From Acidisarcina polymorpha (GTDB lineage Bacteria; Acidobacteriota; Terriglobia; Terriglobales; Acidobacteriaceae): a stretch of 64,000 nt of DNA. Shown in pieces: positions 1 through 64,000 of this stretch. The notes under the pieces are model-generated. The model ran no database searches, was not told the origin of the DNA, and saw only the letters and a list, made by a program, of their open reading frames with translations. Numbering within the stretch: the stretch's first letter is position 1; the number at the start of each line of letters is the position of its first letter. Made by a program: the position numbers and the translations under genes. The stretch is from the NCBI RefSeq assembly GCF_003330725.1, contig NZ_CP030840.1, forward strand, positions 6,690,116-6,754,115, written 5' to 3'.

Positions 1-555
1 GCACTCGGCATTCCAGGCCATCTCTTCACCGAATTCGACCAACAGAAGTACGGTTTTCTAGATACGAGCTTGAGCCATTGCATAAAGAATGCGTTTCAAG
101 CGGTGTCAATCGACGAACGTCGTTCGCAATTCAAACCAACACTTTGGACCAATGCTGACGGGAGCCAAAGGGATAACGATTCACAGTTGGAACAGGTGTG
201 GTTTCCGGGAGCTCATTGCGACGTAGGAGGAAGCTATTCAGAATGTCAGCTTTCCAACATCACCCTGCGCTGGATGGTAGACAACGCGAAGTCTTGTGGG
301 CTGCAGTTTGATGAGGAAGGCCTTCAACAGTGTTTTTCGCCGATGCCCTTCAATCCCCTAGGACCGAGTCACGATGAGTGGAAGTTCATACCGTGGGGAC
401 CTTGGAAACATCGCACAGTGCCGGCGAACGCAGTGCTGGCAAATACAGTGAAAATTCGGTTTGCCAGCATGCAGCCAGAATATAAACCCGAAAACCTAAA
501 TACTCCGCCTGAAGCCTACAAGGAGACGGAGATCATTCCTGCCGGAGAGCTATAA
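1..555 (+). CDS. DUF2235 alpha/beta-hydrolase, 5' end outside window
   Basis: The reading frame is open from base 1 and ends at 555, so this is the C-terminal part of a longer protein. It shows the DUF2235 signature: SIDERR followed by FKPTLW, then QVWFPGAHCDVGGSY, where the Asp-Val-Gly-Gly block is the usual catalytic-Asp neighbourhood of this alpha/beta-hydrolase family. DUF2235 includes type VI secretion phospholipases (Tle1-like) and many uncharacterised hydrolases; nothing here decides the substrate. The nucleophile-containing N-terminus would lie to the left of the window. A TTG at 70 is an internal codon, not the likely start. Confidence 0.85.
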   Translation, partial: ALGIPGHLFTEFDQQKYGFLDTSLSHCIKNAFQAVSIDERRSQFKPTLWTNADGSQRDNDSQLEQVWFPGAHCDVGGSYSECQLSNITLRWMVDNAKSCGLQFDEEGLQQCFSPMPFNPLGPSHDEWKFIPWGPWKHRTVPANAVLANTVKIRFASMQPEYKPENLNTPPEAYKETEIIPAGEL

Positions 556-747
556 TCTTGGCCTTGCAATTCCTTAAGGGTGGCTACTTTTCGGAATGTG
601 CTCAAAGCACCGCGGGCTTCAGCCCCAGGCCCACGGCCTTGCCGACGACACAAGCCAGAATCGATCCTGAGTATTCTTGAAAGTAAGCATCCTTCATCAT
701 CACAACTGAGCTGACGAGCCGTTCCAAGAAAAGATGGAGGCACGCAC

Positions 748-1656
748 GTGCAGCAATATTCGATCTATCAGGTGGATGCGTTCACCAGGCAGGCATTCAG
801 AGGTAATCCCGCTGGCGTTGTCCCCGACGCGCGGGGTCTCTCGGCTACCGCCATGCAGTTCATGGCGCGCGAGATGAACAAATCGGAGACTGCCTTCATC
901 TTCCCAAGCAGCGATCCGAGCGGAGACGTTGAAGTGCGCTTTTTCACGCCCACTGCCGAAGTTCCTATATGCGGCCACGCGACGATCGCTGCTCATTACG
1001 TCCTGGCAGTAGAAGGAGCGCCACTTGGAACGCGTCGGCAGCAGACTGCAGCCGGAATGCTGGCTGTTGAATCTGAGAAGTTCGATGGAGTGATCAGGAT
1101 CTGGATGCACCAGCAGCTTGCCAACTTCTCCCCTCCGCTGGAAGGCCAGCAGGTGGACGCTTTGCTGAAGGCCCTTGGTCTGGCAGCAAGCGATGTAGAG
1201 AGCAATAGCCCAGTCCAAATCGTTTCAACAGGCCATTCAAAGGTCGTCATTCCTGTTCGTCGCCGAAAGAAAATTGCGGGTCTGTCCCCAGACATGAATG
1301 CTTTATGTAGCCTTAGCACTCGAATTGGTTGCAACGGCTACTACACCTGGACGATGGAAGATCCCGATCCAGGCAATCTCTCCCACGGTCGCATGTTTGC
1401 GCCCATCATTGGGATTCCGGAAGATCCCGTCACTGGGAATGCGAGCGGTTGCCTTGGGGCCTATCTCGTTCACCACGATCTTCTGTCGGGCGACGAAACC
1501 GGGGTGGCTTCATTCTACGCGGGTCAAGGCTTGGAAGTCGGCCGGCCTGGACGCGTACTAGTTGAGGCTACGCGTTCGTCTTCAGATGTGCCAATCGCTA
1601 TCAGAATTGCTGGGGAGGCTGTCATTACACTTAAAGGAATCATGGTGGCTCCGTAA
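748..1656 (+). CDS. PhzF-family isomerase-like protein
   Basis: 302 residues, usual length for PhzF-fold proteins (isomerases/epimerases related to phenazine-biosynthesis PhzF and diaminopimelate epimerase). Visible marks: N-terminal DAFTRQAFRGNPAGVV, MNKSETAF with the Glu that acts as catalytic acid/base in PhzF, ICGHATIAAHY, and C-terminal EDPVTGNASGCLGAY, which repeats the GNxxG binding loop of the second half. The GTG start at 748 is preceded by GGAGG at 736-740. No phenazine genes lie nearby, so the substrate is unknown; it stands alone between the DUF2235 gene and a flavin oxidase. Confidence 0.9.
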   Translation: MQQYSIYQVDAFTRQAFRGNPAGVVPDARGLSATAMQFMAREMNKSETAFIFPSSDPSGDVEVRFFTPTAEVPICGHATIAAHYVLAVEGAPLGTRRQQTAAGMLAVESEKFDGVIRIWMHQQLANFSPPLEGQQVDALLKALGLAASDVESNSPVQIVSTGHSKVVIPVRRRKKIAGLSPDMNALCSLSTRIGCNGYYTWTMEDPDPGNLSHGRMFAPIIGIPEDPVTGNASGCLGAYLVHHDLLSGDETGVASFYAGQGLEVGRPGRVLVEATRSSSDVPIAIRIAGEAVITLKGIMVAP

Positions 1657-2263
1657 TCCTTAGCGATTACCTTCATCGGAAAAAGCCAACGGCTTCGAAC
1701 TAATAGAGACATTGTCCAGGCACTGTCTTAAGAATCTCAGAAGCAGCGAATACGACCATTGTCCGAGGCGTGGACGGCAGGGGGCGAGTCGCTCTTCGAG
1801 CGCCCCAGAGATTCTGTGATGCCACCGTCTTTGTGATGGGCAGGATACACGTCAACAAGTGACTAGGCTTGTTGTCAGCACTTAATGACATGCAGTAAAC
1901 CATGGCTAGTTGCAGTCCGCCCCTAGCCGCAAAAATTGCATACCCTGGGCCGAGGAAAAGGCCAGGCGAGACCACCCCCGCCGGGACACACCTTTGGTTG
2001 ATGCTGCAATTTTCCAAAGTTCCATCAGCTGGTCACGTCGCGAATGAGACTCCATAACTAATAGCCAGGCAGGTGTGGCCGGATCAAGAGGGTGTTTGGC
2101 CGAAACTGCCATCGCCATTTAGAACTTGGCGGTCATCTCAACAGATATCTCCGAGTCGCGAGATAACGTTAGTCGCGATCAGCAGCGTGCGCCGCCGAAT
2201 GACGCGACGCCAAGAAGGCATAAACAAAACGCTGTAGCTTATTCAGGAGGAGATCAAACGGCC
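1657..2263. other. Intergenic stretch, no supported gene
   Basis: About 600 bases between the PhzF gene and the flavin oxidase. Short open frames exist on the minus strand (for example 1906-2118) but none has a ribosome-binding site with a recognisable protein. The only clear signal is the AGGAGG at 2245-2250 serving the next gene. Confidence 0.5.
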
Positions 2264-3646
2264 ATGTCGACTGGATCAAAGTTGCAAATTGAGATAGACA
2301 AAGGCGCGCAGCTCGCAACAGATCTTCGCGCTCACCTCGAGGGAGCAGATGTGTTTGGCGGGAGCGACGACCCAGGCGTGGACTTTGGACCGTGGAACAT
2401 CGCCGAGGCACAGCGCCCGCTTGCACGCATAGAGTGCCGCACTGCGGGGCAGGTCTCAACCGCATTGAAGATCGCTGCAGATCACGACGTTCCGGTCAGC
2501 GTCTGCGGCGGCCGCGAAGATGCGTTCGCGCGCAACAGTCGGGCAGGTTTCCTTGTCGTCGACCTGCGCCACATGGACAATGTTAACTATGACGCAGTAA
2601 CGCGGGTCGCGCGCATCGGTGGTGGCGTGACCACCAGCCGTCTGCTCAGCCGGCTCTCGTCGGATATCGTGACACCTACCACGTGCAACGCAAACGTAGG
2701 TTTGATTGGCGCGGCGACGGGGGGGGGCTACGGTTTACTAGCCGGTAGCTATGGTCTCGTGTGCGATGCGCTGCTCGGAGTTGAGATGGTCTTAGCCAAC
2801 GGTCAGCAGGTGAGCGTAGATGCGACGCACGAACCGGACCTTTTTTGGGCGCTTCGTGGCGGAGGCAACGGCTTTGGTGTCGTGACTTCCGCAAGGCTTG
2901 CGACCTACTCTTGTCCGCACGTACTAAGCACGCAAATCAACTTTCCGCTGTCGTCGGGAAGGCGTCCGCTGATGATCATTCAGGATTTGCTCGATGAAGA
3001 GCCGGATCGCTTGGGCCTTACACCGGTCTTTGCAAAAGTCGACGATGGACCGGCCATCCTGTCGCTCCAGTTCGCTTGGAACGGTCTAGAAGAAGAAGGA
3101 CGGGCTGTTCTCAAGGTGTTGAGCGACCTACCAGGCGCCCAGGTGGCGAATGTGGGGCTCGTGCCGTTTCGCGAAACACTGGATAGGGGTGAACTTTGGC
3201 CTTGGGGAAAGGTTTGGGGCGCCCGCACCCGATCCCTCAGCCGCCTTGATGGTGCAGTGGTGGACACATGTCTTGAGGGAGCCGAAACCATGCCCTCCCT
3301 TGGGGCCCGGTTATTTCTCCACGACTTTCATGGCTACGCTTCCCGAGTTCCGCTATCGGAGACGGCCTTTGCGCTCCGTGAAGATCACTATGTCGCCGCC
3401 GCTTGTGGCATGTCAGAGCCTAGTGACAGGGATGGCGAGGAGATCATGCGCAAGTGGTTGGACAACGTGGCCGGCAGTCTCGAAAAATCGGCCATGCCGG
3501 GTGGGTACGTCAATTTCCTTGCTCCTTCAGACACGGAACGGGTCGAACGCTTCTACGGCCAAGCTGCGGAGAGACTTCGGGCGATCAAGCTGCAAGTTGA
3601 TCCCCACGATCGGTTCCGCAGCGCTACGGCTCGACTGCGGCCGTGA
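2264..3646 (+). CDS. FAD-binding oxidase (PCMH/BBE type)
   Basis: 460 residues from the ATG at 2264, chosen because AGGAGG lies at 2245-2250; the frame is open upstream to a TTG at 2126 but that extension looks unlike the family. The N-terminal FAD_binding_4 (PCMH) domain is visible as GGGVTTSRLLSRL, the GAATGGGYGLLAGSYG loop and DLFWALRGGGNGFGVVTSARL; the C-terminus (FYGQAAERLRAIKLQVDP) is the BBE segment. Relatives oxidise sugars, alkaloids or aromatic alcohols. Odd: the loop that carries the 8-alpha-FAD-linking His in many members reads CGGREDAF (residues 81-88), with no His, and the covalent Cys motif also reads differently, so FAD is probably bound non-covalently. Substrate unknown. Confidence 0.88.
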   Translation: MSTGSKLQIEIDKGAQLATDLRAHLEGADVFGGSDDPGVDFGPWNIAEAQRPLARIECRTAGQVSTALKIAADHDVPVSVCGGREDAFARNSRAGFLVVDLRHMDNVNYDAVTRVARIGGGVTTSRLLSRLSSDIVTPTTCNANVGLIGAATGGGYGLLAGSYGLVCDALLGVEMVLANGQQVSVDATHEPDLFWALRGGGNGFGVVTSARLATYSCPHVLSTQINFPLSSGRRPLMIIQDLLDEEPDRLGLTPVFAKVDDGPAILSLQFAWNGLEEEGRAVLKVLSDLPGAQVANVGLVPFRETLDRGELWPWGKVWGARTRSLSRLDGAVVDTCLEGAETMPSLGARLFLHDFHGYASRVPLSETAFALREDHYVAAACGMSEPSDRDGEEIMRKWLDNVAGSLEKSAMPGGYVNFLAPSDTERVERFYGQAAERLRAIKLQVDPHDRFRSATARLRP

Positions 3647-3880
3647 GTCATTAGAGCGGGTATCAATTGCCTTGAGGGATGCGGGATAACCAACTGCGCT
3701 GCAGCGATCTGGATAGCTTGTAGTTGGGCTCGCGCGCGGAGAGCTAGTTCCAGCGGCAGATCTTCCGCTTGTTTTGTCACGTCGGAGGGTCCGGGCTTGC
3801 CCCAACCGGACGCTGCATAGGCTCAGTATTCTGTCAGGGAGAATCTCTGAGACTATCCCCGGTGCGACCGCTAATTCGGT

Positions 3881-4621
3881 TTATCGTTCCGGGGCGATCG
3901 TTGCACTTGGAGTGAGCTGGCGCTCCCAATCTACTTCACTGCTCTCATCTCGGTCGGCAAAACCAGTGACTCGTCCGTCTTGAGAACGCCAAAAGATCTT
4001 GCGTGATCGTGCGTCGCCGGGCGCAAAGAACAAATCGCGAGATTCAGCTTTCCATTCCTGCGTAGGCTGTCCGGTACGGTAAACAAGAATGCGATTATCT
4101 TCACGACGGATCGTGCAAGTCTCTCCGGATGCTCTATACGTCCCTGTTATGTCATCCAGTTGTTCGCGACTGAGTGTGATGGCCGGAGGATCTACTCGAA
4201 GGCGCGTGATATCCACTCGGCGCAGCTTCCAAACTCGCCCCGTCAGCTGCCATGTTTCCGAAAACAGCAGGTGACTATTGCGTCTATCACGAAGTGGACG
4301 TGTCGGCACGTCATCTAAGTGCAATACCATCGCGGTTGTGCCAATGCGCTGCACCTCAAATGTGCGGATGATCAGAGGAGTATAACCATCTTCCTTGAGT
4401 TGTTCTAGAAAGAGTTTTCGGGTTAGAACTTGACCATCCTCGATATAGAGGAAGTCCTCAGTGGTGACCGCCGCCCAGGTCATCTGATCTCCTCGATGTA
4501 CCGCGTTCAGCAAAACCTCATCTTTCGCGCGAAGCTCTGCTCTCAGTTTAGCGTCATCCGGTTGCGAAAGCAGTACCGCAGCTGTCGCGAGCAACGGTGC
4601 AAGGCACCAAGAAATTGACAT
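3881..4621 (-). CDS. Secreted DUF4440/NTF2-like protein
   Basis: 246 residues starting with a signal-peptide-like segment (SWCLAPLLATAAVLLS). Residues about 25-135 resemble DUF4440/SnoaL-like folds: KDEVLLNAVHRGD, then AVTTEDFLYIEDG, then a segment ending in TWQLTGRVWKLRRVDITRL. The C-terminal ~100 residues (LDDITGTYRASGETCTIRRED) resemble the small beta-rich tail often appended in secreted acidobacterial proteins. The ribosome site AGGAAGAG lies just before the ATG. No enzyme activity can be assigned. Confidence 0.75.
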   Translation of the reverse strand: MSISWCLAPLLATAAVLLSQPDDAKLRAELRAKDEVLLNAVHRGDQMTWAAVTTEDFLYIEDGQVLTRKLFLEQLKEDGYTPLIIRTFEVQRIGTTAMVLHLDDVPTRPLRDRRNSHLLFSETWQLTGRVWKLRRVDITRLRVDPPAITLSREQLDDITGTYRASGETCTIRREDNRILVYRTGQPTQEWKAESRDLFFAPGDARSRKIFWRSQDGRVTGFADRDESSEVDWERQLTPSATIAPER

Positions 4622-5290
4622 GACTCTTCCTTATTTTGCCGAAGGCGGAGGGCAAAGCTTTCGGCAAGTTTCCCAATGTTGACGGATCTCGTCTTGAACC
4701 GGAGCAACAACCCTAATGATATGCGCGGCGAATCTTCGAGTGTGAGCAGCATCCAAAGAATCTCAAACCCCTTCAAGCTCATCTGCCAAGAACGCTCAGA
4801 TGGTCTCGCTGAACACTGGTCTCTCGGACCGACTTGCACGGGGCTTTTCCTCCAACATACCTAATTACCCCGCTATTCGGGCATCAGCCGGCTGTCGAAG
4901 GGCACCTTCCGGTCAGGTAGTCCCGATGCAGGCGGCCTGAGGGCATCGCCGCAACTGTTGCCTCGTTCGAGGCCACGTCTTTCAGATAGCTGCCAAGCAG
5001 GTTTTTATTCTATCTATTCAAACCGAACGGCTGAGGTCGCGGCGTACCACCACTCGGGCCTCAAGTAAACGCAAGTTGTCGGTCAGAGCCGTTTTGGATG
5101 CAGACGGTATCTTGCGCTTGAGTGCACTCAAACGCACGGGATGTAATCGTATGGCGCAGAGAATTGGTCGTCGCTATCGGGTCAGTCAGGCATTCAGGCT
5201 ATTTCGCAGGGCGGGTACTGTTCGCACCGAATGAACTTGTAGTGAGCGGCGAAACTCTAGAGACCTCCCTGCCCGTACTCAGCGTTTATG
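4622..5290. other. Degraded stretch with regulator remnant
   Basis: No intact gene. Short frames on both strands lack ribosome sites and family resemblance. The only interpretable part is the regulator fragment listed at 4920-5006, which pairs with the conserved promoter block that follows. Confidence 0.5.
4920..5006 (-). pseudogene. Remnant of an MmyB-type XRE regulator
   Basis: The reverse strand reads NLLGSYLKD at the position where the intact MmyB-type regulator at 44338-45207 has NLLGTYLKE. The DNA 4979-5003 matches 45135-45159 with one mismatch in 25. Beyond this the frame diverges and hits a stop, so only a scrap of the helix-turn-helix N-terminus survives. It sits divergent to the oxidoreductase, as the intact regulator sits divergent to the monooxygenase. 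Confidence 0.45.
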
Positions 5291-5340
5291 TCCATCCTCT
5301 TAGTCGGCCTACCGGTATAACGTCACTACTTTTCAACGCC
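5291..5340. promoter_or_regulatory. Conserved divergent promoter block, copy 1
   Basis: This block is nearly identical to 45203-45252 (shared core TTAGTCGGCCTACCGGTAT, then CGTCACTACTTTTCAA). In copy 2 the centre is a perfect palindrome, CGGTATACCG; here it reads CGGTATAACG. Location between a regulator (remnant) and an oxidoreductase suggests an operator/promoter for the MmyB-type regulator. Function is inferred. Confidence 0.55.
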
Positions 5341-5389
5341 CAATTGCAGGCAGAAGATGTTTGCAGCCCTAAAAGGAGAGTTGCACAAC

Positions 5390-6334
5390 ATGTCCATGAA
5401 TCCAACTATGAAGGCGGTAGTCATCTACGAGTATGGCAGCAACGATGTCGTCCAGTACCTCGATGTTGAGCGTCCTGAGCCGGGCTCTGGAGAAGTGTTG
5501 GTCAAAATCCACGCGGCGGGTGTGAATCCTGTGGACTGGAAGATCCGCGATGGAGCAGGCGAGCGAATGGGCATGGCTCTGCCCATCTACCTCGGCGGTG
5601 AGATCGCCGGGACCGTGGAAAAGGTCGGTGAGGGCGTTAAGAATTTTCGGGCAGGCGATGCAGTCTTCGGCACGATCAAGTGCGGTGGCTTTGCCGAGTA
5701 CGCGGTCACCAACTCAGCAAACCTTGCGCTCAAGCCTGTCAGCCTGGACTTCGTGAACGCGGCGGCCGTGCCGCTGGGCGCGCTAACGGCATGGCAGGCT
5801 ATGTTCGAAGTAGCCCAACTCTGCAGCGGACAGAAGATTCTGATCACCAACGCTTCGGGGGGTGTCGGCTCGCTTGCTGTTCAACTCGCCAAGGACCGAG
5901 GTGCGCAGGTTACTGGCATGGCATCCGGGCGAAATGAGGAGTTCGTGCCGAGCTTGGGCGTGGACGAGTTCATCGACTACGAAAAGCAAGCCTTTGAAGA
6001 GGTTGTTAACAACATGGACGTGGTGTTCGACACCGTAGGTGGCGACACCTTCCAGAAGGCATTCCGCACGTTGAGGAAGGGGGGCTTCCTAGCGACGGTG
6101 GTTGCGTTTCCCAAGGACGAGGCGCAGAAGTACGGTGTGAGCGTCGCGCGGGTCCAATGCAAGCCCAACGCTGAACAACTGGGCCTCATCCGTGAACTGG
6201 TAGACACGGGCAAGCTCAAGGCGCATATTGCCACCGTGCTACCGCTCCGGGAAGTCAAGCAAGCCCTTGAGCTTTCTGCTGCTGGACGCACGCGCGGAAA
6301 AATCGTCCTGGAGATCGTAGCCGGCTCACTATAA
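5390..6334 (+). CDS. NADP-dependent MDR-family oxidoreductase
   Basis: 314 residues from the ATG at 5390, chosen over an in-frame ATG at 5357 because AGGAGAG lies at 5374-5380. It is a medium-chain dehydrogenase/reductase of the quinone-oxidoreductase branch: N-terminal GroES-like domain ([35 protein letters not shown]), Rossmann domain with nucleotide motif [16 protein letters not shown], and C-terminal [12 protein letters not shown]. No structural-zinc cysteine cluster is seen, as expected of this branch. Its likely role is NADPH-dependent reduction of quinones or activated alkenes. The upstream block is shared with the 45.2-kb locus, where this gene survives only as a 20-codon stub. Confidence 0.92.
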
Positions 6335-6439
6335 AGGCATACCCTGAAGTGATGAACGCAGGCATGGAGACGGTGAGATTTCTCAAGAGTAATGGTGGCA
6401 CTTAGTTATTTCTTAGGACGGCTCTGACTAAGTGCTTTT

Positions 6440-6941
6440 TGCTACAGCGCATTCCGCAAACAAATATCCGACCGCCTATTGGGCTGCCAGTTTGGGGGCA
6501 ATTTAGACTACGCACTCATCAAGGGCAAGGCGCTGCGCACGCGAATGGTTGCTGGGAAGATGCCTCCAAGTTTCTGGGTCATGCTGGACGAATCTCTGGC
6601 CGAAGGCACGCATGAGTTTGCGGAATCAGTCAATGATGGGCCTTGGGGCGCGGCGTGGTCAGCGAATGCATTCCTGAGATGGAGCGAAAGTACAGGATGG
6701 ACGCGAAGCCGAGCGGACGCCTTCTAACAGGACACTCCTCGGGGGGATGGCCGACCTTGCAGCTGGAAATCAATCACCTGACATCTTTGGAGGAACTTGG
6801 TCTACAGCGCCGGACCCAGTCGACCTCCACGATTCTGTCGGTGTAGATCTTTACTTGCCCGGCGCGAATCTGTACCGCCGTCCGGATCAAACAGCATATC
6901 CATGGATGAGGGAAAATGGCAAAGTAGTCGCGACCTCCTAA
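6440..6941 (+). pseudogene. Broken esterase-like alpha/beta-hydrolase
   Basis: Pieces of one protein are spread over three frames: DYALIKGKALRTRM to GPWGAAWS (frame of 6479), then AKPSGRLLTGHSSGGW (frame of 6643), then FGGTWSTAPDPVD to YPWMRENGKVVAT (frame of 6747). GHSSGG is the nucleophile elbow of a putative-esterase-type hydrolase. At least two frameshifts and no start make it non-functional. Confidence 0.75.
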
Positions 6942-6944
6942 GCC

Positions 6945-7245
6945 GTGATCTGAAGAAGGTCGAGGGCCAAGAGTTCACGCTTCGCATCCAGAAGAACAGC
7001 CAGGACTCCGTGAAGGTCACCGACGAGGAGGCCATCCCGACAGCGTATCGAAGGATCGAGGCGAGGATCGACGGCGTCCTTGGGGAAACCGTCCTTTCGC
7101 TGCTGCCGGAAGACCTGAGGCAAAACCCTTGAGAGGTGTGTTCACGAAGCCAAACCTGACTCGGATGCAATCAAGGCTGCTGCTTCAAGACAGGAAGAAG
7201 TGCCGGGAGCCCACGTCCAACGCGGGTCCCATCTCAGGGCCGCCT
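6945..7245 (+). pseudogene. Fragment of a Gp157-like phage protein
   Basis: The frame ending at 7132 reads KVEGQEFTLRIQKNSQDSV and AIPTAYRRIEARIDG, resembling the C-terminal half of the siphovirus Gp157 family. After a frameshift near 7130 the family's tail continues as KPDSDAIKAAASRQEEVPGA. The N-terminal helical half is absent; it abuts the esterase pseudogene. Family call is by recognition only. Confidence 0.55.
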
Positions 7246-7262
7246 AATAAATCCCCTGATTG

Positions 7263-7600
7263 CTACAAGCTAGGCGCTATACCTTCGTTGGAAGTTTCCG
7301 CTGCTCTCTTGCTTCTCTTGACAGGCTGAGCTCCATTAGCAATGGCAGACTTTTTTGCTACTGCCCAGCGCTTCACCTGTGCGTGCCTGACTCGTTCTCG
7401 CGCTTCGGCACTCATCCTTTCTTCGGTTTCGCGGGTGTCGGCGCCGCGACGGACACCGTCTTCGCCGGCCTGCCTGGCTTGCGGCGAACGGGTACGTCGA
7501 GCGTCAATAGTACAGTTCTTGCTTGCTGCAGACGTGCGATCTCAGCATCAATCTGAGTAAGAATCGATTCGAGCACGATTACTCCTTCGTATTTTGACAA
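7263..7600 (-). pseudogene. Frameshifted coiled-coil/Lys-rich small protein
   Basis: The first frame (7600 to 7412) gives a short helical N-terminus (ILTQIDAEIARLQQARTVLL) and a basic hinge (RRKPGRPAK), then stops. A one-base shift near 7410 restores MSAEARERVRHAQVKRWAVA and a basic tail, stopping at 7263. The layout matches the intact 101-residue protein at 30619-30924 (coiled coil, Ala/Lys linker, RKKMSDAAKKRAAARK). It could be a DNA-associated protein; function unknown. A sequencing error cannot be excluded. Confidence 0.6.
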
Positions 7601-8000
7601 TCAAAGATCAGCGGACTTCTGCGCTGGCGTCGGCTACCGATGGATGGAGCCTTGGTGAAGGTCTATTGAAATGATCTCAATCAGACCCTTAACCAGCAGT
7701 GATGACTGGACCTCTTCCAAGAGTACCCGAGGTATAGGCTCCGCTCATAATGTCGGACTGAAGCTTTCACAGGCCGTCTGGGTCTGACAAGCTCAAACCA
7801 GCGCTACTACCCCAACATAAAGGGTGAGAGCCCAGAACAACACAATTCGCTCTTTTGTTCGATGCGGTTCGTTATGCGCACAATTTGCATCTTCGCTATT
7901 TTGCACCGTCGGGCTTCCGCCTATAATGGCGCTCATAGAGTCGCAACAGCGAGCAGAGTAGCTCATCCGCCTTGGATGCCTCCATCTTCATGCAGGTGCT
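7601..8000. other. Intergenic, upstream of response regulator 1
   Basis: 400 bases with no supported gene. It should contain the promoter of the response regulator at 8001, but no CTATAG palindrome like those near the XRE genes is present. Confidence 0.4.
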
Positions 8001-8735
8001 ATGAAAACGATACTTCTAGTGGATGCTGATCTTGTCTCTTCGACGGGATTGCAGCGCACTCTTCGTGGCTTCGGCTTCTCGGTTCAAATCGCTGAGAACG
8101 CGGAAGCTGCCCATACCGCCGTGAGCACGACAAGATTCGATCTGATCTTGGTCGACTTTGACCTAAGCATACCGAAACAGCCCCGGGCGCAAGTAACCTC
8201 CGGCACAGGATTGGTTCGCGAATTGCGAGCGGCGAAGGTGAACACTCCGATCTTGATGTATACGGCGCTTGAGGCCGAGTGGTACGAAACGGCGTCTCTC
8301 GATGCCGGTGCAGATGACTTCATCCTGAAGCGCGCCCCGAAATCGACGCTTCTCTCCCGCATTCATGCGCACCTTCGACGTTATGACCGTGACGTGAGAA
8401 AGGCCCCAAGCAGCACGCGCCGGCTTGGCATAGGCCGGTTTGTACTCGATCGGACCGCCCGGGTTCTGGCTGTTGATGAAAAGCCGATCCCATTGACGGC
8501 GAGAGAAACCGAGCTACTGGAGTTATTGGCGGCGAACCCGGAACGGGTGGTTCCTACCCAGGAGATACTGGATAAGCTGTGGCAGGAAGGGGACAAGAAG
8601 TCATCGGCTGCGCTGAACAGCGCACTGAAGCGTTTTCGCCAGAAACTTGATGAAAACCAGATACAGGATCTGGTTGAGAACGTGAAAGGTCGCGGCTTCA
8701 AATTGGCTCCCTCAAGCCTAAGTCAGAGCTCCTGA
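8001..8735 (+). CDS. Orphan OmpR-type response regulator 1
   Basis: 244 residues. The N-terminal receiver has an acidic pocket (VDAD, residues 7-10), phospho-acceptor Asp52 in LILVDFDL, a Thr in LMYTA and Lys in ADDFILK. The C-terminal winged helix is of the Trans_reg_C type (LTARETELLELLAANPERVV, then ALNSALKRFRQKLDE and VKGRGFKL). An insert of about ten residues between the Asp and GTGLVRELR is unusual. There is no sensor kinase nearby. It is a paralog of 9761-10531 and converges with an XRE regulator gene. Confidence 0.92.
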   Translation: MKTILLVDADLVSSTGLQRTLRGFGFSVQIAENAEAAHTAVSTTRFDLILVDFDLSIPKQPRAQVTSGTGLVRELRAAKVNTPILMYTALEAEWYETASLDAGADDFILKRAPKSTLLSRIHAHLRRYDRDVRKAPSSTRRLGIGRFVLDRTARVLAVDEKPIPLTARETELLELLAANPERVVPTQEILDKLWQEGDKKSSAALNSALKRFRQKLDENQIQDLVENVKGRGFKLAPSSLSQSS

Positions 8736-8754
8736 TCAATGCACCGTCAAATGG

Positions 8755-9048
8755 CTATCGTTTTGGACGTTGAGTGCGCTTCCTTGTTTTCGTGTCGCTC
8801 TCCCATAAGCGCTCAGCTTCGACAACCAACACGCTGAGCCTCACATTCAACAGTGTGGCCAAATCGTGCATGGTTCGCATTGTCGCGCTCTTTGTCCCTC
8901 GCTCGATATCGCCGATATAGCGCAAGCTGTAGCCAGTTGCGACAGCCAAATCCATCTGCGACAAACGTTGCTTCTTCCTCAACACCTGCAGAATCTGGCC
9001 AAATGCCTGCTCTAATGACGCACTAGGACGTTCTTCTCTTTTGGCCAC
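8755..9048 (-). CDS. Small XRE-family regulator 1
   Basis: A compact helix-turn-helix protein: AFGQILQVLRKKQRLSQMDL, then the recognition helix region GYSLRYIGDIERGTKSATM, then NVRLSVLV and a basic tail. The frame opens up to a GTG at 9111, but the 18-base palindrome 9081-9098 would then lie inside the gene, so the GTG at 9048 is preferred; ribosome sites are weak for both. Likely autoregulated through the palindromes just upstream. Paired with response regulator 1 as regulator 2 is paired with response regulator 2. Confidence 0.82.
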   Translation of the reverse strand: MAKREERPSASLEQAFGQILQVLRKKQRLSQMDLAVATGYSLRYIGDIERGTKSATMRTMHDLATLLNVRLSVLVVEAERLWESDTKTRKRTQRPKR

Positions 9049-9080
9049 ATAGCAATGCTTTCTAAGTGGCGCCGCCAGCG

Positions 9081-9098
9081 AAGGCACTATAGTGCCTT
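9081..9098. promoter_or_regulatory. Perfect 18-base palindrome, XRE1 operator candidate
   Basis: AAGGCACTATAGTGCCTT is its own reverse complement. A second site follows 24 bases centre to centre. Position upstream of the small XRE gene suggests autoregulation (inferred). Confidence 0.65.
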
Positions 9099-9107
9099 TT
9101 GTTTGTG

Positions 9108-9119
9108 GCACTATAGTGC
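9108..9119. promoter_or_regulatory. Second palindrome, XRE1 operator candidate
   Basis: GCACTATAGTGC, the core of the 9081-9098 palindrome, repeated in tandem. Confidence 0.62.
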
Positions 9120-9348
9120 TTATGGCCTGACTCCAGCGAGCACCTAACCAGTCTCGCGCGCCAGGCTCAGGGGCGCGAAGAGATCAATAAACCTCGTAAC
9201 CAAAATATATTTGCTGGGCCGTTCGACGAAAAGGGCGCGAATGACAGAGCTGAGGATCTCTCGGGTGAGTACCGAAAGCAGATCGCCCCTCATGGGCTCA
9301 TATCAATCGTTGCATTCAGGGAAGCCGGGCTGGTCAAATCTCGGCGAA
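9120..9348. other. Intergenic, XRE1 upstream region
   Basis: No gene seen; it holds the upstream promoter of XRE1 and the 3' flank of XRE2. Confidence 0.4.
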
Positions 9349-9699
9349 CTATCGTTTCTTTTGTGGTCGAGTCGGGAGCCCCTCGGCGTACGACCAGAAT
9401 TGCCCAATCGACAACTTGAAGTAGCTGCTGACCGCTGCCATTACATCGACGGTCACATTCGCAGCACCGCGCTCAATTTGTCCGAGGTAATTGGTGCTAT
9501 AGCCAAGGGCCGAAGCCAAGGAGACCTGCGACAGTTCTCTCGACACACGCAGCTCTGTGACGGCACGCCCAAACACCTGACGTGGAGTCTTCGATTTGCG
9601 GTTCTCGTCAGCTCCGACCGGTTTGCCCACCCTGTCATGGTTGCGCGGGACGGAGACTTCATAATAACCACTATAGTTGTGTATATCCCTTTGAGGCAA
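9349..9699 (-). CDS. Small XRE-family regulator 2
   Basis: 116 residues as drawn from a TTG at 9699; the true start is probably further in, because the palindrome 9696-9709 and half-site 9670-9677 overlap this start. The helix-turn-helix is clear: VFGRAVTELRVSRELSQVSL, GYSTNYLGQIERGAANVTVD, then FKLSIGQFW. It resembles regulator 1 in layout. Divergent from response regulator 2 at 9761, so the operators between them may control both. Confidence 0.82.
   Translation of the reverse strand: MPQRDIHNYSGYYEVSVPRNHDRVGKPVGADENRKSKTPRQVFGRAVTELRVSRELSQVSLASALGYSTNYLGQIERGAANVTVDVMAAVSSYFKLSIGQFWSYAEGLPTRPQKKR
9670..9677. promoter_or_regulatory. CTATAG half-operator
   Basis: ACTATAGT, imperfectly extended (CCACTATAGTTG), tandem with the site at 9696-9709. 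Confidence 0.45.
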
Positions 9700-9709
9700 C
9701 TATAGTTGC
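9696..9709. promoter_or_regulatory. Perfect 14-base palindrome, XRE2 operator candidate
   Basis: GCAACTATAGTTGC. It has the same CTATAG centre as the XRE1 sites but one extra A/T pair on each side, as if the two paralogous regulators had diverged in specificity. It lies between XRE2 and response regulator 2. Confidence 0.65.
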
Positions 9710-9760
9710 TGATTTGCCACGAGCTTTCACTTGCAAAACTTCACATAGAAACGAGGGCCC

Positions 9761-10531
9761 ATGAAGTCGATGCTGCTGGTAGACAACGATGAGATTGTGG
9801 CGCCCGCTCTTCAACGAAGCCTCGGAAAGTTCGGCTTCCATGTGACGATCGCAGAATCTGCATGCGCTCTTCACGACCTTATCGAGCGCGAACAATTCGA
9901 TGTAATTCTGGTGGAGTTCGACCTCATGCCCAAGGGGAACATGTCTCGGCCGAGCGTTTCATCATCCGAGCCAACGACCTGCAGCGGAACCGGTCTGGTT
10001 CGGGAACTGAGGGCAGCTGGTGTCATGACCCCAATCATCATTTACTCGTTCCTTGAAGGTGAACCGTACGAGACGGCCTCTCTCGACGCGGGAGCAGATG
10101 ACTTCATTCTTAAGTCAAATCCCCTCTCGGTGGTCTTATCACGGCTACATGCTCATATCCGACGCCAAGAAAGGAATCTCGGACTCTCCTCTGGATCAGA
10201 CCGTAGAGTGGCTATTGGCCGGTACACCTTGGATCGTGAGACGGCGATCTTATTAGCCGAAGAGAGGCCGATCGCTCTATCGCTTCGCGAGTGCAGGCTC
10301 CTGGAGAAACTTGCGACGAACCCCCTCCGGGTGTTCCCCCAGAAGGAACTTCTCGATGACGTATGGGGAAATGAGCTTCGACGCTCTCCAGACGCGCTTA
10401 ACGCGTGTATTAAACGTCTCCGTATAAAAATGGAGAAGAATGGCCTTGCCGATCCCATCGAAAGCGTTAGGGGGAGAGGCTGCAAGCTCTCGGCTTCCGT
10501 AGTCCGCAGAATCACCAAGCCTGATGCATGA
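9761..10531 (+). CDS. OmpR-type response regulator 2, Asp-to-Glu receiver
   Basis: 256 residues, paralog of 8001-8735. The receiver starts MKSMLLVDND; at the phospho-acceptor position it has Glu52 (VILVEFDL) instead of Asp, so normal phosphorylation is not expected and Glu might mimic the phosphorylated state. The insert after this site is longer (about twenty residues) than in regulator 1. The winged helix is intact (LSLRECRLLEKLATNPLRVF, LNACIKRLRIKMEKNG, VRGRGCKLSA). Divergent from XRE2 with CTATAG operators between them. Confidence 0.92.
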   Translation: MKSMLLVDNDEIVAPALQRSLGKFGFHVTIAESACALHDLIEREQFDVILVEFDLMPKGNMSRPSVSSSEPTTCSGTGLVRELRAAGVMTPIIIYSFLEGEPYETASLDAGADDFILKSNPLSVVLSRLHAHIRRQERNLGLSSGSDRRVAIGRYTLDRETAILLAEERPIALSLRECRLLEKLATNPLRVFPQKELLDDVWGNELRRSPDALNACIKRLRIKMEKNGLADPIESVRGRGCKLSASVVRRITKPDA

Positions 10532-10659
10532 TTCTGTGTTTCCAAGCAACGGTTTCGCCTGCCATGATCCGTTCCTCCGCACCGGGCATTCTCAAGCAAC
10601 CGGAATGACGTGTGGTCAACGACGCAGTTCCTGGGTTCGTCGCAATCCCTACGCCGACT

Positions 10660-10764
10660 GAGGGAAGACCATTGGTCGAGACTGCCACTGCGCTCGGTGG
10701 TGACAAGGCTTGGTCATTCACCGCGATGCTCAAACGCGTCACGGGAAAGATATCAAGCCAATAA
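10660..10764 (+). pseudogene. C-terminal fragment of an AraC regulator
   Basis: This frame reads EGRPLVETATALGGDKAWSF then TAMLKRVTGK, closely matching the second helix-turn-helix of the intact AraC protein at 41155-41949 (EGRRLTEIADTVGYDTAWSF). Only ~35 codons remain, with no start. Confidence 0.75.
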
Positions 10765-10846
10765 CCGGCGAAAGATCAGGCCTGAGCCCCCCAAAACACG
10801 CTAATTTCGGACTTTCTTGGTTTGTGTGGCTTGATCATGTAATTCC

Positions 10847-10896
10847 AACAGCATGCGCTTCAGCCCTTTAGATCATGGGCTGAAGCGCATGCTGTT
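10847..10896. repeat. Perfect 20-bp inverted repeat (hairpin)
   Basis: Arms 10847-10866 and 10877-10896 (AACAGCATGCGCTTCAGCCC and its exact complement) flank a 10-base loop. No T-run follows on either side, so it is not a standard intrinsic terminator; it may be a small repeat-family element. Confidence 0.6.
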
Positions 10897-11113
10897 TGGT
10901 GGCGCAGTTACCGACTAACCCACGCTGCGACCAACCCCGCTTCGGATCTTTCCGGCTGCTCTAATACATATCCGGAGCCCTGAGGTCTAGGTGCCTTCCA
11001 TATCTGCCCTCCGCTATCCCCCACCTCTCCACACTTTCCCTTCCCGCTCCGAGAACACGCCTTGATAGTGGCGTGATTCCGACGACCTGCCCTAAAACTC
11101 CCCAAATCTGAAA

Positions 11114-14100
11114 ATGCCGCTTCTACCCGATGAAGCGCGCACATCCAGGAGCGCGTCTGTGAATTCCCCAAGACTCTTGTCATCGCAAAGCCCTCGGGAT
11201 CTCGAGGCTATTGTCCTCGAGCACTACACGTGGCTGCTTGACTGGGCGCATCAGCTAACCCGCGGGACCTCAGAAGAAGCCGAAGATCTGGTGCAGGACC
11301 TGTTTGTCCGCTTTATGCGGATGAAGAATAAGCCGGATCTTCCGGATGATGACCAGGCCCGCGCGTATCTCTATAAAGCACTTAGAAACCTCTTCCTCTC
11401 AAAACGGTTACGGCATGGCCACGACGCCGTAGCTGGCCTCCTGGTGGTCGATTTCGATTCCGTAGCGTGGGCCATGTCCGCAGTTGATCGCAGCAAACTA
11501 CTGTACGTACGCAGCGATCTAGCCCGCATCTGTGAATACGCCTGCATCCGGCGCAAGTCGAGTCGTGTAGCCGCGGCCTTAATCCTTCGGTTCTTTATTG
11601 GCTATCTGCCTACGGAGACGATGGCCATTCTCAAGTCGAAGCGCGCCGGAATTGACACTCTGACGCAGACGGCGAGGCTTGAGGCAAAAGCCTATCTGGA
11701 ACGGCCGAGTGTGCTTCGGTTTCTCGACCGCAGCGACAAGCGGCCGCAAGCCTCGTCGAAAAATCTTCCCGAAGAATCCGATGCACTTTTTGCGGAATTG
11801 CTCCACAGGATCTTCGCAGAACCGGAAGGTCAATGCTTTCCCGCCGGCGTTCTCAAAGACCGCTACGGAACATCGATAGAGAGTCCCTTTAGCACCGATG
11901 AGATCGCCCACCTGGTCAGTTGCCACGCTTGTCTTCACTTGGCCACCGAGATACTGGCCTTACCCGACCTGACACTGCAGTTCCTTCCCGACATCCCCTC
12001 GTCGGGAGAGGCCGGACCGCCAGCAGCCTGGTCTGAAAAAACTGATCTGAAAAAACTCCGGCGTAAGCTTCGCGAAACCTACGAACACAGGCCGTCGAAG
12101 CTTCAGATCATCGTCGATGGAGTAGTGCGAGGAGTTCAGACGATCACAGGAGCTTCCAGTAAGGTTCAGATTGCACTTCAGCCTCTCTCGAAGCCCGGCT
12201 TTGTCGAGATTCTCAGTGAACAGGGATTAGGGCTGCTTTATCTCGATCTCCAACCGGATGAGACCGGGCTTCCAAACACGCAATACGCCGAGGTCGAGCT
12301 GAGCGACGGGCGGCAACTCTCTGTTTCGCTCACTTGTAGCGAGGGGGTGCCGGTGGTCCATGTCTCCTACTACGATCCATTGTTCGAACCGGAGGGCGAA
12401 GGCCCTCCCTCGGGGGCTGCGGAATCGAGTAAAGCTCTGGTGTCAGTATCGTCTCTTAGCCGCCAGCCCTATCTGGGAGAAAGAGGCCCCCACAGTTGGC
12501 TTGATCGGCTGCGGCATCGGTTGCGTCGCTCGTCGCGACTGATCGGGACTTTTGCTGTCATCGCATGCTGCACGATGGTTGCTCTGCTAGGGCTTCTAGA
12601 CCAATCAAGAGGCAAGAAGCCCACCCTGGACGCCTTCACACTTCTTTCCCGGTCCGAGGAAGCGCTGAGAACCTCAACGCCCGCGCATGGAGCCGTCCGA
12701 AGCAGATTCGACCTCGAAGTCACCGACAGCTATGGTCACACAGCAAACGACCTTGAGGTCGAGGCATTGCGCAGTGCCGATCGGCCCCTGCGAGTGGTCC
12801 GGCTGCGTGCACAGAACGGAACGGTGGTGGCAGCGCAAGAGATCAACGCTGCGGGAAAGGAGAGCGAATTCTCAAATCACCACGCGCAGTCGTCTCTGAA
12901 AGCTGAGTTCGAAACCGTCTCCACAGATGGGGTCTGGCAGAACGCGCCAGATGTCAGAAGCTTCGAAGACCTAGCGGCCGGCGCAAACAACGTCTCCGTC
13001 ATCGAGGTGAAGGATGGGTACGACATTGGGTTCAGGCGAGCCGCGACAGTGGACCGGCCAACCATCGTCGAGGCGACCCTACACATCGCGTCGGACTCCA
13101 TGCGACCTGTTGCGGAAACCCTGGAACTACAGCAAGGAAACACCAGACGGAAGTACCGATTCAGAGAGGTAGCGTATGAAGTCGTTCCTGCTTCGGAAAT
13201 TCACGACGCCGATTTCCGGCCGGCTTCCATGTCAGAGGCCACGCATCTGTCGACGCCGGAAGGCGGCAACGCCACAACAGATACCGCGCAACTCATACTC
13301 CAGATTCTGGAGGCTCTGAGCAAGCAGCAGCAACCGGTTCAGGACAGCATCGATGTGGAACGAGGACCGGACGACAAAGTGACGATCAGCGGGGTGCTTC
13401 CATCGTCGTCAGAAAAGCAAGCCTTCATGCGATCGCTGAAATCGGTGCAAGGGTTCAACACGCTCACGATGGACTTGCATTCCCTGGAGGACCAACAAAC
13501 AGCCGAATCCTTTGCGGCAAAGACTTTGATGGTGAGCAACCCAATTTCGATCTCGGATGGGCGTATAGCGTTAGACGGCGTGCTGCGAGATCCGCTGCAA
13601 GCGCAAGGCATCGAGGGTTCTGAACTGGACACTCGCGTTCACGCATCGGCGGCTGCCCTGGTTGAGGCTGGCGCGGAGCTTCACCGGGAAGCCTGGTTGG
13701 CCGACCAGATAGCCACAAAGGACTTTCGAGCAGACGAGTTGCAGGCCATGCGGCCAGATAAGCGGGCGAGATGGCTTGCCTTGCTCAAACTGCATCTCGA
13801 TGCGTGCGCAAACCATGCGAAAGTGATTGCCAAGTCTTTAGATCCCCCCTCTCAATCGCAGGATTCGATAACAGCGACAACGGCCGCCCAGCCGTTCCCT
13901 ACCGTGACTGACTTCCAAAATGGATTCACGGCTCTCGTTCGAGTCACGTCGGAGCTGGACTCTTCTCTAGCCTCAGGATTTGCAATCTCGCCCGAATCAC
14001 AATCGCCTTCCGTCACTTCCGCTGAGTTGGAAGAGCTCATCACTAACCTCCAAGCTGAGGAGCGCAGGCTCGAAGCCACCGTCGACCGCCTCCGCAATGC

Positions 14101-14125
14101 CATCCCGCAGCGAAGCAAGACATAA
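11114..14125 (+). CDS. ECF sigma fused to membrane/extracytoplasmic module
   Basis: 1003 residues. Residues ~25-100 look like sigma-70 region 2 (LEHYTWLLDWAHQLTR, EEAEDLVQDLFVRFMRM, ARAYLYKALRNLFLSKRL); ~130-200 occupy the region-4 position (SRVAAALILRFFIGYLPTET). A CHAC motif near 270 recalls anti-sigma zinc-binding segments. A single membrane segment lies near 475-493 (LIGTFAVIACCTMVALLGLL). The remainder should be extracytoplasmic: a beta-rich part, a BON-like stretch near 745-795 and a terminal coiled coil (~965-1000). It thus combines what FecI and FecR do in other lasso loci. It ends 44 bases before the receptor gene and probably controls receptor and isopeptidase. Domain boundaries are approximate; how a membrane-tethered sigma would act is unknown. 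Confidence 0.75.
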   Translation: MPLLPDEARTSRSASVNSPRLLSSQSPRDLEAIVLEHYTWLLDWAHQLTRGTSEEAEDLVQDLFVRFMRMKNKPDLPDDDQARAYLYKALRNLFLSKRLRHGHDAVAGLLVVDFDSVAWAMSAVDRSKLLYVRSDLARICEYACIRRKSSRVAAALILRFFIGYLPTETMAILKSKRAGIDTLTQTARLEAKAYLERPSVLRFLDRSDKRPQASSKNLPEESDALFAELLHRIFAEPEGQCFPAGVLKDRYGTSIESPFSTDEIAHLVSCHACLHLATEILALPDLTLQFLPDIPSSGEAGPPAAWSEKTDLKKLRRKLRETYEHRPSKLQIIVDGVVRGVQTITGASSKVQIALQPLSKPGFVEILSEQGLGLLYLDLQPDETGLPNTQYAEVELSDGRQLSVSLTCSEGVPVVHVSYYDPLFEPEGEGPPSGAAESSKALVSVSSLSRQPYLGERGPHSWLDRLRHRLRRSSRLIGTFAVIACCTMVALLGLLDQSRGKKPTLDAFTLLSRSEEALRTSTPAHGAVRSRFDLEVTDSYGHTANDLEVEALRSADRPLRVVRLRAQNGTVVAAQEINAAGKESEFSNHHAQSSLKAEFETVSTDGVWQNAPDVRSFEDLAAGANNVSVIEVKDGYDIGFRRAATVDRPTIVEATLHIASDSMRPVAETLELQQGNTRRKYRFREVAYEVVPASEIHDADFRPASMSEATHLSTPEGGNATTDTAQLILQILEALSKQQQPVQDSIDVERGPDDKVTISGVLPSSSEKQAFMRSLKSVQGFNTLTMDLHSLEDQQTAESFAAKTLMVSNPISISDGRIALDGVLRDPLQAQGIEGSELDTRVHASAAALVEAGAELHREAWLADQIATKDFRADELQAMRPDKRARWLALLKLHLDACANHAKVIAKSLDPPSQSQDSITATTAAQPFPTVTDFQNGFTALVRVTSELDSSLASGFAISPESQSPSVTSAELEELITNLQAEERRLEATVDRLRNAIPQRSKT

Positions 14126-14169
14126 CACCAGACCTTCAAATTCATGGCTCATCGAGCTCGAGGATACCT

Positions 14170-17100
14170 ATGCGACTGAATGTGACGCTTTGTCGAACTT
14201 TCGCTTTCTGTATAGCACTTTTTCTGCTGCTTCAATCTTCTCAACTCGCAGCATTTGCGCAGGGCGCCTCAGCTGGCCTCTCGATTGCGGTATCCGATCC
14301 CTCAGGAGCGTTGGTGCCCGACGCCACCGTGGTGATCCGCAATACGGACACCAATCAGGAGCAGCGCGCGAGCAGTGGCAAGAGGGGGGCGAGTCAGTTT
14401 TCGTATCTGAAACCAGGTCCCTACAAGATCATCATTTCGAAGTCTGGATTTGTCGACCTAGCCGTAGACAAAATCCTGCTGAATCTTGGGGACGAAAAGG
14501 TCCTGCAGTTTGTCTTGAAAGTTGGCTCGGCTGATCAAACGGTTACGGTCGATGGCAGTGGCGCGACGATCAACACTATAGATGCCTCGGTCAGTACGGT
14601 TGTCGACATACAGTTCGTAGCCAATATGCCGCTCAATGGTCGCAGCTTTCAAGACCTGATTCTGTTGACGCCCGGCGTGACCACCAGCAGTCCGCAGCAA
14701 GGTGGATCGAGCGGAGGCACGGGCGAATTCAGTGTTAACGGGCAGCGTACCCAGTCACATGTGTATATCGTCGATGGCGTAAATGCCAACACAGGAGGAG
14801 GTACCACTGGCCAAGGAACGCCGGGAACTAGCGGCAACCTTCCAGCAGCTACTGCGCTGGGGACGACCCAAAGTTTGGTATCGGTCGACGACCTCCAAGA
14901 GTTTCGTGTAAGCAACTCAAGCTACTCAGCAGAATATGGTTTATCTCCAGGTGGCCAATTCTCATTCCAGACTCGCTCTGGAACTACCGATCTTCATGGC
15001 TCAGCTTTTGACTACTTGCGGAATAACGATTTCGACGCGGATAACTGGTTCAACGACAATACAGAGCCAATCACCAAAAAACCCGCTGAACGCCAGAACG
15101 ATTTCGGAGGTACCCTTGGCGGTCCAGTTTGGCTTCCCGTCATTATATGACGGAAGAAATAGGTCCTTCTTCTTCTTCTCGTATGAAGGTCTTCGCCTCG
15201 CGCAACCTCAGGCTGCAATAACTACTTATGTCCCGTCCGCGTCGCTGCGCGCAAGTGCGCCGGCTGCGCTTCAGCCTGCACTCAATGCTTTTCCTGCGCC
15301 AACCGGTGCCGCGCTCGCTAATGGCCTCGCGCCTTTTGTCGGCGCATCTTCCTCTCCGAGCAGCCTAGATTCGACGAGCATCCGATTTGATCAACAACTA
15401 GGCCCTCGGCTCAAGCTTTTCGTCCGCTTCGCAGATACCCAAAGCATCACAGAATCACGAAGTACATTAGGTTTATCCCAGGTTGAGCGCACATCTCAGA
15501 GCAACTATACGAGTACGTTTGGGGCCACCGTCATCCTCTCTCCGTCGAGTACGAACGACTTCCGTTTCAATTACACATCGAGCACGGGCGCTGGTTCAAG
15601 CACGATAGACAACTTCGGAGGGGCTCAACCCGCGAACCTATTGCAACTTCAGGGCATAAACCCGTCTGGGGGACCTGCATACGCATCTTTCGCATTGTAC
15701 TTCCCAGGGTACGAAACAGCACTGACACAGTATCACGATAGCCAGCCTCAAGACTCTCTGGATATCAACGATAGCACGACCGTTGCACTTAGTCGGCACA
15801 CACTAAAGGTTGGCGTGGATTTCCGCAGGATCGCATCAGCACTCGCTCCGTGGTCCCCACTAGTCGAAATACTGTTCAACAGTTCCGCCGGGGTACTCAA
15901 TGATCAATCGCTATATGGCGCATCTGAGATCAAGGCAGCTTCATACCCAGCGTACAAAACTTTTGCCGCCTATATTCAAGATGAATTAAAAGCTAGCCAA
16001 AGACTTAATCTATCGCTCGGACTGCGTTGGGAAGTAGATCCGCCTCCGGATTCGACGAACGGCCCTTTGCCATATATCGTTGTAGGCAACGCCAGTGTCC
16101 CTTCCAGTCTGAGCCTCGCGCCGGAAGGTAACTCCTTCTGGCAGACAACCTACTACAACTTTGCCCCGCGGATTGGTCTCGCGTACAGTGCCAACAATAA
16201 GCACGGCTCTGAAACAGTCATTCGAGCAGGCGGCGGAGTATTTTTTGACGCGGGACAGCAACAATCAACGCAGTCTTTTGTAAACGGTATAGGGAATGTC
16301 GCAGAGGCACTGTATTTCGGTGCAAGTTATCCGCTTACTCCTGCTCAAGTGAATGTCCCGTCCACCAATCCCCTCGCAGCGCCATATAAGGCTGAAGGGT
16401 ATTACTATCCGCAGCACACGCAACTTCCGTATACATGGCAGTGGAACCTGAGTCTCGAGCAAGCGCTCGGAGCTGCCCAAACCTTTACTTTGTCCTATGT
16501 CGGCAGCAACGGCCGACGGCTCTTATCGCAACAAGAACTCGCGACGGCAAGCGCCTTCCCGCTTGGAGTTTTGATTCAATCATCTGACACAACCTCCAGC
16601 TATAACGCCTTACAACTCAAATTTCAGCGAACTGTCAGCCGCGGTTTGCAACTTTTGGCGTCGTACAACTGGGCTCACTCTATCGATTTTGGATCGCAAG
16701 ACGTTGCGTTTGCGCAAATTCGTGGCAATTCAGATTTCGACATCCGGGATAACTTTAATCTTGCTGCAACCTACGAGGCTCCTAAAGCAAAGTCCGGCGA
16801 ATTGATAGACGCAATCGTCAATCAGTGGTCGTTCGATACCCGTTTCGCTGTCAGAGGTGGATTCCCGGTCATTCTGGATGGAAATGCTATCACCCTCTCC
16901 AACGGTCAGGAAGCATTTCAGGGATTAGATTTAGTTCCCAACACGCCCATCTATCTCCGTCTCCCCGGCCTGCCCGGAGGTCGGGAGGTTAATCCGGCGG
17001 CGTTCTCCTTGCCCACTGGCACCGCTTACGGAGACGCGCCGCGCAATTTCGTACGTGGTTTTGGGATGAATGAACTCGATCTGGGTATCCGCCGGACGTT

Positions 17101-17311
17101 TCCACTTGTTGATCGATTGAACCTTCAGTTCAGAGCAGAGGTCTTCAATCTTTTGAACCATCCTAACTTTGGATATATCGAGCCTCTCTATGGCAACCCG
17201 CGATTCGGCCAAGCCACCAAAACACTGAACGAAAGCCTAACCAACCTAAACTCGCTTTATCAGCAAGGCGGCCCTCGCTCAATACAGCTATCGCTACGGC
17301 TTGAATTCTAG
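14170..17311 (+). CDS. TonB-dependent receptor (Oar-like), one-base frameshift
   Basis: About 1047 residues if the frameshift is bridged. The N-terminus has a signal peptide (FAFCIALFLLLQSSQLAAFA), a carboxypeptidase-regulatory-like domain (SGALVPDATVVIRNTDTNQE) and the plug (PLNGRSFQDLILLTPGV, VYIVDGVNANTG, EYGLSPGGQFSFQTRSGT). The rest is the outer-membrane barrel ending in a terminal aromatic (SLRLEF). Frame one stops at 15150 and frame two carries on from PSLYDGRNRS; an extra C in the run at 15136-15138 explains it. Between the sigma fusion and the isopeptidase, it is the expected importer of the lasso peptide. The defect may be real and recent or a sequencing error, since all else is intact. 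Confidence 0.85.
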
Positions 17312-17369
17312 TCGTGGACAAATCAGTCCTAGTTTAATTCTAACTTTCCAATCATTCTCGGAGCTTTCG

Positions 17370-19682
17370 ATGATAAATCACATGGCGAGGTGTCGTGATC
17401 TGTTCCTTGCTAGCATAGTTGTCTGCAGCGCCCAACAGCCATTGGCGACCAAAGCCCTTCCGTTCACGGTGAAGGACTCGATCGAAATGACTACTTTTAG
17501 CGATCCAGACACTCGGCTCTCGAATGCCGAGGGTCAACGAGCGCCGGACGGCAAACACTTTTTCATAATCACTACCCGCGGGATTCTTCGCACAAACCAA
17601 TTGGGATCAATTCTCTGGTATATTTCTGCAGGAGATGTGAAGAGCTATTTGCACACACGCTCCGCTCTCGCGCCGAAACCACACCTTTTAGTTAAGATAC
17701 TTGGAACTCCGAAAGCGCAACAGACCGACTCCTATGGTTCCCTAATTACTCAGGCGCGGTGGTCTACAGATTCGAAGACTATTTTTTTTCTTGCTGAGCA
17801 ACCCGATGGCCATCGTCATCTTTTTCGCACAGGTCTATCTGATAAGAGGCCTACTGATTTGACTCCAGGGAAAATGGACGTCTCCGGATTTAGCGAGGCG
17901 GGAGGGACAATCGCGTATATCGTCGCTGAGCATCCGCTACCCCCAAAGGTAATCGGAGGACGGATAGACGACGCGTCCACAGACTTGACAGGGCTTTCTT
18001 TGTTTCAAATCCTGTTTCCGAAGACGTTTCCAGACGAATCCTCACTATGGCCTGCACTCGATCTCTGGGTCCATTTCAGAGGTGTGAACAGAAAGGTGAA
18101 CGCAGGCGGCAAATGGTACTTTCCGGCGTCCGCCAAAGGTCTCCGAGTGGCTGTGTCGCCGAACGGCAGGGCTTTGATTGCGGCCCGGCCCGTTCCCGAA
18201 GTCCCCGTGGAATGGCATCGATACAAAACGGCTAATGATACGTATAACTTTTCCACGACTAGTACAGGCACGGACCCTTCCGGAAGACAATTCACCTGGC
18301 CGTGGCAATACATCTACGTCGATCTTAGCAGCATGAAGGTCGTCCCCCTCGTCAATGCTCCATCCGGATTTATTTTTGGCTACCGTGATTCACTCGAGGC
18401 TGTTTGGTCGCGGGATAGCGCGGCCGTATTGTTCACGAATACCTATCTACCACTTCAGAGCACCTCAGGGACGGCTAATGTACGAAATGAAGTCGCGTGC
18501 GCTGCTGCCGTATACACGGTTGCGAGCAGATCCCCTAGTTGCGCAGTTTATACCGAATATCCAAAAGGAATAGATGGTGTTGCATTTGGCCGGTCAACCG
18601 ACGAAGTTCTTCTTCATTGGAAGGGCGAAAGCTCCGCTACTACGGAGGCCTATCGAAAGGTGCAGCAAGAGTGGAATCTGGGATCCGAAGTTGTCTCTCA
18701 AGAAGAGCCGCAATCAGAGCTAAAACTATTCATCCGGCAGGATATCAATGAGTCCCCCAAGTTGTGGGTATCTGACCCGCGGACTGTTGAGGAGAAAGAA
18801 TTGTGGGATCCAAATCCGCAGCTCTCGTCGTTCGATCTTGGACGAGCCTCAATCTACAGTTGGAAAGACAATTCCGGCGGCGAGTGGCGCGGTGGCCTGG
18901 TGTTCCCGCCTAATTTTGTACGAGGACATCGATATCCTTTAGTAATCCAGACTCACGGCTTCCCTAATGAGCACGAGTTCCTAGTGGACGGATCATTCAC
19001 TACGGGCTTTGCGGCGCGACCATTGGCGGCCGGCGGGGCGATGGTCTTGCAGATGGGAAGCCGTTCGGGTAGAAACTCCGGTTCAGCCAAAGACGAGGCA
19101 CGCATACAGATTCTCGGATTCAAATCCGCCATCGATCAACTCGACCGAGATGGACTAATCGACTCCTCTCGAGTCGGCCTCATCGGTTTCAGCCGTACCG
19201 CCTGGTATGCAGAGGAAGCTCTCGTGCTTGAACCTCACCTTTTTCATGCCGCCAGCATCATTGATGGAGTCGACCAGAGCTACATGAACTACATGCTGTT
19301 TTCTCCCGAAAACCCTTGGGGTGCAGTCGATGAGGAAGCAGTTAATGGTGGAAAGCCCTTTGGATCTGGACTTCAGTCCTGGACAAAGAACGCAGCCGGA
19401 TTCAACCTTGACAAAGTTCAAGCCCCCGTCCGTATTGAAGCTCTTGGCGACACTGCGATTCTAGAAGAATGGGAGATATATTCGGCTTTGCGTCAACAAG
19501 GCAAGCCCGTAGACCTCGTGAATCTGCCGAACGCCCAGCACATATTGCAGCAGCCGCAAGATCGTTATGCCTCGCAGCAAGGGAACGTCGATTGGTTCCG
19601 ATTCTGGTTGCAGGGATATAAAGATCCCGATCCGAGCAAGAAGGAGCAATATGTGCGGTGGGATAAGCTCCGACCTAAGTAG
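17370..19682 (+). CDS. Lasso-peptide isopeptidase (Atxe2-type)
   Basis: 770 residues from the ATG at 17370, which has GGAG at 17360; an upstream open extension overlaps the receptor end and is unlikely. N-terminal signal-peptide-like segment (LFLASIVVCSA), then VKDSIEMTTFSDP and the propeller start (GKHFFIITTRGILRTN), which are typical of isopeptidases next to TonB receptors in lasso loci. The C-terminal hydrolase has nucleophile Ser608 in LIGFSRTAWY, the IDGVDQSYMNY block, Asp694 in LGDTAI and His724 in NAQHIL. It is expected in the periplasm, cutting the isopeptide bond so that the imported lasso is linearised. Convergent with the precursor gene across a hairpin. Confidence 0.88.
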   Translation: MINHMARCRDLFLASIVVCSAQQPLATKALPFTVKDSIEMTTFSDPDTRLSNAEGQRAPDGKHFFIITTRGILRTNQLGSILWYISAGDVKSYLHTRSALAPKPHLLVKILGTPKAQQTDSYGSLITQARWSTDSKTIFFLAEQPDGHRHLFRTGLSDKRPTDLTPGKMDVSGFSEAGGTIAYIVAEHPLPPKVIGGRIDDASTDLTGLSLFQILFPKTFPDESSLWPALDLWVHFRGVNRKVNAGGKWYFPASAKGLRVAVSPNGRALIAARPVPEVPVEWHRYKTANDTYNFSTTSTGTDPSGRQFTWPWQYIYVDLSSMKVVPLVNAPSGFIFGYRDSLEAVWSRDSAAVLFTNTYLPLQSTSGTANVRNEVACAAAVYTVASRSPSCAVYTEYPKGIDGVAFGRSTDEVLLHWKGESSATTEAYRKVQQEWNLGSEVVSQEEPQSELKLFIRQDINESPKLWVSDPRTVEEKELWDPNPQLSSFDLGRASIYSWKDNSGGEWRGGLVFPPNFVRGHRYPLVIQTHGFPNEHEFLVDGSFTTGFAARPLAAGGAMVLQMGSRSGRNSGSAKDEARIQILGFKSAIDQLDRDGLIDSSRVGLIGFSRTAWYAEEALVLEPHLFHAASIIDGVDQSYMNYMLFSPENPWGAVDEEAVNGGKPFGSGLQSWTKNAAGFNLDKVQAPVRIEALGDTAILEEWEIYSALRQQGKPVDLVNLPNAQHILQQPQDRYASQQGNVDWFRFWLQGYKDPDPSKKEQYVRWDKLRPK

Positions 19683-19720
19683 CATTTTGGCTGACACAGA
19701 CTTCCGGCGGTCTCTCCAGA

Positions 19721-19763
19721 CTCACTTGGGGGCCGGGTCCGTGAACTCTGCCCCCTTGGTGAG
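19721..19763. terminator. Bidirectional terminator-like hairpin
   Basis: Arms CTCACTTGGGGGC (19721-19733) and GCCCCCTTGGTGAG (19750-19763) pair over 11 bp with a small internal loop, in the 89-base gap between the convergent isopeptidase and precursor genes. No long T-run on either side. Confidence 0.45.
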
Positions 19764-19771
19764 GTAACAAG

Positions 19772-19912
19772 CTATTCGTCGGCGGGATATCCCCCGACGG
19801 TCGCAGGTTCGAGAGGATTTATGCTGTCTGGCATATTGCCGTTGAGCTTGCCGCCTTGGATTAGCAAGGTCGCGTTGATTGAGTTGAGTACTTTCGGTGC
19901 GATGTATTTCAT
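19772..19912 (-). CDS. Lasso-peptide precursor (46 residues)
   Basis: The start ATG (19912) follows AGAGGT. The leader begins MKYIAPKV, giving the YxxPx(L/V) motif that B1 proteins bind in lasso leaders, with Tyr3, Pro6 and Val8. Counting 16-17 residues from Tyr3, as in known precursors, puts the cut around IQ|GG or IQG|GK (residues 19-21). From Gly21, Asp29 is residue 9 (GKLNGNMPD), compatible with a nine-residue ring. The core would be ~26 residues and ends GGYPADE. Odd: no Thr at the penultimate leader position, and a long Pro-rich tail. It lies last in the biosynthetic operon, 86 bases after the cyclase. Precursor identity is inferred from motif and position; ring assignment is tentative. 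Confidence 0.78.
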   Translation of the reverse strand: MKYIAPKVLNSINATLLIQGGKLNGNMPDSINPLEPATVGGYPADE

Positions 19913-19998
19913 GATTGACCTCTTTTGTTTCTGAATTTCCACGTGTTAGCCTTCCCGGTGAAAGCTCGGCCGCCACGCGGATCTTTGTCACTCCTGCA

Positions 19999-21864
19999 TC
20001 AGGAGTTGAAATCCGCTTGCCCAAGTGTTTTTGCGGGTCGCCTCATCCACAACTCCAACTGAATGGCGAGCAGAAGATGCTGGCTGGTTGAACAGGAGAG
20101 AGCATCGAACTTCGCAATCGAGGACTGAATGTCGATCTCGTCGACATATCCGAGGTCACTCAACCGCGATGAACTCACCAGAGACAATAGCTTGGGTTTG
20201 TTCTCCGTAAGGGCTACCGGAGGACCCCGCATTATGTAGGCCTTTCTCTTACGTTCCAATACCTCGACGGGGACGATTTTCTGTAGCGCTCTACGCATCA
20301 ATAAACGTCTGCGGCCCGGACGCATGAGTTGATTTGCGGGGACGCGAAGAAGAAAGTCCGCGAGCTCTCGGTCAAGGAACGGATACCGATACTCTCTTCT
20401 TGCAAGCAAGCGCCGAGACGGCAAGATTAAGGTTTCCATGATCGACCACCACACGAGTCCGTTCTCGATAGAACTCGGGAGATAGCCGATCCTTTTCCAA
20501 GAGGTTCCTTGAAACCGCAAACGTACAGCCCGCTTACGAAGTGATGCCGAGAGCCAACTGGGGAAAGCCACCGGAGTTCGCGACTGCCTGATATAAAGTC
20601 GGACGGCGAGAGCCCCCGCATCGCGAATGAGATGGACCAAGGGGACTCTGTTTGAAAGTCCCCACTCAAGACCTTGGCTCAATAAGGTACTGAGTTGTAG
20701 AGATACCAAGGAGTCAGCCAGCTCAGGAAGAGGATCAGGCGGTCCCCCTAAGAGCTCATCGCCGCCGATGCCGGAAAGCATCACGCGATACTGTCCGACG
20801 GCAAGTTGATCCTCCAATTTGGTTTCGGCGCTGAGGGTTCGTCCGTCGGGTCCCGGCCAGACATATTCCATATCCGGCGGTTCAAAGGTAGCGCCTCTTG
20901 ACGAAACTTCGATATGCAGCCCCCTCTTGCCTCGAGCCCGTTCGACCGCGACGAAGTAGGGCTTTTCATTCCAATTCGGTTCAGAATCGTCGTAATACGA
21001 GATGGTGTTGATGAGGTCGGCAGGGGTTGCGCCTTGGGCCTTACGTACATGGTCCGACATGCAGACGATCGAACTTGAGTCGACACCGCCGCTCAACTCC
21101 GCTAGGATTGACGCTCCCGGGCCCGTTCTCCGCTCCACTGCCTGCTGAAACAGCTGAAAGAAGTGCTCATCATATGCCGCGTCCGTGCCATAACGAATTC
21201 TCTCTCCCACGGTCGGATCCCAATGAAGCTTCTGCGTCACAATTCGTTCTCGCACGACAAGATAATGTGCCGGTGACACCGCGCGGACATTTTTGTATGG
21301 GGTGAGATCACGAATGGGTTGAGATGAGAGATAGGCTGCGGCGAAGTTCTCATCAAGGCCGTGATCGTTGCGTTCCGCCAGCAGGGGCTCCAAATGAGTT
21401 GCCCAGACTATATCTGCCTTCGTCAGTTCGTAATAAAGGGTCCTGGTCCCCGCATGATCGCGCGCGAGATACAGCGCCCTCTCCGCGAGAATCCACAACG
21501 CGAGCGCCCAGTCTCCCACAAAGCGCGAAAAACAGGTCTCTCCCCAGCGTGAAAACGATTCGAGGACGATCATTGAATCCGGAGTGTGCTCCAGCTTGAG
21601 GTCCAGCAAACTGCAAAGCTCGGCGGAGTTATCAAGACGCCCATCAAACGTGACCATAGCTCCTTGCAAGTCTGTCCCAGGCTGAGACTCCAACCACGAC
21701 CGCTGATGCGTGTGGTAGGGCTGGAAGCCCATACCAATTCTTCCCTTGACCTTCAGAAACGTTCCATCTGGGGCATACCGATCGGTTGTCGACGCCATGC
21801 GACGCAAGAACGGCTCTTCAACAGAGTGACCTTCAGCCTGGCGAATTCCGAACAAAATGCTCAT
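19999..21864 (-). CDS. Lasso cyclase (asparagine-synthetase-like, protein C)
   Basis: 621 residues. The N-terminal glutaminase-like domain starts MSILFG: the catalytic Cys2 of true asparagine synthetase is Ser, and the fold is kept (TFDGRLDN, FVGDWALALWI, RDHAGTRTLYY). The synthetase domain has the PP-loop ELSGGVDSSSIVCMSD (Ser258 onwards), LSGIGGDELLGG, and REYRYPFLDRELADFLLRVP. This matches lasso C proteins, which adenylate a core Asp/Glu side chain and close the ring on Gly1. GAGGA precedes the ATG, 17 bases after B2. Cytosolic. Confidence 0.9.
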   Translation of the reverse strand: MSILFGIRQAEGHSVEEPFLRRMASTTDRYAPDGTFLKVKGRIGMGFQPYHTHQRSWLESQPGTDLQGAMVTFDGRLDNSAELCSLLDLKLEHTPDSMIVLESFSRWGETCFSRFVGDWALALWILAERALYLARDHAGTRTLYYELTKADIVWATHLEPLLAERNDHGLDENFAAAYLSSQPIRDLTPYKNVRAVSPAHYLVVRERIVTQKLHWDPTVGERIRYGTDAAYDEHFFQLFQQAVERRTGPGASILAELSGGVDSSSIVCMSDHVRKAQGATPADLINTISYYDDSEPNWNEKPYFVAVERARGKRGLHIEVSSRGATFEPPDMEYVWPGPDGRTLSAETKLEDQLAVGQYRVMLSGIGGDELLGGPPDPLPELADSLVSLQLSTLLSQGLEWGLSNRVPLVHLIRDAGALAVRLYIRQSRTPVAFPSWLSASLRKRAVRLRFQGTSWKRIGYLPSSIENGLVWWSIMETLILPSRRLLARREYRYPFLDRELADFLLRVPANQLMRPGRRRLLMRRALQKIVPVEVLERKRKAYIMRGPPVALTENKPKLLSLVSSSRLSDLGYVDEIDIQSSIAKFDALSCSTSQHLLLAIQLELWMRRPAKTLGQADFNS

Positions 21865-21881
21865 CCCAGTTCCTCACACTT

Positions 21882-22259
21882 TCAGCAGCGCTCCAGCACC
21901 TGATAAATGTCGGCCATGTATGGCTTGTCGTTCACGACAGCGCCACCAATCTCAACCCATGCGTGCGATGCCAGTGGCACAATTTGCGCGCCAATCACCA
22001 TCTCCGCGCTCCATCCATGCCGGCGCAGGAGCAATGTCGTGGTACAGGAATGCTGAAGACACAAGACACGCTTGAAATAAAGAACGCACGCGTAATCCAC
22101 TGCTCGGGAAAGGAGCACATGGGGAACGAGATCATTGGGTTTCGCTTCGATGACGGGTTGCCGGCGCACGATCTCGTGCATCTTCTTCAGCCCCTGCCTG
22201 CGCATGACCCATTCGAGATGGAGCAGGATGATCCAGCTCTCAATGACATACCGCTTCAT
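21882..22259 (-). CDS. Lasso leader peptidase (protein B2)
   Basis: 125 residues from the ATG at 22259, which follows a strong AGGAGGT; the open frame runs further up but into the preceding gene. Transglutaminase-like B2 fold: Cys67 in RVLCLQHS, LLLRRHGWSAEMVIGAQ, His99 in ASHAWVEIGG and Asp111 in VVNDKPY form the expected Cys-His-Asp triad. It removes the leader after B1 presents the precursor. It overlaps the oligopeptidase gene by about 20 bases, which suggests translational coupling. Confidence 0.88.
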   Translation of the reverse strand: MKRYVIESWIILLHLEWVMRRQGLKKMHEIVRRQPVIEAKPNDLVPHVLLSRAVDYACVLYFKRVLCLQHSCTTTLLLRRHGWSAEMVIGAQIVPLASHAWVEIGGAVVNDKPYMADIYQVLERC

Positions 22260-24279
22260 CTTGACCTCCTGCAGGCTGCGTAATGCCAAGCTCCCGCGAC
22301 AGGAACGCAGTTCTGCGCGCAAGAGACTCTACACGGACCGAAAACGGCAGCGTGGGCATGTGACCCCTCTCGTCGCTGTAATCAACAATCACAGGCGATC
22401 TCTGAGCGGGGCAATTCTGAAGACGGGCCGCCATCTTGCGAACGTGCGCAGGATTGCAGCGATCGTCTCGGTCACCCGCGACAAACATGGTGGGAGGATA
22501 GTCGACTTTGACTTCGACGCGGTGATAGGGGGAATAAGAAAGGAGTGCTTGAAAGTCTTCCGGATCTTCGACTGTGCCGTATTCATCGCGCCATCGTGCG
22601 GCCCGATCGAAGTATTCGTAGCGAACCATGTCCAGGAGTGGGGCGATACAGAGGACCGCACCGAATAAGTCTGGCCGCTGCGTCATGGCGGCAGCCACCA
22701 TCAAACCAGCGTTCGAGCCGCCAAAAATACCAAGCTGCTTGGGCATCGTGTTCCCGCAATTGCAGAGCCATTCTCCGGCGGCGAGCAGGTCATCAATGCC
22801 GGTTTGCCGATTTCGCTTGGATCCTGCTTCGTGCCATCCTTTGCCGAACTCACCTCCGCCCCTGATGTGCGCAAGCGCAAGGGTCGCGCCGCCTTCCATC
22901 AGGATTGTGGCGAGAACCGAGAATTGTGGAGTGATCGGAGCACCAAAGCCACCGTAAACGGTAAGAATGACAGGAGCCTGTCGTTCTGGGAGCCGTTCAA
23001 CCATTCGGACGAGCGTGATCGGAATATCCGTGCCGTCCTTCGCAGGAAAGACATGGCGAGTCACCGTGGAGGCGAGGCTCCGTTCTCCGATCGAACGCTG
23101 ATGAAATACTCGGGATCTACCTGCAACGCAGTCGTATTCGAAAATAGTCGGCGGCTGATGGAATGATTCGAATGCATAGAAAAGCGATTTCTCGTTGATG
23201 CTTCGATGTGGCAGCAACGTAATTGTCCCGCCTTCAGGGGTGTCGACTGAGTCGAGACGTTTTCCGTTCAAAGTCCAGCAGGAGAGAGTTGATGCATCAT
23301 AGTCGAACTGATTCGCGTAGATCCGGTGGCCAGCAGCCCCCATCTGGCGAATAGGTGATGCTCCGCTGCTGATGACCGTCCGAATCTTCTTACCGTCAGC
23401 AGAAAACTCCGCTACTTCGCTGTCCTCATCCCCCGTCGCATAGCGCGCGAAGATGCGCCCTTCATAAAGGAATGGATGAAAGGATGGATTCTTGTCGGAG
23501 AACACCTTGACCCATTGTGGTGCCGGACCCAGAGCCGCAATAAAGAGATCGGTAACCAGTCCCGAACTGCCTTCGTGAAGCCAGATGGCGCCGAGATGTG
23601 TCGTGTCCGCGGTGAGAATCAGCCGACTCTCGCCGGTCCGGGGTGCGCGAAAGATCACCCGTCCGCTGCCAATTTCACCGAAACAATGGAACCTTACGGC
23701 ATGCTCCTCTTTGCTGATCGGGTTTTCGTGGCAGTAGTAGAAGCCGCCTTCTTTCGGTCTCAACACAAGCCCCCGGACGTAACCGGTATCGAGTTTGTCT
23801 TCGAACGTGGTGCCTTGCTTCACATCGATGAAGGCAACTGAGCTCTTGTCCTCCCCGCCGCGTCTCCGTTCGTAAGCCATAAGGGAGCCATCCTCTGATA
23901 TCCGATAGATCGAAACGGAGGAAAATGCTCCCTCAGCCGCCGGGTCAACGAGGAGGCGTTCCCGCCCTGTGGCGATGTCGCGGGTATAGATGCAGCCCTG
24001 CTCCTCACCACGACTCCGACGACGATAGAAATACTGATCTTCGAGCCTGGACGGCTGATCGAGCACCTCGACGTCGAGATGCGATCGGATGCGAGCACGG
24101 ATGTTTTGAAAATTGGGACAGCCCGCGAAGTATTTCTCGCAGATCTGCTGCTGTTCGTGTACCCAGTCATTAGTCTTCGGGAGGCAGCGATCTTCGAGCC
24201 AGCGGTAGGGATCCACGACCCTCGCTCCGTGGATATTCTCGACCACCGGCCCGGAGATATTAGTCAACTCTAGTGGCAT
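22240..24279 (-). CDS. Cytosolic prolyl oligopeptidase (S9A)
   Basis: 679 residues, standard size. The N-terminal DPYRWLED and propeller are followed by the catalytic domain: RGGGEFGKGWHEAG, nucleophile Ser522 in GIFGGSNAGL, Asp region in GDRDDRCNP, and His in ERGHMPTLP. No signal peptide, so it should act in the cytosol, unlike the isopeptidase. S9A enzymes cut short peptides after Pro. Inside a lasso operon and start-overlapped with the kinase gene, it might trim the Pro-rich precursor tail (for example after the Pro of GGYP) or degrade leader pieces; this role is inferred. It is a different subfamily from the Atxe2-type gene. Confidence 0.88.
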   Translation of the reverse strand: MPLELTNISGPVVENIHGARVVDPYRWLEDRCLPKTNDWVHEQQQICEKYFAGCPNFQNIRARIRSHLDVEVLDQPSRLEDQYFYRRRSRGEEQGCIYTRDIATGRERLLVDPAAEGAFSSVSIYRISEDGSLMAYERRRGGEDKSSVAFIDVKQGTTFEDKLDTGYVRGLVLRPKEGGFYYCHENPISKEEHAVRFHCFGEIGSGRVIFRAPRTGESRLILTADTTHLGAIWLHEGSSGLVTDLFIAALGPAPQWVKVFSDKNPSFHPFLYEGRIFARYATGDEDSEVAEFSADGKKIRTVISSGASPIRQMGAAGHRIYANQFDYDASTLSCWTLNGKRLDSVDTPEGGTITLLPHRSINEKSLFYAFESFHQPPTIFEYDCVAGRSRVFHQRSIGERSLASTVTRHVFPAKDGTDIPITLVRMVERLPERQAPVILTVYGGFGAPITPQFSVLATILMEGGATLALAHIRGGGEFGKGWHEAGSKRNRQTGIDDLLAAGEWLCNCGNTMPKQLGIFGGSNAGLMVAAAMTQRPDLFGAVLCIAPLLDMVRYEYFDRAARWRDEYGTVEDPEDFQALLSYSPYHRVEVKVDYPPTMFVAGDRDDRCNPAHVRKMAARLQNCPAQRSPVIVDYSDERGHMPTLPFSVRVESLARRTAFLSRELGITQPAGGQDEAVCH

Positions 24280-25622
24280 AGTGCTTCCTCAAGTTCCGGC
24301 GCTCTAGCTGCACGATCGATGTACCGTGCGAGGCTGCGAGCATGGGCCTGGAAATGCGGATTATCGCGATCGGAGGAACAGAGCCAGCTCCCCCTTCCGT
24401 AGAGGTACGACGCTATGGCGAGGATAGGCATTAGCGCATAAGCCTGTTCGATCTGCGATTCGCTGAGACAGGTGAGCCAGGGCTCGCGGTAGGAACGCTT
24501 CACGGCCGGAAGCCATGTATCAGCGTCTTGTACCTCACGCAAGATCTGCGCGCAAATATGCTGGAACGTCAGGAAGGGATTCCCAATCTGCCCTTCTGCC
24601 CAGTCGATAAAGAAACATCGCGAATCCGACAAGAGAATGTTCCCGGCATTAATGTCGTTGTGCAGGAGTGCGTCCGGGATACAGAGCTCCTGCATCCTGC
24701 TGCAGGCCTCGCGAAGGATCTGCTCTAACTCGCGAAGTCGGAAGGTTCCCAACGGAGCGACCTTTCTCGATGTCTGTCGAGCCATCGTCTCCTCGAGATA
24801 TTCCCTGATCTCTCGCAAATGAGCTTTGAGAACAGGAATGCTGATGTCGATACAACCCGCAGCTCTGAGCGCGTCTCTGTGTTCTATGCTGTCGATTTGA
24901 AGGTTTGCCAGTGTGGCAACGACGCGTCGAACCGACGGCAACGTGAAAGTCTCTGAGAGAGGATGCCCCGCATCCTCCGTAATCCAGGCGTTCCACTCAT
25001 CACGCATCGCAACTATCGAGGGCAGGTAGCTTGGCAGGCATTCAGCAAGAGCCTTCGTAATGCCAAACTCGTGCTCATTGGGCGGTCCTACCGCCTTCAG
25101 CCAGAAAGCTGAGCCATTGGTCGTGCCAACTCGAGCGAGCGCAAATCCACCTCCGGCATTGAGTTGAAGGACATCGTTTGAGAAATCAGAGCTGAGGGCA
25201 TGCCCACTGTCCGTGATCCAGCGTTGAACTTCGCCCAACCATCCAACAGACATGAAGATATTGCGACGCGGACCAGTCTTTCCCAGGAACGAAATAAGAC
25301 GATCGCGTTCCGCTTCTGACAAGGGGCTTCGGCCGGTCGAATCAATATGAACGGGACCAAGCGTGCTCCCTGGAACTTCAGACCACTGTCTCACCTCTAG
25401 AACCGCCCAAGGTGAGACAGCTTCCGCGCCTGCGAGAAGATCCAGCACAACTGCTCTAATGCCCCACGTTTGCCTAATCAACTCAGTCAGTTGCTTTACA
25501 TGGCGTTCACCTGGGCGTATGGCGATCCGAGGCAGCGTTGAAGTCCCATTGTCCAGAGCCGCCAGAACCTCACCTGTTCCAGGCAGAATGAGCGCTAGCC
25601 GATATTCGATTGGATCCGCCAT
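24270..25622 (-). CDS. APH-like kinase with degenerate NUDIX-like N-terminus
   Basis: 450 residues. Residues 1-120 resemble a NUDIX-type fold (LALILPGTGEVLAALDNG, then LTELIRQTWGIRAVVLDLL) but lack the acidic NUDIX box, so probably non-catalytic. Residues ~160-430 resemble aminoglycoside phosphotransferases/choline kinases: Lys176 in FWLKAVG, catalytic loop HNDINAGN (Asp323, Asn328) and metal-binding Asp340 in FIDWAEG. GGAAGGAT precedes the ATG; the 3' end overlaps the oligopeptidase start. Placed among lasso enzymes it may phosphorylate the peptide (known lasso kinases belong to the HPr-kinase family instead) or confer self-protection; inference. Paralog at 37064-38440. Confidence 0.82.
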   Translation of the reverse strand: MADPIEYRLALILPGTGEVLAALDNGTSTLPRIAIRPGERHVKQLTELIRQTWGIRAVVLDLLAGAEAVSPWAVLEVRQWSEVPGSTLGPVHIDSTGRSPLSEAERDRLISFLGKTGPRRNIFMSVGWLGEVQRWITDSGHALSSDFSNDVLQLNAGGGFALARVGTTNGSAFWLKAVGPPNEHEFGITKALAECLPSYLPSIVAMRDEWNAWITEDAGHPLSETFTLPSVRRVVATLANLQIDSIEHRDALRAAGCIDISIPVLKAHLREIREYLEETMARQTSRKVAPLGTFRLRELEQILREACSRMQELCIPDALLHNDINAGNILLSDSRCFFIDWAEGQIGNPFLTFQHICAQILREVQDADTWLPAVKRSYREPWLTCLSESQIEQAYALMPILAIASYLYGRGSWLCSSDRDNPHFQAHARSLARYIDRAARAPELEEALCH

Positions 25623-25648
25623 TTAAAAATCCTTCCCCCGGACAGCCG

Positions 25649-25906
25649 CTACGCCCACAACACCAGACGTTGCGACTTCAGGTTCTCCATAAAGCGGCCA
25701 ACGTCTGCAGCAACGACCTCTCGATCAGTGTCTGTCTCACGAGCAAGCTCTGTGATGATGTCGTCGAGGGGCACTTCTCTCTCCAGGCGTTGCCAGATGT
25801 ACGCCCCGGTGGAGTTAAGGGGAGTGATGGCATTATTTGAGACATCGAGGATGACAGCTCCATCGCGATTAGTGGCATATCGTAGATTGGCCGGAATCAT
25901 AAACAT
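25649..25906 (-). CDS. Lasso leader-binding protein (B1, PqqD-like)
   Basis: 85 residues from the ATG at 25906 (an upstream TTG at 25915 is less likely). PqqD/RRE fold: GAVILDVSNNAITPLNSTGA, YIWQRLE, VPLDDIITELARETD, then DVGRFMENLKSQRLV. It binds the leader YxxP motif and delivers the precursor to B2 and C. First gene of the biosynthetic operon, 26 bases before the kinase. No strong ribosome site is visible. Confidence 0.88.
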   Translation of the reverse strand: MFMIPANLRYATNRDGAVILDVSNNAITPLNSTGAYIWQRLEREVPLDDIITELARETDTDREVVAADVGRFMENLKSQRLVLWA

Positions 25907-26151
25907 GGTTGGCAACTCTGTGATGGCAAATCGATGTTATGCAACCACTTTAGCTCCGGTGGTCACCATAGCAAGGTCCGTAGCGATCTCGTGAAAATCA
26001 TTACGGAACCGATCGCAGCGGGGTGGTGTGAAGTGTCTTTGGATCTCCGTCGGCCCAACTCGATGAGCGAGGAACATTCCATTCGACGGGTGCTACCACA
26101 CCAACTGTAAGCAAGAGTCTGCTACGGGCCATGACAAGATGCAATTGAAAC

Positions 26152-26172
26152 TAGGTCGCAGGATGCGACAAA
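26152..26172 (-). promoter_or_regulatory. 21-base palindromic element upstream of lasso operon
   Basis: On the minus strand it contains GTCGCATCCTGCGAC (six-base arms around TCC) and is identical over 21 bases to 36875-36895. It lies ~245 bases upstream of B1, in the same orientation to the operon as the second copy to its kinase. Likely a shared operator. Confidence 0.55.
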
Positions 26173-26224
26173 GTGAAAGGCCTTCGTAAGGCTCGCTATG
26201 GATCAGCGCTACAGTGGCTAGAAG

Positions 26225-26704
26225 CTAGATCGGTTCTCGCACGCCGGAAGCCAGGCGCTCCCGTTTCTTGGTCTTCTCGCGTTCGCGGCGGCCCCACGCC
26301 GACGGTGTTTCATGCATGTGCTTATGAAAGAACCGCGCGAAGTCCCGGACCTCATCGTAGCCGAGCAGGTTGGCAATCACACTCAACTTGGTCGGTGGAA
26401 TCATACTGAGAAGCGAGTGTGCAAGACCGAGGCGTGCATCGATTTGGCATTGGAGCATTGTCTTCCCAATTTCTTCATTGAACGCCCGCTCCAATGTTCG
26501 CATCTCCACACCCAGTTCATTCGCGATCGGCGCCATACGCAATTTCACGTGACCGTGAAAGGTAAGGATGATGTTGTGCATCGCGCGAGCGGGATTCTTC
26601 AGGATCGAAGACAGATCCTCTTCGTGCGAAAACCTGAGGGCGCGAATGCGCTCGATCGCTTGCTTCTCTATGGGGGAAAGTTCTTCTGGCACGCGATTCG
26701 ACAC
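26225..26704 (-). CDS. AraC-type DNA-binding protein, short
   Basis: 159 residues from GTG at 26704, with GAGGA upstream. Contains the two helix-turn-helix units of AraC proteins (MAPIANELGVEMRTLERAFN; LSVIANLLGYDEVRDFARFF then HKHMHETPSAWGRRERE) after ~55 residues of helical N-terminus; no cupin/sensor domain. It may be a natural short form or a gene that lost its N-terminus. Located just upstream of the lasso operon, next to the 21-base element, so a candidate regulator. Confidence 0.8.
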   Translation of the reverse strand: MSNRVPEELSPIEKQAIERIRALRFSHEEDLSSILKNPARAMHNIILTFHGHVKLRMAPIANELGVEMRTLERAFNEEIGKTMLQCQIDARLGLAHSLLSMIPPTKLSVIANLLGYDEVRDFARFFHKHMHETPSAWGRREREKTKKRERLASGVREPI

Positions 26705-27116
26705 AAAGCGGTCCTCAGGTCAGCAACGCAACACACGCTATTCAGCACCTGGAAAAAGTTCTACGGTCTACAGATTCATGCGGGGTTGGTTGCTATTTGC
26801 GATGGCTCTTCCACGGTACTAGCAAGGCCTATCGCGCCGTCACGGAGAACCTCGAGCAGAGTTCCTGCCGACATAACTGCAGTCGTTGGCTGGAATGCCC
26901 GACCCGTATCGAGAAGACGCTCGCAACTAATGCGGGAGCGTCTTCACGGAGCGTCTTGCTGGCCATCGATGCACTGGTGCGCCGCTGGCTGGGGACAGAA
27001 AAAGTGGGACTCTCATGGCACTCTTCCTCCTTGAATTGCGCGCTGCTCTGTCAGGACCACACCTTCGGTTCTAGCAACAAGGGTAAAGCAGTTCGCTCTC
27101 AAAGAAAACTACGCCA
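26705..27116. other. Intergenic between AraC gene and exporter
   Basis: 412 bases without a supported gene; presumably holds divergent promoters for the AraC gene and the ABC exporter. Confidence 0.4.
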
Positions 27117-28895
27117 ATGTTCCGATGTCAACCAACCAAAACGGTCACGCACCTCGCCGCAACAACTGTCGGGGATTCTCAATGGCTCCTTGGTCGGTTG
27201 CGCCCACACGCTAAGCTAGTGGGTTTTGGGCTAGTCACGGCGATCTTCGCCGGCGCAATTGCAACCCTCGATCCACTCCTGATGAAATATTTGATCGATA
27301 CGACATTGCCACATAGAAGGCTTTCCGATTCGCTCCTGATAGTCATGTCCTTGGCTCTATGCTTTGTCGGACGATCTGCCCTGAATGGAGGAAGCGGACT
27401 CGTCAGCTTCCGGGTCGCGCAGCTGCTCGCGCAGGATCTTCGCGTGGAGATCATCGCACATATGACACGCTTGTCCGCCGAGTGGCATGAAGGGATCATG
27501 GTAGGAGAAAAGCTGAGTCGGATCGATCAGGATGTGCTCCAGATTTCGCAGATCGGAGCTGAGATGGCTAATGCTGTCGTTCGGAGCGTCGTCTTCTTTT
27601 TTGTAAATTTGGCCATCATGTTCGTACTTAACTGGAAAATGACGATCGTGACGCTTCCTCTCCTGCCTCTGTTCATCTGGGTTCGATCACGATTCCGCGG
27701 AGTGATTCAAGAGCGAGCGGACCAGGCCCAGTCCGACATAGGGCTCGCGTCTGGTGCTCTTGTAGAGCACCTCGGGGCCGTGCCGCAGATCCAACTGCTT
27801 GGCGCCGAGGAGGATCGGATTGGACGGACTGTCGACGCGTGGGCTCGCGTGGTGAGGGCGCAATGGGCTCAGCGACGAACGGAGATCCTGTTTAGTATCT
27901 CCGTAACGAGTGTGCTAGCCATCGCCATTCTTCTGGTCCTCGGTTTCGGAATACACGAATACTTTCTTGACCTCCTAACATTAGGCGGCCTCGTGGCGTT
28001 CTACACCTATGTCACCCGCATCTTCGAGCCGGTATCTACAGCTCTGGAACTATACTCGAGGGCGCAGCGCATGCTGGCCAGCGTTCGGCGCGTGCGAACC
28101 ATCCTTTCTACTGAGCCAACAGTGCCTGACTTGGGCAAAATCGCAGAGATCAGGCTGCCACTATCGACAGGCCTGCGTTGCGACTTGGTGTCCTTTGCGT
28201 ATCGATCGAATGAAAATGTGTTGCACCGTGTCTCACTGCAGATCGGAGATCGCGAAAACGTGGCCATTGTCGGCAGGAGCGGGTCCGGAAAATCAACCCT
28301 CTCAAAGCTACTCGCCCGCATCGCGGATCCAACGGCCGGAACGGTTCTGATTGATGGTCGTCCCGCGTTTGAGTATTCGTTGCGCGCTCTCCGTCAGACA
28401 ATCTGCTATGTGCCACAACACCCAGTCCTGTTTTCCGGAACGATAGGAGAGAACTTGCGGATGGCCAATCGAAATGCAACGGACAGCATGCTCCAACAGG
28501 TGATCGACATTGCTCAGTTGAGCTCCGTCATGTTTCGTTTACCGAGGGGTCTGGACACGATCGTTGGCCCTGAAGCCGCCGGGCTTTCCGGAGGAGAACG
28601 TCAAAGGCTTGCGATTGCAAGAGCGCTGTTGCGAAACTCATCGATCCTCATACTGGACGAATCCACATCTGCGCTTGATCTTCCCACGGAACAAGCTCTC
28701 CTACAGGCGGTCGCTGATTATTGCAGAGATACAGCACTGGTATTGATCTCCCATCGCTTGCGTTCCTTGATCTGGGTAGATCGTGTCATCCTTCTCGAAG
28801 GCGGCCATGTAGTGGCCGAAGGGACTCACGGTTTGCTTTACAAGGGCTCTAAGCTCTATCAGGCCCTATACGACAACGAGACTGAAGACGGGTAG
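27117..28895 (+). CDS. ABC exporter (McjD-like, protein D)
   Basis: 592 residues, a half-transporter with permease and ATPase in one chain. Membrane segments are visible around residues 35-55, 75-95, 150-195 and 255-290. The ATPase carries Walker A GRSGSGKST, Q-loop ICYVPQHPVLF, signature LSGGERQR, Walker B SILILDEST, D-loop SALD and H-loop LISHRL. There is no peptidase C39 domain, as expected for a lasso exporter because B2 removes the leader. It faces away from the biosynthetic operon. Export of the lasso peptide is inferred from context. Confidence 0.88.
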   Translation: MFRCQPTKTVTHLAATTVGDSQWLLGRLRPHAKLVGFGLVTAIFAGAIATLDPLLMKYLIDTTLPHRRLSDSLLIVMSLALCFVGRSALNGGSGLVSFRVAQLLAQDLRVEIIAHMTRLSAEWHEGIMVGEKLSRIDQDVLQISQIGAEMANAVVRSVVFFFVNLAIMFVLNWKMTIVTLPLLPLFIWVRSRFRGVIQERADQAQSDIGLASGALVEHLGAVPQIQLLGAEEDRIGRTVDAWARVVRAQWAQRRTEILFSISVTSVLAIAILLVLGFGIHEYFLDLLTLGGLVAFYTYVTRIFEPVSTALELYSRAQRMLASVRRVRTILSTEPTVPDLGKIAEIRLPLSTGLRCDLVSFAYRSNENVLHRVSLQIGDRENVAIVGRSGSGKSTLSKLLARIADPTAGTVLIDGRPAFEYSLRALRQTICYVPQHPVLFSGTIGENLRMANRNATDSMLQQVIDIAQLSSVMFRLPRGLDTIVGPEAAGLSGGERQRLAIARALLRNSSILILDESTSALDLPTEQALLQAVADYCRDTALVLISHRLRSLIWVDRVILLEGGHVVAEGTHGLLYKGSKLYQALYDNETEDG

Positions 28896-28921
28896 GTTCC
28901 TCGCTTGGGACCAAAGAAGCC

Positions 28922-29014
28922 TCATGATCTGAGAGTGGACGACGCTACTGGCCGTTGTGAAACACGTTCCACCATGCTGATACTGTAACTAGGATTACCC
29001 GCACGATCCCGCAT
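28922..29014 (-). pseudogene. 3' scrap of a PAS-sensor gene
   Basis: The reverse strand reads MRDRAGNPSYSISMVERVSQ, almost the same as the end of the intact PAS protein at 31005-32468 (MRDREGKPSYAISMVERV). Only ~30 codons remain. Confidence 0.7.
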
Positions 29015-29061
29015 CCTTCACTTGGTTTACCGCAATAGATGATGCATACTTTACGGTTAGA

Positions 29062-29142
29062 TCATGCGAGTTGCAGTCCCGCCGATAAACCAGCATAGCT
29101 GCCTCCAAGGATGATTGCGTCGTATAGCATATTCGCATCCAC
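29062..29142 (-). pseudogene. N-terminal stub of a FAD/NAD oxidoreductase
   Basis: The reverse strand reads YDAIILGGSYAGLSAGLQLA then a stop: the dinucleotide-binding GxGxxG-like start of a thioredoxin-reductase-type enzyme, cut after 26 codons. Confidence 0.65.
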
Positions 29143-29452
29143 GTTCTAGAAGGCAGCTGAATTGTATTCAGCTTTCCGGATCGGCAGTACGGCGGTGAGT
29201 CCTCTTCTGCCTCGTCTAGAATCAGACGGTTCTCTACGTGGGAACGGTCACAGCATAAACTGCCAAAAATATGTGTTTATCCGCCAACTCCTTCTTTGGT
29301 GATGACGTGTCAGGCCCTCTCTTGATGCGAAGCAAAGTTCCTTTGCACTTTGCAGTGCACGCCAACTACACGCCACCGCCGTGCCTGTAGGTTTGTGGGA
29401 CGCGTGGTAGGCATTCCAAGCAAGATCTCCTCACAGAAGGAAAACTCACAGG
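29143..29452. other. Intergenic, no gene seen
   Basis: 310 bases with no supported coding or structural signal. Confidence 0.35.
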
Positions 29453-29731
29453 ATGCGGTCCTATGATAGCCATATGCGCAAAGTCACAAACAAAGAACTT
29501 CTTTTTCTACTCTTCATTTTTGCTCCGCTCAGCGTGTTCGGGCTCCTGGTCGGTTCGCAACTCCCCAACTATTTTCAAGCCACAGGCTTACTCGGTCATG
29601 ATGTCTTCTTGGAACCACGCTGGTGGACCGTGTCAGCGCTCATGGCTATTTTCGGAATGATCGGGTTTATCGCCGCATTGATTGTGAAGCAATGCATCGA
29701 AACGTTGCTGAAGCGCTACGGAATACAGTAG
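29453..29731 (+). CDS. Small two-helix membrane protein
   Basis: 92 residues, start ATG 29453 or 29474 (MRKVTNKELL). Two hydrophobic segments: LFLLFIFAPLSVFGLLVG and VSALMAIFGMIGFIAALIV, with a basic end (LLKRYGIQ). No family recognised. It stands alone in a region of gene remnants. Confidence 0.5.
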   Translation: MRSYDSHMRKVTNKELLFLLFIFAPLSVFGLLVGSQLPNYFQATGLLGHDVFLEPRWWTVSALMAIFGMIGFIAALIVKQCIETLLKRYGIQ

Positions 29732-29984
29732 ATTGGCAACCCCTGATAACTATTTCTGAGCGCGAAATAATCGAGGTTGGTGTTGCACTTTCTGAGTCGA
29801 CGTAGACCGCAATTCGATCGATGGAATCGAGAATGCAATCCGCTTCCTGAAGCTGGCTCGGACGATGCGAAGAAGCGAGAGCGAGCACCTGGCAACCTGC
29901 CGCTTTGCCAGCTCGAACTCATGCCGGTACATCTCTGAACACGAAACATTCCTGGGCTAGCGAGTGAGATTCCAGCACCTCAAA

Positions 29985-30415
29985 GATAGCCCTCCGGATG
30001 TAGCTTTCCAAGGCTCACGGTGTCGCGGCCAACTGTGTGCGCAGGTGTCGGGATCCCAGCCGCTGCCAGCCGATTACGCATCATCTCACCAGAACCTGAC
30101 GTGACGACAGCCCATCAGTAGGACGGGAGCGACGCCAGCAACTCCACAAAACCGGGATCAGCAATGACACCGGATTGCTTTTCTCCCGCGAAGGAATCGT
30201 GTTGTGCGAAATGGTACCGATCAAGTCGACGGTGAGAATTCGAGATGTGTTCTCGAATGATGTGGACAGCTCCACGGCCGTGCGTTCAACGCAGGGTCAA
30301 AGAAGCCGCTTAGACCATGATGCGCTCACAGTGTCCAGCCAGTCTCCGTGGCTGGACCTTACGAGAACGCCATCCATGTCGAATAGCAGGCCGCCGACTG
30401 TGATCTCAATCGGAA
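29985..30415 (-). pseudogene. Broken HAD-family phosphatase
   Basis: Reading the minus strand, the motif-I start GLLFDMDGVLVRSS lies at the upstream end; then come frameshifts and stops. Later parts are recognisable: FVELLASLPS, VVTSGSGEMMRNRLAAAGIP, TVGRDTVSLGK and HPEGYL. These are HAD motifs I to III of a beta-phosphoglucomutase-like enzyme. Confidence 0.72.
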
Positions 30416-30618
30416 AGCGATCTCGGTCACAATCTCAATGGCGGGCAGAGTACGAGAACAATGACGATCTGCAGTCAGAAGGTGATCCTGCGAACATTGT
30501 CGATGCGGACACTGGAATCATCGCCCAACATCAATCAAAGACCAGACAAAATGCGAGACGTGCGTGTCACAGAACTGATCGACGAGGCGAAGGAACCAAG
30601 CTGGCCTCGCCGCAGTTC

Positions 30619-30924
30619 TTACTTGGCAGTACTTGCTTTCCTTGCAGCCGCTCGTTTTTTTGCCGCATCGGACATCTTCTTGCGGGTAGCCGCGGAAACA
30701 ATCCGCTTCCCGGGCGCACTTTTCACTGAAGCAGCCTTCTTGGCAGTTGTCTTCTTCCTTTTCGCCTTCAGGGGCGCAACAGCAGTGGCATCCGCCTTCC
30801 CACGTATTCCCGCAGGCGATGCATCCTGCAAAAGTGAGTCACGAATCTGTGTGAGGCGCGTGACCCTCTTCGTGAGATCGGCGATCTCCTTGCTCAATTC
30901 CGCTACTGCTCCAGGTACGCTCAT
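30619..30924 (-). CDS. Coiled-coil, Lys/Ala-rich small protein
   Basis: 101 residues: an N-terminal coiled coil (AVAELSKEIADLTKRVTRL), a linker, then a very basic Ala/Lys stretch (AKRKKTTAKKAA) and the motif TRKKMSDAAKKRAAARKAS. Intact relative of the frameshifted gene at 7263-7600. Composition suggests nucleic-acid binding, but no known family or function is assigned. Confidence 0.6.
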   Translation of the reverse strand: MSVPGAVAELSKEIADLTKRVTRLTQIRDSLLQDASPAGIRGKADATAVAPLKAKRKKTTAKKAASVKSAPGKRIVSAATRKKMSDAAKKRAAARKASTAK

Positions 30925-31004
30925 CTATCCTCCGATTGGGCAAGCCTAATGATTCCTGCACCTCGCCAATCCTATCAAGTCCCGAAAGGTTTGTCGGGGA
31001 AGGA

Positions 31005-32468
31005 TCATCGCATAGAGCCTTGTGCAACCCGTTCCACCATGCTGATGGCGTAGCTTGGTTTACCTTCGCGGTCTCGCATCAGGGCGACAGTCATTTTCGT
31101 GAAAAGGACCTCTCCGTTTCGAGAAACAAGTCGCTTGTTCACTTGGTAGCGGCCAATCTTACCTTCCATAAGTGATAAGAACAGCTTCCGGCCTGCAGGA
31201 GAGTCCTCAGGGTGAACCAACTGCCCAAAACGCATCTGCCGCAATTCCTCCACTTCGTAACCAAGCATCTCTTGGAACAGCGCGTTGCTCTCGAAAGGCC
31301 CACCCGCTGTATCCACGAGAACGATCGCTATAGGGGCGTTGTGAAAGAAAGCTCGAAAAACTTCCTCATCGCAACGGTCCTCCTGGCCCCACGCGTCGTC
31401 CGGCCCTGAACTCTTCGCAACACAGGCAAGGGACGAGGGCTCCTGGGTAAGCGGATCGCTGATCACATGAAAACTACAGGACACCGCAATACGGCCTCCC
31501 GTCTGAAACTGTTTCAAATGGATCGTCTGACTGCTCAAGCCAATTCTCTGCAGAGGCAGGAGGCGAAGAATCTCCTTTATGCGATCTTGATCCTCGTAAT
31601 CAAAGAACCGTTCCAGTGGCATGTCATTGATCTCAGCTTCATCGGATAGCCCGATCATGTCTTTGCCGGCATCGTTGAGGAAGAAGGTCCTTCCGTCGAG
31701 TTGAGCGACACACATGAACTCCGAAGAGCTTTGAACCAGAGATTCCAAGTTCTTGAGCTCGAGTAGGTCTGAATGGCGGCCGTCATCGGTCCTTGCAATA
31801 AAACCCACGAGCCCAATCAAGACCGCGGAGTGGCTAAAGATCGGAGACCCTGAGATTCGTGCATAAAACCGCGAACCGTCTTTCCGTGCTCTCAACGTTT
31901 CGATGTTGACGAAGGACTTTCCGGACTGAAGGTGCTCAATCAATCCGGCCCAGCTCTCGCGCTGGCTCTCGGGCAGAGGCGGGGTCCGGCCAACGATGTC
32001 CTCTTCATTCCAGCCGTAGATCTCACGGAAGGTTGGATTGCAGCGCAGAACTCTTCGGTTTTTGTCGAGCAGCGCTATGCCTAATGGAGCGTGATCGACC
32101 ATGATCCTCATTTCGTCTCTTTCGGTCTGCATCTCGTTCCACTGGTGCCGGTACGATGCGAGCACCCAGCTCAAGGCCGCACAGAGAAGCAGGAAGGAGA
32201 GAACCATTGAAATGTTAGCGAGGTCCGAACAGAGAAGGCGGAAAGAAACGGCGGCTAATACTGAAGCGATCAACCCGGTCGTTCTCCCCGTCCGCCAGCT
32301 GATGGCCAGGGCACCACTCAAGAGAACAGCAATCGACCACATGATCCTGCCGCCAAAAACGATTACGAAGCAGAAGGCTACGGCCAACATTGCGGAAGCT
32401 GTCACATCACAATCTCTGACGGCTTCAGAGAGGCGAGTCTTTACTTCTGAACCTGTCCATGATCCCAT
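31005..32468 (-). CDS. Membrane-anchored triple-PAS protein, no output domain
   Basis: 487 residues. About four membrane helices in the first ~105 residues (SAMLAVAFCFVIVFGGRIMW, ISMVLSFLLLCAALSWVLA) are followed by three PAS domains: ~120-230 (PLGIALLDKNRRVLRCNPTF), ~240-350 (FMCVAQLDGRTFFLNDAGKD) and ~370-480 (APIAIVLVDTAGGPFESNAL). It ends right after the third PAS, with no kinase, GGDEF or HTH. It may be a partner-dependent sensor or a truncated histidine kinase. A scrap of a second copy lies at 28922-29014. Confidence 0.85.
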   Translation of the reverse strand: MGSWTGSEVKTRLSEAVRDCDVTASAMLAVAFCFVIVFGGRIMWSIAVLLSGALAISWRTGRTTGLIASVLAAVSFRLLCSDLANISMVLSFLLLCAALSWVLASYRHQWNEMQTERDEMRIMVDHAPLGIALLDKNRRVLRCNPTFREIYGWNEEDIVGRTPPLPESQRESWAGLIEHLQSGKSFVNIETLRARKDGSRFYARISGSPIFSHSAVLIGLVGFIARTDDGRHSDLLELKNLESLVQSSSEFMCVAQLDGRTFFLNDAGKDMIGLSDEAEINDMPLERFFDYEDQDRIKEILRLLPLQRIGLSSQTIHLKQFQTGGRIAVSCSFHVISDPLTQEPSSLACVAKSSGPDDAWGQEDRCDEEVFRAFFHNAPIAIVLVDTAGGPFESNALFQEMLGYEVEELRQMRFGQLVHPEDSPAGRKLFLSLMEGKIGRYQVNKRLVSRNGEVLFTKMTVALMRDREGKPSYAISMVERVAQGSMR

Positions 32469-32979
32469 GCTCGACGTCTCCGGCCTGGTCGCGCTGATTT
32501 CTTCAAGCGCAGCCGAATACCCATTGAAATAGCTCTGATCTGGGAATACGAGGATCGCTGACTTCCACCCTCGCGAAACGTTATGTACAGCGAAGGCTCC
32601 CTTGGAAAGGGAAGTCTTACCAGCTAGCCCGGATTCTGAAGCGCGCGCAAAAGCCAGACATTTGTCCAGAGCTCTGACTGTTCAATGGATGCTTAACTCT
32701 GAAAGTTCGTTCCAGAACGATGACACTTTCTTACTAAACGTCGACAGTTTATAACTTAGCGCGTCCTTGGCAGGCACTCTTCATGCTGCATCGGGTCATA
32801 CCCTACGAGTATCAGGACATCGACTGAGATTTCTGTGAACTCTGCGTCGATATGGGTGAGTGAAACGAGGTACGCTACTAACCGGAGGCAGTGACTAGGT
32901 CTCCGTTAGGCACGAGTGGAGCACTTACAGTGTGTGTCATTGACGAGCATTTACGAGCACGCAAACGAGGTGCTGCAGG
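32469..32979. other. Intergenic, no gene seen
   Basis: About 500 bases between the divergent PAS and CHAT genes; promoters are expected here but not resolved. Confidence 0.4.
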
Positions 32980-35562
32980 ATGCAGATATTCAGCAGAGCG
33001 AAATGGCCGATGGTAGTAACAGTCATCGCTATCGCAGCGATAACGGCCATCCTGACACATCGGTATAGCAAAGACCAGAACACCTCTGACATGATGCTTT
33101 CTCGTGCGGACAAACTTTCATGGGATAACAGCTGGTTAGAGGCAGACCCACTTTATGCGAAGGCCGAGGATGAGTTTTTACACAAAGGCCAACTATCAAA
33201 AGCCCTCTACGCACACGTCAGTCGGTTCGTCGTGCGTGCCGAATCCGATCCGATACCATCGCTCCTGATTGAACTCCAACGAGATCTCAGCTTGCCGCAG
33301 GCGCAGGATCCGGAGACACACCTGCGGATACTGGTCATCCAGGGGATGATTGAAACTAATTACGACGCAGCGATGGCGCGCAACACCTGGCAACAGGTGG
33401 AGGGAATTGCCGAGAGTCGTGGTCACTATCTGCTGATGTCGCGGGCGATGGGCGAGCAAGGAATCGCCGCCTTTCTTCTCGGGGACTTCACCTCGGCAAA
33501 AAAGCTCGTCATGCGCGCGTGGTTTGCCGCGAAGTACCTTCAGGACGATGCTGCGCACGTCCGGTATGCCAGTATGTACGGAGCCGGACTCGTTGAACTA
33601 CAAAGGTATGACGAAGCGATCCACGTACTTGATGAAGCCATCGTCACCGCGGACCAGTCGCAGCACGTCGCGTATCCGAGCATCGCGATCAATTCCAAGA
33701 TCGACGCGCTTCGTGGTCTCGCACGCTACGCCGAGGCTTTGCAGCTGGCCGACCAGGCTATTCGAAGGCTTCCTTCGACACAGCTCGACGCACATCTCTA
33801 TCAGATCATGACATCGAAAGGGGAGGTCTACGGAGATGCAGGCAAATGGAACGAGGCCATTGCTCAATACACGGTGGCACTTGGGTATGCCCGCAGGCTC
33901 GAATATTGGAGGGGGTGCGTTCAAACCGGAGGCCTGCTTGCTCTGGCTTATGAGAAACAGAATCGAATCCAGGATGCTTTGGCGAGCATTGATGAGGCGA
34001 TCCGAGCAAATCAAATGATCCCGGCGGAACTCTACTTCTCGCCTCGCAACCTGGCTATCAAGGCGGAGCTGCTGGATAAGCTTGGAAAACAAAGGGAATC
34101 TTATCTTTTCCATGAGAAGAGCCTAAGATTGTTCGACTCGTTGCTCGCTACAGCGCCGACTCGCAACGTTGAGAGAGAACTTCTCAACCAAATGCGCGAA
34201 GTGTATTCCAGATATTTTGAGTCTCTTAGTCGTGCAGGTGATCTTGACCATGCGTTTACAACAATCGAGCGAGCTCGGGGCAGAATCCAGGCCCAGTCCT
34301 TAACGGAACGCCCCGCTACATTACCTCACGAATCGACCGAAGACGACAACAAGGTCACGCAGATGGACCTCAGCTTGATCGCAAACAACGATCCCGGAGT
34401 GGCTGTGAGATTAGATCGCGCCCTTGTCGCATCGAAACTGATTGCCGCTGACACTGCGTTGTCTGGACGGACCTTCCGGAGACCCTTGCAAATGTCCCAG
34501 GTCCAGAATCATCTAGGCCCGAACGAGTTGCTGCTGGAGTATGTTCTCGACAATCCAGCCTCCAGTGTTCTGGCAATCACTGAAAGCGGAGTAAAGAAGT
34601 ATGATCTACCGCCCGGTGATGAGATTGAACGTCTTGCATCTCGATACCGAAAAGAAATACACGCTCGAAAGACCGATACGGAGCTTGCGCGCAAACTATT
34701 TAACGAACTAATTGCCCCGATCACTGAATACCGTGAAAAACAAGAAATCATTATCGTTCCAGATGGTCAACTCCATCTACTACCCTTCGCATCTCTCATG
34801 GAAAACGATAAGTATACGATTCAGACACACAGCTTCAGTGTCAGCCCCTCGGCATCGGTTCTGGCATTGTTGCGGGATCGAGAGAAGCAGAATCAGGAAG
34901 ACTCCTTGGGCTACCTCGGGGTGGCCGCGTCGACGGAACCTGAAGCGAAAACCGGTTGGATCCCACGCTTGACATCTTTTGGTAGAGCCCGGTCGCTGGA
35001 TCCTTTGCCGCAAAGCAAACAAGAGGTGCAGACAATCGCCGGCTATTTTCCGGGAGCAGCTACTCTGCTACTTGGCCATGCGGCGACAACAGCCAACTTC
35101 ACGGCTCGTCCCCTCGACCAATATCGCGTTATTCATCTCGCCTTGCACGGATACGCGAACGTCGAGCACCCGGAGCGCTCGGCTCTAGCTTTTGCCCCGG
35201 ATGCGTCCACAAGGAACGATGGAGTTATGGACCTTCAGGCGATCCAGAGGCTTAGATTCCGTGCCAGCCTTATCACCTTGTCAGCTTGCGACTCTGGTGT
35301 GGGGCCGATCAGCGAGGCGGACGTCGACAATCTTGCGAATGCGTTTATCGAAGCTGGTGCGGAGAGTGTCGTCGCTGCGCTTTGGGATCTTGAGGACCAG
35401 ACGACTGCACTCTTGATGACGGACTTCTATAAAAATCTCAGTACGCACAAAAGCAAGGGAGACGCTCTCCGCAATGCTCAGCTTGACGTACTTGCCGCAG
35501 GGCTGCCTCCGTACTATTGGGCAAGCGTGGAGGTTTTAGGAGACGCTTCCAGATCAGTCTAA
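32980..35562 (+). CDS. TPR-CHAT caspase-like protease
   Basis: 860 residues. One N-terminal membrane anchor (VVTVIAIAAITAILTHRY), then TPR-like helices (~30-400; YDEAIHVLDEAIVTADQS, WNEAIAQYTVALGYARRL), then the CHAT domain (~560-860): IIVPDGQLHLLPFASLM, His723 in HLALHGY and Cys770 in LSACDSG, the expected caspase-like dyad, then GAESVVAALWDLEDQTTALL. CHAT proteases are usually activated through their repeats and cleave dedicated partners. It is followed 26 bases later by an S41 peptidase, then a kinase, possibly one operon. Confidence 0.88.
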   Translation: MQIFSRAKWPMVVTVIAIAAITAILTHRYSKDQNTSDMMLSRADKLSWDNSWLEADPLYAKAEDEFLHKGQLSKALYAHVSRFVVRAESDPIPSLLIELQRDLSLPQAQDPETHLRILVIQGMIETNYDAAMARNTWQQVEGIAESRGHYLLMSRAMGEQGIAAFLLGDFTSAKKLVMRAWFAAKYLQDDAAHVRYASMYGAGLVELQRYDEAIHVLDEAIVTADQSQHVAYPSIAINSKIDALRGLARYAEALQLADQAIRRLPSTQLDAHLYQIMTSKGEVYGDAGKWNEAIAQYTVALGYARRLEYWRGCVQTGGLLALAYEKQNRIQDALASIDEAIRANQMIPAELYFSPRNLAIKAELLDKLGKQRESYLFHEKSLRLFDSLLATAPTRNVERELLNQMREVYSRYFESLSRAGDLDHAFTTIERARGRIQAQSLTERPATLPHESTEDDNKVTQMDLSLIANNDPGVAVRLDRALVASKLIAADTALSGRTFRRPLQMSQVQNHLGPNELLLEYVLDNPASSVLAITESGVKKYDLPPGDEIERLASRYRKEIHARKTDTELARKLFNELIAPITEYREKQEIIIVPDGQLHLLPFASLMENDKYTIQTHSFSVSPSASVLALLRDREKQNQEDSLGYLGVAASTEPEAKTGWIPRLTSFGRARSLDPLPQSKQEVQTIAGYFPGAATLLLGHAATTANFTARPLDQYRVIHLALHGYANVEHPERSALAFAPDASTRNDGVMDLQAIQRLRFRASLITLSACDSGVGPISEADVDNLANAFIEAGAESVVAALWDLEDQTTALLMTDFYKNLSTHKSKGDALRNAQLDVLAAGLPPYYWASVEVLGDASRSV

Positions 35563-35588
35563 GGAATCGGGCCAAGGAGGATAGAACC

Positions 35589-36866
35589 ATGCAGCAGTCT
35601 TCATTGAATGAGTCACAACGTGGAGAGATATTAAAGGCGATCACAAAGACGGTTGCGAAGAAGTTCTATGACCCTCAGTCGGCACACGAAGATTGGGATG
35701 CAGCTGTGGACAAGCATCGTTCTGAAATTTTATCCGCATCCTCGGACGAGGAATTCGAGGCTACGATTGCTAAGCTCTTGGCTGAACTGAAGAGCTCCCA
35801 CATGGGTTTCTATCACAGTGGGCTCGCCCGCTGTACATGCAAGATGGCGCTTTGCGCTGTGTATGCTGCAGGATCGACGGCGGACGGGCCCCGGTGGATC
35901 TTTCAGGACGTCCACGAAGGGGGACCTGCGGCTGGCGCAGGCATCAGATCAGGCGACGCTTTGATTGCCGTCGAAGGGCGCTCATTTCGGCCACCTGATC
36001 ATCCACTGTTCGCGATGGGCTCTACGGTGACTATTGAGGTTTCGACCCTTGACGGTAGGCGTAGGACCCATCGAGTCTCGATTCCGTTTGTTAAGGTGAA
36101 GCGAAACCAGTTGCCTAAAGTCGAGCCGAATCCACTTGTCTCTGCGCGGCGTGTCGCTGAGAGCACTGGGTATGTCAGGATTGCGAGCTATCCGGGTGCA
36201 ATCGGCATCGACGTCGCAAATCACATCTCTCACGCGCTCCAGAATCTCGGCCCTATCGATCGCCTCATCGTTGACTTGCGCGGAAACAGTGGGGGAGGGA
36301 TTGGAGTGCTGAGAGTGATGAGCTTACTCACTCCCGACAAACTGGTGGTCGGAACCTTCTCGAACGGAGTGTTGAAGAGCACCCAAGAAATTCCGAATGG
36401 AAGCTTCGTCTTCAACGAAATTCCAGTGACGAAGCGAGGTTTAATTCCGTTGGCTTTTCGCTTCTTTACGCGGCTTCTCACCCACAAGCTGATCGGAAAG
36501 AAGATGCCGATCACGGTTGTCACCGAGGGACTGGGCGATCAGCTGTTTCATGAAAAAGTGGTGTTTTTGGTTGATCGTCATACCGCCAGTGCGAACGAAA
36601 TGCTGATCGCCTTCGCCCGCGAGCATAAATTAGCAAAAATAGTTGGTGAGCCAACCCCGGGCCGCGTCCTAGGCGGAAACAAATTCAAGTTACCTTATGG
36701 CTATTGGCTCGCCCTCCCGGTTGGCTCGTACAAAACGAGAGGTGGGGATTTCATTGAGGGGCGGCCAATGCCACCCGATGTCGAGGTCCCGTTCGACGCT
36801 CGAGAGGCACAAAAGGGTCGGGATACTCAATTGGATATGGCGCTTCAAGTGGTACGCCAACTCTGA
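35589..36866 (+). CDS. S41-family peptidase with PDZ
   Basis: 425 residues from the ATG at 35589, chosen for AAGGAGG at 35575. Helical N-terminus (~1-80), PDZ (~95-190; GGPAAGAGIRSGDALIAVEG) and the S41 core: VDLRGNSGGGIG, Ser334 in RHTASANEM, then GEPTPGRVLGGNKF. Counting 25 from the Ser, where C-terminal-processing proteases have Lys, gives Arg359; the nearest Lys is 365. No signal peptide, so cytosolic or anchored through the CHAT neighbour. It probably cleaves a specific partner; substrate unknown. Confidence 0.88.
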   Translation: MQQSSLNESQRGEILKAITKTVAKKFYDPQSAHEDWDAAVDKHRSEILSASSDEEFEATIAKLLAELKSSHMGFYHSGLARCTCKMALCAVYAAGSTADGPRWIFQDVHEGGPAAGAGIRSGDALIAVEGRSFRPPDHPLFAMGSTVTIEVSTLDGRRRTHRVSIPFVKVKRNQLPKVEPNPLVSARRVAESTGYVRIASYPGAIGIDVANHISHALQNLGPIDRLIVDLRGNSGGGIGVLRVMSLLTPDKLVVGTFSNGVLKSTQEIPNGSFVFNEIPVTKRGLIPLAFRFFTRLLTHKLIGKKMPITVVTEGLGDQLFHEKVVFLVDRHTASANEMLIAFAREHKLAKIVGEPTPGRVLGGNKFKLPYGYWLALPVGSYKTRGGDFIEGRPMPPDVEVPFDAREAQKGRDTQLDMALQVVRQL

Positions 36867-36874
36867 GCCTGCAT

Positions 36875-36895
36875 TTTGTCGCATCCTGCGACCTA
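36875..36895 (+). promoter_or_regulatory. 21-base palindromic element upstream of kinase 2
   Basis: Same 21-base sequence as 26152-26172 (minus), containing GTCGCATCCTGCGAC; it lies ~170 bases upstream of the second kinase start. Confidence 0.55.
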
Positions 36896-36952
36896 CTTTT
36901 TGTTGTTTCTACGGAAGAGGGATGGGAAACTTTGTTCGGAATCGTTTGTGCT

Positions 36953-36970
36953 ACGCGGGTTCGCCCGCGT
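36953..36970. promoter_or_regulatory. GC-rich TTCG-tetraloop hairpin in kinase 2 leader
   Basis: ACGCGGG, loop TTCG, CCCGCGT: a perfect 7-bp stem with the extra-stable tetraloop, between the palindromic element and the kinase start. No T-run follows. It might be a leader structure or a remnant terminator of the S41 gene. Confidence 0.4.
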
Positions 36971-37063
36971 GCCGAAGCAAATCTCGAGCCAAGCACCGTT
37001 GGTGAAGAGCATAAGGTCGTCCCCACCGGCATAAGCTCAATTTGTCAATCTGGCGTGTGCGCG

Positions 37064-38440
37064 GTGGATGTGCAGAGAACCATTACGGATCCCGATTGCA
37101 ATCACTTTCGACTGTTCCTGATTGAGCCCTGCTCGCGGACTGTCTTAGCGAGACGAGATGGCGAGCGCTGGGTTCTACCTCGTGCGAACATACCGCGTTG
37201 GAGCCGGATTGCACCAAACATACTGTCGAAGATAAGAGGACAACTTGGCATTCAAGCTATCGTTCTCGATGAACTTGATGCTCTTGCTCACGACTCGTTG
37301 ATTTTGGCTGAGGTGATCGACCGTCCTCAATCGGGTAACGATAGCTCCTTTTCCTGGAAAAACCTTCGCGACCTTGCGACAGATGAGTTTGTGGGCGAGG
37401 AACTCCGAACCGTTCGAGCTCTGGTGTTTGAAGGGACAACCGGACGCGGGCAATTCTCTCGTCTAGGTTGGTTTAGCGAGGTGTTGTCATGGACCGCCTC
37501 CCATACCGATGTAGCGACTAAGCAATTCGTGGAGATCAAACAGGTCAATGCCGCGTCGAGTTCCACACTCATCCGGTTTGCGACAGAGAATGGTTTTGCG
37601 GTCTGGTTCAAAGCGGTCGCGGACCCGTCCATGATCGAATACCGCGTGACGGTTAAACTGAGAGAATACTTCCCCGATTACCTTCCAACACTTCTGGCGA
37701 CGCACGATGTGTGGCACGCCTGGCTTATGGAGGACGCGGGCCGGCCTCTGGACGAAATGGAAAATGCCCGTCCTCGCCTCTTTGAAGAAGTGGCCCGTCA
37801 TCTCGCGGAACTGCAGAAGGCCAGTATTCCAAAAGCTGCATCTCTACTCGTGCAGGGTTGCGCCGATCTGAGGCTATCCGCACTCCGCGCCCGGATGCCC
37901 GCAATCATGGCGTCCCTTGAGGAAGCTGTCGAGATACCTGATTATGGGAGTCATACCTACTTGCGCAAGGCTAGAATTCGAGCACTCCATCAGATTTTCA
38001 AAGATGCTGCAGATCAACTGCAAGCCAGTAGCATCCCTGACACCCTGGTTCATTCCGACGTCAGTACAGAGAACATCCTCATCGGGGACGGCACTTGCGT
38101 CTTCGCCGATTGGGCAGAGGCCGCGGTCGGTAACCCGATGGCGAACTTTGAACAGCTGAGGATACAAGTGGCACAGCATCACAATGCAGCTGCCGTCCAT
38201 GGCAGGTTGCTCGCTGCGTACATGCGTACGTGGTCAAGCCAGCTTAGTGATTCGCAAATACGGAAAGCGTTCATGGCCACTCCGCCTGTGGCAATCGCGA
38301 TGTATCTGAACACTCGTCGCGACTGGCTTACTCCCGAGAAATTGCGAGAGCCAGAGTTTGTACGATACGCAAGGGCCATGGCACGTCAGATGGATCGTGC
38401 CGTTCGGGAATACGAAGCTCGCGAAGCATTGACTGCATGA
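37064..38440 (+). CDS. APH-like kinase with NUDIX-like N-terminus, copy 2
   Basis: 458 residues from GTG at 37064, chosen because the similarity to the lasso-operon kinase (24270-25622) begins at ITDPDCNHFRLFLIEP; the frame runs open to a TTG at 36932 and the start is uncertain. Same plan: NUDIX-like residues without the NUDIX box (GERWVLPR, LGIQAIVLDELDALA), then the kinase (VWFKAVAD, catalytic loop VHSDVSTENIL, FADWAEAAVGNP). Its neighbours are CHAT and S41 proteases, not lasso genes. The two kinases share an upstream element. Substrate unknown. Confidence 0.8.
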   Translation: MDVQRTITDPDCNHFRLFLIEPCSRTVLARRDGERWVLPRANIPRWSRIAPNILSKIRGQLGIQAIVLDELDALAHDSLILAEVIDRPQSGNDSSFSWKNLRDLATDEFVGEELRTVRALVFEGTTGRGQFSRLGWFSEVLSWTASHTDVATKQFVEIKQVNAASSSTLIRFATENGFAVWFKAVADPSMIEYRVTVKLREYFPDYLPTLLATHDVWHAWLMEDAGRPLDEMENARPRLFEEVARHLAELQKASIPKAASLLVQGCADLRLSALRARMPAIMASLEEAVEIPDYGSHTYLRKARIRALHQIFKDAADQLQASSIPDTLVHSDVSTENILIGDGTCVFADWAEAAVGNPMANFEQLRIQVAQHHNAAAVHGRLLAAYMRTWSSQLSDSQIRKAFMATPPVAIAMYLNTRRDWLTPEKLREPEFVRYARAMARQMDRAVREYEAREALTA

Positions 38441-38458
38441 GCGGATTTCAAGGACGGT

Positions 38459-39202
38459 CTAGTCGATGCTGACCGGATAATAATAAGGGGCTCCATCTCC
38501 TAGACGCTGGGTTCCAAGAAAGTATTTGCCTGTGCCCACTTGATCTATGTCCAACTCAATTTGCAATTCAGTGCGTGGGCCATCCGCGGTCGCAATTCCC
38601 TCGGTCGACACTATCAACGACGACGTGCTCTTATCGCGGGCAAGAAAGATGCGATAGGTGCCGGACGGGCTGTAGTACGGCAGGAGGAGATGCAGATTCA
38701 GAGCTCTGCGTGGCAACCGAATTGGACCAGATGCTGATGCTTCAGCACCTCGCGATGCGCCATCGGAGGTCAGATCAACCCGAACAGGAATGCGACTGAT
38801 CGATGCGCTGGAGAGGCGAGCTACTTCCTCATTCCGTTCCCGTTGGTGCCATACCGACCAGGAGAGGGCGACCAGGCTGAGGCAAGCCATAATGCCCGCG
38901 AGCTTCCAGTTCCCAAGGATCGATCGGGCCGCAAGGACGGGCCTTGCCTGCAGCCCTCTGGTGCGTTCTCGCCGCAACTCGATGAGGTCGCGAGTGCATT
39001 CGGCACACCGCAGGATATGGAGATCGTTCAGTTCGGATAGCTCGACGTTCCTTGGCGACTCTACGAAGGCCCTGAGAGTCGCGGGCCCAGGGCAGCCAAT
39101 CCGATCGGGGTTTGGATGGTTATTGAGCACAAACTCCTCTGCTTTGTTAAACAGATGCGTATCGTTCTCGTCGTCCTCCCGGAAAGTTCGGAAGCTTTTC
39201 AC
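38459..39202 (-). CDS. Anti-sigma-like membrane protein
   Basis: 247 residues from a GTG at 39202, which has AAGG just upstream (a GTG at 39223 is possible). The N-terminal ~80 residues carry a zinc-finger-like segment (ILRCAECTRDLIEL); one membrane helix follows (LAGIMACLSLVALSWSVW), then ~130 extracytoplasmic residues ending in a beta-rich part (TYRIFLARD, YYYPVSID). Directly downstream of the sigma gene, so a cognate anti-sigma factor is likely. Confidence 0.78.
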   Translation of the reverse strand: MKSFRTFREDDENDTHLFNKAEEFVLNNHPNPDRIGCPGPATLRAFVESPRNVELSELNDLHILRCAECTRDLIELRRERTRGLQARPVLAARSILGNWKLAGIMACLSLVALSWSVWHQRERNEEVARLSSASISRIPVRVDLTSDGASRGAEASASGPIRLPRRALNLHLLLPYYSPSGTYRIFLARDKSTSSLIVSTEGIATADGPRTELQIELDIDQVGTGKYFLGTQRLGDGAPYYYPVSID

Positions 39203-39232
39203 GTAACCCTTCCCTGATTTCACCGGCTCATA

Positions 39233-39808
39233 CTAATCCTTGCTTGGTCGCACTTGAATGCCCAGTCTCCTGCGAATGCGATTAATCTCGCGTTGGCATC
39301 TGATGCGAATCGAATCCTTTGGCTTTTGCACCTCCTCAGCGACCTCCTCCCATGTGCTGCGAGCACCATAACGCATGAGCATGGCGCGTTGCAGATCCGG
39401 TGGCGTGTCGTACAGGATTGCAGCGAGATCGTGTTCTGCATGAATAGCGTCAGTCGCGGGGGCGACCGGCGACAAGAGGAGTTCGACATCGTCGCACGCT
39501 CCTTCCAGAGTTATCTTTGATCTTGCGCGGCGCTCCCGGCGGATCGCATTTCGATAGGCACGACCAAGTTCGGTCCGCGCCTCTTCCAAACTGACGGGGG
39601 CCAGGTCCGCTAGTTTTTCCTTCGTTTGCTGAATGGCAGATTCCATTAGTTCGTGAGCGAGGGACTCGTCGCCCAGCAGATTAGCTGCCATATGTTTGGC
39701 ATCCGGCCATTCTGCCCTCACAGCTGCTCGCATGACCGGCGCGATCCAGCGGCCGTGGGGTGTGAACCCGATAACCCAGACGAGATCTGAAGGCGAAGGG
39801 GATGCCAT
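39233..39808 (-). CDS. ECF-type sigma factor
   Basis: 191 residues. Region 2 is weakly conserved (AANLLGDESLAHELMESAIQ, AYRNAIRRERRARS); region 4 is clearer (LQRAMLMRYGARSTWEEVAE, then KPKDSIRIRCQREINRIRR). Such divergent sigma factors with CHAT and membrane anti-sigma neighbours are common in acidobacteria (general impression). Divergent from the 39993 gene. Confidence 0.72.
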   Translation of the reverse strand: MASPSPSDLVWVIGFTPHGRWIAPVMRAAVRAEWPDAKHMAANLLGDESLAHELMESAIQQTKEKLADLAPVSLEEARTELGRAYRNAIRRERRARSKITLEGACDDVELLLSPVAPATDAIHAEHDLAAILYDTPPDLQRAMLMRYGARSTWEEVAEEVQKPKDSIRIRCQREINRIRRRLGIQVRPSKD

Positions 39809-39992
39809 AGGGGCCCGCAGAAGGGCCTAGAGGGAAGCGCCATTGCTTCACCCGCCCTGTCTAAATTCAAAATAACCCAACTCTAAAGAAAAAATCCACA
39901 CAGCCATCAGATTTTCCAGATTGACGTGTTCGTTTTCCTCGTTTTCGGTGGCTTAAAGAGTATAGGGGTTATTCCCTACTTCTTTCTCAGAG

Positions 39993-40739
39993 GTGAATAT
40001 GGCCGCCCTCCCCCAAATGCAAGAACAGCCGCAATCATGGAGTAAGGAAGCATTCGCCATGGCTCGCCAGGCGAAGGTGCTTTCAGGACATAAGCTGGAA
40101 CCACTGGTCGTTCGATTGCAGCGTCACAGCGGTCGCTCCAAAGAGGCTTGCTGGAAGTTCATTATCCAGCAAGGGCTCCAGGAAAAGATGGATCACAGAC
40201 GCTGGACTGACGACGAAATCGAGACATTGAGAGAAGAACTGGTCAAGCGGTCCATCGAAGAGGTCGCTAAGAAGCTCGATCGAACTCCCGAGGCGGTCCG
40301 CAGTATCCTAAAGCGGAACAAGCTCCGGGTTAGGGATATCCGGTGCGATCTTTTCTCCGTGGAGAACCTCGCTGCCGCCCTGCACATTAGGAAACCGGAG
40401 ATCCAATACTGGATCGACCAGAATTGGCTTCCGGCAACCATGGTAAGCAAAGGACGCTTGCGCTTTTACACCATTACGCCGGAAGCTCTCCTTCACCTCC
40501 ACAAACATCACCACATGGACGTCCTTGGCCGCGGTCTTCCGAACCAATCACTGTTCGAAGCCTACGTCCAGTACTGTTACTCGCCGAAGCATACGGTCGG
40601 CGAACAGCTTTTGGACGTGCGTCGAGACAAACGTGAACGGGCCGCCTTCTCTGCGGTCTCGAAATCCAGACAAGTGCAACAGCAAGAACCGGAGGATGAG
40701 TATGCGGGAGAAGAAGGAAGATATCGTGTGCGTATCTGA
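39993..40739 (+). CDS. Myb/SANT-like plus MerR-like HTH protein
   Basis: 248 residues. Residues ~65-110 form a Myb/SANT-like unit (RRWTDDEIETLREELVKR, IEEVAKKLDRTPEAVRSIL), followed at ~120-170 by a MerR/excisionase-like helix-turn-helix (LFSVENLAAALHIRKPEIQY, LRFYTITPEALLHL). Probably DNA-binding; targets unknown. The 3' end overlaps the next gene. Confidence 0.72.
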   Translation: MNMAALPQMQEQPQSWSKEAFAMARQAKVLSGHKLEPLVVRLQRHSGRSKEACWKFIIQQGLQEKMDHRRWTDDEIETLREELVKRSIEEVAKKLDRTPEAVRSILKRNKLRVRDIRCDLFSVENLAAALHIRKPEIQYWIDQNWLPATMVSKGRLRFYTITPEALLHLHKHHHMDVLGRGLPNQSLFEAYVQYCYSPKHTVGEQLLDVRRDKRERAAFSAVSKSRQVQQQEPEDEYAGEEGRYRVRI

Positions 40740-40965
40740 AGCAGAGCGCAGCCATTCCCTTACGCGAGAGGCCTGTCCCTGTTGTGGATGTCAGATAGGA
40801 TTCGACCACGTCTCGCTAGGCGAGTTGGCGACAAATATCCTATGCTGCATTCTGCTCATGGCCATAGCCATCCCTCTATTTTGTATAACTGAACACTGGC
40901 TTGAGCATCAGGGGCAAAGGTCATTCGACCACTTGATCTGGCGGGAACGGATCGACGATTTGTAA
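40702..40965 (+). CDS. Small zinc-ribbon membrane protein
   Basis: 87 residues, starting at the second of two close ATGs because GGAGG (40691-40695) is correctly spaced from it. Cys-rich EACPCCGCQIG, then one membrane helix (LATNILCCILLMAIAIPLF). Overlaps the end of the HTH gene by 38 bases, suggesting coupling. Function unknown. Confidence 0.6.
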   Translation: MREKKEDIVCVSEAERSHSLTREACPCCGCQIGFDHVSLGELATNILCCILLMAIAIPLFCITEHWLEHQGQRSFDHLIWRERIDDL

Positions 40966-41154
40966 TCCACCAAGGGTTGCGGAAAGGTATCGCCAAGCAC
41001 TCTATCAAAGCACAGCTTTGTCGCACTCAAAATGCTAGGTTTTAGGCCCGTTCGAAATCGTTGCACAAACGATTCTTTGCCGACGCCTAGCGTGTGGCGT
41101 GCTTTTCAATAATTCGCCTTGCGAGTAGAGCATCAAGATAGCGTACCCGCCGAG

Positions 41155-41949
41155 TCATACATTGCCATCCACCGAAAAGTAGCGGCTCGGGGCGACTCCC
41201 GTCACACGTTTGAACATCGCTGTGAAGCTCCAAGCCGTATCATAGCCGACTGTATCTGCAATCTCCGTGAGCCGCCGCCCTTCAGCCATCAGTGGTAAGG
41301 CCGAGAACGCGCGCATTTGATCCCGCCACGCCTGGAAGGTGAGGTTGGCTTCGCGCTGAAGAAGACGGTTCAGAGTGCGTCTGGAGACTCCTAGACGTTC
41401 AGCCCATTGATCGAGTGTGCTCCTGTCGTTCGGCGTTCGTAGGAGGATGTCTTCCATCCTTCGAAGACGACGATCCCTCAACGTCGGAAGGCCTACGGGC
41501 TCGACCGCGGTCCACTTGATCTCACCCAGTAGAGCAGCGATGATTAGCGCGTCCTGCCCTTGCTGGTCATACTCAACGGGAATATCGATGACGCGGAGCA
41601 TCAATTCGCGAAGCAAGGCCGAGACGCCGATCATCCTCGGAACTTCAGGCGCTTCGGAAGGACAGACGTCTCTCCGGATGTAAAGAGCTCTCATTGCTAC
41701 CGGACCGAGACTCCCGATCCGATGAAGACACCCAGGAGGGAGCCATACGGCCCTCTGGGGAGGAACGATCCAATAACCGAAGTCGAACGTGACCTTCATG
41801 CTGCCCGAAGTGGCGCAGAGAAGCTTTGCGTGCGGGTGAGCATGAACAAAGCCGTTGTATCCAGCAGGAACGTCCTTAGCCAGCGTCGAAACCGGTCGCG
41901 GGGCCGTCTGAGTCTGAAGATTCACATGATCATAGGACTTGTTTTCCAT
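41155..41949 (-). CDS. AraC-family regulator with cupin
   Basis: 264 residues. N-terminal cupin-like sensor (HAHPHAKLLCATSGSMKV, RAVWLPPGCLHRIGSLG) and C-terminal AraC DNA-binding domain (LDQWAERLGVSRRTLNRLLQ, LTEIADTVGYDTAWSFTAMF then KRVTGVAPSRYF). Regulates unknown genes. A fragment of a very similar gene is at 10660-10764. Confidence 0.9.
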   Translation of the reverse strand: MENKSYDHVNLQTQTAPRPVSTLAKDVPAGYNGFVHAHPHAKLLCATSGSMKVTFDFGYWIVPPQRAVWLPPGCLHRIGSLGPVAMRALYIRRDVCPSEAPEVPRMIGVSALLRELMLRVIDIPVEYDQQGQDALIIAALLGEIKWTAVEPVGLPTLRDRRLRRMEDILLRTPNDRSTLDQWAERLGVSRRTLNRLLQREANLTFQAWRDQMRAFSALPLMAEGRRLTEIADTVGYDTAWSFTAMFKRVTGVAPSRYFSVDGNV

Positions 41950-41976
41950 GGCCTGATCGACGTAGGGATTTGTCAG

Positions 41977-42303
41977 CTACGAGAATTGGGTCTTCTTCTT
42001 CACCCGCGAGGAAACAAACTGAACAGATCGAGAAGAAGTCGGCTGCGACGTTGACAGTCGTTTCAACATCGCCTCCCCGGAAAGTGTCGTGTCCACCTTT
42101 GCAATTGCATGAGATGAATCGACATCATCCCTATTAGAAAAAACGGGCGTCGCAGCTATGGAAGATGTTGAAACGCTCGTGCTCTTGTGAGGCGACGTCC
42201 TCAAGAGAACTATTAATGCGCGCACAAGAAGGGCAGCTGCCAAGAGCCACAGGACAGGTCCTATCCAATTGTGCTTTCGATCATTTCGAACACGACCGTC
42301 CAT
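41977..42303 (-). CDS. Small single-helix membrane protein
   Basis: 108 residues with one membrane segment (WIGPVLWLLAAALLVRALIV) and a Ser/Thr-rich tail. No family recognised. It overlaps the upstream gene 42281-42508 by 23 bases, which supports both as a small operon. Confidence 0.42.
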   Translation of the reverse strand: MDGRVRNDRKHNWIGPVLWLLAAALLVRALIVLLRTSPHKSTSVSTSSIAATPVFSNRDDVDSSHAIAKVDTTLSGEAMLKRLSTSQPTSSRSVQFVSSRVKKKTQFS

Positions 42304-42508
42304 GCTTGCCCTCCACAGCTAAAGGCCTATTGAGCAAACGTTCATGGAAGGCCGCAATTGTCTGCTTCGCCGCCGTGTGTCGTTCATCCCAAAGCTCCGG
42401 CTGAGATCGTGCTATTTCCTCAGGTTCTATGATGTTTAGCGAAGGACCAATGAACAGATCGATGAGGACAATAAACATACTTTGAAGGACAAGAGCGCGA
42501 GCCCACAA
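42281..42508 (-). CDS. Small membrane protein
   Basis: 75 residues: N-terminal hydrophobic segment (ARALVLQSMFIVLIDLFIG) and a helical polar remainder (ELWDERHTAAKQTIAAFHER). Unknown family; supported mainly by overlap with the next gene. Confidence 0.38.
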   Translation of the reverse strand: MWARALVLQSMFIVLIDLFIGPSLNIIEPEEIARSQPELWDERHTAAKQTIAAFHERLLNRPLAVEGKHGRSCSK

Positions 42509-42845
42509 AGGTCACTCCACCGAGCCGCGTGCAATCGCGTCGCTTGCCGCTACGAGCTCGAGGTCCACAGCAAACGCGCGATTGAAGATATGCTTAATTG
42601 ACTTGCTAGCCGTGCCGGTTAGGTTTCCCCTTATCGGTCACGTCCGTTCTTAGTCGCGTCTCGCAAGCATGGCCTCCCGGTTTCAGGTGCGTCCTGCAGA
42701 TTGTCCCGTGCGAGAGGCCATTGCGCGCATACGGAAACCAGCCCTAAGAAGGTAGCTATTGCAATCTCATTGTTACAGTGTCTCTAGGTCGTATCTGCCG
42801 CTGCCGCTTTCGGCTTGGTCATTCCAATTAATCGGGAGCGTCTCC
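42509..42845. other. Intergenic, no gene seen
   Basis: 337 bases with no supported gene. Confidence 0.35.
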
Positions 42846-43274
42846 ATGGGATTCGGATCAAAGGTTTTCGACGCAACGATCATCTCAGCCATCTCTTCAG
42901 CGGTCTATGCCTTGATCTCTGCAGTGAGCCTCTTGCTCCTCGCGCTCTAGATAAGGGACGCACGTCGCTTCGGCGCAGCGCCGGCACTCTACGCGTTGCT
43001 CAAGGAACTTGAAGATCATATGGCAGCTGTCCGTGCACTCGACGGAAAGTCTGTTGATGAACCAGGGATTCGCGAGGTGATCGAGCGGTGCCTGGATTTT
43101 TTCGAACGAATCGAGCATTTGCGGAGTGCCGGCGTGATTCCGTCCACAATCTTAGGCCGGGCATTTGGCAATCCCTTAAAACGGATTTTAGCCGACCCCC
43201 GGTTCGCCGAAATGGTAAAGCGTAACGCGCCCGAATATGAGGAGGTGCTCATCCTTGCGGGTAAAATCAGCTGA
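42846..43274 (+). pseudogene. Membrane-anchored protein with in-frame TAG
   Basis: A membrane helix (TIISAISSAVYALISAVSLL, then LLAL) is followed by TAG at 42948-42950 and then, in the same frame, IRDARRFGAAPALYALLKEL and 95 more residues to 43274. Reading the TAG as a former CAG gives a continuous membrane-plus-helical protein similar in plan to DUF4760-like proteins (tentative). One substitution separates it from an intact gene. Confidence 0.65.
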
Positions 43275-43339
43275 CGAGCCTAAGTTGGAATCAACTGCAA
43301 CTATCATCCCTCACATCTCGGCCACGTACCAGAGAAAGC

Positions 43340-43492
43340 TTCAGGAGCGTCAAACACCTGATCGAAAGAATCAACCACTTCGTCCAGCACTACAACAGCT
43401 CCTGTTGACCCTTCGCATGGACCGCAACAGCAGACTCAATCCTTCAAAAGCTTGTACGTCTTTGTTCACGAATCTCTGGGACAGCACACTAG
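43340..43492 (+). pseudogene. IS630-type transposase C-terminal remnant
   Basis: FRSVKHLIERINHFVQHYNS, a stop (TGA), then PFAWTATADSILQKLVRLC and a second stop. This is the tail of an IS630-family DDE transposase. Confidence 0.7.
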
Positions 43493-43494
43493 GA

Positions 43495-44040
43495 GACCGT
43501 GAGCATTATCGTGGAAGCTGCCTCTTCTCTTTTGGAGGAGGAGGGTTTTGAGGATTCAATACCAATGCTGTGGGTGCAAAGGCGGGCGTGAGCATAGGGT
43601 CGGTATACCAGTACTTCACTAGTAAGGAAGCTCTCCTGAGCGCTATTATCGGGCGCGAGAGCGCGCCGCTTTTACGTGTCACTGAGGAGCTATCGCAAAC
43701 TTGCAGCTTCCACGCGGCGATTTAGTCCTGCATAAAGGCTTCAGTGCGAAACCATTGCGGCGCCCACAACTGGCTAGGCTGTCGACATCGCTGAGCGATT
43801 TGAGGTCTTCCACAGTTAGGTCTCTTCCCCCTTTTCTGAATTGCAGCCGTTATAGAACACATCCTTGAGTTTCCCGACGCTCCGAAGGTAACAAACAGAA
43901 GCATTGCCGCCGCAGATGTCTTAGCGATTACACGGGGTCTGGTCGACGCCGCAGGTGAAAGAAGAGAAGCGAGTGTCCATCGGCTTGACGCGGAGACTGC
44001 TCGGTGCCGTCTCGGGATACATAACCGGTGAAGCGCACCG
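43495..44040 (+). pseudogene. Broken TetR-family regulator
   Basis: Pieces in different frames: TVSIIVEAASSLLEEEGFE, then NAVGAKAGVSIGSVYQYFTS and KEALLSAIIGRE (helix-turn-helix), then the ligand-domain end EHILEFPDAPKVTNRSIAAA with DVLAITRGLVDAAGERREAS. Frameshifts near 43550 and a deletion in the middle inactivate it. Confidence 0.72.
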
Positions 44041-44337
44041 CTGACACATGCGCATCTCGGGCGCGAGGAGTTACGACAAGCTGGAACATATCTCAGCCAA
44101 TCACGCCGGCAGCATTCGCAAGATCCCGAGCATTGCTCTGATAGTCGCCATAGCCATTGGCAACGTAGTGGCATTTACGTGATCTTCGATGAGCGTCCAA
44201 CTTGTAAGAACAGACACACCGCCAAACCGTCCAGCAGCACGCGTCTCGATCAAAAGAGCCGAATAATTTGCCGCAAAATTGTCTTCTCGACCAAACTAGT
44301 CCTTGCACTCAGGCGGCGGATCATAAATTGTCGATAC

Positions 44338-45207
44338 TCATGCTAACGCACGTCGACGCGTGACCAAAGCTTTGACCCGTTCTGCGTCTGCGTGGGTTGC
44401 GGGCATATAGACGACCATGCTCAGGCCTACCTGCGCATCGATGGCGAAGGAGGAATATTCCAATGCGATGGACTCGCCCACCTCGGGCTGGACGCGTTTG
44501 ATACCCTCGCCGTGTTTTCGTACCTCGTGGTTGCGCCACATAGCCGCAAACTCCGGGCTTTCGCGGCTTAGCGCTTCGATAAGAGCTTGCGTCTGCTGAG
44601 ATGCGCCTGTGCGTGCGAGCTCAGCGCGGAACGTCGCGACCACGAAGCTGGCGATCTGTTCCCAGTCCGGCAACTGGGCCCGGAGGCGGGGGTGACAAAA
44701 CACCAGACGCAGAACGTTGCGCTCGACAGGCGACAAGGTGCCGTAGTCGATCAACACCGCAGCCGCTGCCTCGTTCCAGGCCACGACGTTCCATGCGGCA
44801 TCCTTGATCAACGCAGGGCTGCTCTCCAGGGCATCCAGCACTCGCTGCATACGTGGGGACACACCGTTCGTTCGTACGGGGGACTTTACTTCGGGCGGAC
44901 GGCCATGCGCGAGCAGATAAAGGTGCTCACGTTCGGTCTCTTCGAGGACCAGGGCGCGGGCGAGCCGGTCCAGCATATCCGCGGAGGGCGCCCCACCGCG
45001 ACCCTGTTCGAGCCATGTATACCAGGTGACGCTCACATGGGCACGTTGAGCCACTTCCTCGCGTCGTAAACCGGGCGTACGTCGTCTGGCGGTGGGCAGA
45101 TCAAAAGTCGCCGGATCCAGCCTGGATCGACGCTCTTTCAGATAGGTGCCAAGCAGGTTCTCGCTCTCTCGGTTTATCGTCCCAGCGTTTGTGATCATTT
45201 CGCCCAT
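44338..45207 (-). CDS. MmyB-type XRE transcription regulator
   Basis: 289 residues: N-terminal helix-turn-helix (TPGLRREEVAQRAHVSVTWY, TWLEQGRGGAPSADMLDRL) and MmyB-like ligand-binding domain (RVLDALESSPALIKDAAWN, VVAWNEAAAAVLIDYGTL, LRLVFCHPRLRAQLPDWE, VGESIALEYSSFAID). Such regulators usually control a divergent oxidoreductase gene and may bind a fatty-acid-like ligand. Divergent promoter block at 45203-45252. The original divergent partner appears to have been the stub at 45310. Confidence 0.9.
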   Translation of the reverse strand: MGEMITNAGTINRESENLLGTYLKERRSRLDPATFDLPTARRRTPGLRREEVAQRAHVSVTWYTWLEQGRGGAPSADMLDRLARALVLEETEREHLYLLAHGRPPEVKSPVRTNGVSPRMQRVLDALESSPALIKDAAWNVVAWNEAAAAVLIDYGTLSPVERNVLRLVFCHPRLRAQLPDWEQIASFVVATFRAELARTGASQQTQALIEALSRESPEFAAMWRNHEVRKHGEGIKRVQPEVGESIALEYSSFAIDAQVGLSMVVYMPATHADAERVKALVTRRRALA

Positions 45208-45252
45208 CCTGTTAGTCGGCCTACCGGTATACCGTCACTACTTTTCAAAGCC
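45203..45252. promoter_or_regulatory. Conserved divergent promoter block, copy 2
   Basis: Matches 5291-5340 almost base for base. It contains the perfect 10-base palindrome CGGTATACCG, a plausible operator of the MmyB-type regulator that starts at its edge. Confidence 0.6.
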
Positions 45253-45309
45253 GGACGGCAGGCAGAAGATAGCTAAAGCTGCAATCCCCATAGGGGAAGT
45301 TTAGAGCAC

Positions 45310-45372
45310 ATGCACATGAATCAACAAATAGAAGCGGTAGTGATCAACGAGTACCGAAACAACATGTCCTGA
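45310..45372 (+). pseudogene. 20-codon stub of an MDR oxidoreductase
   Basis: Reads MHMNQQIEAVVINEYRNNM and stops, aligning with the start of the intact oxidoreductase at 5390 ([18 protein letters not shown]). The rest of the gene is gone. Confidence 0.7.
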
Positions 45373-45448
45373 TCGCGGCGCAATACCGCTCACGGTGTGT
45401 ACTCGCTGGCGCAAGCGTCGCATCACCAGATTCAGTAAGGAGAATTAA

Positions 45449-47185
45449 TTGATCGAAACAGACGTCCTGATCGTAGGCTGCGGGCCGGCAGGCCTGACCG
45501 CGGCTATCGGGCTCGCGCGTGAGGGTGTGCGCGTGATTGCTATCACAAAGTATGCGCAACTTGCTCCGACGGCGCGCGCACATTGCACTAATCAGCGCTC
45601 TTTCGAAATCTTCCGAGATTTCGGTATCGAGCCGCAGGCAATGGCCTCGGCTACCCCGTACACAGAAATGCCAAACTTCACGTATCTTCGTTCTCTTTCC
45701 TCTGATGTCGAGTTTGCTCGGTTGAGGGGTTTGCAGCTCGATGATGAGGACAACCTCAACGCCAGTCCGTGCACCATTGCCGATTTGCCGCAGAATCTCT
45801 TGGAACCGATCTTGCTCACAGCAGCGACGCAACAGGGAGCGCAAGTTCGTTTTCAAACGGAACTCACGACGTTTGACCAGAATGAAACCGGGGTTACGGC
45901 TGTCGTCAGGGATCTCTTGACGGGCCAGGACCTAACAATTCGTGCCCGCTACCTGATCGGTGCCGATGGTGGGAACAGTAGCGTTGCGAAAGCTCTTGAA
46001 TTGCCTTTCGATGGGCCTGGAAGACTCGGAGGGAGCCTCAGTATTCACTTTGATTGTGACCTTTCGGAATACACGGCCTACAGGCCCAGCCATATCTTCT
46101 ACATCCTCCGGAGTTCCACCGACAGGGGAGGTCCAGGTCTCGGTCTTCTCATCTGTTTCCGGCCGTGGAATACCTGGCAGTTCATTAAGGGCTACACCGC
46201 CGGGCAGGAGACACCACACTTGACGACGACGGAGGCCGTCGATGTGATCCGCGATTATCTTGGTATTCCAGAGATCGAACCCAAGGTGACCTCTATTGGG
46301 AAGTGGGATCTCAACTCCCTCTGCGCTTCGTTGTATCAGCGCGGTCGTGTTTTCTGCATGGGAGACGCAGTCCATCGGCACGTACCATCCAACGGTCTAG
46401 GCTCCAACTGCGCGATGCAGGATGCATACAATCTCGCTTGGAAGCTCGCGCTCGTCTTGCGCGACCATGCGGGCGCCGGCCTCCTTGAGAGTTATAGCCA
46501 GGAGCGCGTTCCCGTAGGGCAGCAGTACGTTGCGCGCGCAACCAAAAGCATGCAACTTCACCGGCCTTTGCTCGAAGCGATCGGGCTAGCGGATCCTAAT
46601 AGACCGGAGGGAGATGGTGACTTGGCGCGGATTGCTGCAAATTCAACTGACGGCGCTGCTCGTCGACGCGGGATCCAGGAAACTATGCATGCGAAGATCC
46701 ATGAAGTCCGTGCTCGGGGTCTCGAACTCAATCACCTGTATCAATCCGTTGCCGTGATCGACGAGGGACAGCAACCCAAGGATACCGGCCGCGATCTCGA
46801 GCTGTATGCCCGCGCGACAACCTGCCCGGGCGCGCATCTGCCGCATGCGTGGGTACAGCGGTCAGGGCACGAAGTCTCCACGCTGGACTTGGTAGGACAA
46901 GGGCGCTTCACACTTTTGACAGGCATTGGTGGCGATGAGTGGATCGGTGCGGCAAAAGCCGTCGCGGAGCGCTTCGTTCTAGACATCGCCGCAGTCAAAA
47001 TCGGACCGGGGTGCGAAGTTACCGATCTACACCATGAGTGGGCAGAGCGGAGAGAGATCGCAGAAAATGGATGTCTTCTGGTCCGACCGGACGCGCACAT
47101 CGCCTGGCGACGCATGTCCACGGACACAGATCCTGAAGGAGCCTTGACGGATGCGGTAGCACGGATACTTGATCGACAGGCTTAA
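45449..47185 (+). CDS. FAD-dependent monooxygenase (PheA/TfdB-type)
   Basis: 578 residues. TTG start at 45449, set by TAAGGAGA at 45436-45443. FAD motif VLIVGCGPAGLTAAIGLARE, the YLIGADGGNSSVAKAL segment, and the second FAD motif VFCMGDAVHRHVPSNGLGSN with MQDAYNLAWKLALVL. The C-terminal ~150 residues form the thioredoxin-like domain of phenol hydroxylase/TfdB enzymes (RFTLLTGIGGDEW, LVRPDAHIAWR). Likely NAD(P)H-dependent aromatic hydroxylation; substrate unknown. Probably controlled by the divergent MmyB regulator. Confidence 0.9.
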   Translation: MIETDVLIVGCGPAGLTAAIGLAREGVRVIAITKYAQLAPTARAHCTNQRSFEIFRDFGIEPQAMASATPYTEMPNFTYLRSLSSDVEFARLRGLQLDDEDNLNASPCTIADLPQNLLEPILLTAATQQGAQVRFQTELTTFDQNETGVTAVVRDLLTGQDLTIRARYLIGADGGNSSVAKALELPFDGPGRLGGSLSIHFDCDLSEYTAYRPSHIFYILRSSTDRGGPGLGLLICFRPWNTWQFIKGYTAGQETPHLTTTEAVDVIRDYLGIPEIEPKVTSIGKWDLNSLCASLYQRGRVFCMGDAVHRHVPSNGLGSNCAMQDAYNLAWKLALVLRDHAGAGLLESYSQERVPVGQQYVARATKSMQLHRPLLEAIGLADPNRPEGDGDLARIAANSTDGAARRRGIQETMHAKIHEVRARGLELNHLYQSVAVIDEGQQPKDTGRDLELYARATTCPGAHLPHAWVQRSGHEVSTLDLVGQGRFTLLTGIGGDEWIGAAKAVAERFVLDIAAVKIGPGCEVTDLHHEWAERREIAENGCLLVRPDAHIAWRRMSTDTDPEGALTDAVARILDRQA

Positions 47186-48253
47186 CTTCAAGAACTTGTG
47201 GATTCGCACTTCCCCTTCAAAGCTCGTCCCTCCCCGCGAACCATGGCATCACCGACGGTCGCTCCTGCATAACTTGTAGTTCCTGCAAGAGCGACCGCAA
47301 TCCTCGGCGCGGGCAGGTGGCCCAATGTCCAATCGTATCCGCACTTTCGCTTGTTCATCTCAGTTGTGCCGCCTTCCGGCGGTTTCGGCCAATCCCTAAG
47401 GATCGCGCGCAGATCTTCTTCCGCAAGCTGCTGTCCTCTAAGCCACGGCGCGTGGGGAGATTACCGCACAGGCCTTACCAAGCATTCCATGGATATGGAC
47501 AAGCCGGCTCTACGTTCAGCCAGCGTGCTTTCTCATGACCTAGAAGCAATGGATAACTCTAAGCTGAAGCAATGAACCGTTTTCCGTTTTGCATCTCTTT
47601 GCTAATGTCGGGTGCATACTCACTACAACCGCATGAACGCAAAATTCTCCCGTTCCCGCTTGTTCACCTCTACTGTGCCGTCCACCCGGTATCGACCAAT
47701 ACCCAGCGATCGCGAGCAGATTTTCTTCTATTTCAACTATCACCACCACACAGCCGCAGACACCTTGGACAAACACCATCTGGCCGAGAATGCGGCTGTG
47801 ATCGCTGAGACCGCCTGCGCGCTTGCTGATGCGTCAACACCAGCACCGCGCGCAAAATGACAAAGGGGTTTGGGAACGATCCCCCATCGCACTGAGTCAA
47901 TCGGCGAGTTGATCAAAGAGCTTAGTACGCTCGCTCTGTCTGACCGTTGCGGTGCTGAACATCACCGAAGCGCAATTGAGAGCTTCCGTTCCGGGGCGTG
48001 TGCCCGGCACGGATTTGGCGACACTCCCGAAAAATCATTGATCGCCCGTTTAGCAAAGAAACGAGAGGACTGCAGAAAGGTAAAGCTGGCGATAGGAAGA
48101 GACTGCAAGCATGGAGAAGGAAGCGCCTTTGAGTTCCGACCGCACAAACTGCATCAATCGATGCGTCCGATCAACGGAGTGATGGCAGAATTGTTGTAAG
48201 CATCGGCGCTATTTAGATCATCAAGGCACCCGATGTGAACATCTAACATTCAA
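47186..48253. other. Non-coding or degraded stretch with diverged tandem repeat
   Basis: About 1 kb with no confident gene. Two related blocks, ~47338-47425 and ~47652-47740, share CGCTTGTTCA, CAGAT, TTCTTC and similar spacing; in one frame the second reads RYRPIPSDREQIFFYFNY and the first a frameshifted counterpart (RPIPKDRAQIFF). Perhaps two decayed copies of one small gene; family unknown. Confidence 0.35.
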
Positions 48254-50065
48254 ATGCGCATTCCTCTCGGTACTCTCCTAGGTGGCCTTGCCGTCATGCT
48301 CAGCTCCATGAATTCCTATGGAGAAGAACAAGCAGTTGGCGCTACAGTGCTCGTTCTCCAAAGATCAGAAAATCACTGGATCGACGGCTACTTCAGTTCG
48401 GTCAGCATTTCACCGACCGCGAGGCAAGCGCCCTTCGGAAACGACCCAAATGATCTCCATCTTTACGATATAACTAGAGACCGCGAGGAACCTGCTCTCT
48501 TGAAGGGGAATCTGACCGAACTGAAGGGTGCAGCTTTCTGTGGCTCCGATTCGCTGGCGCGCCTTGGACGAGCGGGAAGTGGGTCAGGATGGTTCCTTCC
48601 GACACCCGGTGGAGAGATGCTCGCTACGATTCCTGACCGTTCTATGCCAACATGCTCCCCCGATGCAAAGGAGATCGCATATTTCGGCGCTGGCGCTCCC
48701 GAGAATCCTTTGCTGGTCGGTCTCCGCGGGAAGCTACACGGTTACAAGCCTGATGGCAGGGTGACCGCGATGCTGTTCTCGCCTGATGGATCCTCCTTCT
48801 TTTACCTGGCGCTGAACGGCGACGGAGAAGGCTCTTTGTCTCAGATTAATGTCACTACAGGTGAATCCCACCTGATTGCCGGTCATCTCGATATAAGCCT
48901 GTTCGGCGGTCAGATCGCCTTAGCGCCTGACCAAAAGAGCATCTACCTTTCGCTTGCTTCGGATGGAGCTCCGAGCAACGAGATGCGCTCACATCCGCAT
49001 GCGGACCGGTGGCTGAAAATTTACCAGATTGATATCGCAACAGGAGACCGGCATCCAGTGGTGGCAACGGCTGGTCGAGACAACTTTGGTCCTGCCGTTG
49101 CCGGGAACGCTCTGTACTGGGTGCGTTCCGAGGTGGACGATTCCATCGTGACGCTCCCGTCAACGGGCGGGGTTTCGAAGGAGGTCATTGCGGGCGGACA
49201 AGTTCCCATGTGGAATCTTGACGGATCAACGATAGCTTATTTTTTTGGGGATACACGTTTGGCAGACGAGCCGCTCGACGTCGATGACGCAATCGTTGGC
49301 GTCAACTCGAAGGGAACACGGAAGACGCAGCCATCCATCATTGTCTCCGGGTATCACGAGGACTTTCCGCCGGCCTGGTCTCCCAATGGAGAGTGGATCG
49401 CATTCCATTCGCACCGCTCTCCAGCACCCGTCGCGTCCTATCACGGCAACGGTAGCACAGACGATATCTACCTTCGCAAGGCGGACGATGTTCATGCTCC
49501 CGAGATGCGTCTGACCGACTTCGGTCTGGAGACTGGCCCGGCGTATTGGTCGCCCGACGGGAAGAAGTTGCTGTTCGCCTCATGGGATCGCAGCGGGACC
49601 TTAGGCATATCCAAGCTCTGGGTGCTCACTATGGATCCAGAGACGGGAGCCGTCCTCCATAAAGAGATGCTTCCGCTTCCGGGCGATATCCACAGCGTTC
49701 GGTGGGCTTCATGGTCGCTTGACGGTAAAGAGATTGGTGTTGAGGATGATCGGGGTGATGACAAACGGGTACTGTGGGTTGTCAGTGCAGATGGATCTCA
49801 TCCTGATAAGCTCTACGATTATGCTTGCACCACATACTGTGGACTCGACTGGTCGCACGATGGTCAAAGCATCATTTTTAGTGGGCTAGCCGGTAATCTC
49901 CTCCAACTCTTCTCCATACCGCGTGCTGGTGGTGTTCCTAAGCAGCTCACTCATGATTCCGGGAATCTGATGCATCCGCGGGTTTCACCAGATGGGCGCT
50001 TGATCGCCTGTACACGTGAGACACAGTCAAAGCAGATTTGGAAGCAGCCACTGACCAGCAGGTAA
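48254..50065 (+). CDS. Secreted TolB-like beta-propeller protein
   Basis: 603 residues. Signal-peptide-like start (PLGTLLGGLAVMLSSMNSYG). Several PD40/TolB-like blades are seen: FSPDGSSFFYLAL, LAPDQKSIYLSLA, PAWSPNGEWIAFHS, YWSPDGKKLLFAS, DWSHDGQSIIFSG, VSPDGRLIACTRE. There is no catalytic hydrolase domain after the propeller, so it is likely a periplasmic binding or sensing protein. Partner unknown. Confidence 0.8.
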   Translation: MRIPLGTLLGGLAVMLSSMNSYGEEQAVGATVLVLQRSENHWIDGYFSSVSISPTARQAPFGNDPNDLHLYDITRDREEPALLKGNLTELKGAAFCGSDSLARLGRAGSGSGWFLPTPGGEMLATIPDRSMPTCSPDAKEIAYFGAGAPENPLLVGLRGKLHGYKPDGRVTAMLFSPDGSSFFYLALNGDGEGSLSQINVTTGESHLIAGHLDISLFGGQIALAPDQKSIYLSLASDGAPSNEMRSHPHADRWLKIYQIDIATGDRHPVVATAGRDNFGPAVAGNALYWVRSEVDDSIVTLPSTGGVSKEVIAGGQVPMWNLDGSTIAYFFGDTRLADEPLDVDDAIVGVNSKGTRKTQPSIIVSGYHEDFPPAWSPNGEWIAFHSHRSPAPVASYHGNGSTDDIYLRKADDVHAPEMRLTDFGLETGPAYWSPDGKKLLFASWDRSGTLGISKLWVLTMDPETGAVLHKEMLPLPGDIHSVRWASWSLDGKEIGVEDDRGDDKRVLWVVSADGSHPDKLYDYACTTYCGLDWSHDGQSIIFSGLAGNLLQLFSIPRAGGVPKQLTHDSGNLMHPRVSPDGRLIACTRETQSKQIWKQPLTSR

Positions 50066-50231
50066 GCTTACTGCATCAACCATCAACCATCAGACGCTAA
50101 TGCGCCGGGGCCGGAATAAAGCTTGGAACGAAGTGTTATTGAAATGTTTCTATTAATGAGAGCTTGTTTCGTGGGTCCCCGCGGCGGCTAACTAGATTCA
50201 CCCAATCACAACCACTCGAGGTCGCATAGAA

Positions 50232-50684
50232 ATGACGTGCGCAGTTCTTTTCTCAATAAGCCTAGCTCTTGCCGCTTCCCCGGCACTATCTCAAGCAGCA
50301 GTTCCCCAGTCGGAAGTTATGGCTCCTGTCTACAGCTTCTTTGATGCGATCGCGCATCGTGATAAAGCCGCGATGCTTGCTCAAACAGTACCGGACACGG
50401 CCGTCACAATCAGCCGCGAAGGCGGGTTGCGCCATTTGACAATCGATAATCTTGCGGATCTCGTCGTGAACATCAAGAGTGGCTCCCTTGCCGAGCCTAT
50501 ACATGATCCGATCGTGCAGGTAGACAACAATATTGCTTCGGTCTGGGCGCCTTTCGTTTTTACAATCGATGGAACGCCAACCAACTGCGGAACGGATATC
50601 TTCACCTTGGCAAAGCTCAACGGCAAATGGCTGATCGTAAATCTTACCTACAACAGCCAGAAGAACTGTGAATCAGCACGTTGA
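50232..50684 (+). CDS. Secreted NTF2/SnoaL-like protein
   Basis: 150 residues with a signal peptide (AVLFSISLALAASPALSQA), then an NTF2-like fold: VYSFFDAIAHRDKAAMLAQT, VQVDNNIASVWAPFVFTIDG, FTLAKLNGKWLIVNLTYN. Catalytic residues not evident. Overlaps or abuts the M61 peptidase gene, so possibly co-transcribed. Confidence 0.75.
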   Translation: MTCAVLFSISLALAASPALSQAAVPQSEVMAPVYSFFDAIAHRDKAAMLAQTVPDTAVTISREGGLRHLTIDNLADLVVNIKSGSLAEPIHDPIVQVDNNIASVWAPFVFTIDGTPTNCGTDIFTLAKLNGKWLIVNLTYNSQKNCESAR

Positions 50685-50728
50685 GATATCCTGGTTCAAC
50701 GACAAATAGAAACACTAATCCGCAGTGG

Positions 50729-51863
50729 ATGCGCTGGTGGCACAGTGAGTGCTCCAGAGTACTCCGCAGCAGCCTGCCTCTTCTGCTCGCGACAAGTGCT
50801 ACTTTCTCGCCCGTGCTGGCGCAAAGACCTATGTCCTCACAGCCACAACCACAGCCTGATCCAATGACGCCCCCGATCGTTGATCCGGTGGACCAACCGT
50901 ACATCGGCCCGATTAAGCTTGTGGTTGACTTGACCAATAACGTCGATCGCATCGTGACTGTACACGAGGAGATTCCTGTTGCGCCCGAAGGCAAAGCTGG
51001 CGCCAAGGAAATGGTGCTCCTTTACCCGCAGTGGATCCCCGGCTATCACTCGCCAACGGGACCGATTTCAAAGCTGGGCGGCATAGTGACGACTGTCGAT
51101 GCGAGACGCGTGCAATGGGTGCGTGATCGCGCCAACGTTTATGCGTTCCATATTCCGCTGACGCCGGGCGCAAAGACAGTGAGCGTGGATTTCCAATACC
51201 TCTCGCCGATCAAGCGGACCGAAGGTAGGATCGAGATTTCCGATAAAATCGCCGACCTCGCATGGTATGAAGTGTTGATGTATCCTGCGGGTTACTTCTC
51301 GCGCGATATCCCGTTCGACACAACCATTAAACTACCGAACGGTTGGAAGTACGCGACCGCGCTTGAAACTGCCACTGACGCAGTAGAAATCGTCACTTTT
51401 AAGACGACGACGCTTGACACGCTGGTCGACTCTCCCGTCTATGCGGGTTCGAACTACAAGCGTGTTGATCTCTCGCCTACCCCGACCGACACTGTGCATC
51501 TTAATCTCTTTGCGGATTCACCCCAAGACCTCGAGATCAAGCCTGAACAGCTCGTGTGGCACAAGCGTCTTACGGCTGAAGCCGACAAACTTTACGGCTC
51601 ACATCACTATGACCATTACGACTTCCTGCTAACGCTGAGCGATAAGCTTGGAGTGAGTCTCGAGCATCACCAGTCGAGCGAAAACGGGCACCCGGCCAAC
51701 TACTTCACCGACTGGGCCGCGGGTGTTGGCGGTGTCGATCTGCTCGGCCACGAGTACGCCCACTCCTGGAACGGCAAGTTCCGCCGACCAGCGGATTTGT
51801 GGACTGCGAATTTCAATGTGCCTATGCGCGACGACCTGCTGTGGGTATATGAGGGCTTGACAC
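50729..51863 (+). pseudogene. M61 peptidase, 5' part, interrupted by mobile DNA
   Basis: Reads from a signal peptide (SSLPLLLATSATFSPVLAQ) through the M61 N-terminal domain (PQWIPGYHSPTGPISKLGG) to the zinc site LLGHEYAHSWNGKFRRP and the downstream Glu in DLLWVYEGLT. At 51864 an IS66 terminus (GTAAGCGTCCGG) begins and the frame continues only as element sequence. The PDZ end of the same gene reappears at 56200-56519. A TTG at 50681 is an alternative start. Confidence 0.88.
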
Positions 51864-51920
51864 GTAAGCGTCCGGAGTTCCCCTCTTTCCTAGTCGCGCT
51901 CCAGAGCAGAACATCACCAC

Positions 51921-52310
51921 ATGGTGCACATAGAGGAGTCGAGTAGCGGGCGTCGCGTGCGCAGATGGCGATCGGTATCGGAGAAGCGTCAGGTCGTGCA
52001 GTTGACCATGGAGCCGGGTGCGAGCGTTGCCGAAGTGGCTCGGGCGCATGGTTTGAACGCCAACCAGGTTTTCAAGTGGCGTCGAGCTTTTGAACGTGGT
52101 GAACTGACCGAGCCATATACCGCGCTGCTGCCCGTGGCGGTGTCGAGTTTGAGTGAGCCCGAGATCGAGCCTGCAGAGCAACTGCCACAGACGCAGACGA
52201 CGAGTTCAGGCTCGATCCATATCGAGCTTCCCGGGCGAGCGGTGATAAGCATCGAGAGTGGTGCTGACCATGTTCTGATTCGAACGGTTCTTGAGAGCCT
52301 GCGCAAGTGA
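51921..52310 (+). CDS. tnpA: IS66 accessory protein TnpA
   Basis: 129 residues: helix-turn-helix of the transposase_8 type (RWRSVSEKRQVVQLTMEPGA, SVAEVARAHGLNANQVFKWR). Part of the three-gene IS66 transposition system; its end overlaps tnpB by four bases. Confidence 0.88.
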   Translation: MVHIEESSSGRRVRRWRSVSEKRQVVQLTMEPGASVAEVARAHGLNANQVFKWRRAFERGELTEPYTALLPVAVSSLSEPEIEPAEQLPQTQTTSSGSIHIELPGRAVISIESGADHVLIRTVLESLRK

Positions 52311-52654
52311 TCCAACTCCCCACCGCAACGAAGATCTGGATTGTGGCCGGAGTTACCGATATGCGCCGCGGGTTTGATGGACTCAGTGGCCAGGTGCAGA
52401 CTGTGTTGCAGCAACAGCCATTCTCCGGACACGTGTTCGTGTTTCGCGGGCGCAGAGGCGATATCGTAAAACTCTTGTGGTGGGACGGCGATGGTCTGTG
52501 CCTGTTCGCCAAGCGACTGGAGCGTGGCCGCTTCATCTGGCCGAAGGCGGAGAACGGAACGGTTCACCTGAGTCGTGCACAGCTTTCGATGCTTTTAGAA
52601 GGCATCGATTGGCGGAGAGTTGAGAGAACATGGCAGCCCGAAGTGGCAGTCTGA
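52307..52654 (+). CDS. tnpB: IS66 accessory protein TnpB
   Basis: 115 residues with the family hallmarks: TKIWIVAGVTDMRRGFDGLS, HVFVFRGRRGDIVKLLWWDG, DGLCLFAKRLERGRFIWP. Complete length. Confidence 0.92.
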   Translation: MIQLPTATKIWIVAGVTDMRRGFDGLSGQVQTVLQQQPFSGHVFVFRGRRGDIVKLLWWDGDGLCLFAKRLERGRFIWPKAENGTVHLSRAQLSMLLEGIDWRRVERTWQPEVAV

Positions 52655-52729
52655 TGACGAAGCTGATTCTCCTTTATTCATGCGGGTTTTGCAGATGATT
52701 TCTCTCTTTTTCGATGGCATACTTTGTCC

Positions 52730-53422
52730 ATGGATCGCGCTCCTCTCCCCGATCTGAACAGCCTTGATCGCGAAGACCTGCTTGACCTCTTCATGGAACA
52801 ACAAGAGCAGCTCGATTCCCTCATCGCAGATCGAGATGCGGAGATTCGCCGGCTGGAAGCCGAACTCGATTCCCACCGACAGACACTCTCCGACCAGGCT
52901 GATGAGTTGCGCTCCCGCAGCGAGCGGATCGAACATCTCAAGCTTATGGTCGACAAGCTGCGGCATGTGATTTTCGGGACCAAGAGCGAGAAGATCGTCA
53001 TCAAGCTCGAGCAGATGGAACTGGAGCTTGAAGACGACGAGACGACACATGCCGAGCTCGAGGCCGTAGCCGAACGAGTCTCCCCGGCTAAAGAACCCAA
53101 GGCGCGGCCCGAGCGCAAGCCTCTTCCGGAGCATCTGTCACGCGAAGTGGTCACGCACACTCCGACCGGCGATTGCTGTGCTGATTGCGGCGGCCAGTTG
53201 CGGCAGTTTGGTGAAGATGTCTCTGAACAGCTCGAGTACATCCCCGACAGTTTCAAGGTCATCCGTCACGTGCGGCCGAAGTTCACTTGCACTGGCTGTG
53301 ATCGCGTCATTGAAGCACCTGCTCCCTCACGTCCGATCGAGCGCGGTCTTCCCGCACCTGGTCTGCTTGCTCACGTGATTGTGTCGAAGTTCGCTGATTA
53401 TGTTGTCTTCGCAGTTATGTGA
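52730..53422 (+). pseudogene. tnpC: IS66 transposase TnpC, truncated
   Basis: Contains the N-terminal coiled coil, the leucine-rich stretch, LRHVIFGTKSEKI and the zinc-finger region (CCADCGGQLRQFGED, FTCTGCDRVIEAP), then HVIVSKFADY; after that it reads VVFAVM and stops inside the adjoining recombinase element. The whole DDE domain is missing, so it is inactive. Confidence 0.9.
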
Positions 53423-53480
53423 CGTTCAGCCGTTGAGTCCCTATGGACACTGGGGATCTGCACTACCGAACGTCACATAA
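53415..53480. repeat. Inverted repeat at recombinase element end
   Basis: TTATGTGACGTTC (53415-53427) and its exact complement (53468-53480) are separated by 40 bases; probably recombinase binding sites. Confidence 0.65.
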
Positions 53481-53487
53481 GTATGGA

Positions 53488-54510
53488 TTAGAGTTGGGCG
53501 AGGAAGGTGAGCAGGTCGGGATTGTCCCGCCAGCGTTTCCTTCCGGGTGGCTGGTTCTGTTCGCACATGCCGAGCGCCTTTGCTTTCATATCGAGGTCCG
53601 TCTCGGCGTAGATATTGGTGGTGTCGAGCGAGACATGCCCCAGCCACGCACGGATGGTGTTGATGTCCACTCCGGCGCGCAGCAGGTGCGTTGCGGTCGT
53701 GTGACGGATGGTGTGCGGGACGATTTTCTTCTTTTGCATCTCGGGCACGGAGGTTGCCGCAGCTCGCGCATGGCGCGTGACGATGTCATGCACCCCGAAG
53801 CGTGTCAGCGGTTCGGCTGCGCGACTCAGGAACACGCGCTCGTGATCCTCCCGCCCGCGTGTAAGCTCACGCAGTGCGAGTACGGTAGAAGCCCACAGCG
53901 GGCAGAGGCGGACTTTATTTCCTTTGCCCTTTAGCCGCACCGAAGATAGAGTGCTCGTTCCATCGCTGCGCAGAGTCAGATCGCCTATCTCCAGTTGCGC
54001 CGCTTCATCCGCACGCGCTCCGGAGTTGTAAAGGAACAACAGCAAGACATGGTCCCTGTACCCGATCCGTGTGGATTGGTCGGGAACAGCCAGCAACGCA
54101 TCGATCTCACGTTTGTCCAGGTACCCGACAGGAAGGTGGGTCGATCGCTTGAACTCCACCGCGCGAAGTTGGGCCGACCAGCCAAGGTCTTCAGGGCTGC
54201 GCTGTCCGATGAAGGTAGCCATGGCATGGATGGCCGCCAAGCGCTGATTGCGCGTGGAGATCGTACAGCCGCGCTTCTCTTCCAGATAGCGCAGGAAGGC
54301 CCGGACCAGATCGGCGTCGATGTCGGCAACACGAAGCTCGTCAGCCTTCTTGTGCAACAGGCTAGCGGCGAACACGATCAGCAGACGTAGCGCATCCCGA
54401 TAGCTCTGCTGCGTATTGCGCGAGAGGTTGCGGTCGTCGGGGAGATGCTCCATCAGGAAGCGTCGGACCCAGGAGCCGAGGGTATGTTTATCGCTCTGTT
54501 TCTTGTTCAT
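53488..54510 (-). CDS. Tyrosine recombinase C of trio
   Basis: 340 residues from the ATG at 54510. N-terminal SAM-like core-binding domain (FLRYLEEKRGCTISTRNQRL), catalytic domain with Arg in NSGARADEA, KGKGNKVR, HTIRHTTATHLL, and LGHVSLDTTNIYAE with the Tyr nucleophile. Appears intact. Overlaps the middle gene by 23 bases. Confidence 0.88.
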   Translation of the reverse strand: MNKKQSDKHTLGSWVRRFLMEHLPDDRNLSRNTQQSYRDALRLLIVFAASLLHKKADELRVADIDADLVRAFLRYLEEKRGCTISTRNQRLAAIHAMATFIGQRSPEDLGWSAQLRAVEFKRSTHLPVGYLDKREIDALLAVPDQSTRIGYRDHVLLLFLYNSGARADEAAQLEIGDLTLRSDGTSTLSSVRLKGKGNKVRLCPLWASTVLALRELTRGREDHERVFLSRAAEPLTRFGVHDIVTRHARAAATSVPEMQKKKIVPHTIRHTTATHLLRAGVDINTIRAWLGHVSLDTTNIYAETDLDMKAKALGMCEQNQPPGRKRWRDNPDLLTFLAQL

Positions 54511-55438
54511 CGCCACCTCCGCATACATAGCGCTCGAAGCGGCGATTGGCCTCTCCCAGAAGCTCCGGCGTCATCGTCAGATAGCGCTGGGTGGAGTGCA
54601 ACTCGACATGCCCAAGATAGATCGAGAGAACAGGCAGAAGAAGCTGCACATCGGCACCATTTTGATACCACTCCGTGAGCCGATGCACGGCGAAGGTATG
54701 CCGCAGATCGTGGATGCGCGGCTGGTAGAGACTTGCATCTTCCCGACGAACGCCCGCAAGATTGCATAGCCGCCGGAAGCCGATCTCAACTACCTGACAT
54801 CGAACAGCCTTGTGCAGTCGGGATTGGAAGAGCGGTTGATGGTTGCGATCGATCCTCCCCGGCAGGGCAAGATAGCTTCGCAGATGTGCCTGAACATGCG
54901 GCCCAAGTGGCACCAGCCGCGATTTGTAGAACTTCGTTCCCCGCACCGTGATGACACCAGCACCAAGGTCCACATCGTCACCGCGCAGTCGTAGAACTTC
55001 ACCGATTCGCATCCCCGTGCCGTAGAGCAGAAGGAGCAAGGTACGGAACATCGGGGCCGACATGAGACACGCATCTCTCTGCTGACAGCGAGGAACGGCA
55101 GCCAACAACAGCCGCAACTCGGAAACAGAGTAGATGTAGGGAACGAAGCTGCTCGTGTACTTCGGGGCCGGAGGCGGTAGAGGAACCGTGTGCAACTCCT
55201 CTCGCAGCAGCCAGTGCTCGAAAAAGACTCGCAACGTGCCATATTTGTTCCGCCACGTTGCAGGTCCAGTGCGTGGGCCGGCCAGGAAGCACGATACCTG
55301 ATCCGATGTCAGTGAGGCGAGTTCGATTTCACCATGACTGCGCGATAAGGCACGAAGCACTCTGGCCGGACTGTAGTATTTTTCCCCTGCAGCCTGACGC
55401 TTTGTGATGTAGAGGGTGATTGATTCAGCTAGATTCAT
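54488..55438 (-). CDS. Tyrosine recombinase B of trio
   Basis: 316 residues from the ATG at 55438; an open extension upstream lies over the preceding gene. Catalytic marks: GTGMRIGEVLRL (Arg), RIHDLRHTFAVHRL, and YLGHVELHSTQRYL (Tyr). A long insert before the second Arg box (LAGVRREDASLYQP) is present. Appears intact; start overlaps the stop of the first gene. Confidence 0.88.
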   Translation of the reverse strand: MNLAESITLYITKRQAAGEKYYSPARVLRALSRSHGEIELASLTSDQVSCFLAGPRTGPATWRNKYGTLRVFFEHWLLREELHTVPLPPPAPKYTSSFVPYIYSVSELRLLLAAVPRCQQRDACLMSAPMFRTLLLLLYGTGMRIGEVLRLRGDDVDLGAGVITVRGTKFYKSRLVPLGPHVQAHLRSYLALPGRIDRNHQPLFQSRLHKAVRCQVVEIGFRRLCNLAGVRREDASLYQPRIHDLRHTFAVHRLTEWYQNGADVQLLLPVLSIYLGHVELHSTQRYLTMTPELLGEANRRFERYVCGGGDEQETER

Positions 55439-56118
55439 AGCAGCCCTCCGAGGTCGAAGTCCGCAACACGGCGCAACATCGAGATATCGACCTTGGCGTA
55501 GATCCCCGTCGAAATTGCGCTTCGATGTCCAAGGAGATCGCCGATTTCTTTCAACGACACGCCCTCCTGCAACAGGTGCGTCGCGCAGGCATGGCGCAGA
55601 CAGTGCGGCCCGCTTCGCCGGCATTGGATGCCGGCCGCCTTGATCCTCCGGCTTGTCAACGCCCATAAGCTGGCAGGACTGACGCTCCGGTAAGGAGCAT
55701 GGAGAGTCAAGAACACATGGCGGCTCCCGGTGCGCGGGCGACACTTGACGACATACTCCAGGACCGCTTCACCTACCTCGTGTTGTAGCGGATACGGCTG
55801 CCTTCCGCCGCGCTTGGAGTGCGTCACCAAGAACGTCTCCGCCGACCAGTCGAAGTCGCTCAGCAGTAGACGCGACACCTCGCCGCTGCGCAGCCCATAG
55901 ATTGCGAACAGCAACAGGACCGCCCTGGCACGGAGCGCCGATGGACTGCTTCCCTTGATCCCGAGCAGCAACCGCTGTACCTCTTCCCACGTCGGCCCAT
56001 CCGGCAGTCCCTCGTGAACATATCTGCGGGGCCCTTGGATCGCTCCTGCGATACCCGCCTTGCACCATCCACGCCGCTCCGCATGACGGAAAAAGGCACG
56101 CAGCGCCTGCGCTGCCAC
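55435..56118 (-). pseudogene. Tyrosine recombinase A of trio, N-terminus lost
   Basis: 227 residues from an internal GTG; similarity continues upstream to about 56190 (LQDVDEFLTLKG, SWSRTSV) but the first ~80-100 residues of a normal recombinase are absent. Catalytic residues are present (YGLRSGEVSRLL, HCLRHACATHLLQ, LLGHRSAISTGIYAKVD). The truncation is where the M61 3' part begins. Confidence 0.8.
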
Positions 56119-56199
56119 CGATACGGATGTCCGACTCCAACTGCCCGTCCCTTTCAGAGTCAGGAACTCATCTACATCCTGAAGTCGGCTCCCCGCGCG

Positions 56200-56519
56200 G
56201 TGGGAACGATTCCAGCGGCGGGATTAGTGCGGTCTATTGGAACAGCGTGGCGTACAAAGCCGGGATTACACCTGACATGAGCATCATCTCAGTCAACGGA
56301 TCTGCTTACACGTCTGAGGTTCTACGCAAGGCCATCTTGGCTGCGGAAAAGGATATCAAGCCGATCGAGCTTGTCGTTCTACGCGGCGACAGATATCAGA
56401 TGATCACGCTCGACTACCATGGAGGCCTGCGTTACCCTTCACTCCATCGTGTTGACGGTACCCCGCCCCGGTTTGACGACATTCTGGCGCCAAGCAAGAG
56501 TCCACTACCTGCGATGTGA
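56200..56519 (+). pseudogene. M61 peptidase, 3' part (PDZ end)
   Basis: Reads VYWNSVAYKAGITPDMSIIS, then VNGSAYTSEVLRKAI and GDRYQMITLDYHGGLRYPSL, the C-terminal PDZ domain of M61 glycyl aminopeptidase-like proteins. It completes the gene whose 5' part ends at 51863; about 100 residues between the halves are missing. Confidence 0.82.
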
Positions 56520-56865
56520 GGGGCACGGCACACAGAGCCTTTGTCTCGTGAGGGCTCCTCACTTCGCCAGTAGCCTCGCGGTGACTAGCAAACTCCATTT
56601 TGCTTTTGCCATTCAACACCAGCGAGGCTGACTTGCTTTTCCGGATTTGAAAAGAGTCCCGGCAGCGCGGCGAGGGACCATCAGGCTGCCGGACGCTATC
56701 GTCTTCTTCGATCAAGATCCCGCGACGTGTGTTGGATACTCAAGCGGCGCCCGACTCGAAGGAACGCGGTAGCCAAATTAATGACGAAGCCGAGGATGAA
56801 GCATGAACCAGCGACTCGCGCCGGGAGAACTTAGCCTATCCAGCGCCTGTGCGGTAGAGTCGAGA
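56520..56865. other. Intergenic, no gene seen
   Basis: 346 bases between the M61 stop and the group II intron; no coding signal. Confidence 0.4.
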
Positions 56866-56965
56866 TGTGGCGCGGTGGTTTAGGTGATCCCTATCTGTTT
56901 CCGGCTCTTTCGTCTGCCGGTGCCTCACTAGGTTCACCTTGCTCCGTTTCCACATCCCGCTCATC

Positions 56966-56998
56966 GAACCGGACAGGCGGATCTCCCGCATCCGGCTC
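56966..56998 (-). ncRNA. Group II intron domain V
   Basis: Starts GAGCCGGATGCGGGAG and closes with GTCCGGTTC: the helix with the AGC catalytic triad (GAGCC), a GAGA-type loop and a GTCCGGTTC return strand, directly downstream of the maturase gene. Confidence 0.75.
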
Positions 56999-57009
56999 TC
57001 GGAGAAGAC

Positions 57010-58335
57010 TCACGCTTTCGCCCACGGAAAGTTGCGTGTCCGTTTGTCCAGACGAACGAGACCCAAGGCTCCATGAAGATATGTATCCGGAAACATCCCG
57101 TTTGCACGTCCAGAGGCCTTATGTTTCGTTCGCAACCACAGACGCAGCCTCATCGTCGCGTAACCATCTACAGCACGATAGGCTGTACTGACCGGCCCAA
57201 GACAAAAGTAGTTCGCCCATCCGCACATTGTGCGATTGAGCTTCGTCACTATTGTCGCTGGATCCAACGAGGTTGTACTCCGTCCGGTCATTTCGCGTAT
57301 CTCCCGGCAGATGCGTTGCACCCGCTTTCGCGCTGGAACGGTGCCAAGATAGGCCCGTCCAGTTTTGGGGCTGTAGCATTGACCAAACGTGTATCCAAGA
57401 AAATCAAACTTCTCTTCCGGCACAGAGCAGACCCGCGTCTTCGAGTCGTTCACCGTCAACTTCAGCTTCGACATCATCTTCCGCATTGTGGCTAGAGCTT
57501 GTTCCGCCCCCATCCGACAGCAGATGACAAGATCATCGGCGTAGTTCACGATATACGCTTCCCAACGCGCCTCATGCCCAAGTTCCTTCCACCCGAGCAC
57601 AAACCGGCGCATATACAGATTGCTGAGCAACGGGCTGATCGGAGCTCCTTGTGGAGTGCCCCGACCTTCGTCCCGATTGCGCAGGCTCCGACGTTTATTC
57701 CCGCGTTCATCGGTTTCCTCAACCGGAGCTTCCAGCCACATCTTGATCAGATGCAACATCGCTCCGTCGACGATCCTTCGAGCGACCGACCTCATAAGAT
57801 CGGCATGTGGAATGCTATCGAAGTAGCTGCTGAGATCCGCATCTACAATCCTTCTATGGCCAGTGTTGATCAGCTTGTGGACATGCCGCACTGCGTCCAA
57901 TGCGCTGCGGTCTGCCCGATAGGCATACTGCTCAGGTTGCAAGTCGGCCTCGAAGATTGGATCGAGCACCAACATTGCCGCCGTCTGCACAACCCGATCC
58001 CAGATTGTTGGTATCCCTAACGGCCTCTGCTTCCCATCCGGCTTGGGTAGGTATACCCGCCGCACAGGCTGCGGTTGATACGTTCGACTTTTCAGTTCTT
58101 GCGCCAGTTCGTCTAACCTCCGCTCCACACCGTACTGCTCGATGTCCTCAAATGTCTGATTGTCCACTCCCGCTGCCCCGCCATTGGCTTTGCAGCGTTT
58201 GTAGGCATACACCAGAACATCCGCGCGGTACACCTTGTCGTACAACGCGTGGAAACGAAAGTAGGGCGATTCCTTCGCTTTTGCGTGTAACGCCATCTGC
58301 AACTTCTGAACGCTTATCAGGGTTGTTAGGTTCAT
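57010..58335 (-). CDS. ltrA: Group II intron reverse transcriptase/maturase
   Basis: 441 residues from the ATG at 58335. Reverse-transcriptase blocks are visible: RRVYLPKPDGKQRPLGIPTI, QYAYRADRSALDAVRH, the GTPQGAPISPLLSNLYM block and the catalytic AYIVNYADDLVICC. The maturase domain X follows (TKLNRTMCGWANYF). No HNH endonuclease domain. It acts in splicing and retromobility of its own intron. Confidence 0.92.
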   Translation of the reverse strand: MNLTTLISVQKLQMALHAKAKESPYFRFHALYDKVYRADVLVYAYKRCKANGGAAGVDNQTFEDIEQYGVERRLDELAQELKSRTYQPQPVRRVYLPKPDGKQRPLGIPTIWDRVVQTAAMLVLDPIFEADLQPEQYAYRADRSALDAVRHVHKLINTGHRRIVDADLSSYFDSIPHADLMRSVARRIVDGAMLHLIKMWLEAPVEETDERGNKRRSLRNRDEGRGTPQGAPISPLLSNLYMRRFVLGWKELGHEARWEAYIVNYADDLVICCRMGAEQALATMRKMMSKLKLTVNDSKTRVCSVPEEKFDFLGYTFGQCYSPKTGRAYLGTVPARKRVQRICREIREMTGRSTTSLDPATIVTKLNRTMCGWANYFCLGPVSTAYRAVDGYATMRLRLWLRTKHKASGRANGMFPDTYLHGALGLVRLDKRTRNFPWAKA

Positions 58336-59103
58336 CACCAATCCCGTTGTCCCTCGTCGTTTATTACGTTCGCCTTCAACTGAGGCCTCTTCCCTCCACC
58401 GGCATTACCCGGCTTCATCGGTACTACAGGCCTCTCCGCCACCCCAAACGGCCCGGCCTGTCTCTCGCGAGCTGCCAGTTGATCCAACCACAATCACCGC
58501 TGGGGCTTCCCGTGTTGCCTTCAGTCCCCTTTGCTTACATGCCGTCGCCACTACCCCGGCAGGTTGAAGGAAGCTGTTCGCTCATACTCTTCCCCCTCAT
58601 CGGCCTTCCCCAAGTCCGCGGCGGGTCGGCTCCTGCATCATGGATTTCGAGGCTTGCTCAGCGTTCACTCACGTTACGGCCTGCACGCTTGCAGAGTCGC
58701 CTTTACGACCCTCTTCCACCGGAGGCTTCAGCAGCTTCGTTACCTCTGCCGCTGCTCCGATTGCTACCGGGCGGAACGAACCAGCTCCCGGGTGGGACTT
58801 GCACCCACTGTGGACTAAACGCCTTTCACGGCGCACGCGGACCATTCCAATAGTGGGAAGCGCAAAGGGATTTCCAAAGAGTGTGGGAAGATTCTCTCTT
58901 GTAGTGCAAGCATTTTCGGTGGGGATGGAATGGATTTTCAAGGCATGGTGGGTCTTTCCCTCCGATGCCTGTCTGGGCCGAGCGAGGATATCCCCGCTCG
59001 GCTGTTGGTTCATCGTCGGGATGAGCCCACCAAGTTATCCCTCGGCATGGTTGCTTCCCAGCAGAGCCCGCTTCCGTTTCACTTGATGAGGCGATTGTAG
59101 CGT

Positions 59104-60165
59104 TTATATGGTCAGCAGATGCGGGAAGAGCTTGCTTCCGTCGTAGGGAGTTTGGCTGCCGAAGATGCCGTAGATGGCGTGAAGCAGTTTGCGAGCGACC
59201 GCGATCAGTGCCTGCAGTTTGCGTTTGTGCCGCGCAAGCAAGGCTTCATAGAACGCCTTTAGATGTGGGTCCCAACGCACTGCGGCCAGAGCCGGCATAT
59301 AAAGCGCCCGGCGCAGGTGGCGACTGCCAGCGCGACTGATGCGCGATGGTTTATGCACCGAAGTGCCAGAGTCTTGGTGTACCGGATCGAGCCCGCTGCG
59401 CGCGACCCATTGACGCACCTTCATGTCTGGGGCCAGCAGGACCAGTTCGCCCAGGATCTGCAACGCGCTGACGGCCGCGATGCCCGGAACGCTTGTTAAC
59501 AGCCTGAAACGCTGGCTCAAGTGGGCATCAGCGGCGATCAACGTCAGGGCCTCACGGCGCAGCTTCACGATGCGCCGGTCAACTCCGGCCAGCGAACGCT
59601 TCAGGTCCGCGATCACACAGCGCGGCGTGGCTAACGATCTTTCGGCGGCGTGCAGGCGATTACCTTCCCGCCTTTGCTGGACCACCAACGCCTCCAGATG
59701 CCGGCTGATGGCGCGCAGAGCGAGGGCGCTTTGACTGGGCTTTTGCCAGGCTGCAAAGGGCATGCGCAGACTGAACTCTGCCAGCACCTGAGCATCTGCT
59801 GAGTCCGTTTTGGACCGGCGAAGTGTCCGCGCAAAGTCGTGAACCCTTTTTGGGTTCAGCACCGCTACCTCCACAAACTCGGTCGCATCCAGGGCCAAGG
59901 CCAGGTCCATCGAATAAATGCCGGTGGCCTCCAGCGATACCCGCACCGGCGCCTTCATCTTTCCCAGCCAGTTGAGCAGCGCCTTGTGTCCCGCAACGGT
60001 GTTGGCAAACTCGCGTTGCACCCACGGATGGTCCACCTCCATCACTGCAATCGCCAGAGTTTCCGCGCCTATATCAATACCGCAAAACAACTTCTTCACT
60101 TGGCGATCTGGGTATTTCTCGGTTGAAACTGCGGGCTTACCAAGAGCAACGATCTGCTTGCTCAT
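59104..60165 (-). CDS. IS110-family transposase
   Basis: 353 residues. N-terminal DEDD/RuvC-like domain (FCGIDIGAETLAIAVMEVDH, VRVSLEATGIYSMDLALALD, RSKTDSADAQVLAEF) and C-terminal transposase_20 (FRLLTSVPGIAAVSALQILG, SGTSVHKPSRISRAGSRHLR). Appears complete. IS110 elements carry non-coding bridge RNA beside the gene; this was not resolved. Confidence 0.92.
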   Translation of the reverse strand: MSKQIVALGKPAVSTEKYPDRQVKKLFCGIDIGAETLAIAVMEVDHPWVQREFANTVAGHKALLNWLGKMKAPVRVSLEATGIYSMDLALALDATEFVEVAVLNPKRVHDFARTLRRSKTDSADAQVLAEFSLRMPFAAWQKPSQSALALRAISRHLEALVVQQRREGNRLHAAERSLATPRCVIADLKRSLAGVDRRIVKLRREALTLIAADAHLSQRFRLLTSVPGIAAVSALQILGELVLLAPDMKVRQWVARSGLDPVHQDSGTSVHKPSRISRAGSRHLRRALYMPALAAVRWDPHLKAFYEALLARHKRKLQALIAVARKLLHAIYGIFGSQTPYDGSKLFPHLLTI

Positions 60166-60576
60166 AGACCTCCTTCGGCACTAGGATGGGCTTCAGCAGC
60201 CGTCCCTGTCCGCGTCCACGGGCTTCCTCTTTCTGCTGACCTTGAACATGCAGGCTCCAAAGGCCTCCGATTCTCCACAGCATAAAAAGAGAGGGACGGC
60301 GGCCGATCTTCGCATCAGGCTCAGCAAGGCTGGCCTCGGGTGGGAACGGCCTCTCCGCCGAAACGTAACCTATCGTCACGCCTCTGAACGCAACATACAA
60401 GGGTGGAAAGCCGGCATCATGGCTTTCCATGCTTTCCATACTCTGTCATTTCCATGGTCTGTTTTTGCCCGGCGACCTGGATGCACGATGGCCACTGGTT
60501 CTACTTTTCGTAATTTCGGGGCCAAGGTTCGTATACCCGTCGTATGTTCGACTGTGAGCTGACTTCGAGGGCGTCC
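60166..60576. other. Intergenic beside IS110
   Basis: About 410 bases. It may include the IS110 non-coding end upstream of the transposase (possible bridge-RNA region) and the promoter of the sigma operon; no gene seen. Confidence 0.4.
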
Positions 60577-61131
60577 ATGGAAAGCGAAACGCAACGAATC
60601 GCGCTTGGGTTGCGCCAGGGAGATGTCGTCGTCCTTGAGGCTCTCGTCCAGCAATACCAATACCGGCTTGTGCGTTATCTCGTCTCCCTGTTGGGCAGAC
60701 GCGATGGAATTGACGATTTCGTGCAGGAGACGTGGCTCCGAGTCTTGGAGCGGGGTGGGTCGTACGACGGGCAATCCCGCTTTGAGCCCTGGCTCTTCAG
60801 GGTGGCACGCAATATTGCACTCGATGCCATGCGTAAGCGACCGATGTTCAGTCTCGACTCAAATGAGGGGGATGGTGTTCGCTCATCGCCTGCTTCCGGT
60901 GAGCCTTCGCCATACACGCTTGCGGCGCGGACACAAGATGCCGAGCGGCTTGCCAACTCGCTGCAAACTCTGGACCCCGTCTATCGCGAAGCCCTCGTAC
61001 TCCGCTTTCAAGAAGATTTATCTCTACAGGAGATATCCGTGATCGTGGGAGCGCCGGTCTCTACCGTAGCTTCCAGAATTTATCGAGGACTGGCAACGCT
61101 GCGGCCGCAGTTCGAGGGAGAAACAGCATGA
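60577..61131 (+). CDS. ECF sigma factor
   Basis: 184 residues from the ATG at 60577, which follows CGAGG (60566-60570). Region 2: YQYRLVRYLVSLLGRRDGID, DFVQETWLRVLERG, FEPWLFRVARNIALDAMRKR. Region 4: LDPVYREALVLRFQEDLSLQ, EISVIVGAPVSTVASRIYRG. First gene of a four-gene set; the stop overlaps the anti-sigma start. Confidence 0.92.
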   Translation: MESETQRIALGLRQGDVVVLEALVQQYQYRLVRYLVSLLGRRDGIDDFVQETWLRVLERGGSYDGQSRFEPWLFRVARNIALDAMRKRPMFSLDSNEGDGVRSSPASGEPSPYTLAARTQDAERLANSLQTLDPVYREALVLRFQEDLSLQEISVIVGAPVSTVASRIYRGLATLRPQFEGETA

Positions 61132-61625
61132 ACATTGACCACCACGACACTTTCCAACGCATGATCGACGAGAGTCTGGCGGGCGTCCTCTCAGCGGAGA
61201 AGGAACAATCTCTTCGCGAGCATCTCTCCACTTGCGTTACCTGCAGGGAGTATCTCAGCGACAGCAACCGGGTTATCGCGGGCCTCAGCGGTTTTTTCTT
61301 CGAGGTAAATCCAACCCTCAATGCCAGGGTTCTCGCAGCCCTCAGGCTGCAGGCGGAAGAGCACCGTGGGATTCTGGCACGTCACACCGGGACAATGCGA
61401 CAGCACAGCGTGCCATTCAAGAACTGGGCTGCATTTGCTGTAGCACTCTCGATGTCATTTGTCGGATCGGGACTCGTGTACCAGATGGCCGAGCGCCTGG
61501 CGGTGACAATGCATTTTGTCTCTGCTCAAGTCCAGGCAGGCGTGCTCGTCTTTTGGCTACTGCCATCTCTTTGCGCGGCCTTATGTCTGCTCGCGGCGCC
61601 TAGTGAGAATCGAGGTATTGCATGA
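61128..61625 (+). CDS. Anti-sigma factor with zinc finger
   Basis: 165 residues. N-terminal zf-HC2/ZAS motif (LREHLSTCVTCREYLSDSNR) with His and two Cys, then two membrane helices (WAAFAVALSMSFVGSGLVYQ, VLVFWLLPSLCAALCLLAAP). It should hold the preceding sigma factor at the membrane; coupled by ATGA overlap. Confidence 0.88.
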   Translation: MNIDHHDTFQRMIDESLAGVLSAEKEQSLREHLSTCVTCREYLSDSNRVIAGLSGFFFEVNPTLNARVLAALRLQAEEHRGILARHTGTMRQHSVPFKNWAAFAVALSMSFVGSGLVYQMAERLAVTMHFVSAQVQAGVLVFWLLPSLCAALCLLAAPSENRGIA

Positions 61626-62092
61626 CACAGCAATCGGCGGTGCTTTTGATAGCGTTTTTTGCCGGAATTTTAGTTGCGGCTGTCTTATTGGGAACGGCAA
61701 CGCGGAAGATTCTACCCCGATCTGCAATGGGCATCGCGGCACTGGCGATCCCGATTTGGGTGCTCTATTTTGCTTCTGGCAAGGGCCGTTCACTACTTGC
61801 CACCAAGGGATTTCTTAGTGCGATGCCGGAAGCGCTTTGGTTTGGCTTGACGTTTGGCGTCTTCACCGCGGCTTTTTTCCTTGCCCTCGGATATATCTAC
61901 GGGGACGCAAAAAGGCGTCGAAAGCCTGCCTGGGCCTGGGTTATTGCCGCTTTCCTCATACCCAATTTCATTGGCTTCATCCTTTATTTTCTGTTCCGAG
62001 GGCCTCTCCTTGTGCCTTGCAGATCCTGTGACAAACCTATTCGCGAGGGAGAAGCATTCTGCAGCCACTGCGGATACTCGCAGAGTTCTTAG
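61622..62092 (+). CDS. Zinc-ribbon multi-pass membrane protein
   Basis: 156 residues, about four membrane helices (VLLIAFFAGILVAAVLLG, WFGLTFGVFTAAFFLALGYI, AWVIAAFLIPNFIGFILYFL) and a C-terminal zinc ribbon (CRSCDKPIREGEAFCSHCG). Overlaps the anti-sigma stop by four bases, so it is part of the operon. Role unknown; possibly modulates the sigma response. Confidence 0.75.
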   Translation: MTQQSAVLLIAFFAGILVAAVLLGTATRKILPRSAMGIAALAIPIWVLYFASGKGRSLLATKGFLSAMPEALWFGLTFGVFTAAFFLALGYIYGDAKRRRKPAWAWVIAAFLIPNFIGFILYFLFRGPLLVPCRSCDKPIREGEAFCSHCGYSQSS

Positions 62093-62137
62093 TATCGAAC
62101 GCATCACAGCTGACAATCGCACAAAACGGAGGACGAT

Positions 62138-62557
62138 ATGAAACGTGAACGCGCCTTACAGGTAGTGTTGGTGTTGGTGGGCTTGCTTTATTGCTTTTGG
62201 GGCTATCTCCTGTTCGACAACCTGTGGCACGCTAAGTGGCTTAGCGGGCATAGTGACGTCATGCCAATGTTCCTGAGCCTTAACACGACGCTTGGGGTCT
62301 GTCTGTTGTTGGCCGTCAAGCAGCCGGCCAAGCATCGCTTGATGATCGCCTATGGGGCGTGGTCAAGCCTTGCCCATGCGTTCACGATGACAATCATGTC
62401 GGCGCAAGCCGTGGCGCACGGGATGCACAGGCAGGATAGTCCCCAGGACATTGTGATGTTTGTCGTGATTGGAGGCACACTGCTTACGCTCCTCCCGGCA
62501 AAACAAGCATCGCCGGCCGGCGCGCCTATCAGTGAGCCGCGCTTTGCCGAACGCTAG
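62138..62557 (+). CDS. DUF6632-like membrane protein
   Basis: 139 residues with four hydrophobic segments (VVLVLVGLLYCFWGYLLF, LSLNTTLGVCLLLAV, IAYGAWSSLAHAFTMTIMSA, IVMFVVIGGTLLTLLPA). The pattern fits the uncharacterised DUF6632 family. Last gene of the sigma cluster, 45 bases after the zinc-ribbon gene. Confidence 0.68.
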   Translation: MKRERALQVVLVLVGLLYCFWGYLLFDNLWHAKWLSGHSDVMPMFLSLNTTLGVCLLLAVKQPAKHRLMIAYGAWSSLAHAFTMTIMSAQAVAHGMHRQDSPQDIVMFVVIGGTLLTLLPAKQASPAGAPISEPRFAER

Positions 62558-62606
62558 GCATCTCGAAGTTCAACTGTCGATATCAGGCCGATGCACTCAT
62601 CAAGGC

Positions 62607-63770
62607 TCAAACGACTCTTCGTGCAGCTCTGAAACGAAGCTCTTCCGCATTTAGCTCTCCGACCTCGAGATCTCGAAAGTAAACCCTGTAGAACCCGGGC
62701 GTGGTTAGCTCAAGAGCGAGCTCTTCGAAGCGGAATACTTCGCTGATGAAGATTCTGGTCTTGTGCCAGCTGATGTCGCCACTGTTATTCACTTTGCGCA
62801 GAAGAAGCCCTTTGGGGTAGGTGAACTCCGGCAATTTGCGCGGCAGTCGGACAGAACTGGGGTGATAGAGACTGGCCGGAACTGCGTTCTTCAAGCCCTC
62901 ATGTGGGCGCTCGTTATTGAAGACGTAGCGAAAATTATCGAAGCGGCTCTGCTGTGCGCGAAGAGATGACGCAGGCGGTTTTGTCGTGTCCTCCTTCAGC
63001 GTGCGATGCATGCGCTCGTGGCGACCGTTCTGTTGCGGTCGGCCTGCTTGAATCCGTTCGTGAACAATCCCAAGCTTCATCCAGCCGAGCGCGAGCTTCG
63101 AAAGTCCCATGAGCCCCGTGCCCGCAAACGGCGCGCCGTTGTCCGTCCTGATTCGAGCGGGCATTCCGTACTCCCGCATAGCCGCTTCACAGATTGCTCG
63201 AACCTGGCTAAGGTCAATGCGCGAGACGATCTGGCAACGAATCAAATAACGGCTATACGCATCGGTTATCGTAAACGGATCGCATCGCTTGCCGTCGCCC
63301 GTCACGAAGTAGCCTTTGAAATCCATACACCACAACTGATTTGGTCCCGTCACCATTGAGAACGGCTCTGAGCAAGGCGTGATGCGTTTTCTTTTCTTCT
63401 GTGGACTTGTTAAGCCGGCGCGGCTCAGGATGTTCCCGAATGTGCTGGCTGCAGGCCATACCAGTTCTGGCTGTAACATTTCCAGCCTTGCCTTGAGCTT
63501 GCGTGCGCCCCAAGACGGATGCTTGGCACGAAGGACGAGAATAGCGTTCTCCATCGGCTCAAGGGTTGCGTGCGAGCAGGTATGCGGCCGGCGACTGCGA
63601 TCCACGAGTCCTTCTGGTCCCGTCTCGTTGTACCGGTTGATCCAGCGGTAGGCCGTTGGACGTGAGATCCCATACGCGCGACACAGGTCCGCCACTGACA
63701 TCTCTTCCTTCTGATAACTCGATAAAAACTGCAAACGTTGATCCAAGATACAACTCTCTTTCCAGGGCAT
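62607..63770 (-). CDS. IS481-family transposase
   Basis: 387 residues: helix-turn-helix (MSVADLCRAYGISRPTAYRW), then the DDE integrase core with MDFKGYFVTGDGKRCDPFTI, IRTDNGAPFAG and the Glu after GRPQQNGRHERMHRTLKED, and the C-terminal FNNERPHEGLKNAVPA. Appears intact. Confidence 0.92.
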   Translation of the reverse strand: MPWKESCILDQRLQFLSSYQKEEMSVADLCRAYGISRPTAYRWINRYNETGPEGLVDRSRRPHTCSHATLEPMENAILVLRAKHPSWGARKLKARLEMLQPELVWPAASTFGNILSRAGLTSPQKKRKRITPCSEPFSMVTGPNQLWCMDFKGYFVTGDGKRCDPFTITDAYSRYLIRCQIVSRIDLSQVRAICEAAMREYGMPARIRTDNGAPFAGTGLMGLSKLALGWMKLGIVHERIQAGRPQQNGRHERMHRTLKEDTTKPPASSLRAQQSRFDNFRYVFNNERPHEGLKNAVPASLYHPSSVRLPRKLPEFTYPKGLLLRKVNNSGDISWHKTRIFISEVFRFEELALELTTPGFYRVYFRDLEVGELNAEELRFRAARRVV

Positions 63771-64000
63771 ACACCATCGTCTGTGTCACCCAAACGGCTC
63801 GTGTCCGTTACCGTCGCGTTTCGCTGTAAACCATGACTCCGGTCTGTTTTGTAACGCAAGTGCTAAGTACGCTCAGGAGCTTCGCTCCCCGCGCGTGCAA
63901 GGGGTTTCCCGCAGTCTTCCGCGCTGCGCTTGTGCAGACCTTCGCTGCGCTTGCCCTTGCGTCTCCGCCTTCAGCTCCGCCGACAAGGATGGGTGATTCC
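63771..64000. other. Window end, no gene seen
   Basis: GC-rich sequence beyond the IS481 transposase; it may contain the element's terminal repeat, not identified. Confidence 0.35.

Follow-up and report, generated by a model that had tools for sequence, protein, structure and literature searches.

Lasso systems of the astexin type share a layout of isopeptidase, TonB receptor and sigma regulator. Phosphorylated lasso peptides are described for paeninodin, ThcoK/SyanK, pseudomycoidin and BsfK of Bradymonas; in the parts of the reports consulted, phosphorylation is at a C-terminal Ser or at Ser3, and BsfK is said to resemble HPr kinases only distantly, at under 35% identity (PMC10368454, PMC9266682). 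The consulted parts of two soil-metagenome studies list genes for the APH-like kinase (KIN) and the S9A prolyl oligopeptidase (S9A) considered below as uncharacterised, with no assigned function (PMC9064862, PMC12670498). As far as the first account goes, cluster 482.1 was annotated only and gave no detected product in E. coli, and no products were found from clusters with acidobacterial best matches expressed in that host (PMC9064862). In the portion of the Group II study consulted, constructs lacked the peptidase genes, and one cluster was expressed, which traced to Gammaproteobacteria (PMC12670498). Here we describe a lasso-type RiPP locus in a 64-kb stretch of Acidisarcina polymorpha DNA (the window). 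New here are a precursor gene behind the cyclase, a predicted modified Ser/Thr four residues before a conserved Tyr, a Lys–acid spacing within the core, and the swapping of biosynthesis genes, isopeptidase and receptor as a block.

Organisation of the locus

The genes are transcribed from the minus strand in the order B1, KIN, S9A, B2, cyclase, precursor. KIN overlaps S9A by 10 bp and S9A overlaps B2 by 20 bp, bearing out the overlaps originally predicted.

Positions 25649 to 25915, minus strand: B1, RRE/PqqD-like (PF05402, E=1e-16)
Positions 24270 to 25622, minus strand: APH-like kinase KIN (PF01636 at 143–351, 29.8 bits, cut-off 23.2)
Positions 22240 to 24279, minus strand: S9A prolyl oligopeptidase (PF02897 and PF00326, E about 1e-41)
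Positions 21882 to 22259, minus strand: leader peptidase B2 (NF033537, 69.9 bits, cut-off 33; AGGAGG RBS before the start)
Positions 19999 to 21864, minus strand: lasso-type cyclase C (621 aa; NF033535, 237 bits; PF00733)
Positions 19772 to 19912, minus strand: precursor gene A (46 aa, predicted core of 27 residues; MKYIAPKVLNSINATLLIQ; GGKLNGNMPDSINPLEPATVGGYPADE)
Positions 26225 to 26704, minus strand: AraC-type (HTH_18) regulator ahead of B1 (PF12833)
Positions 27117 to 28895, plus strand: ABC exporter (PF00664/PF00005)
Positions 17301 to 19682, plus strand: lasso isopeptidase-like S9 enzyme (NF033523, 159 bits, cut-off 400)
Positions 14170 to 17311, plus strand: TonB-dependent receptor, split by a frameshift (CarboxypepD_reg, plug, OMP_b-brl_4)
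Positions 11114 to 14125, plus strand: one-piece sigma/membrane sensor (ECF sigma domain; Sigma70_r2, 32.8 bits)

The genes named in the original prediction all lie where it placed them, and profile searches support the PqqD-like B1 and the transglutaminase-like B2. The cyclase falls below the cut-off of 525 bits for the lasso-cyclase model but scores highest with it among the models, ahead of asparagine synthase (151 bits), and by these scores is not closer to asparagine synthetase. No tRNA genes were found in the window.

The precursor gene, located by a six-frame motif scan, start codon check and translation, is the last of the operon and has an RBS; similar precursor genes also lie behind the cyclase in relatives. 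ORFs upstream of B1 (25937–26150) were considered as precursors and dropped, as they carry no leader motif, and the precursor profile and motif gave no convincing match around a second kinase described below. The leader motif MKYIAP fits the YxxP that a PqqD-like B1 would read. Leader position −2 is Ile in the window rather than Thr, and Ile, Val and Phe occupy it in 93, 22 and 1 of 116 precursors; Ile/Val(−2) was previously reported for Acidobacteriaceae in the part of PMC10368454 consulted.

Distribution among Acidobacteriota

Among 93 cyclase loci, the window included, KIN is present in 67 and S9A in 51, so neither is missing from all homologous loci. Outside the window, 63 of 64 cyclase sites were retrieved (G147:C13 was skipped, its coordinates being identical to C30). 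A further search added 27 regions, covering the matches in all 20 newly seen genomes; from seven named loci, only L078 and L080 were used, since the other five duplicate loci of the G set. The original prediction of a lasso-type locus that has a kinase, a cytosolic S9A and a sigma/membrane protein in one piece was right. It called this gene set unusual, which is wrong within Acidobacteriota, where dozens of loci have their genes in this order. In 62 loci and the window, we found fusions of S9A to B2 (two loci) and of KIN to B2, KIN to S9A, B2 to cyclase and B1 to B2 (one each), which tie KIN and S9A to the biosynthetic enzymes. The gene set is widespread in soil Acidobacteria and appears to make a ring-closed peptide, to mark one predictable residue with phosphate and to take the product up again.

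Ring closure

Two core residues are central to the question of how the ring is closed.

Positions 19847 to 19849, minus strand: codon of the conserved core Lys3 (checked in the translation)
Positions 19826 to 19828, minus strand: codon of Asp10, the likely ring acid, which follows Lys3 by 7 residues

A Lys lies within the first 10 core residues of 116/117 precursors. Its distance from the leader is variable, and an acid follows 5–8 residues from it in 115/117, a statistic that selects pairs so spaced and thereby narrows the spread. Without that selection, the position of the first acid scatters less when counted from the Lys, with an SD of 1.54, than when counted from the leader end, with an SD of 2.42, in a set of 115 precursors that retains mis-parsed core rows; in the set of 117, three mis-parsed cores were mended manually and one further core was included. 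An acid at core positions 7–9, as for an N-terminal ring, is found in only 39/117 precursors, and the acids of the window are at 10 and 16; hence we call the locus "lasso-type" and do not class its product as a lasso peptide. The Lys–acid spacing would be explained by a ring built from the Lys side chain but not by a canonical N-terminal ring. We tentatively suggest, at somewhat less than even odds, that this cyclase family links the conserved Lys side chain to an Asp/Glu mostly 6–7 residues on, leaving a variable free N-terminal segment. The products would then belong to a new class of ring, perhaps with two tails; they would be phosphorylated or glycosylated at a single fixed residue of the tail and swapped as a cassette with the receptor.

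A conventional lasso, in which the amine of core residue 1 closes onto the acid and the Lys is kept for, e.g., receptor or cyclase recognition, is also possible, at odds of around one in three; its rings would range from 8 to 17 residues. Of 115 precursors, 98 begin the core with a small residue (Gly, Ser, Ala, Asn or Cys), as an N-terminal ring needs; Gly accounts for 49, Ser for 32, and Asn and Ala for 8 each. The precursors with an acid at 7–9 also fit, and in L108, L110, L094 and L130 Gly-x-Lys is combined with an acid at 8 or 9. However, in 53/84 loci no precursor carries an acid at 7–9. Moreover, in four loci with one cyclase each (L089, L095, L101 and L107) the distance from N-terminus to acid varies and that from Lys to acid is constant, and the smaller scatter from the Lys likewise argues against a conventional lasso. 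The Lys-to-acid distance differs by one within L116 and within L120, the latter having two cyclases.

A second cut beside the Lys, perhaps by S9A, would free a new N-terminus and remove the leader–Lys spacer before cyclisation. Lys–acid spacings of 6 and 7 would then give the usual 7–9-residue rings if residue 1 were the Lys or its neighbour, and the Lys lies farther from the leader in loci with S9A (p=0.007, two-cyclase loci excluded, uncorrected for the tree). We nevertheless consider this unlikely, given that a Lys at positions 4–7 is also found in loci without S9A (13/26 precursors), that the residues one and two before the Lys are diverse and include Pro, and that the distance from Tyr(−17) to Ile/Val(−2) is almost constant (15 in 109 and 14 in 7 of 116).

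KIN, S9A and the predicted modification site

Structure models (AF2, Foldseek) suggest that KIN joins a Nudix-fold N-domain, matching the fold of MutT2, to an APH-fold kinase. The Nudix box motif is GX5EX7REUXEEXGU; it is absent from the KIN N-domain in the nine rows of A2, which argues against an active Nudix hydrolase. The catalytic columns of KIN are preserved in 62–66/66 sequences, and a PHROG search with KIN gave nothing at 0.01.

Presence of KIN covaries with a Ser/Thr at position −4 from a conserved C-terminal Tyr, which is Thr19 in the window.

Positions 19799 to 19801, minus strand: codon of Thr19, predicted to be modified, four residues ahead of the C-terminal Tyr

This Ser/Thr occurs in 73/82 precursors of KIN loci, in 0/10 from loci with neither KIN nor glycosyltransferases, and in 8/10 where glycosyltransferases replace KIN (all five such loci scanned, L120 and L125 among them). 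Among loci retrieved after the pattern was noticed, 14/15 KIN precursors have it. The Tyr motif is wholly missing from eight more precursors of KIN-less loci, and Pfam shows no kinase or glycosyltransferase in four larger, unassigned ORFs of three such loci (L086, L088 and L105). Contigs of L048, L106, L118 and L130 end before the operon start, so these loci were scored "unknown"; 2/5 of their precursors have the Ser/Thr, and a sixth lacks the Tyr. L047, with a stop codon in its cyclase, was retained and counts as an exception, and L119 has Phe in place of the Tyr. On the cyclase tree, three independent pairs gave a mean of 2.9 concordant and 0 discordant changes, a number of pairs that cannot reach p<0.05. 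The covariation supports the earlier proposal of a phosphate, and we predict from sequence that the −4 Ser/Thr is the modification site.

S9A has a propeller and the catalytic triad Ser522/Asp605/His640 of its family and no hydrophobic segment by hydropathy; the triad is preserved in 47/47, and the nearest solved sequence is 2bkl (E=4e-95). S9A changes 13 times on the cyclase tree, indicating that it is dispensable. The tail loss proposed earlier finds neither support nor contradiction here. Neither Pro content (p=0.07) nor tail length (p=0.52) gave evidence of tail trimming by S9A. An acid directly follows the Tyr in 59/68 precursors of S9A loci, versus 7/38 otherwise; over seven independent tree pairs, 2.5 changed in the same direction, 0.1 in the opposite direction and 4.4 showed no difference. 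It is improbable that KIN and S9A serve self-resistance or disposal, with the finished peptide or foreign compounds as their substrates, rather than tailoring: APH-fold relatives do inactivate antibiotics and S9A is often gained and lost, but both genes sit among biosynthetic genes, are fused to B2 and to each other, and the −4 Ser/Thr tracks KIN and is mostly retained where glycosyltransferases replace it.

Receptor, isopeptidase and regulator

An apparent frameshift within 14936–15150 splits the receptor gene into two overlapping ORFs (14170–15150 and 14936–17311); the gene is a single ORF in relatives such as L036 and L040, and is intact in Silvibacterium bohemicum (L036/L076). The best family match of the isopeptidase is the AtxE2-type model NF033523, below its cut-off. 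The sigma fusion, found in 14/93 loci, has a transmembrane segment at residues 473–498 (hydropathy) and a C-terminal half of about 500 residues. It had been proposed to replace the FecI/FecR pair. The protein is indeed one piece and the analogy is fair; a FecI/FecR system has a separate sigma and anti-sigma factor and a receptor STN domain, whereas here there is one chain, and a Pfam scan finds no STN signalling domain in the receptor.

Exchange against a conserved background

Biosynthesis genes, isopeptidase and receptor are exchanged against a conserved background, which extends to about position 38440 and includes an adjoining triad.

Positions 32980 to 35562, plus strand: CHAT-TPR protein (PF12770, E=6e-60)
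Positions 35517 to 36866, plus strand: S41 (C-terminal-processing type) peptidase (PF03572)
Positions 36932 to 38440, plus strand: second kinase, a KIN paralogue (34% identity)

By DNA comparison, the peptide-making part has been swapped as one unit between stretches that are otherwise nearly identical. The sensor half of the L036 sigma protein (31%) departs from the cassette (56–70%), and the N-terminal half of the sigma protein is only 50% identical between the window and L097. In a sample of 20 loci of our choosing plus L131 and L137, at least one triad gene lies beside 10/10 sigma-type loci (complete in 8) versus 0/12 others; a weak CHAT relative (30%) adjoins L096, which lacks the sigma fusion. 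An AraC HMM match is present in 19/93 loci, including 12/14 of sigma type.

An origin of the shared island on a known plasmid was rejected: 22 kb of it had no near match in PLSDB, no cyclase relatives were found on plasmids at 1e-40, and the T4SS coupling protein (PF02534) was not found inside it. Between G121 and G000, rpoB is 82–86% identical and the island mostly 95–99%; G121 may be contaminated by a relative of G000.

Proposed pathway and comparison with known systems

Gene content, fusions, covariation and exchange, as read from sequence, point to the following pathway, to which, taken as a whole, we assign a probability of roughly 0.64. B1 would bind the YxxP leader of the precursor, KIN would phosphorylate the Ser/Thr at position −4 from the C-terminal Tyr (Thr19 in the window), and B2 would cleave the precursor after Ile-Gln; S9A may be an optional cytosolic protease of the same assembly, with the tail or side products as its substrates. 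The cyclase would close a macrolactam onto Asp10, more probably from the conserved Lys than from the N-terminal amine, which is the least certain step. For the window core, the calculated [M+H]+ is 2695.267 once the ring is closed and 2775.233 when it is phosphorylated as well. By analogy, the ABC protein would export the peptide and the TonB receptor re-import it; the isopeptidase would then open it and the sigma/membrane fusion report its uptake. We infer all of these chemical steps, and also which way transport and signalling run. The biosynthesis genes behave as one exchangeable cassette with the isopeptidase and receptor, beside a steadier neighbourhood of AraC, ABC, CHAT, S41 and second kinase genes, with the sigma half in one pair.

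A large, little-explored group of acidobacterial clusters thereby gains three predictions: a phosphorylated or glycosylated residue, a ring-closing residue pair and a set of co-moving genes. If the Lys closes the ring, searches for an N-terminal ring sought the wrong structure, and lasso-type cyclases would be broader catalysts than thought. A receptor and isopeptidase that move with the peptide are what diversifying selection on a private signalling or uptake system would be expected to produce.

Fold matches of KIN include LxmKY (9dk3), an APH-fold RiPP kinase complex that we take to belong to class V lanthipeptides; the two share an APH-like fold inside a RiPP pathway, but no partner lyase is among the scanned genes of this locus. 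Astexin-type systems have the isopeptidase, TonB receptor and sigma regulator in common with the window, which differs in its KIN, S9A, ABC exporter, triad, single sigma/membrane chain and STN-less receptor. The acidobacterial metagenomic cluster 482.1 (PMC9064862) and the Group II clusters (PMC12670498) share the order B1, APH kinase, B2, C, A with a prolyl oligopeptidase between core genes; the consulted parts of those papers do not describe the modification site, cassette or neighbourhood. The phosphorylated lasso systems share the split B1/B2, the cyclase and a tailoring kinase acting on the precursor, and Bradymonas also the Ile(−2) leader, in the parts of the reports consulted (PMC10368454, PMC9266682). 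Unlike PadeK, ThcoK and BsfK, KIN has an APH fold with a Nudix-fold N-domain; the C-terminal residue in the window is Glu and core residue 3 is Lys, and the predicted Ser/Thr lies nine residues from the C-terminus.

Gene content of the window

The original prediction of a lasso-peptide locus named precursor, B1, B2, cyclase, exporter, isopeptidase and TonB-receptor genes, an APH-type kinase (KIN) and a prolyl oligopeptidase (S9A) that overlap their neighbours, and a sigma factor fused to a membrane module. All of these genes were found in the window, with the overlaps as predicted. The minus strand carries, in order, AraC, B1, KIN, S9A, B2, cyclase and precursor genes, and the plus strand carries the sigma fusion, TonB receptor and isopeptidase and, beyond the operon, the ABC exporter.

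11114-14125, plus strand, one-piece sigma/membrane fusion
19772-19912, minus strand, precursor gene (six-frame motif scan)
19999-21864, minus strand, cyclase
22240-24279, minus strand, S9A
24270-25622, minus strand, KIN
32980-38440, plus strand, triad of CHAT-TPR, S41 peptidase and second KIN paralogue

The precursor comprises a leader, MKYIAPKVLNSINATLLIQ, and a 27-residue core, GGKLNGNMPDSINPLEPATVGGYPADE. The TonB receptor gene is frameshifted (14936-15150), being a single ORF of about 1100 aa in two relatives (L036 and L040); either the receptor has been lost in this strain or the assembly is in error. Group II intron matches lie at 56854-58810 on the minus strand, and this stretch recurs at 97% DNA identity on contig C7 of another genome, G121.

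Distribution of the loci and gene fusions

A cyclase search in 298 genomes of the order gave a match at 1e-40 in 49, the window's own counted, and a divergent cyclase as query matched 43 of 399 genomes of the class at 1e-70. Annotation of the surrounding regions with profiles made from window proteins covered 93 cyclase loci (the window among them) and two further fetched stretches without a cyclase, loci at contig ends being counted. One genome (G147) has cyclase matches at identical coordinates (5273-7114) on contigs C30 and C13, probably an assembly duplicate. KIN is present in 67/93 cyclase loci, S9A in 51/93 and both in 42/93; nine of the 93 have S9A without KIN, and 17 have neither. Cyclase and KIN are both present in, for example, Silvibacterium bohemicum, Granulicella sp. 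S156, Acidicapsa dinghuensis and Acidobacteriaceae TAA 166. The window KIN as sole query at 1e-15 matched 9/396 genomes of the phylum, all of the window's family among the matches listed; the profiles found KIN in another family of the class too.

Unfused S9A genes have KIN ahead and a B gene behind in 37/48 loci. Fusions were surveyed as single ORFs in 62 loci and the window.

Gene fusions and the loci that carry them
S9A-B2: L053, L055
KIN-B2: L056
KIN-S9A: L095
B2-cyclase: L061
B1-B2: L096

The cyclase tree places L053 and L055 as sister loci, so their fusion may be one event. The fusions of S9A and KIN tie both physically to leader removal, which argues against their being chance neighbours. 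S9A changes 13 times on the cyclase tree, from which we conclude that it is dispensable for the core chemistry.

KIN has an APH domain at residues 143-351 (Pfam), and its AF2 model (mean pLDDT 85.3) matches APH-fold kinases, best the corramycin phosphotransferase (8agy, E=1.8e-8) and also the lexapeptide complex LxmKY (9dk3, E=1.4e-6). A separate model of the N-terminal 139 residues (mean pLDDT 73.9, last 25 residues below 50) matches Nudix folds (MutT2, 5zro, E=3e-6); the KIN alignment shows no Nudix box. Lys176, Glu185 and Asp340 are kept in 66/66 sequences, Asp323 in 65/66, Asn328 in 63/66 and His321 in 62/66. S9A is of the prolyl-oligopeptidase line, matching 2bkl at E=4e-95 and plant peptide cyclase 1 at E about 1e-64; the Ser, Asp and His of S9A are present in 47/47.

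A predicted modification site in the core

Precursors usually end in [A/G/S]-Tyr-x-x-Asp-Glu. At -4 from this Tyr, Ser/Thr occurs in 73/82 precursors of KIN loci (56/64 loci), and each of the nine exceptions has Ser/Thr at -5 or -3. Where both KIN and glycosyltransferases are lacking, it occurs in 0/10 precursors (6 loci), two of which have Ser at -3; in eight further such precursors the Tyr motif is missing. Loci of uncertain KIN status have it in 2/5. The association with KIN gave Fisher p=1.3e-8 for precursors and 2e-5 for loci, both blind to kinship. Four changes of KIN map to the cyclase tree, and three independent pairs, on average 2.9 in the expected direction and none in the opposite one, are too few for significance. 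The pattern was first noticed in the initial 60-odd loci, and loci fetched later served as a check: 14/15 KIN precursors have Ser/Thr at -4, compared with 0/3 from loci without KIN or glycosyltransferases.

Five KIN-less loci with two cyclases (L117, L120, L121, L122 and L125) have Ser/Thr at -4 in 8/10 precursors, and each has at least one glycosyltransferase gene ahead of B2. In these loci the cyclase genes are adjacent, GT4 is present, a GT8-like gene occurs in three, and neither KIN nor S9A was found. L114, L115 and L127 likewise have two cyclases. Precursors of two-cyclase loci end in GYxDWE or similar; a pair of cyclases could indicate that two rings are closed.

These patterns suggest the -4 hydroxyl as the site of modification, predicted to receive phosphate where KIN is present and sugar where glycosyltransferases are; in the window it would be Thr19.

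Position of the ring

A Tyr(-17) leader rule has been published (PMC10368454). The distance from leader Tyr to Ile/Val(-2) is 15 in 109/116 precursors and 14 in 7/116 (three mis-parsed rows included), as this rule predicts, and the core start is thus well fixed. Counted from there, the candidate ring acid is at core positions 8 to 17; only 39/117 precursors have any acid at core 7-9, and 53/84 loci have none there.

Lys occurs within the first ten core residues in 116/117 precursors, and a Lys...Asp/Glu pair is spaced by 5-8 in 115/117 and by 6-7 in 99/117. In the set before hand correction the 6-7 spacing occurred in 95/116, whereas 1000 within-core shuffles gave 19.6 on average and never more than 31. 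When the first Lys is simply paired with the first acid at least four residues further along, a single two-wide window holds 78%, compared with 29-49% for nine other residue types. The position of the first acid has an SD of 1.54 when Lys is the reference point and of 2.42 when the core start is. In single-cyclase loci with several precursors, the Lys-acid spacing is constant while the N-terminal distance varies.

Lys/acid positions in the precursors of multi-precursor loci
L101: 7/14, 7/14, 4/11
L089: 3/10, 3/10, 5/12
L107: 4/11, 3/10
L095: 5/11, 6/12, 6/12

Spacing is off by one between precursors of L116 and of the two-cyclase L120. The exceptions to the pattern are L109, with Arg for Lys, and L047; the latter (genome G059) is a decayed lasso locus whose cyclase gene has a stop codon and whose precursor lacks the Lys-acid pair.

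Judged from these sequences, the ring may be closed from the Lys side chain, to which we give a probability of about 0.4. A conventional ring from the N-terminus is only slightly less probable: the small residue at +1 favours it, or reflects B2 specificity only. That a second cut before Lys precedes ring closure seems improbable.

Cassette exchange and the wider neighbourhood

G121, a genome with another genus code, shares about 164 kb with the window's genome G000 (G000:C1 6574234-6738193; G121:C7), mostly at 95-99% DNA identity in long gapped blocks, whereas rpoB identity is 82-86%. The match falls off inside the sigma gene, near window 12400, the sigma protein being 95% identical in its N-half and 61% in its C-half. 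Identity is lower for receptor (43%), isopeptidase (28%), cyclase (49%), B2 (67%), S9A (49%), KIN (42%) and B1 (43%), and high again for AraC (96%), ABC (94%), CHAT (99%), S41 (98%) and the second kinase (99%). Locus L097 (G201) is conserved on one side (CHAT 82%, S41 85%, second kinase 77%, AraC 72%, ABC 65%), with cyclase at 34%, KIN at 28% and the sigma N-half at only 50%. The relation is partly reversed in L036: the cassette is at 56-70%, the second kinase at 35% and the sigma N-half at 46%, with AraC, ABC, CHAT and S41 at 56-62%; at 31%, the sigma C-half departs from the cassette. From these contrasts we conclude that exchange moves the biosynthesis genes together with isopeptidase and receptor as one block. 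The sensor half of sigma would have been exchanged along with them, a reading based on one pair. The shared island may be mobile (recent transfer), or G121:C7 may come from a contaminating near relative; the cassette exchange stands in either case.

Extended flanks were sampled in 20 selected loci, L131 and L137. One or more of the genes for CHAT, S41 and the second kinase occur in 10/10 loci with the sigma fusion versus 0/12 others. The full triad is present in 8/10; L055 has the kinase alone and L061 has CHAT and S41. Given this recurrence, the conserved neighbourhood exceeds the reported interval, extending over about 11114-38440. Perhaps the triad responds to the imported peptide. Of all loci fetched, one that lacks the sigma fusion (L096) has an adjoining CHAT-TPR relative at 30% identity; KIN is absent from this locus, its B1 and B2 are fused, and its precursor candidate is aberrant.

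Relation to published systems

For the Lys spacing, -4 site, cassette and neighbourhood we found no statement in the open full-text literature searched, including passages of PMC12670498, PMC10368454, PMC9064862, PMC9266682 and PMC13352647. Ile/Val(-2) is already published (PMC10368454), as is the occurrence of kinase and oligopeptidase genes in clusters from Acidobacteria or soil (PMC9064862 and PMC12670498).
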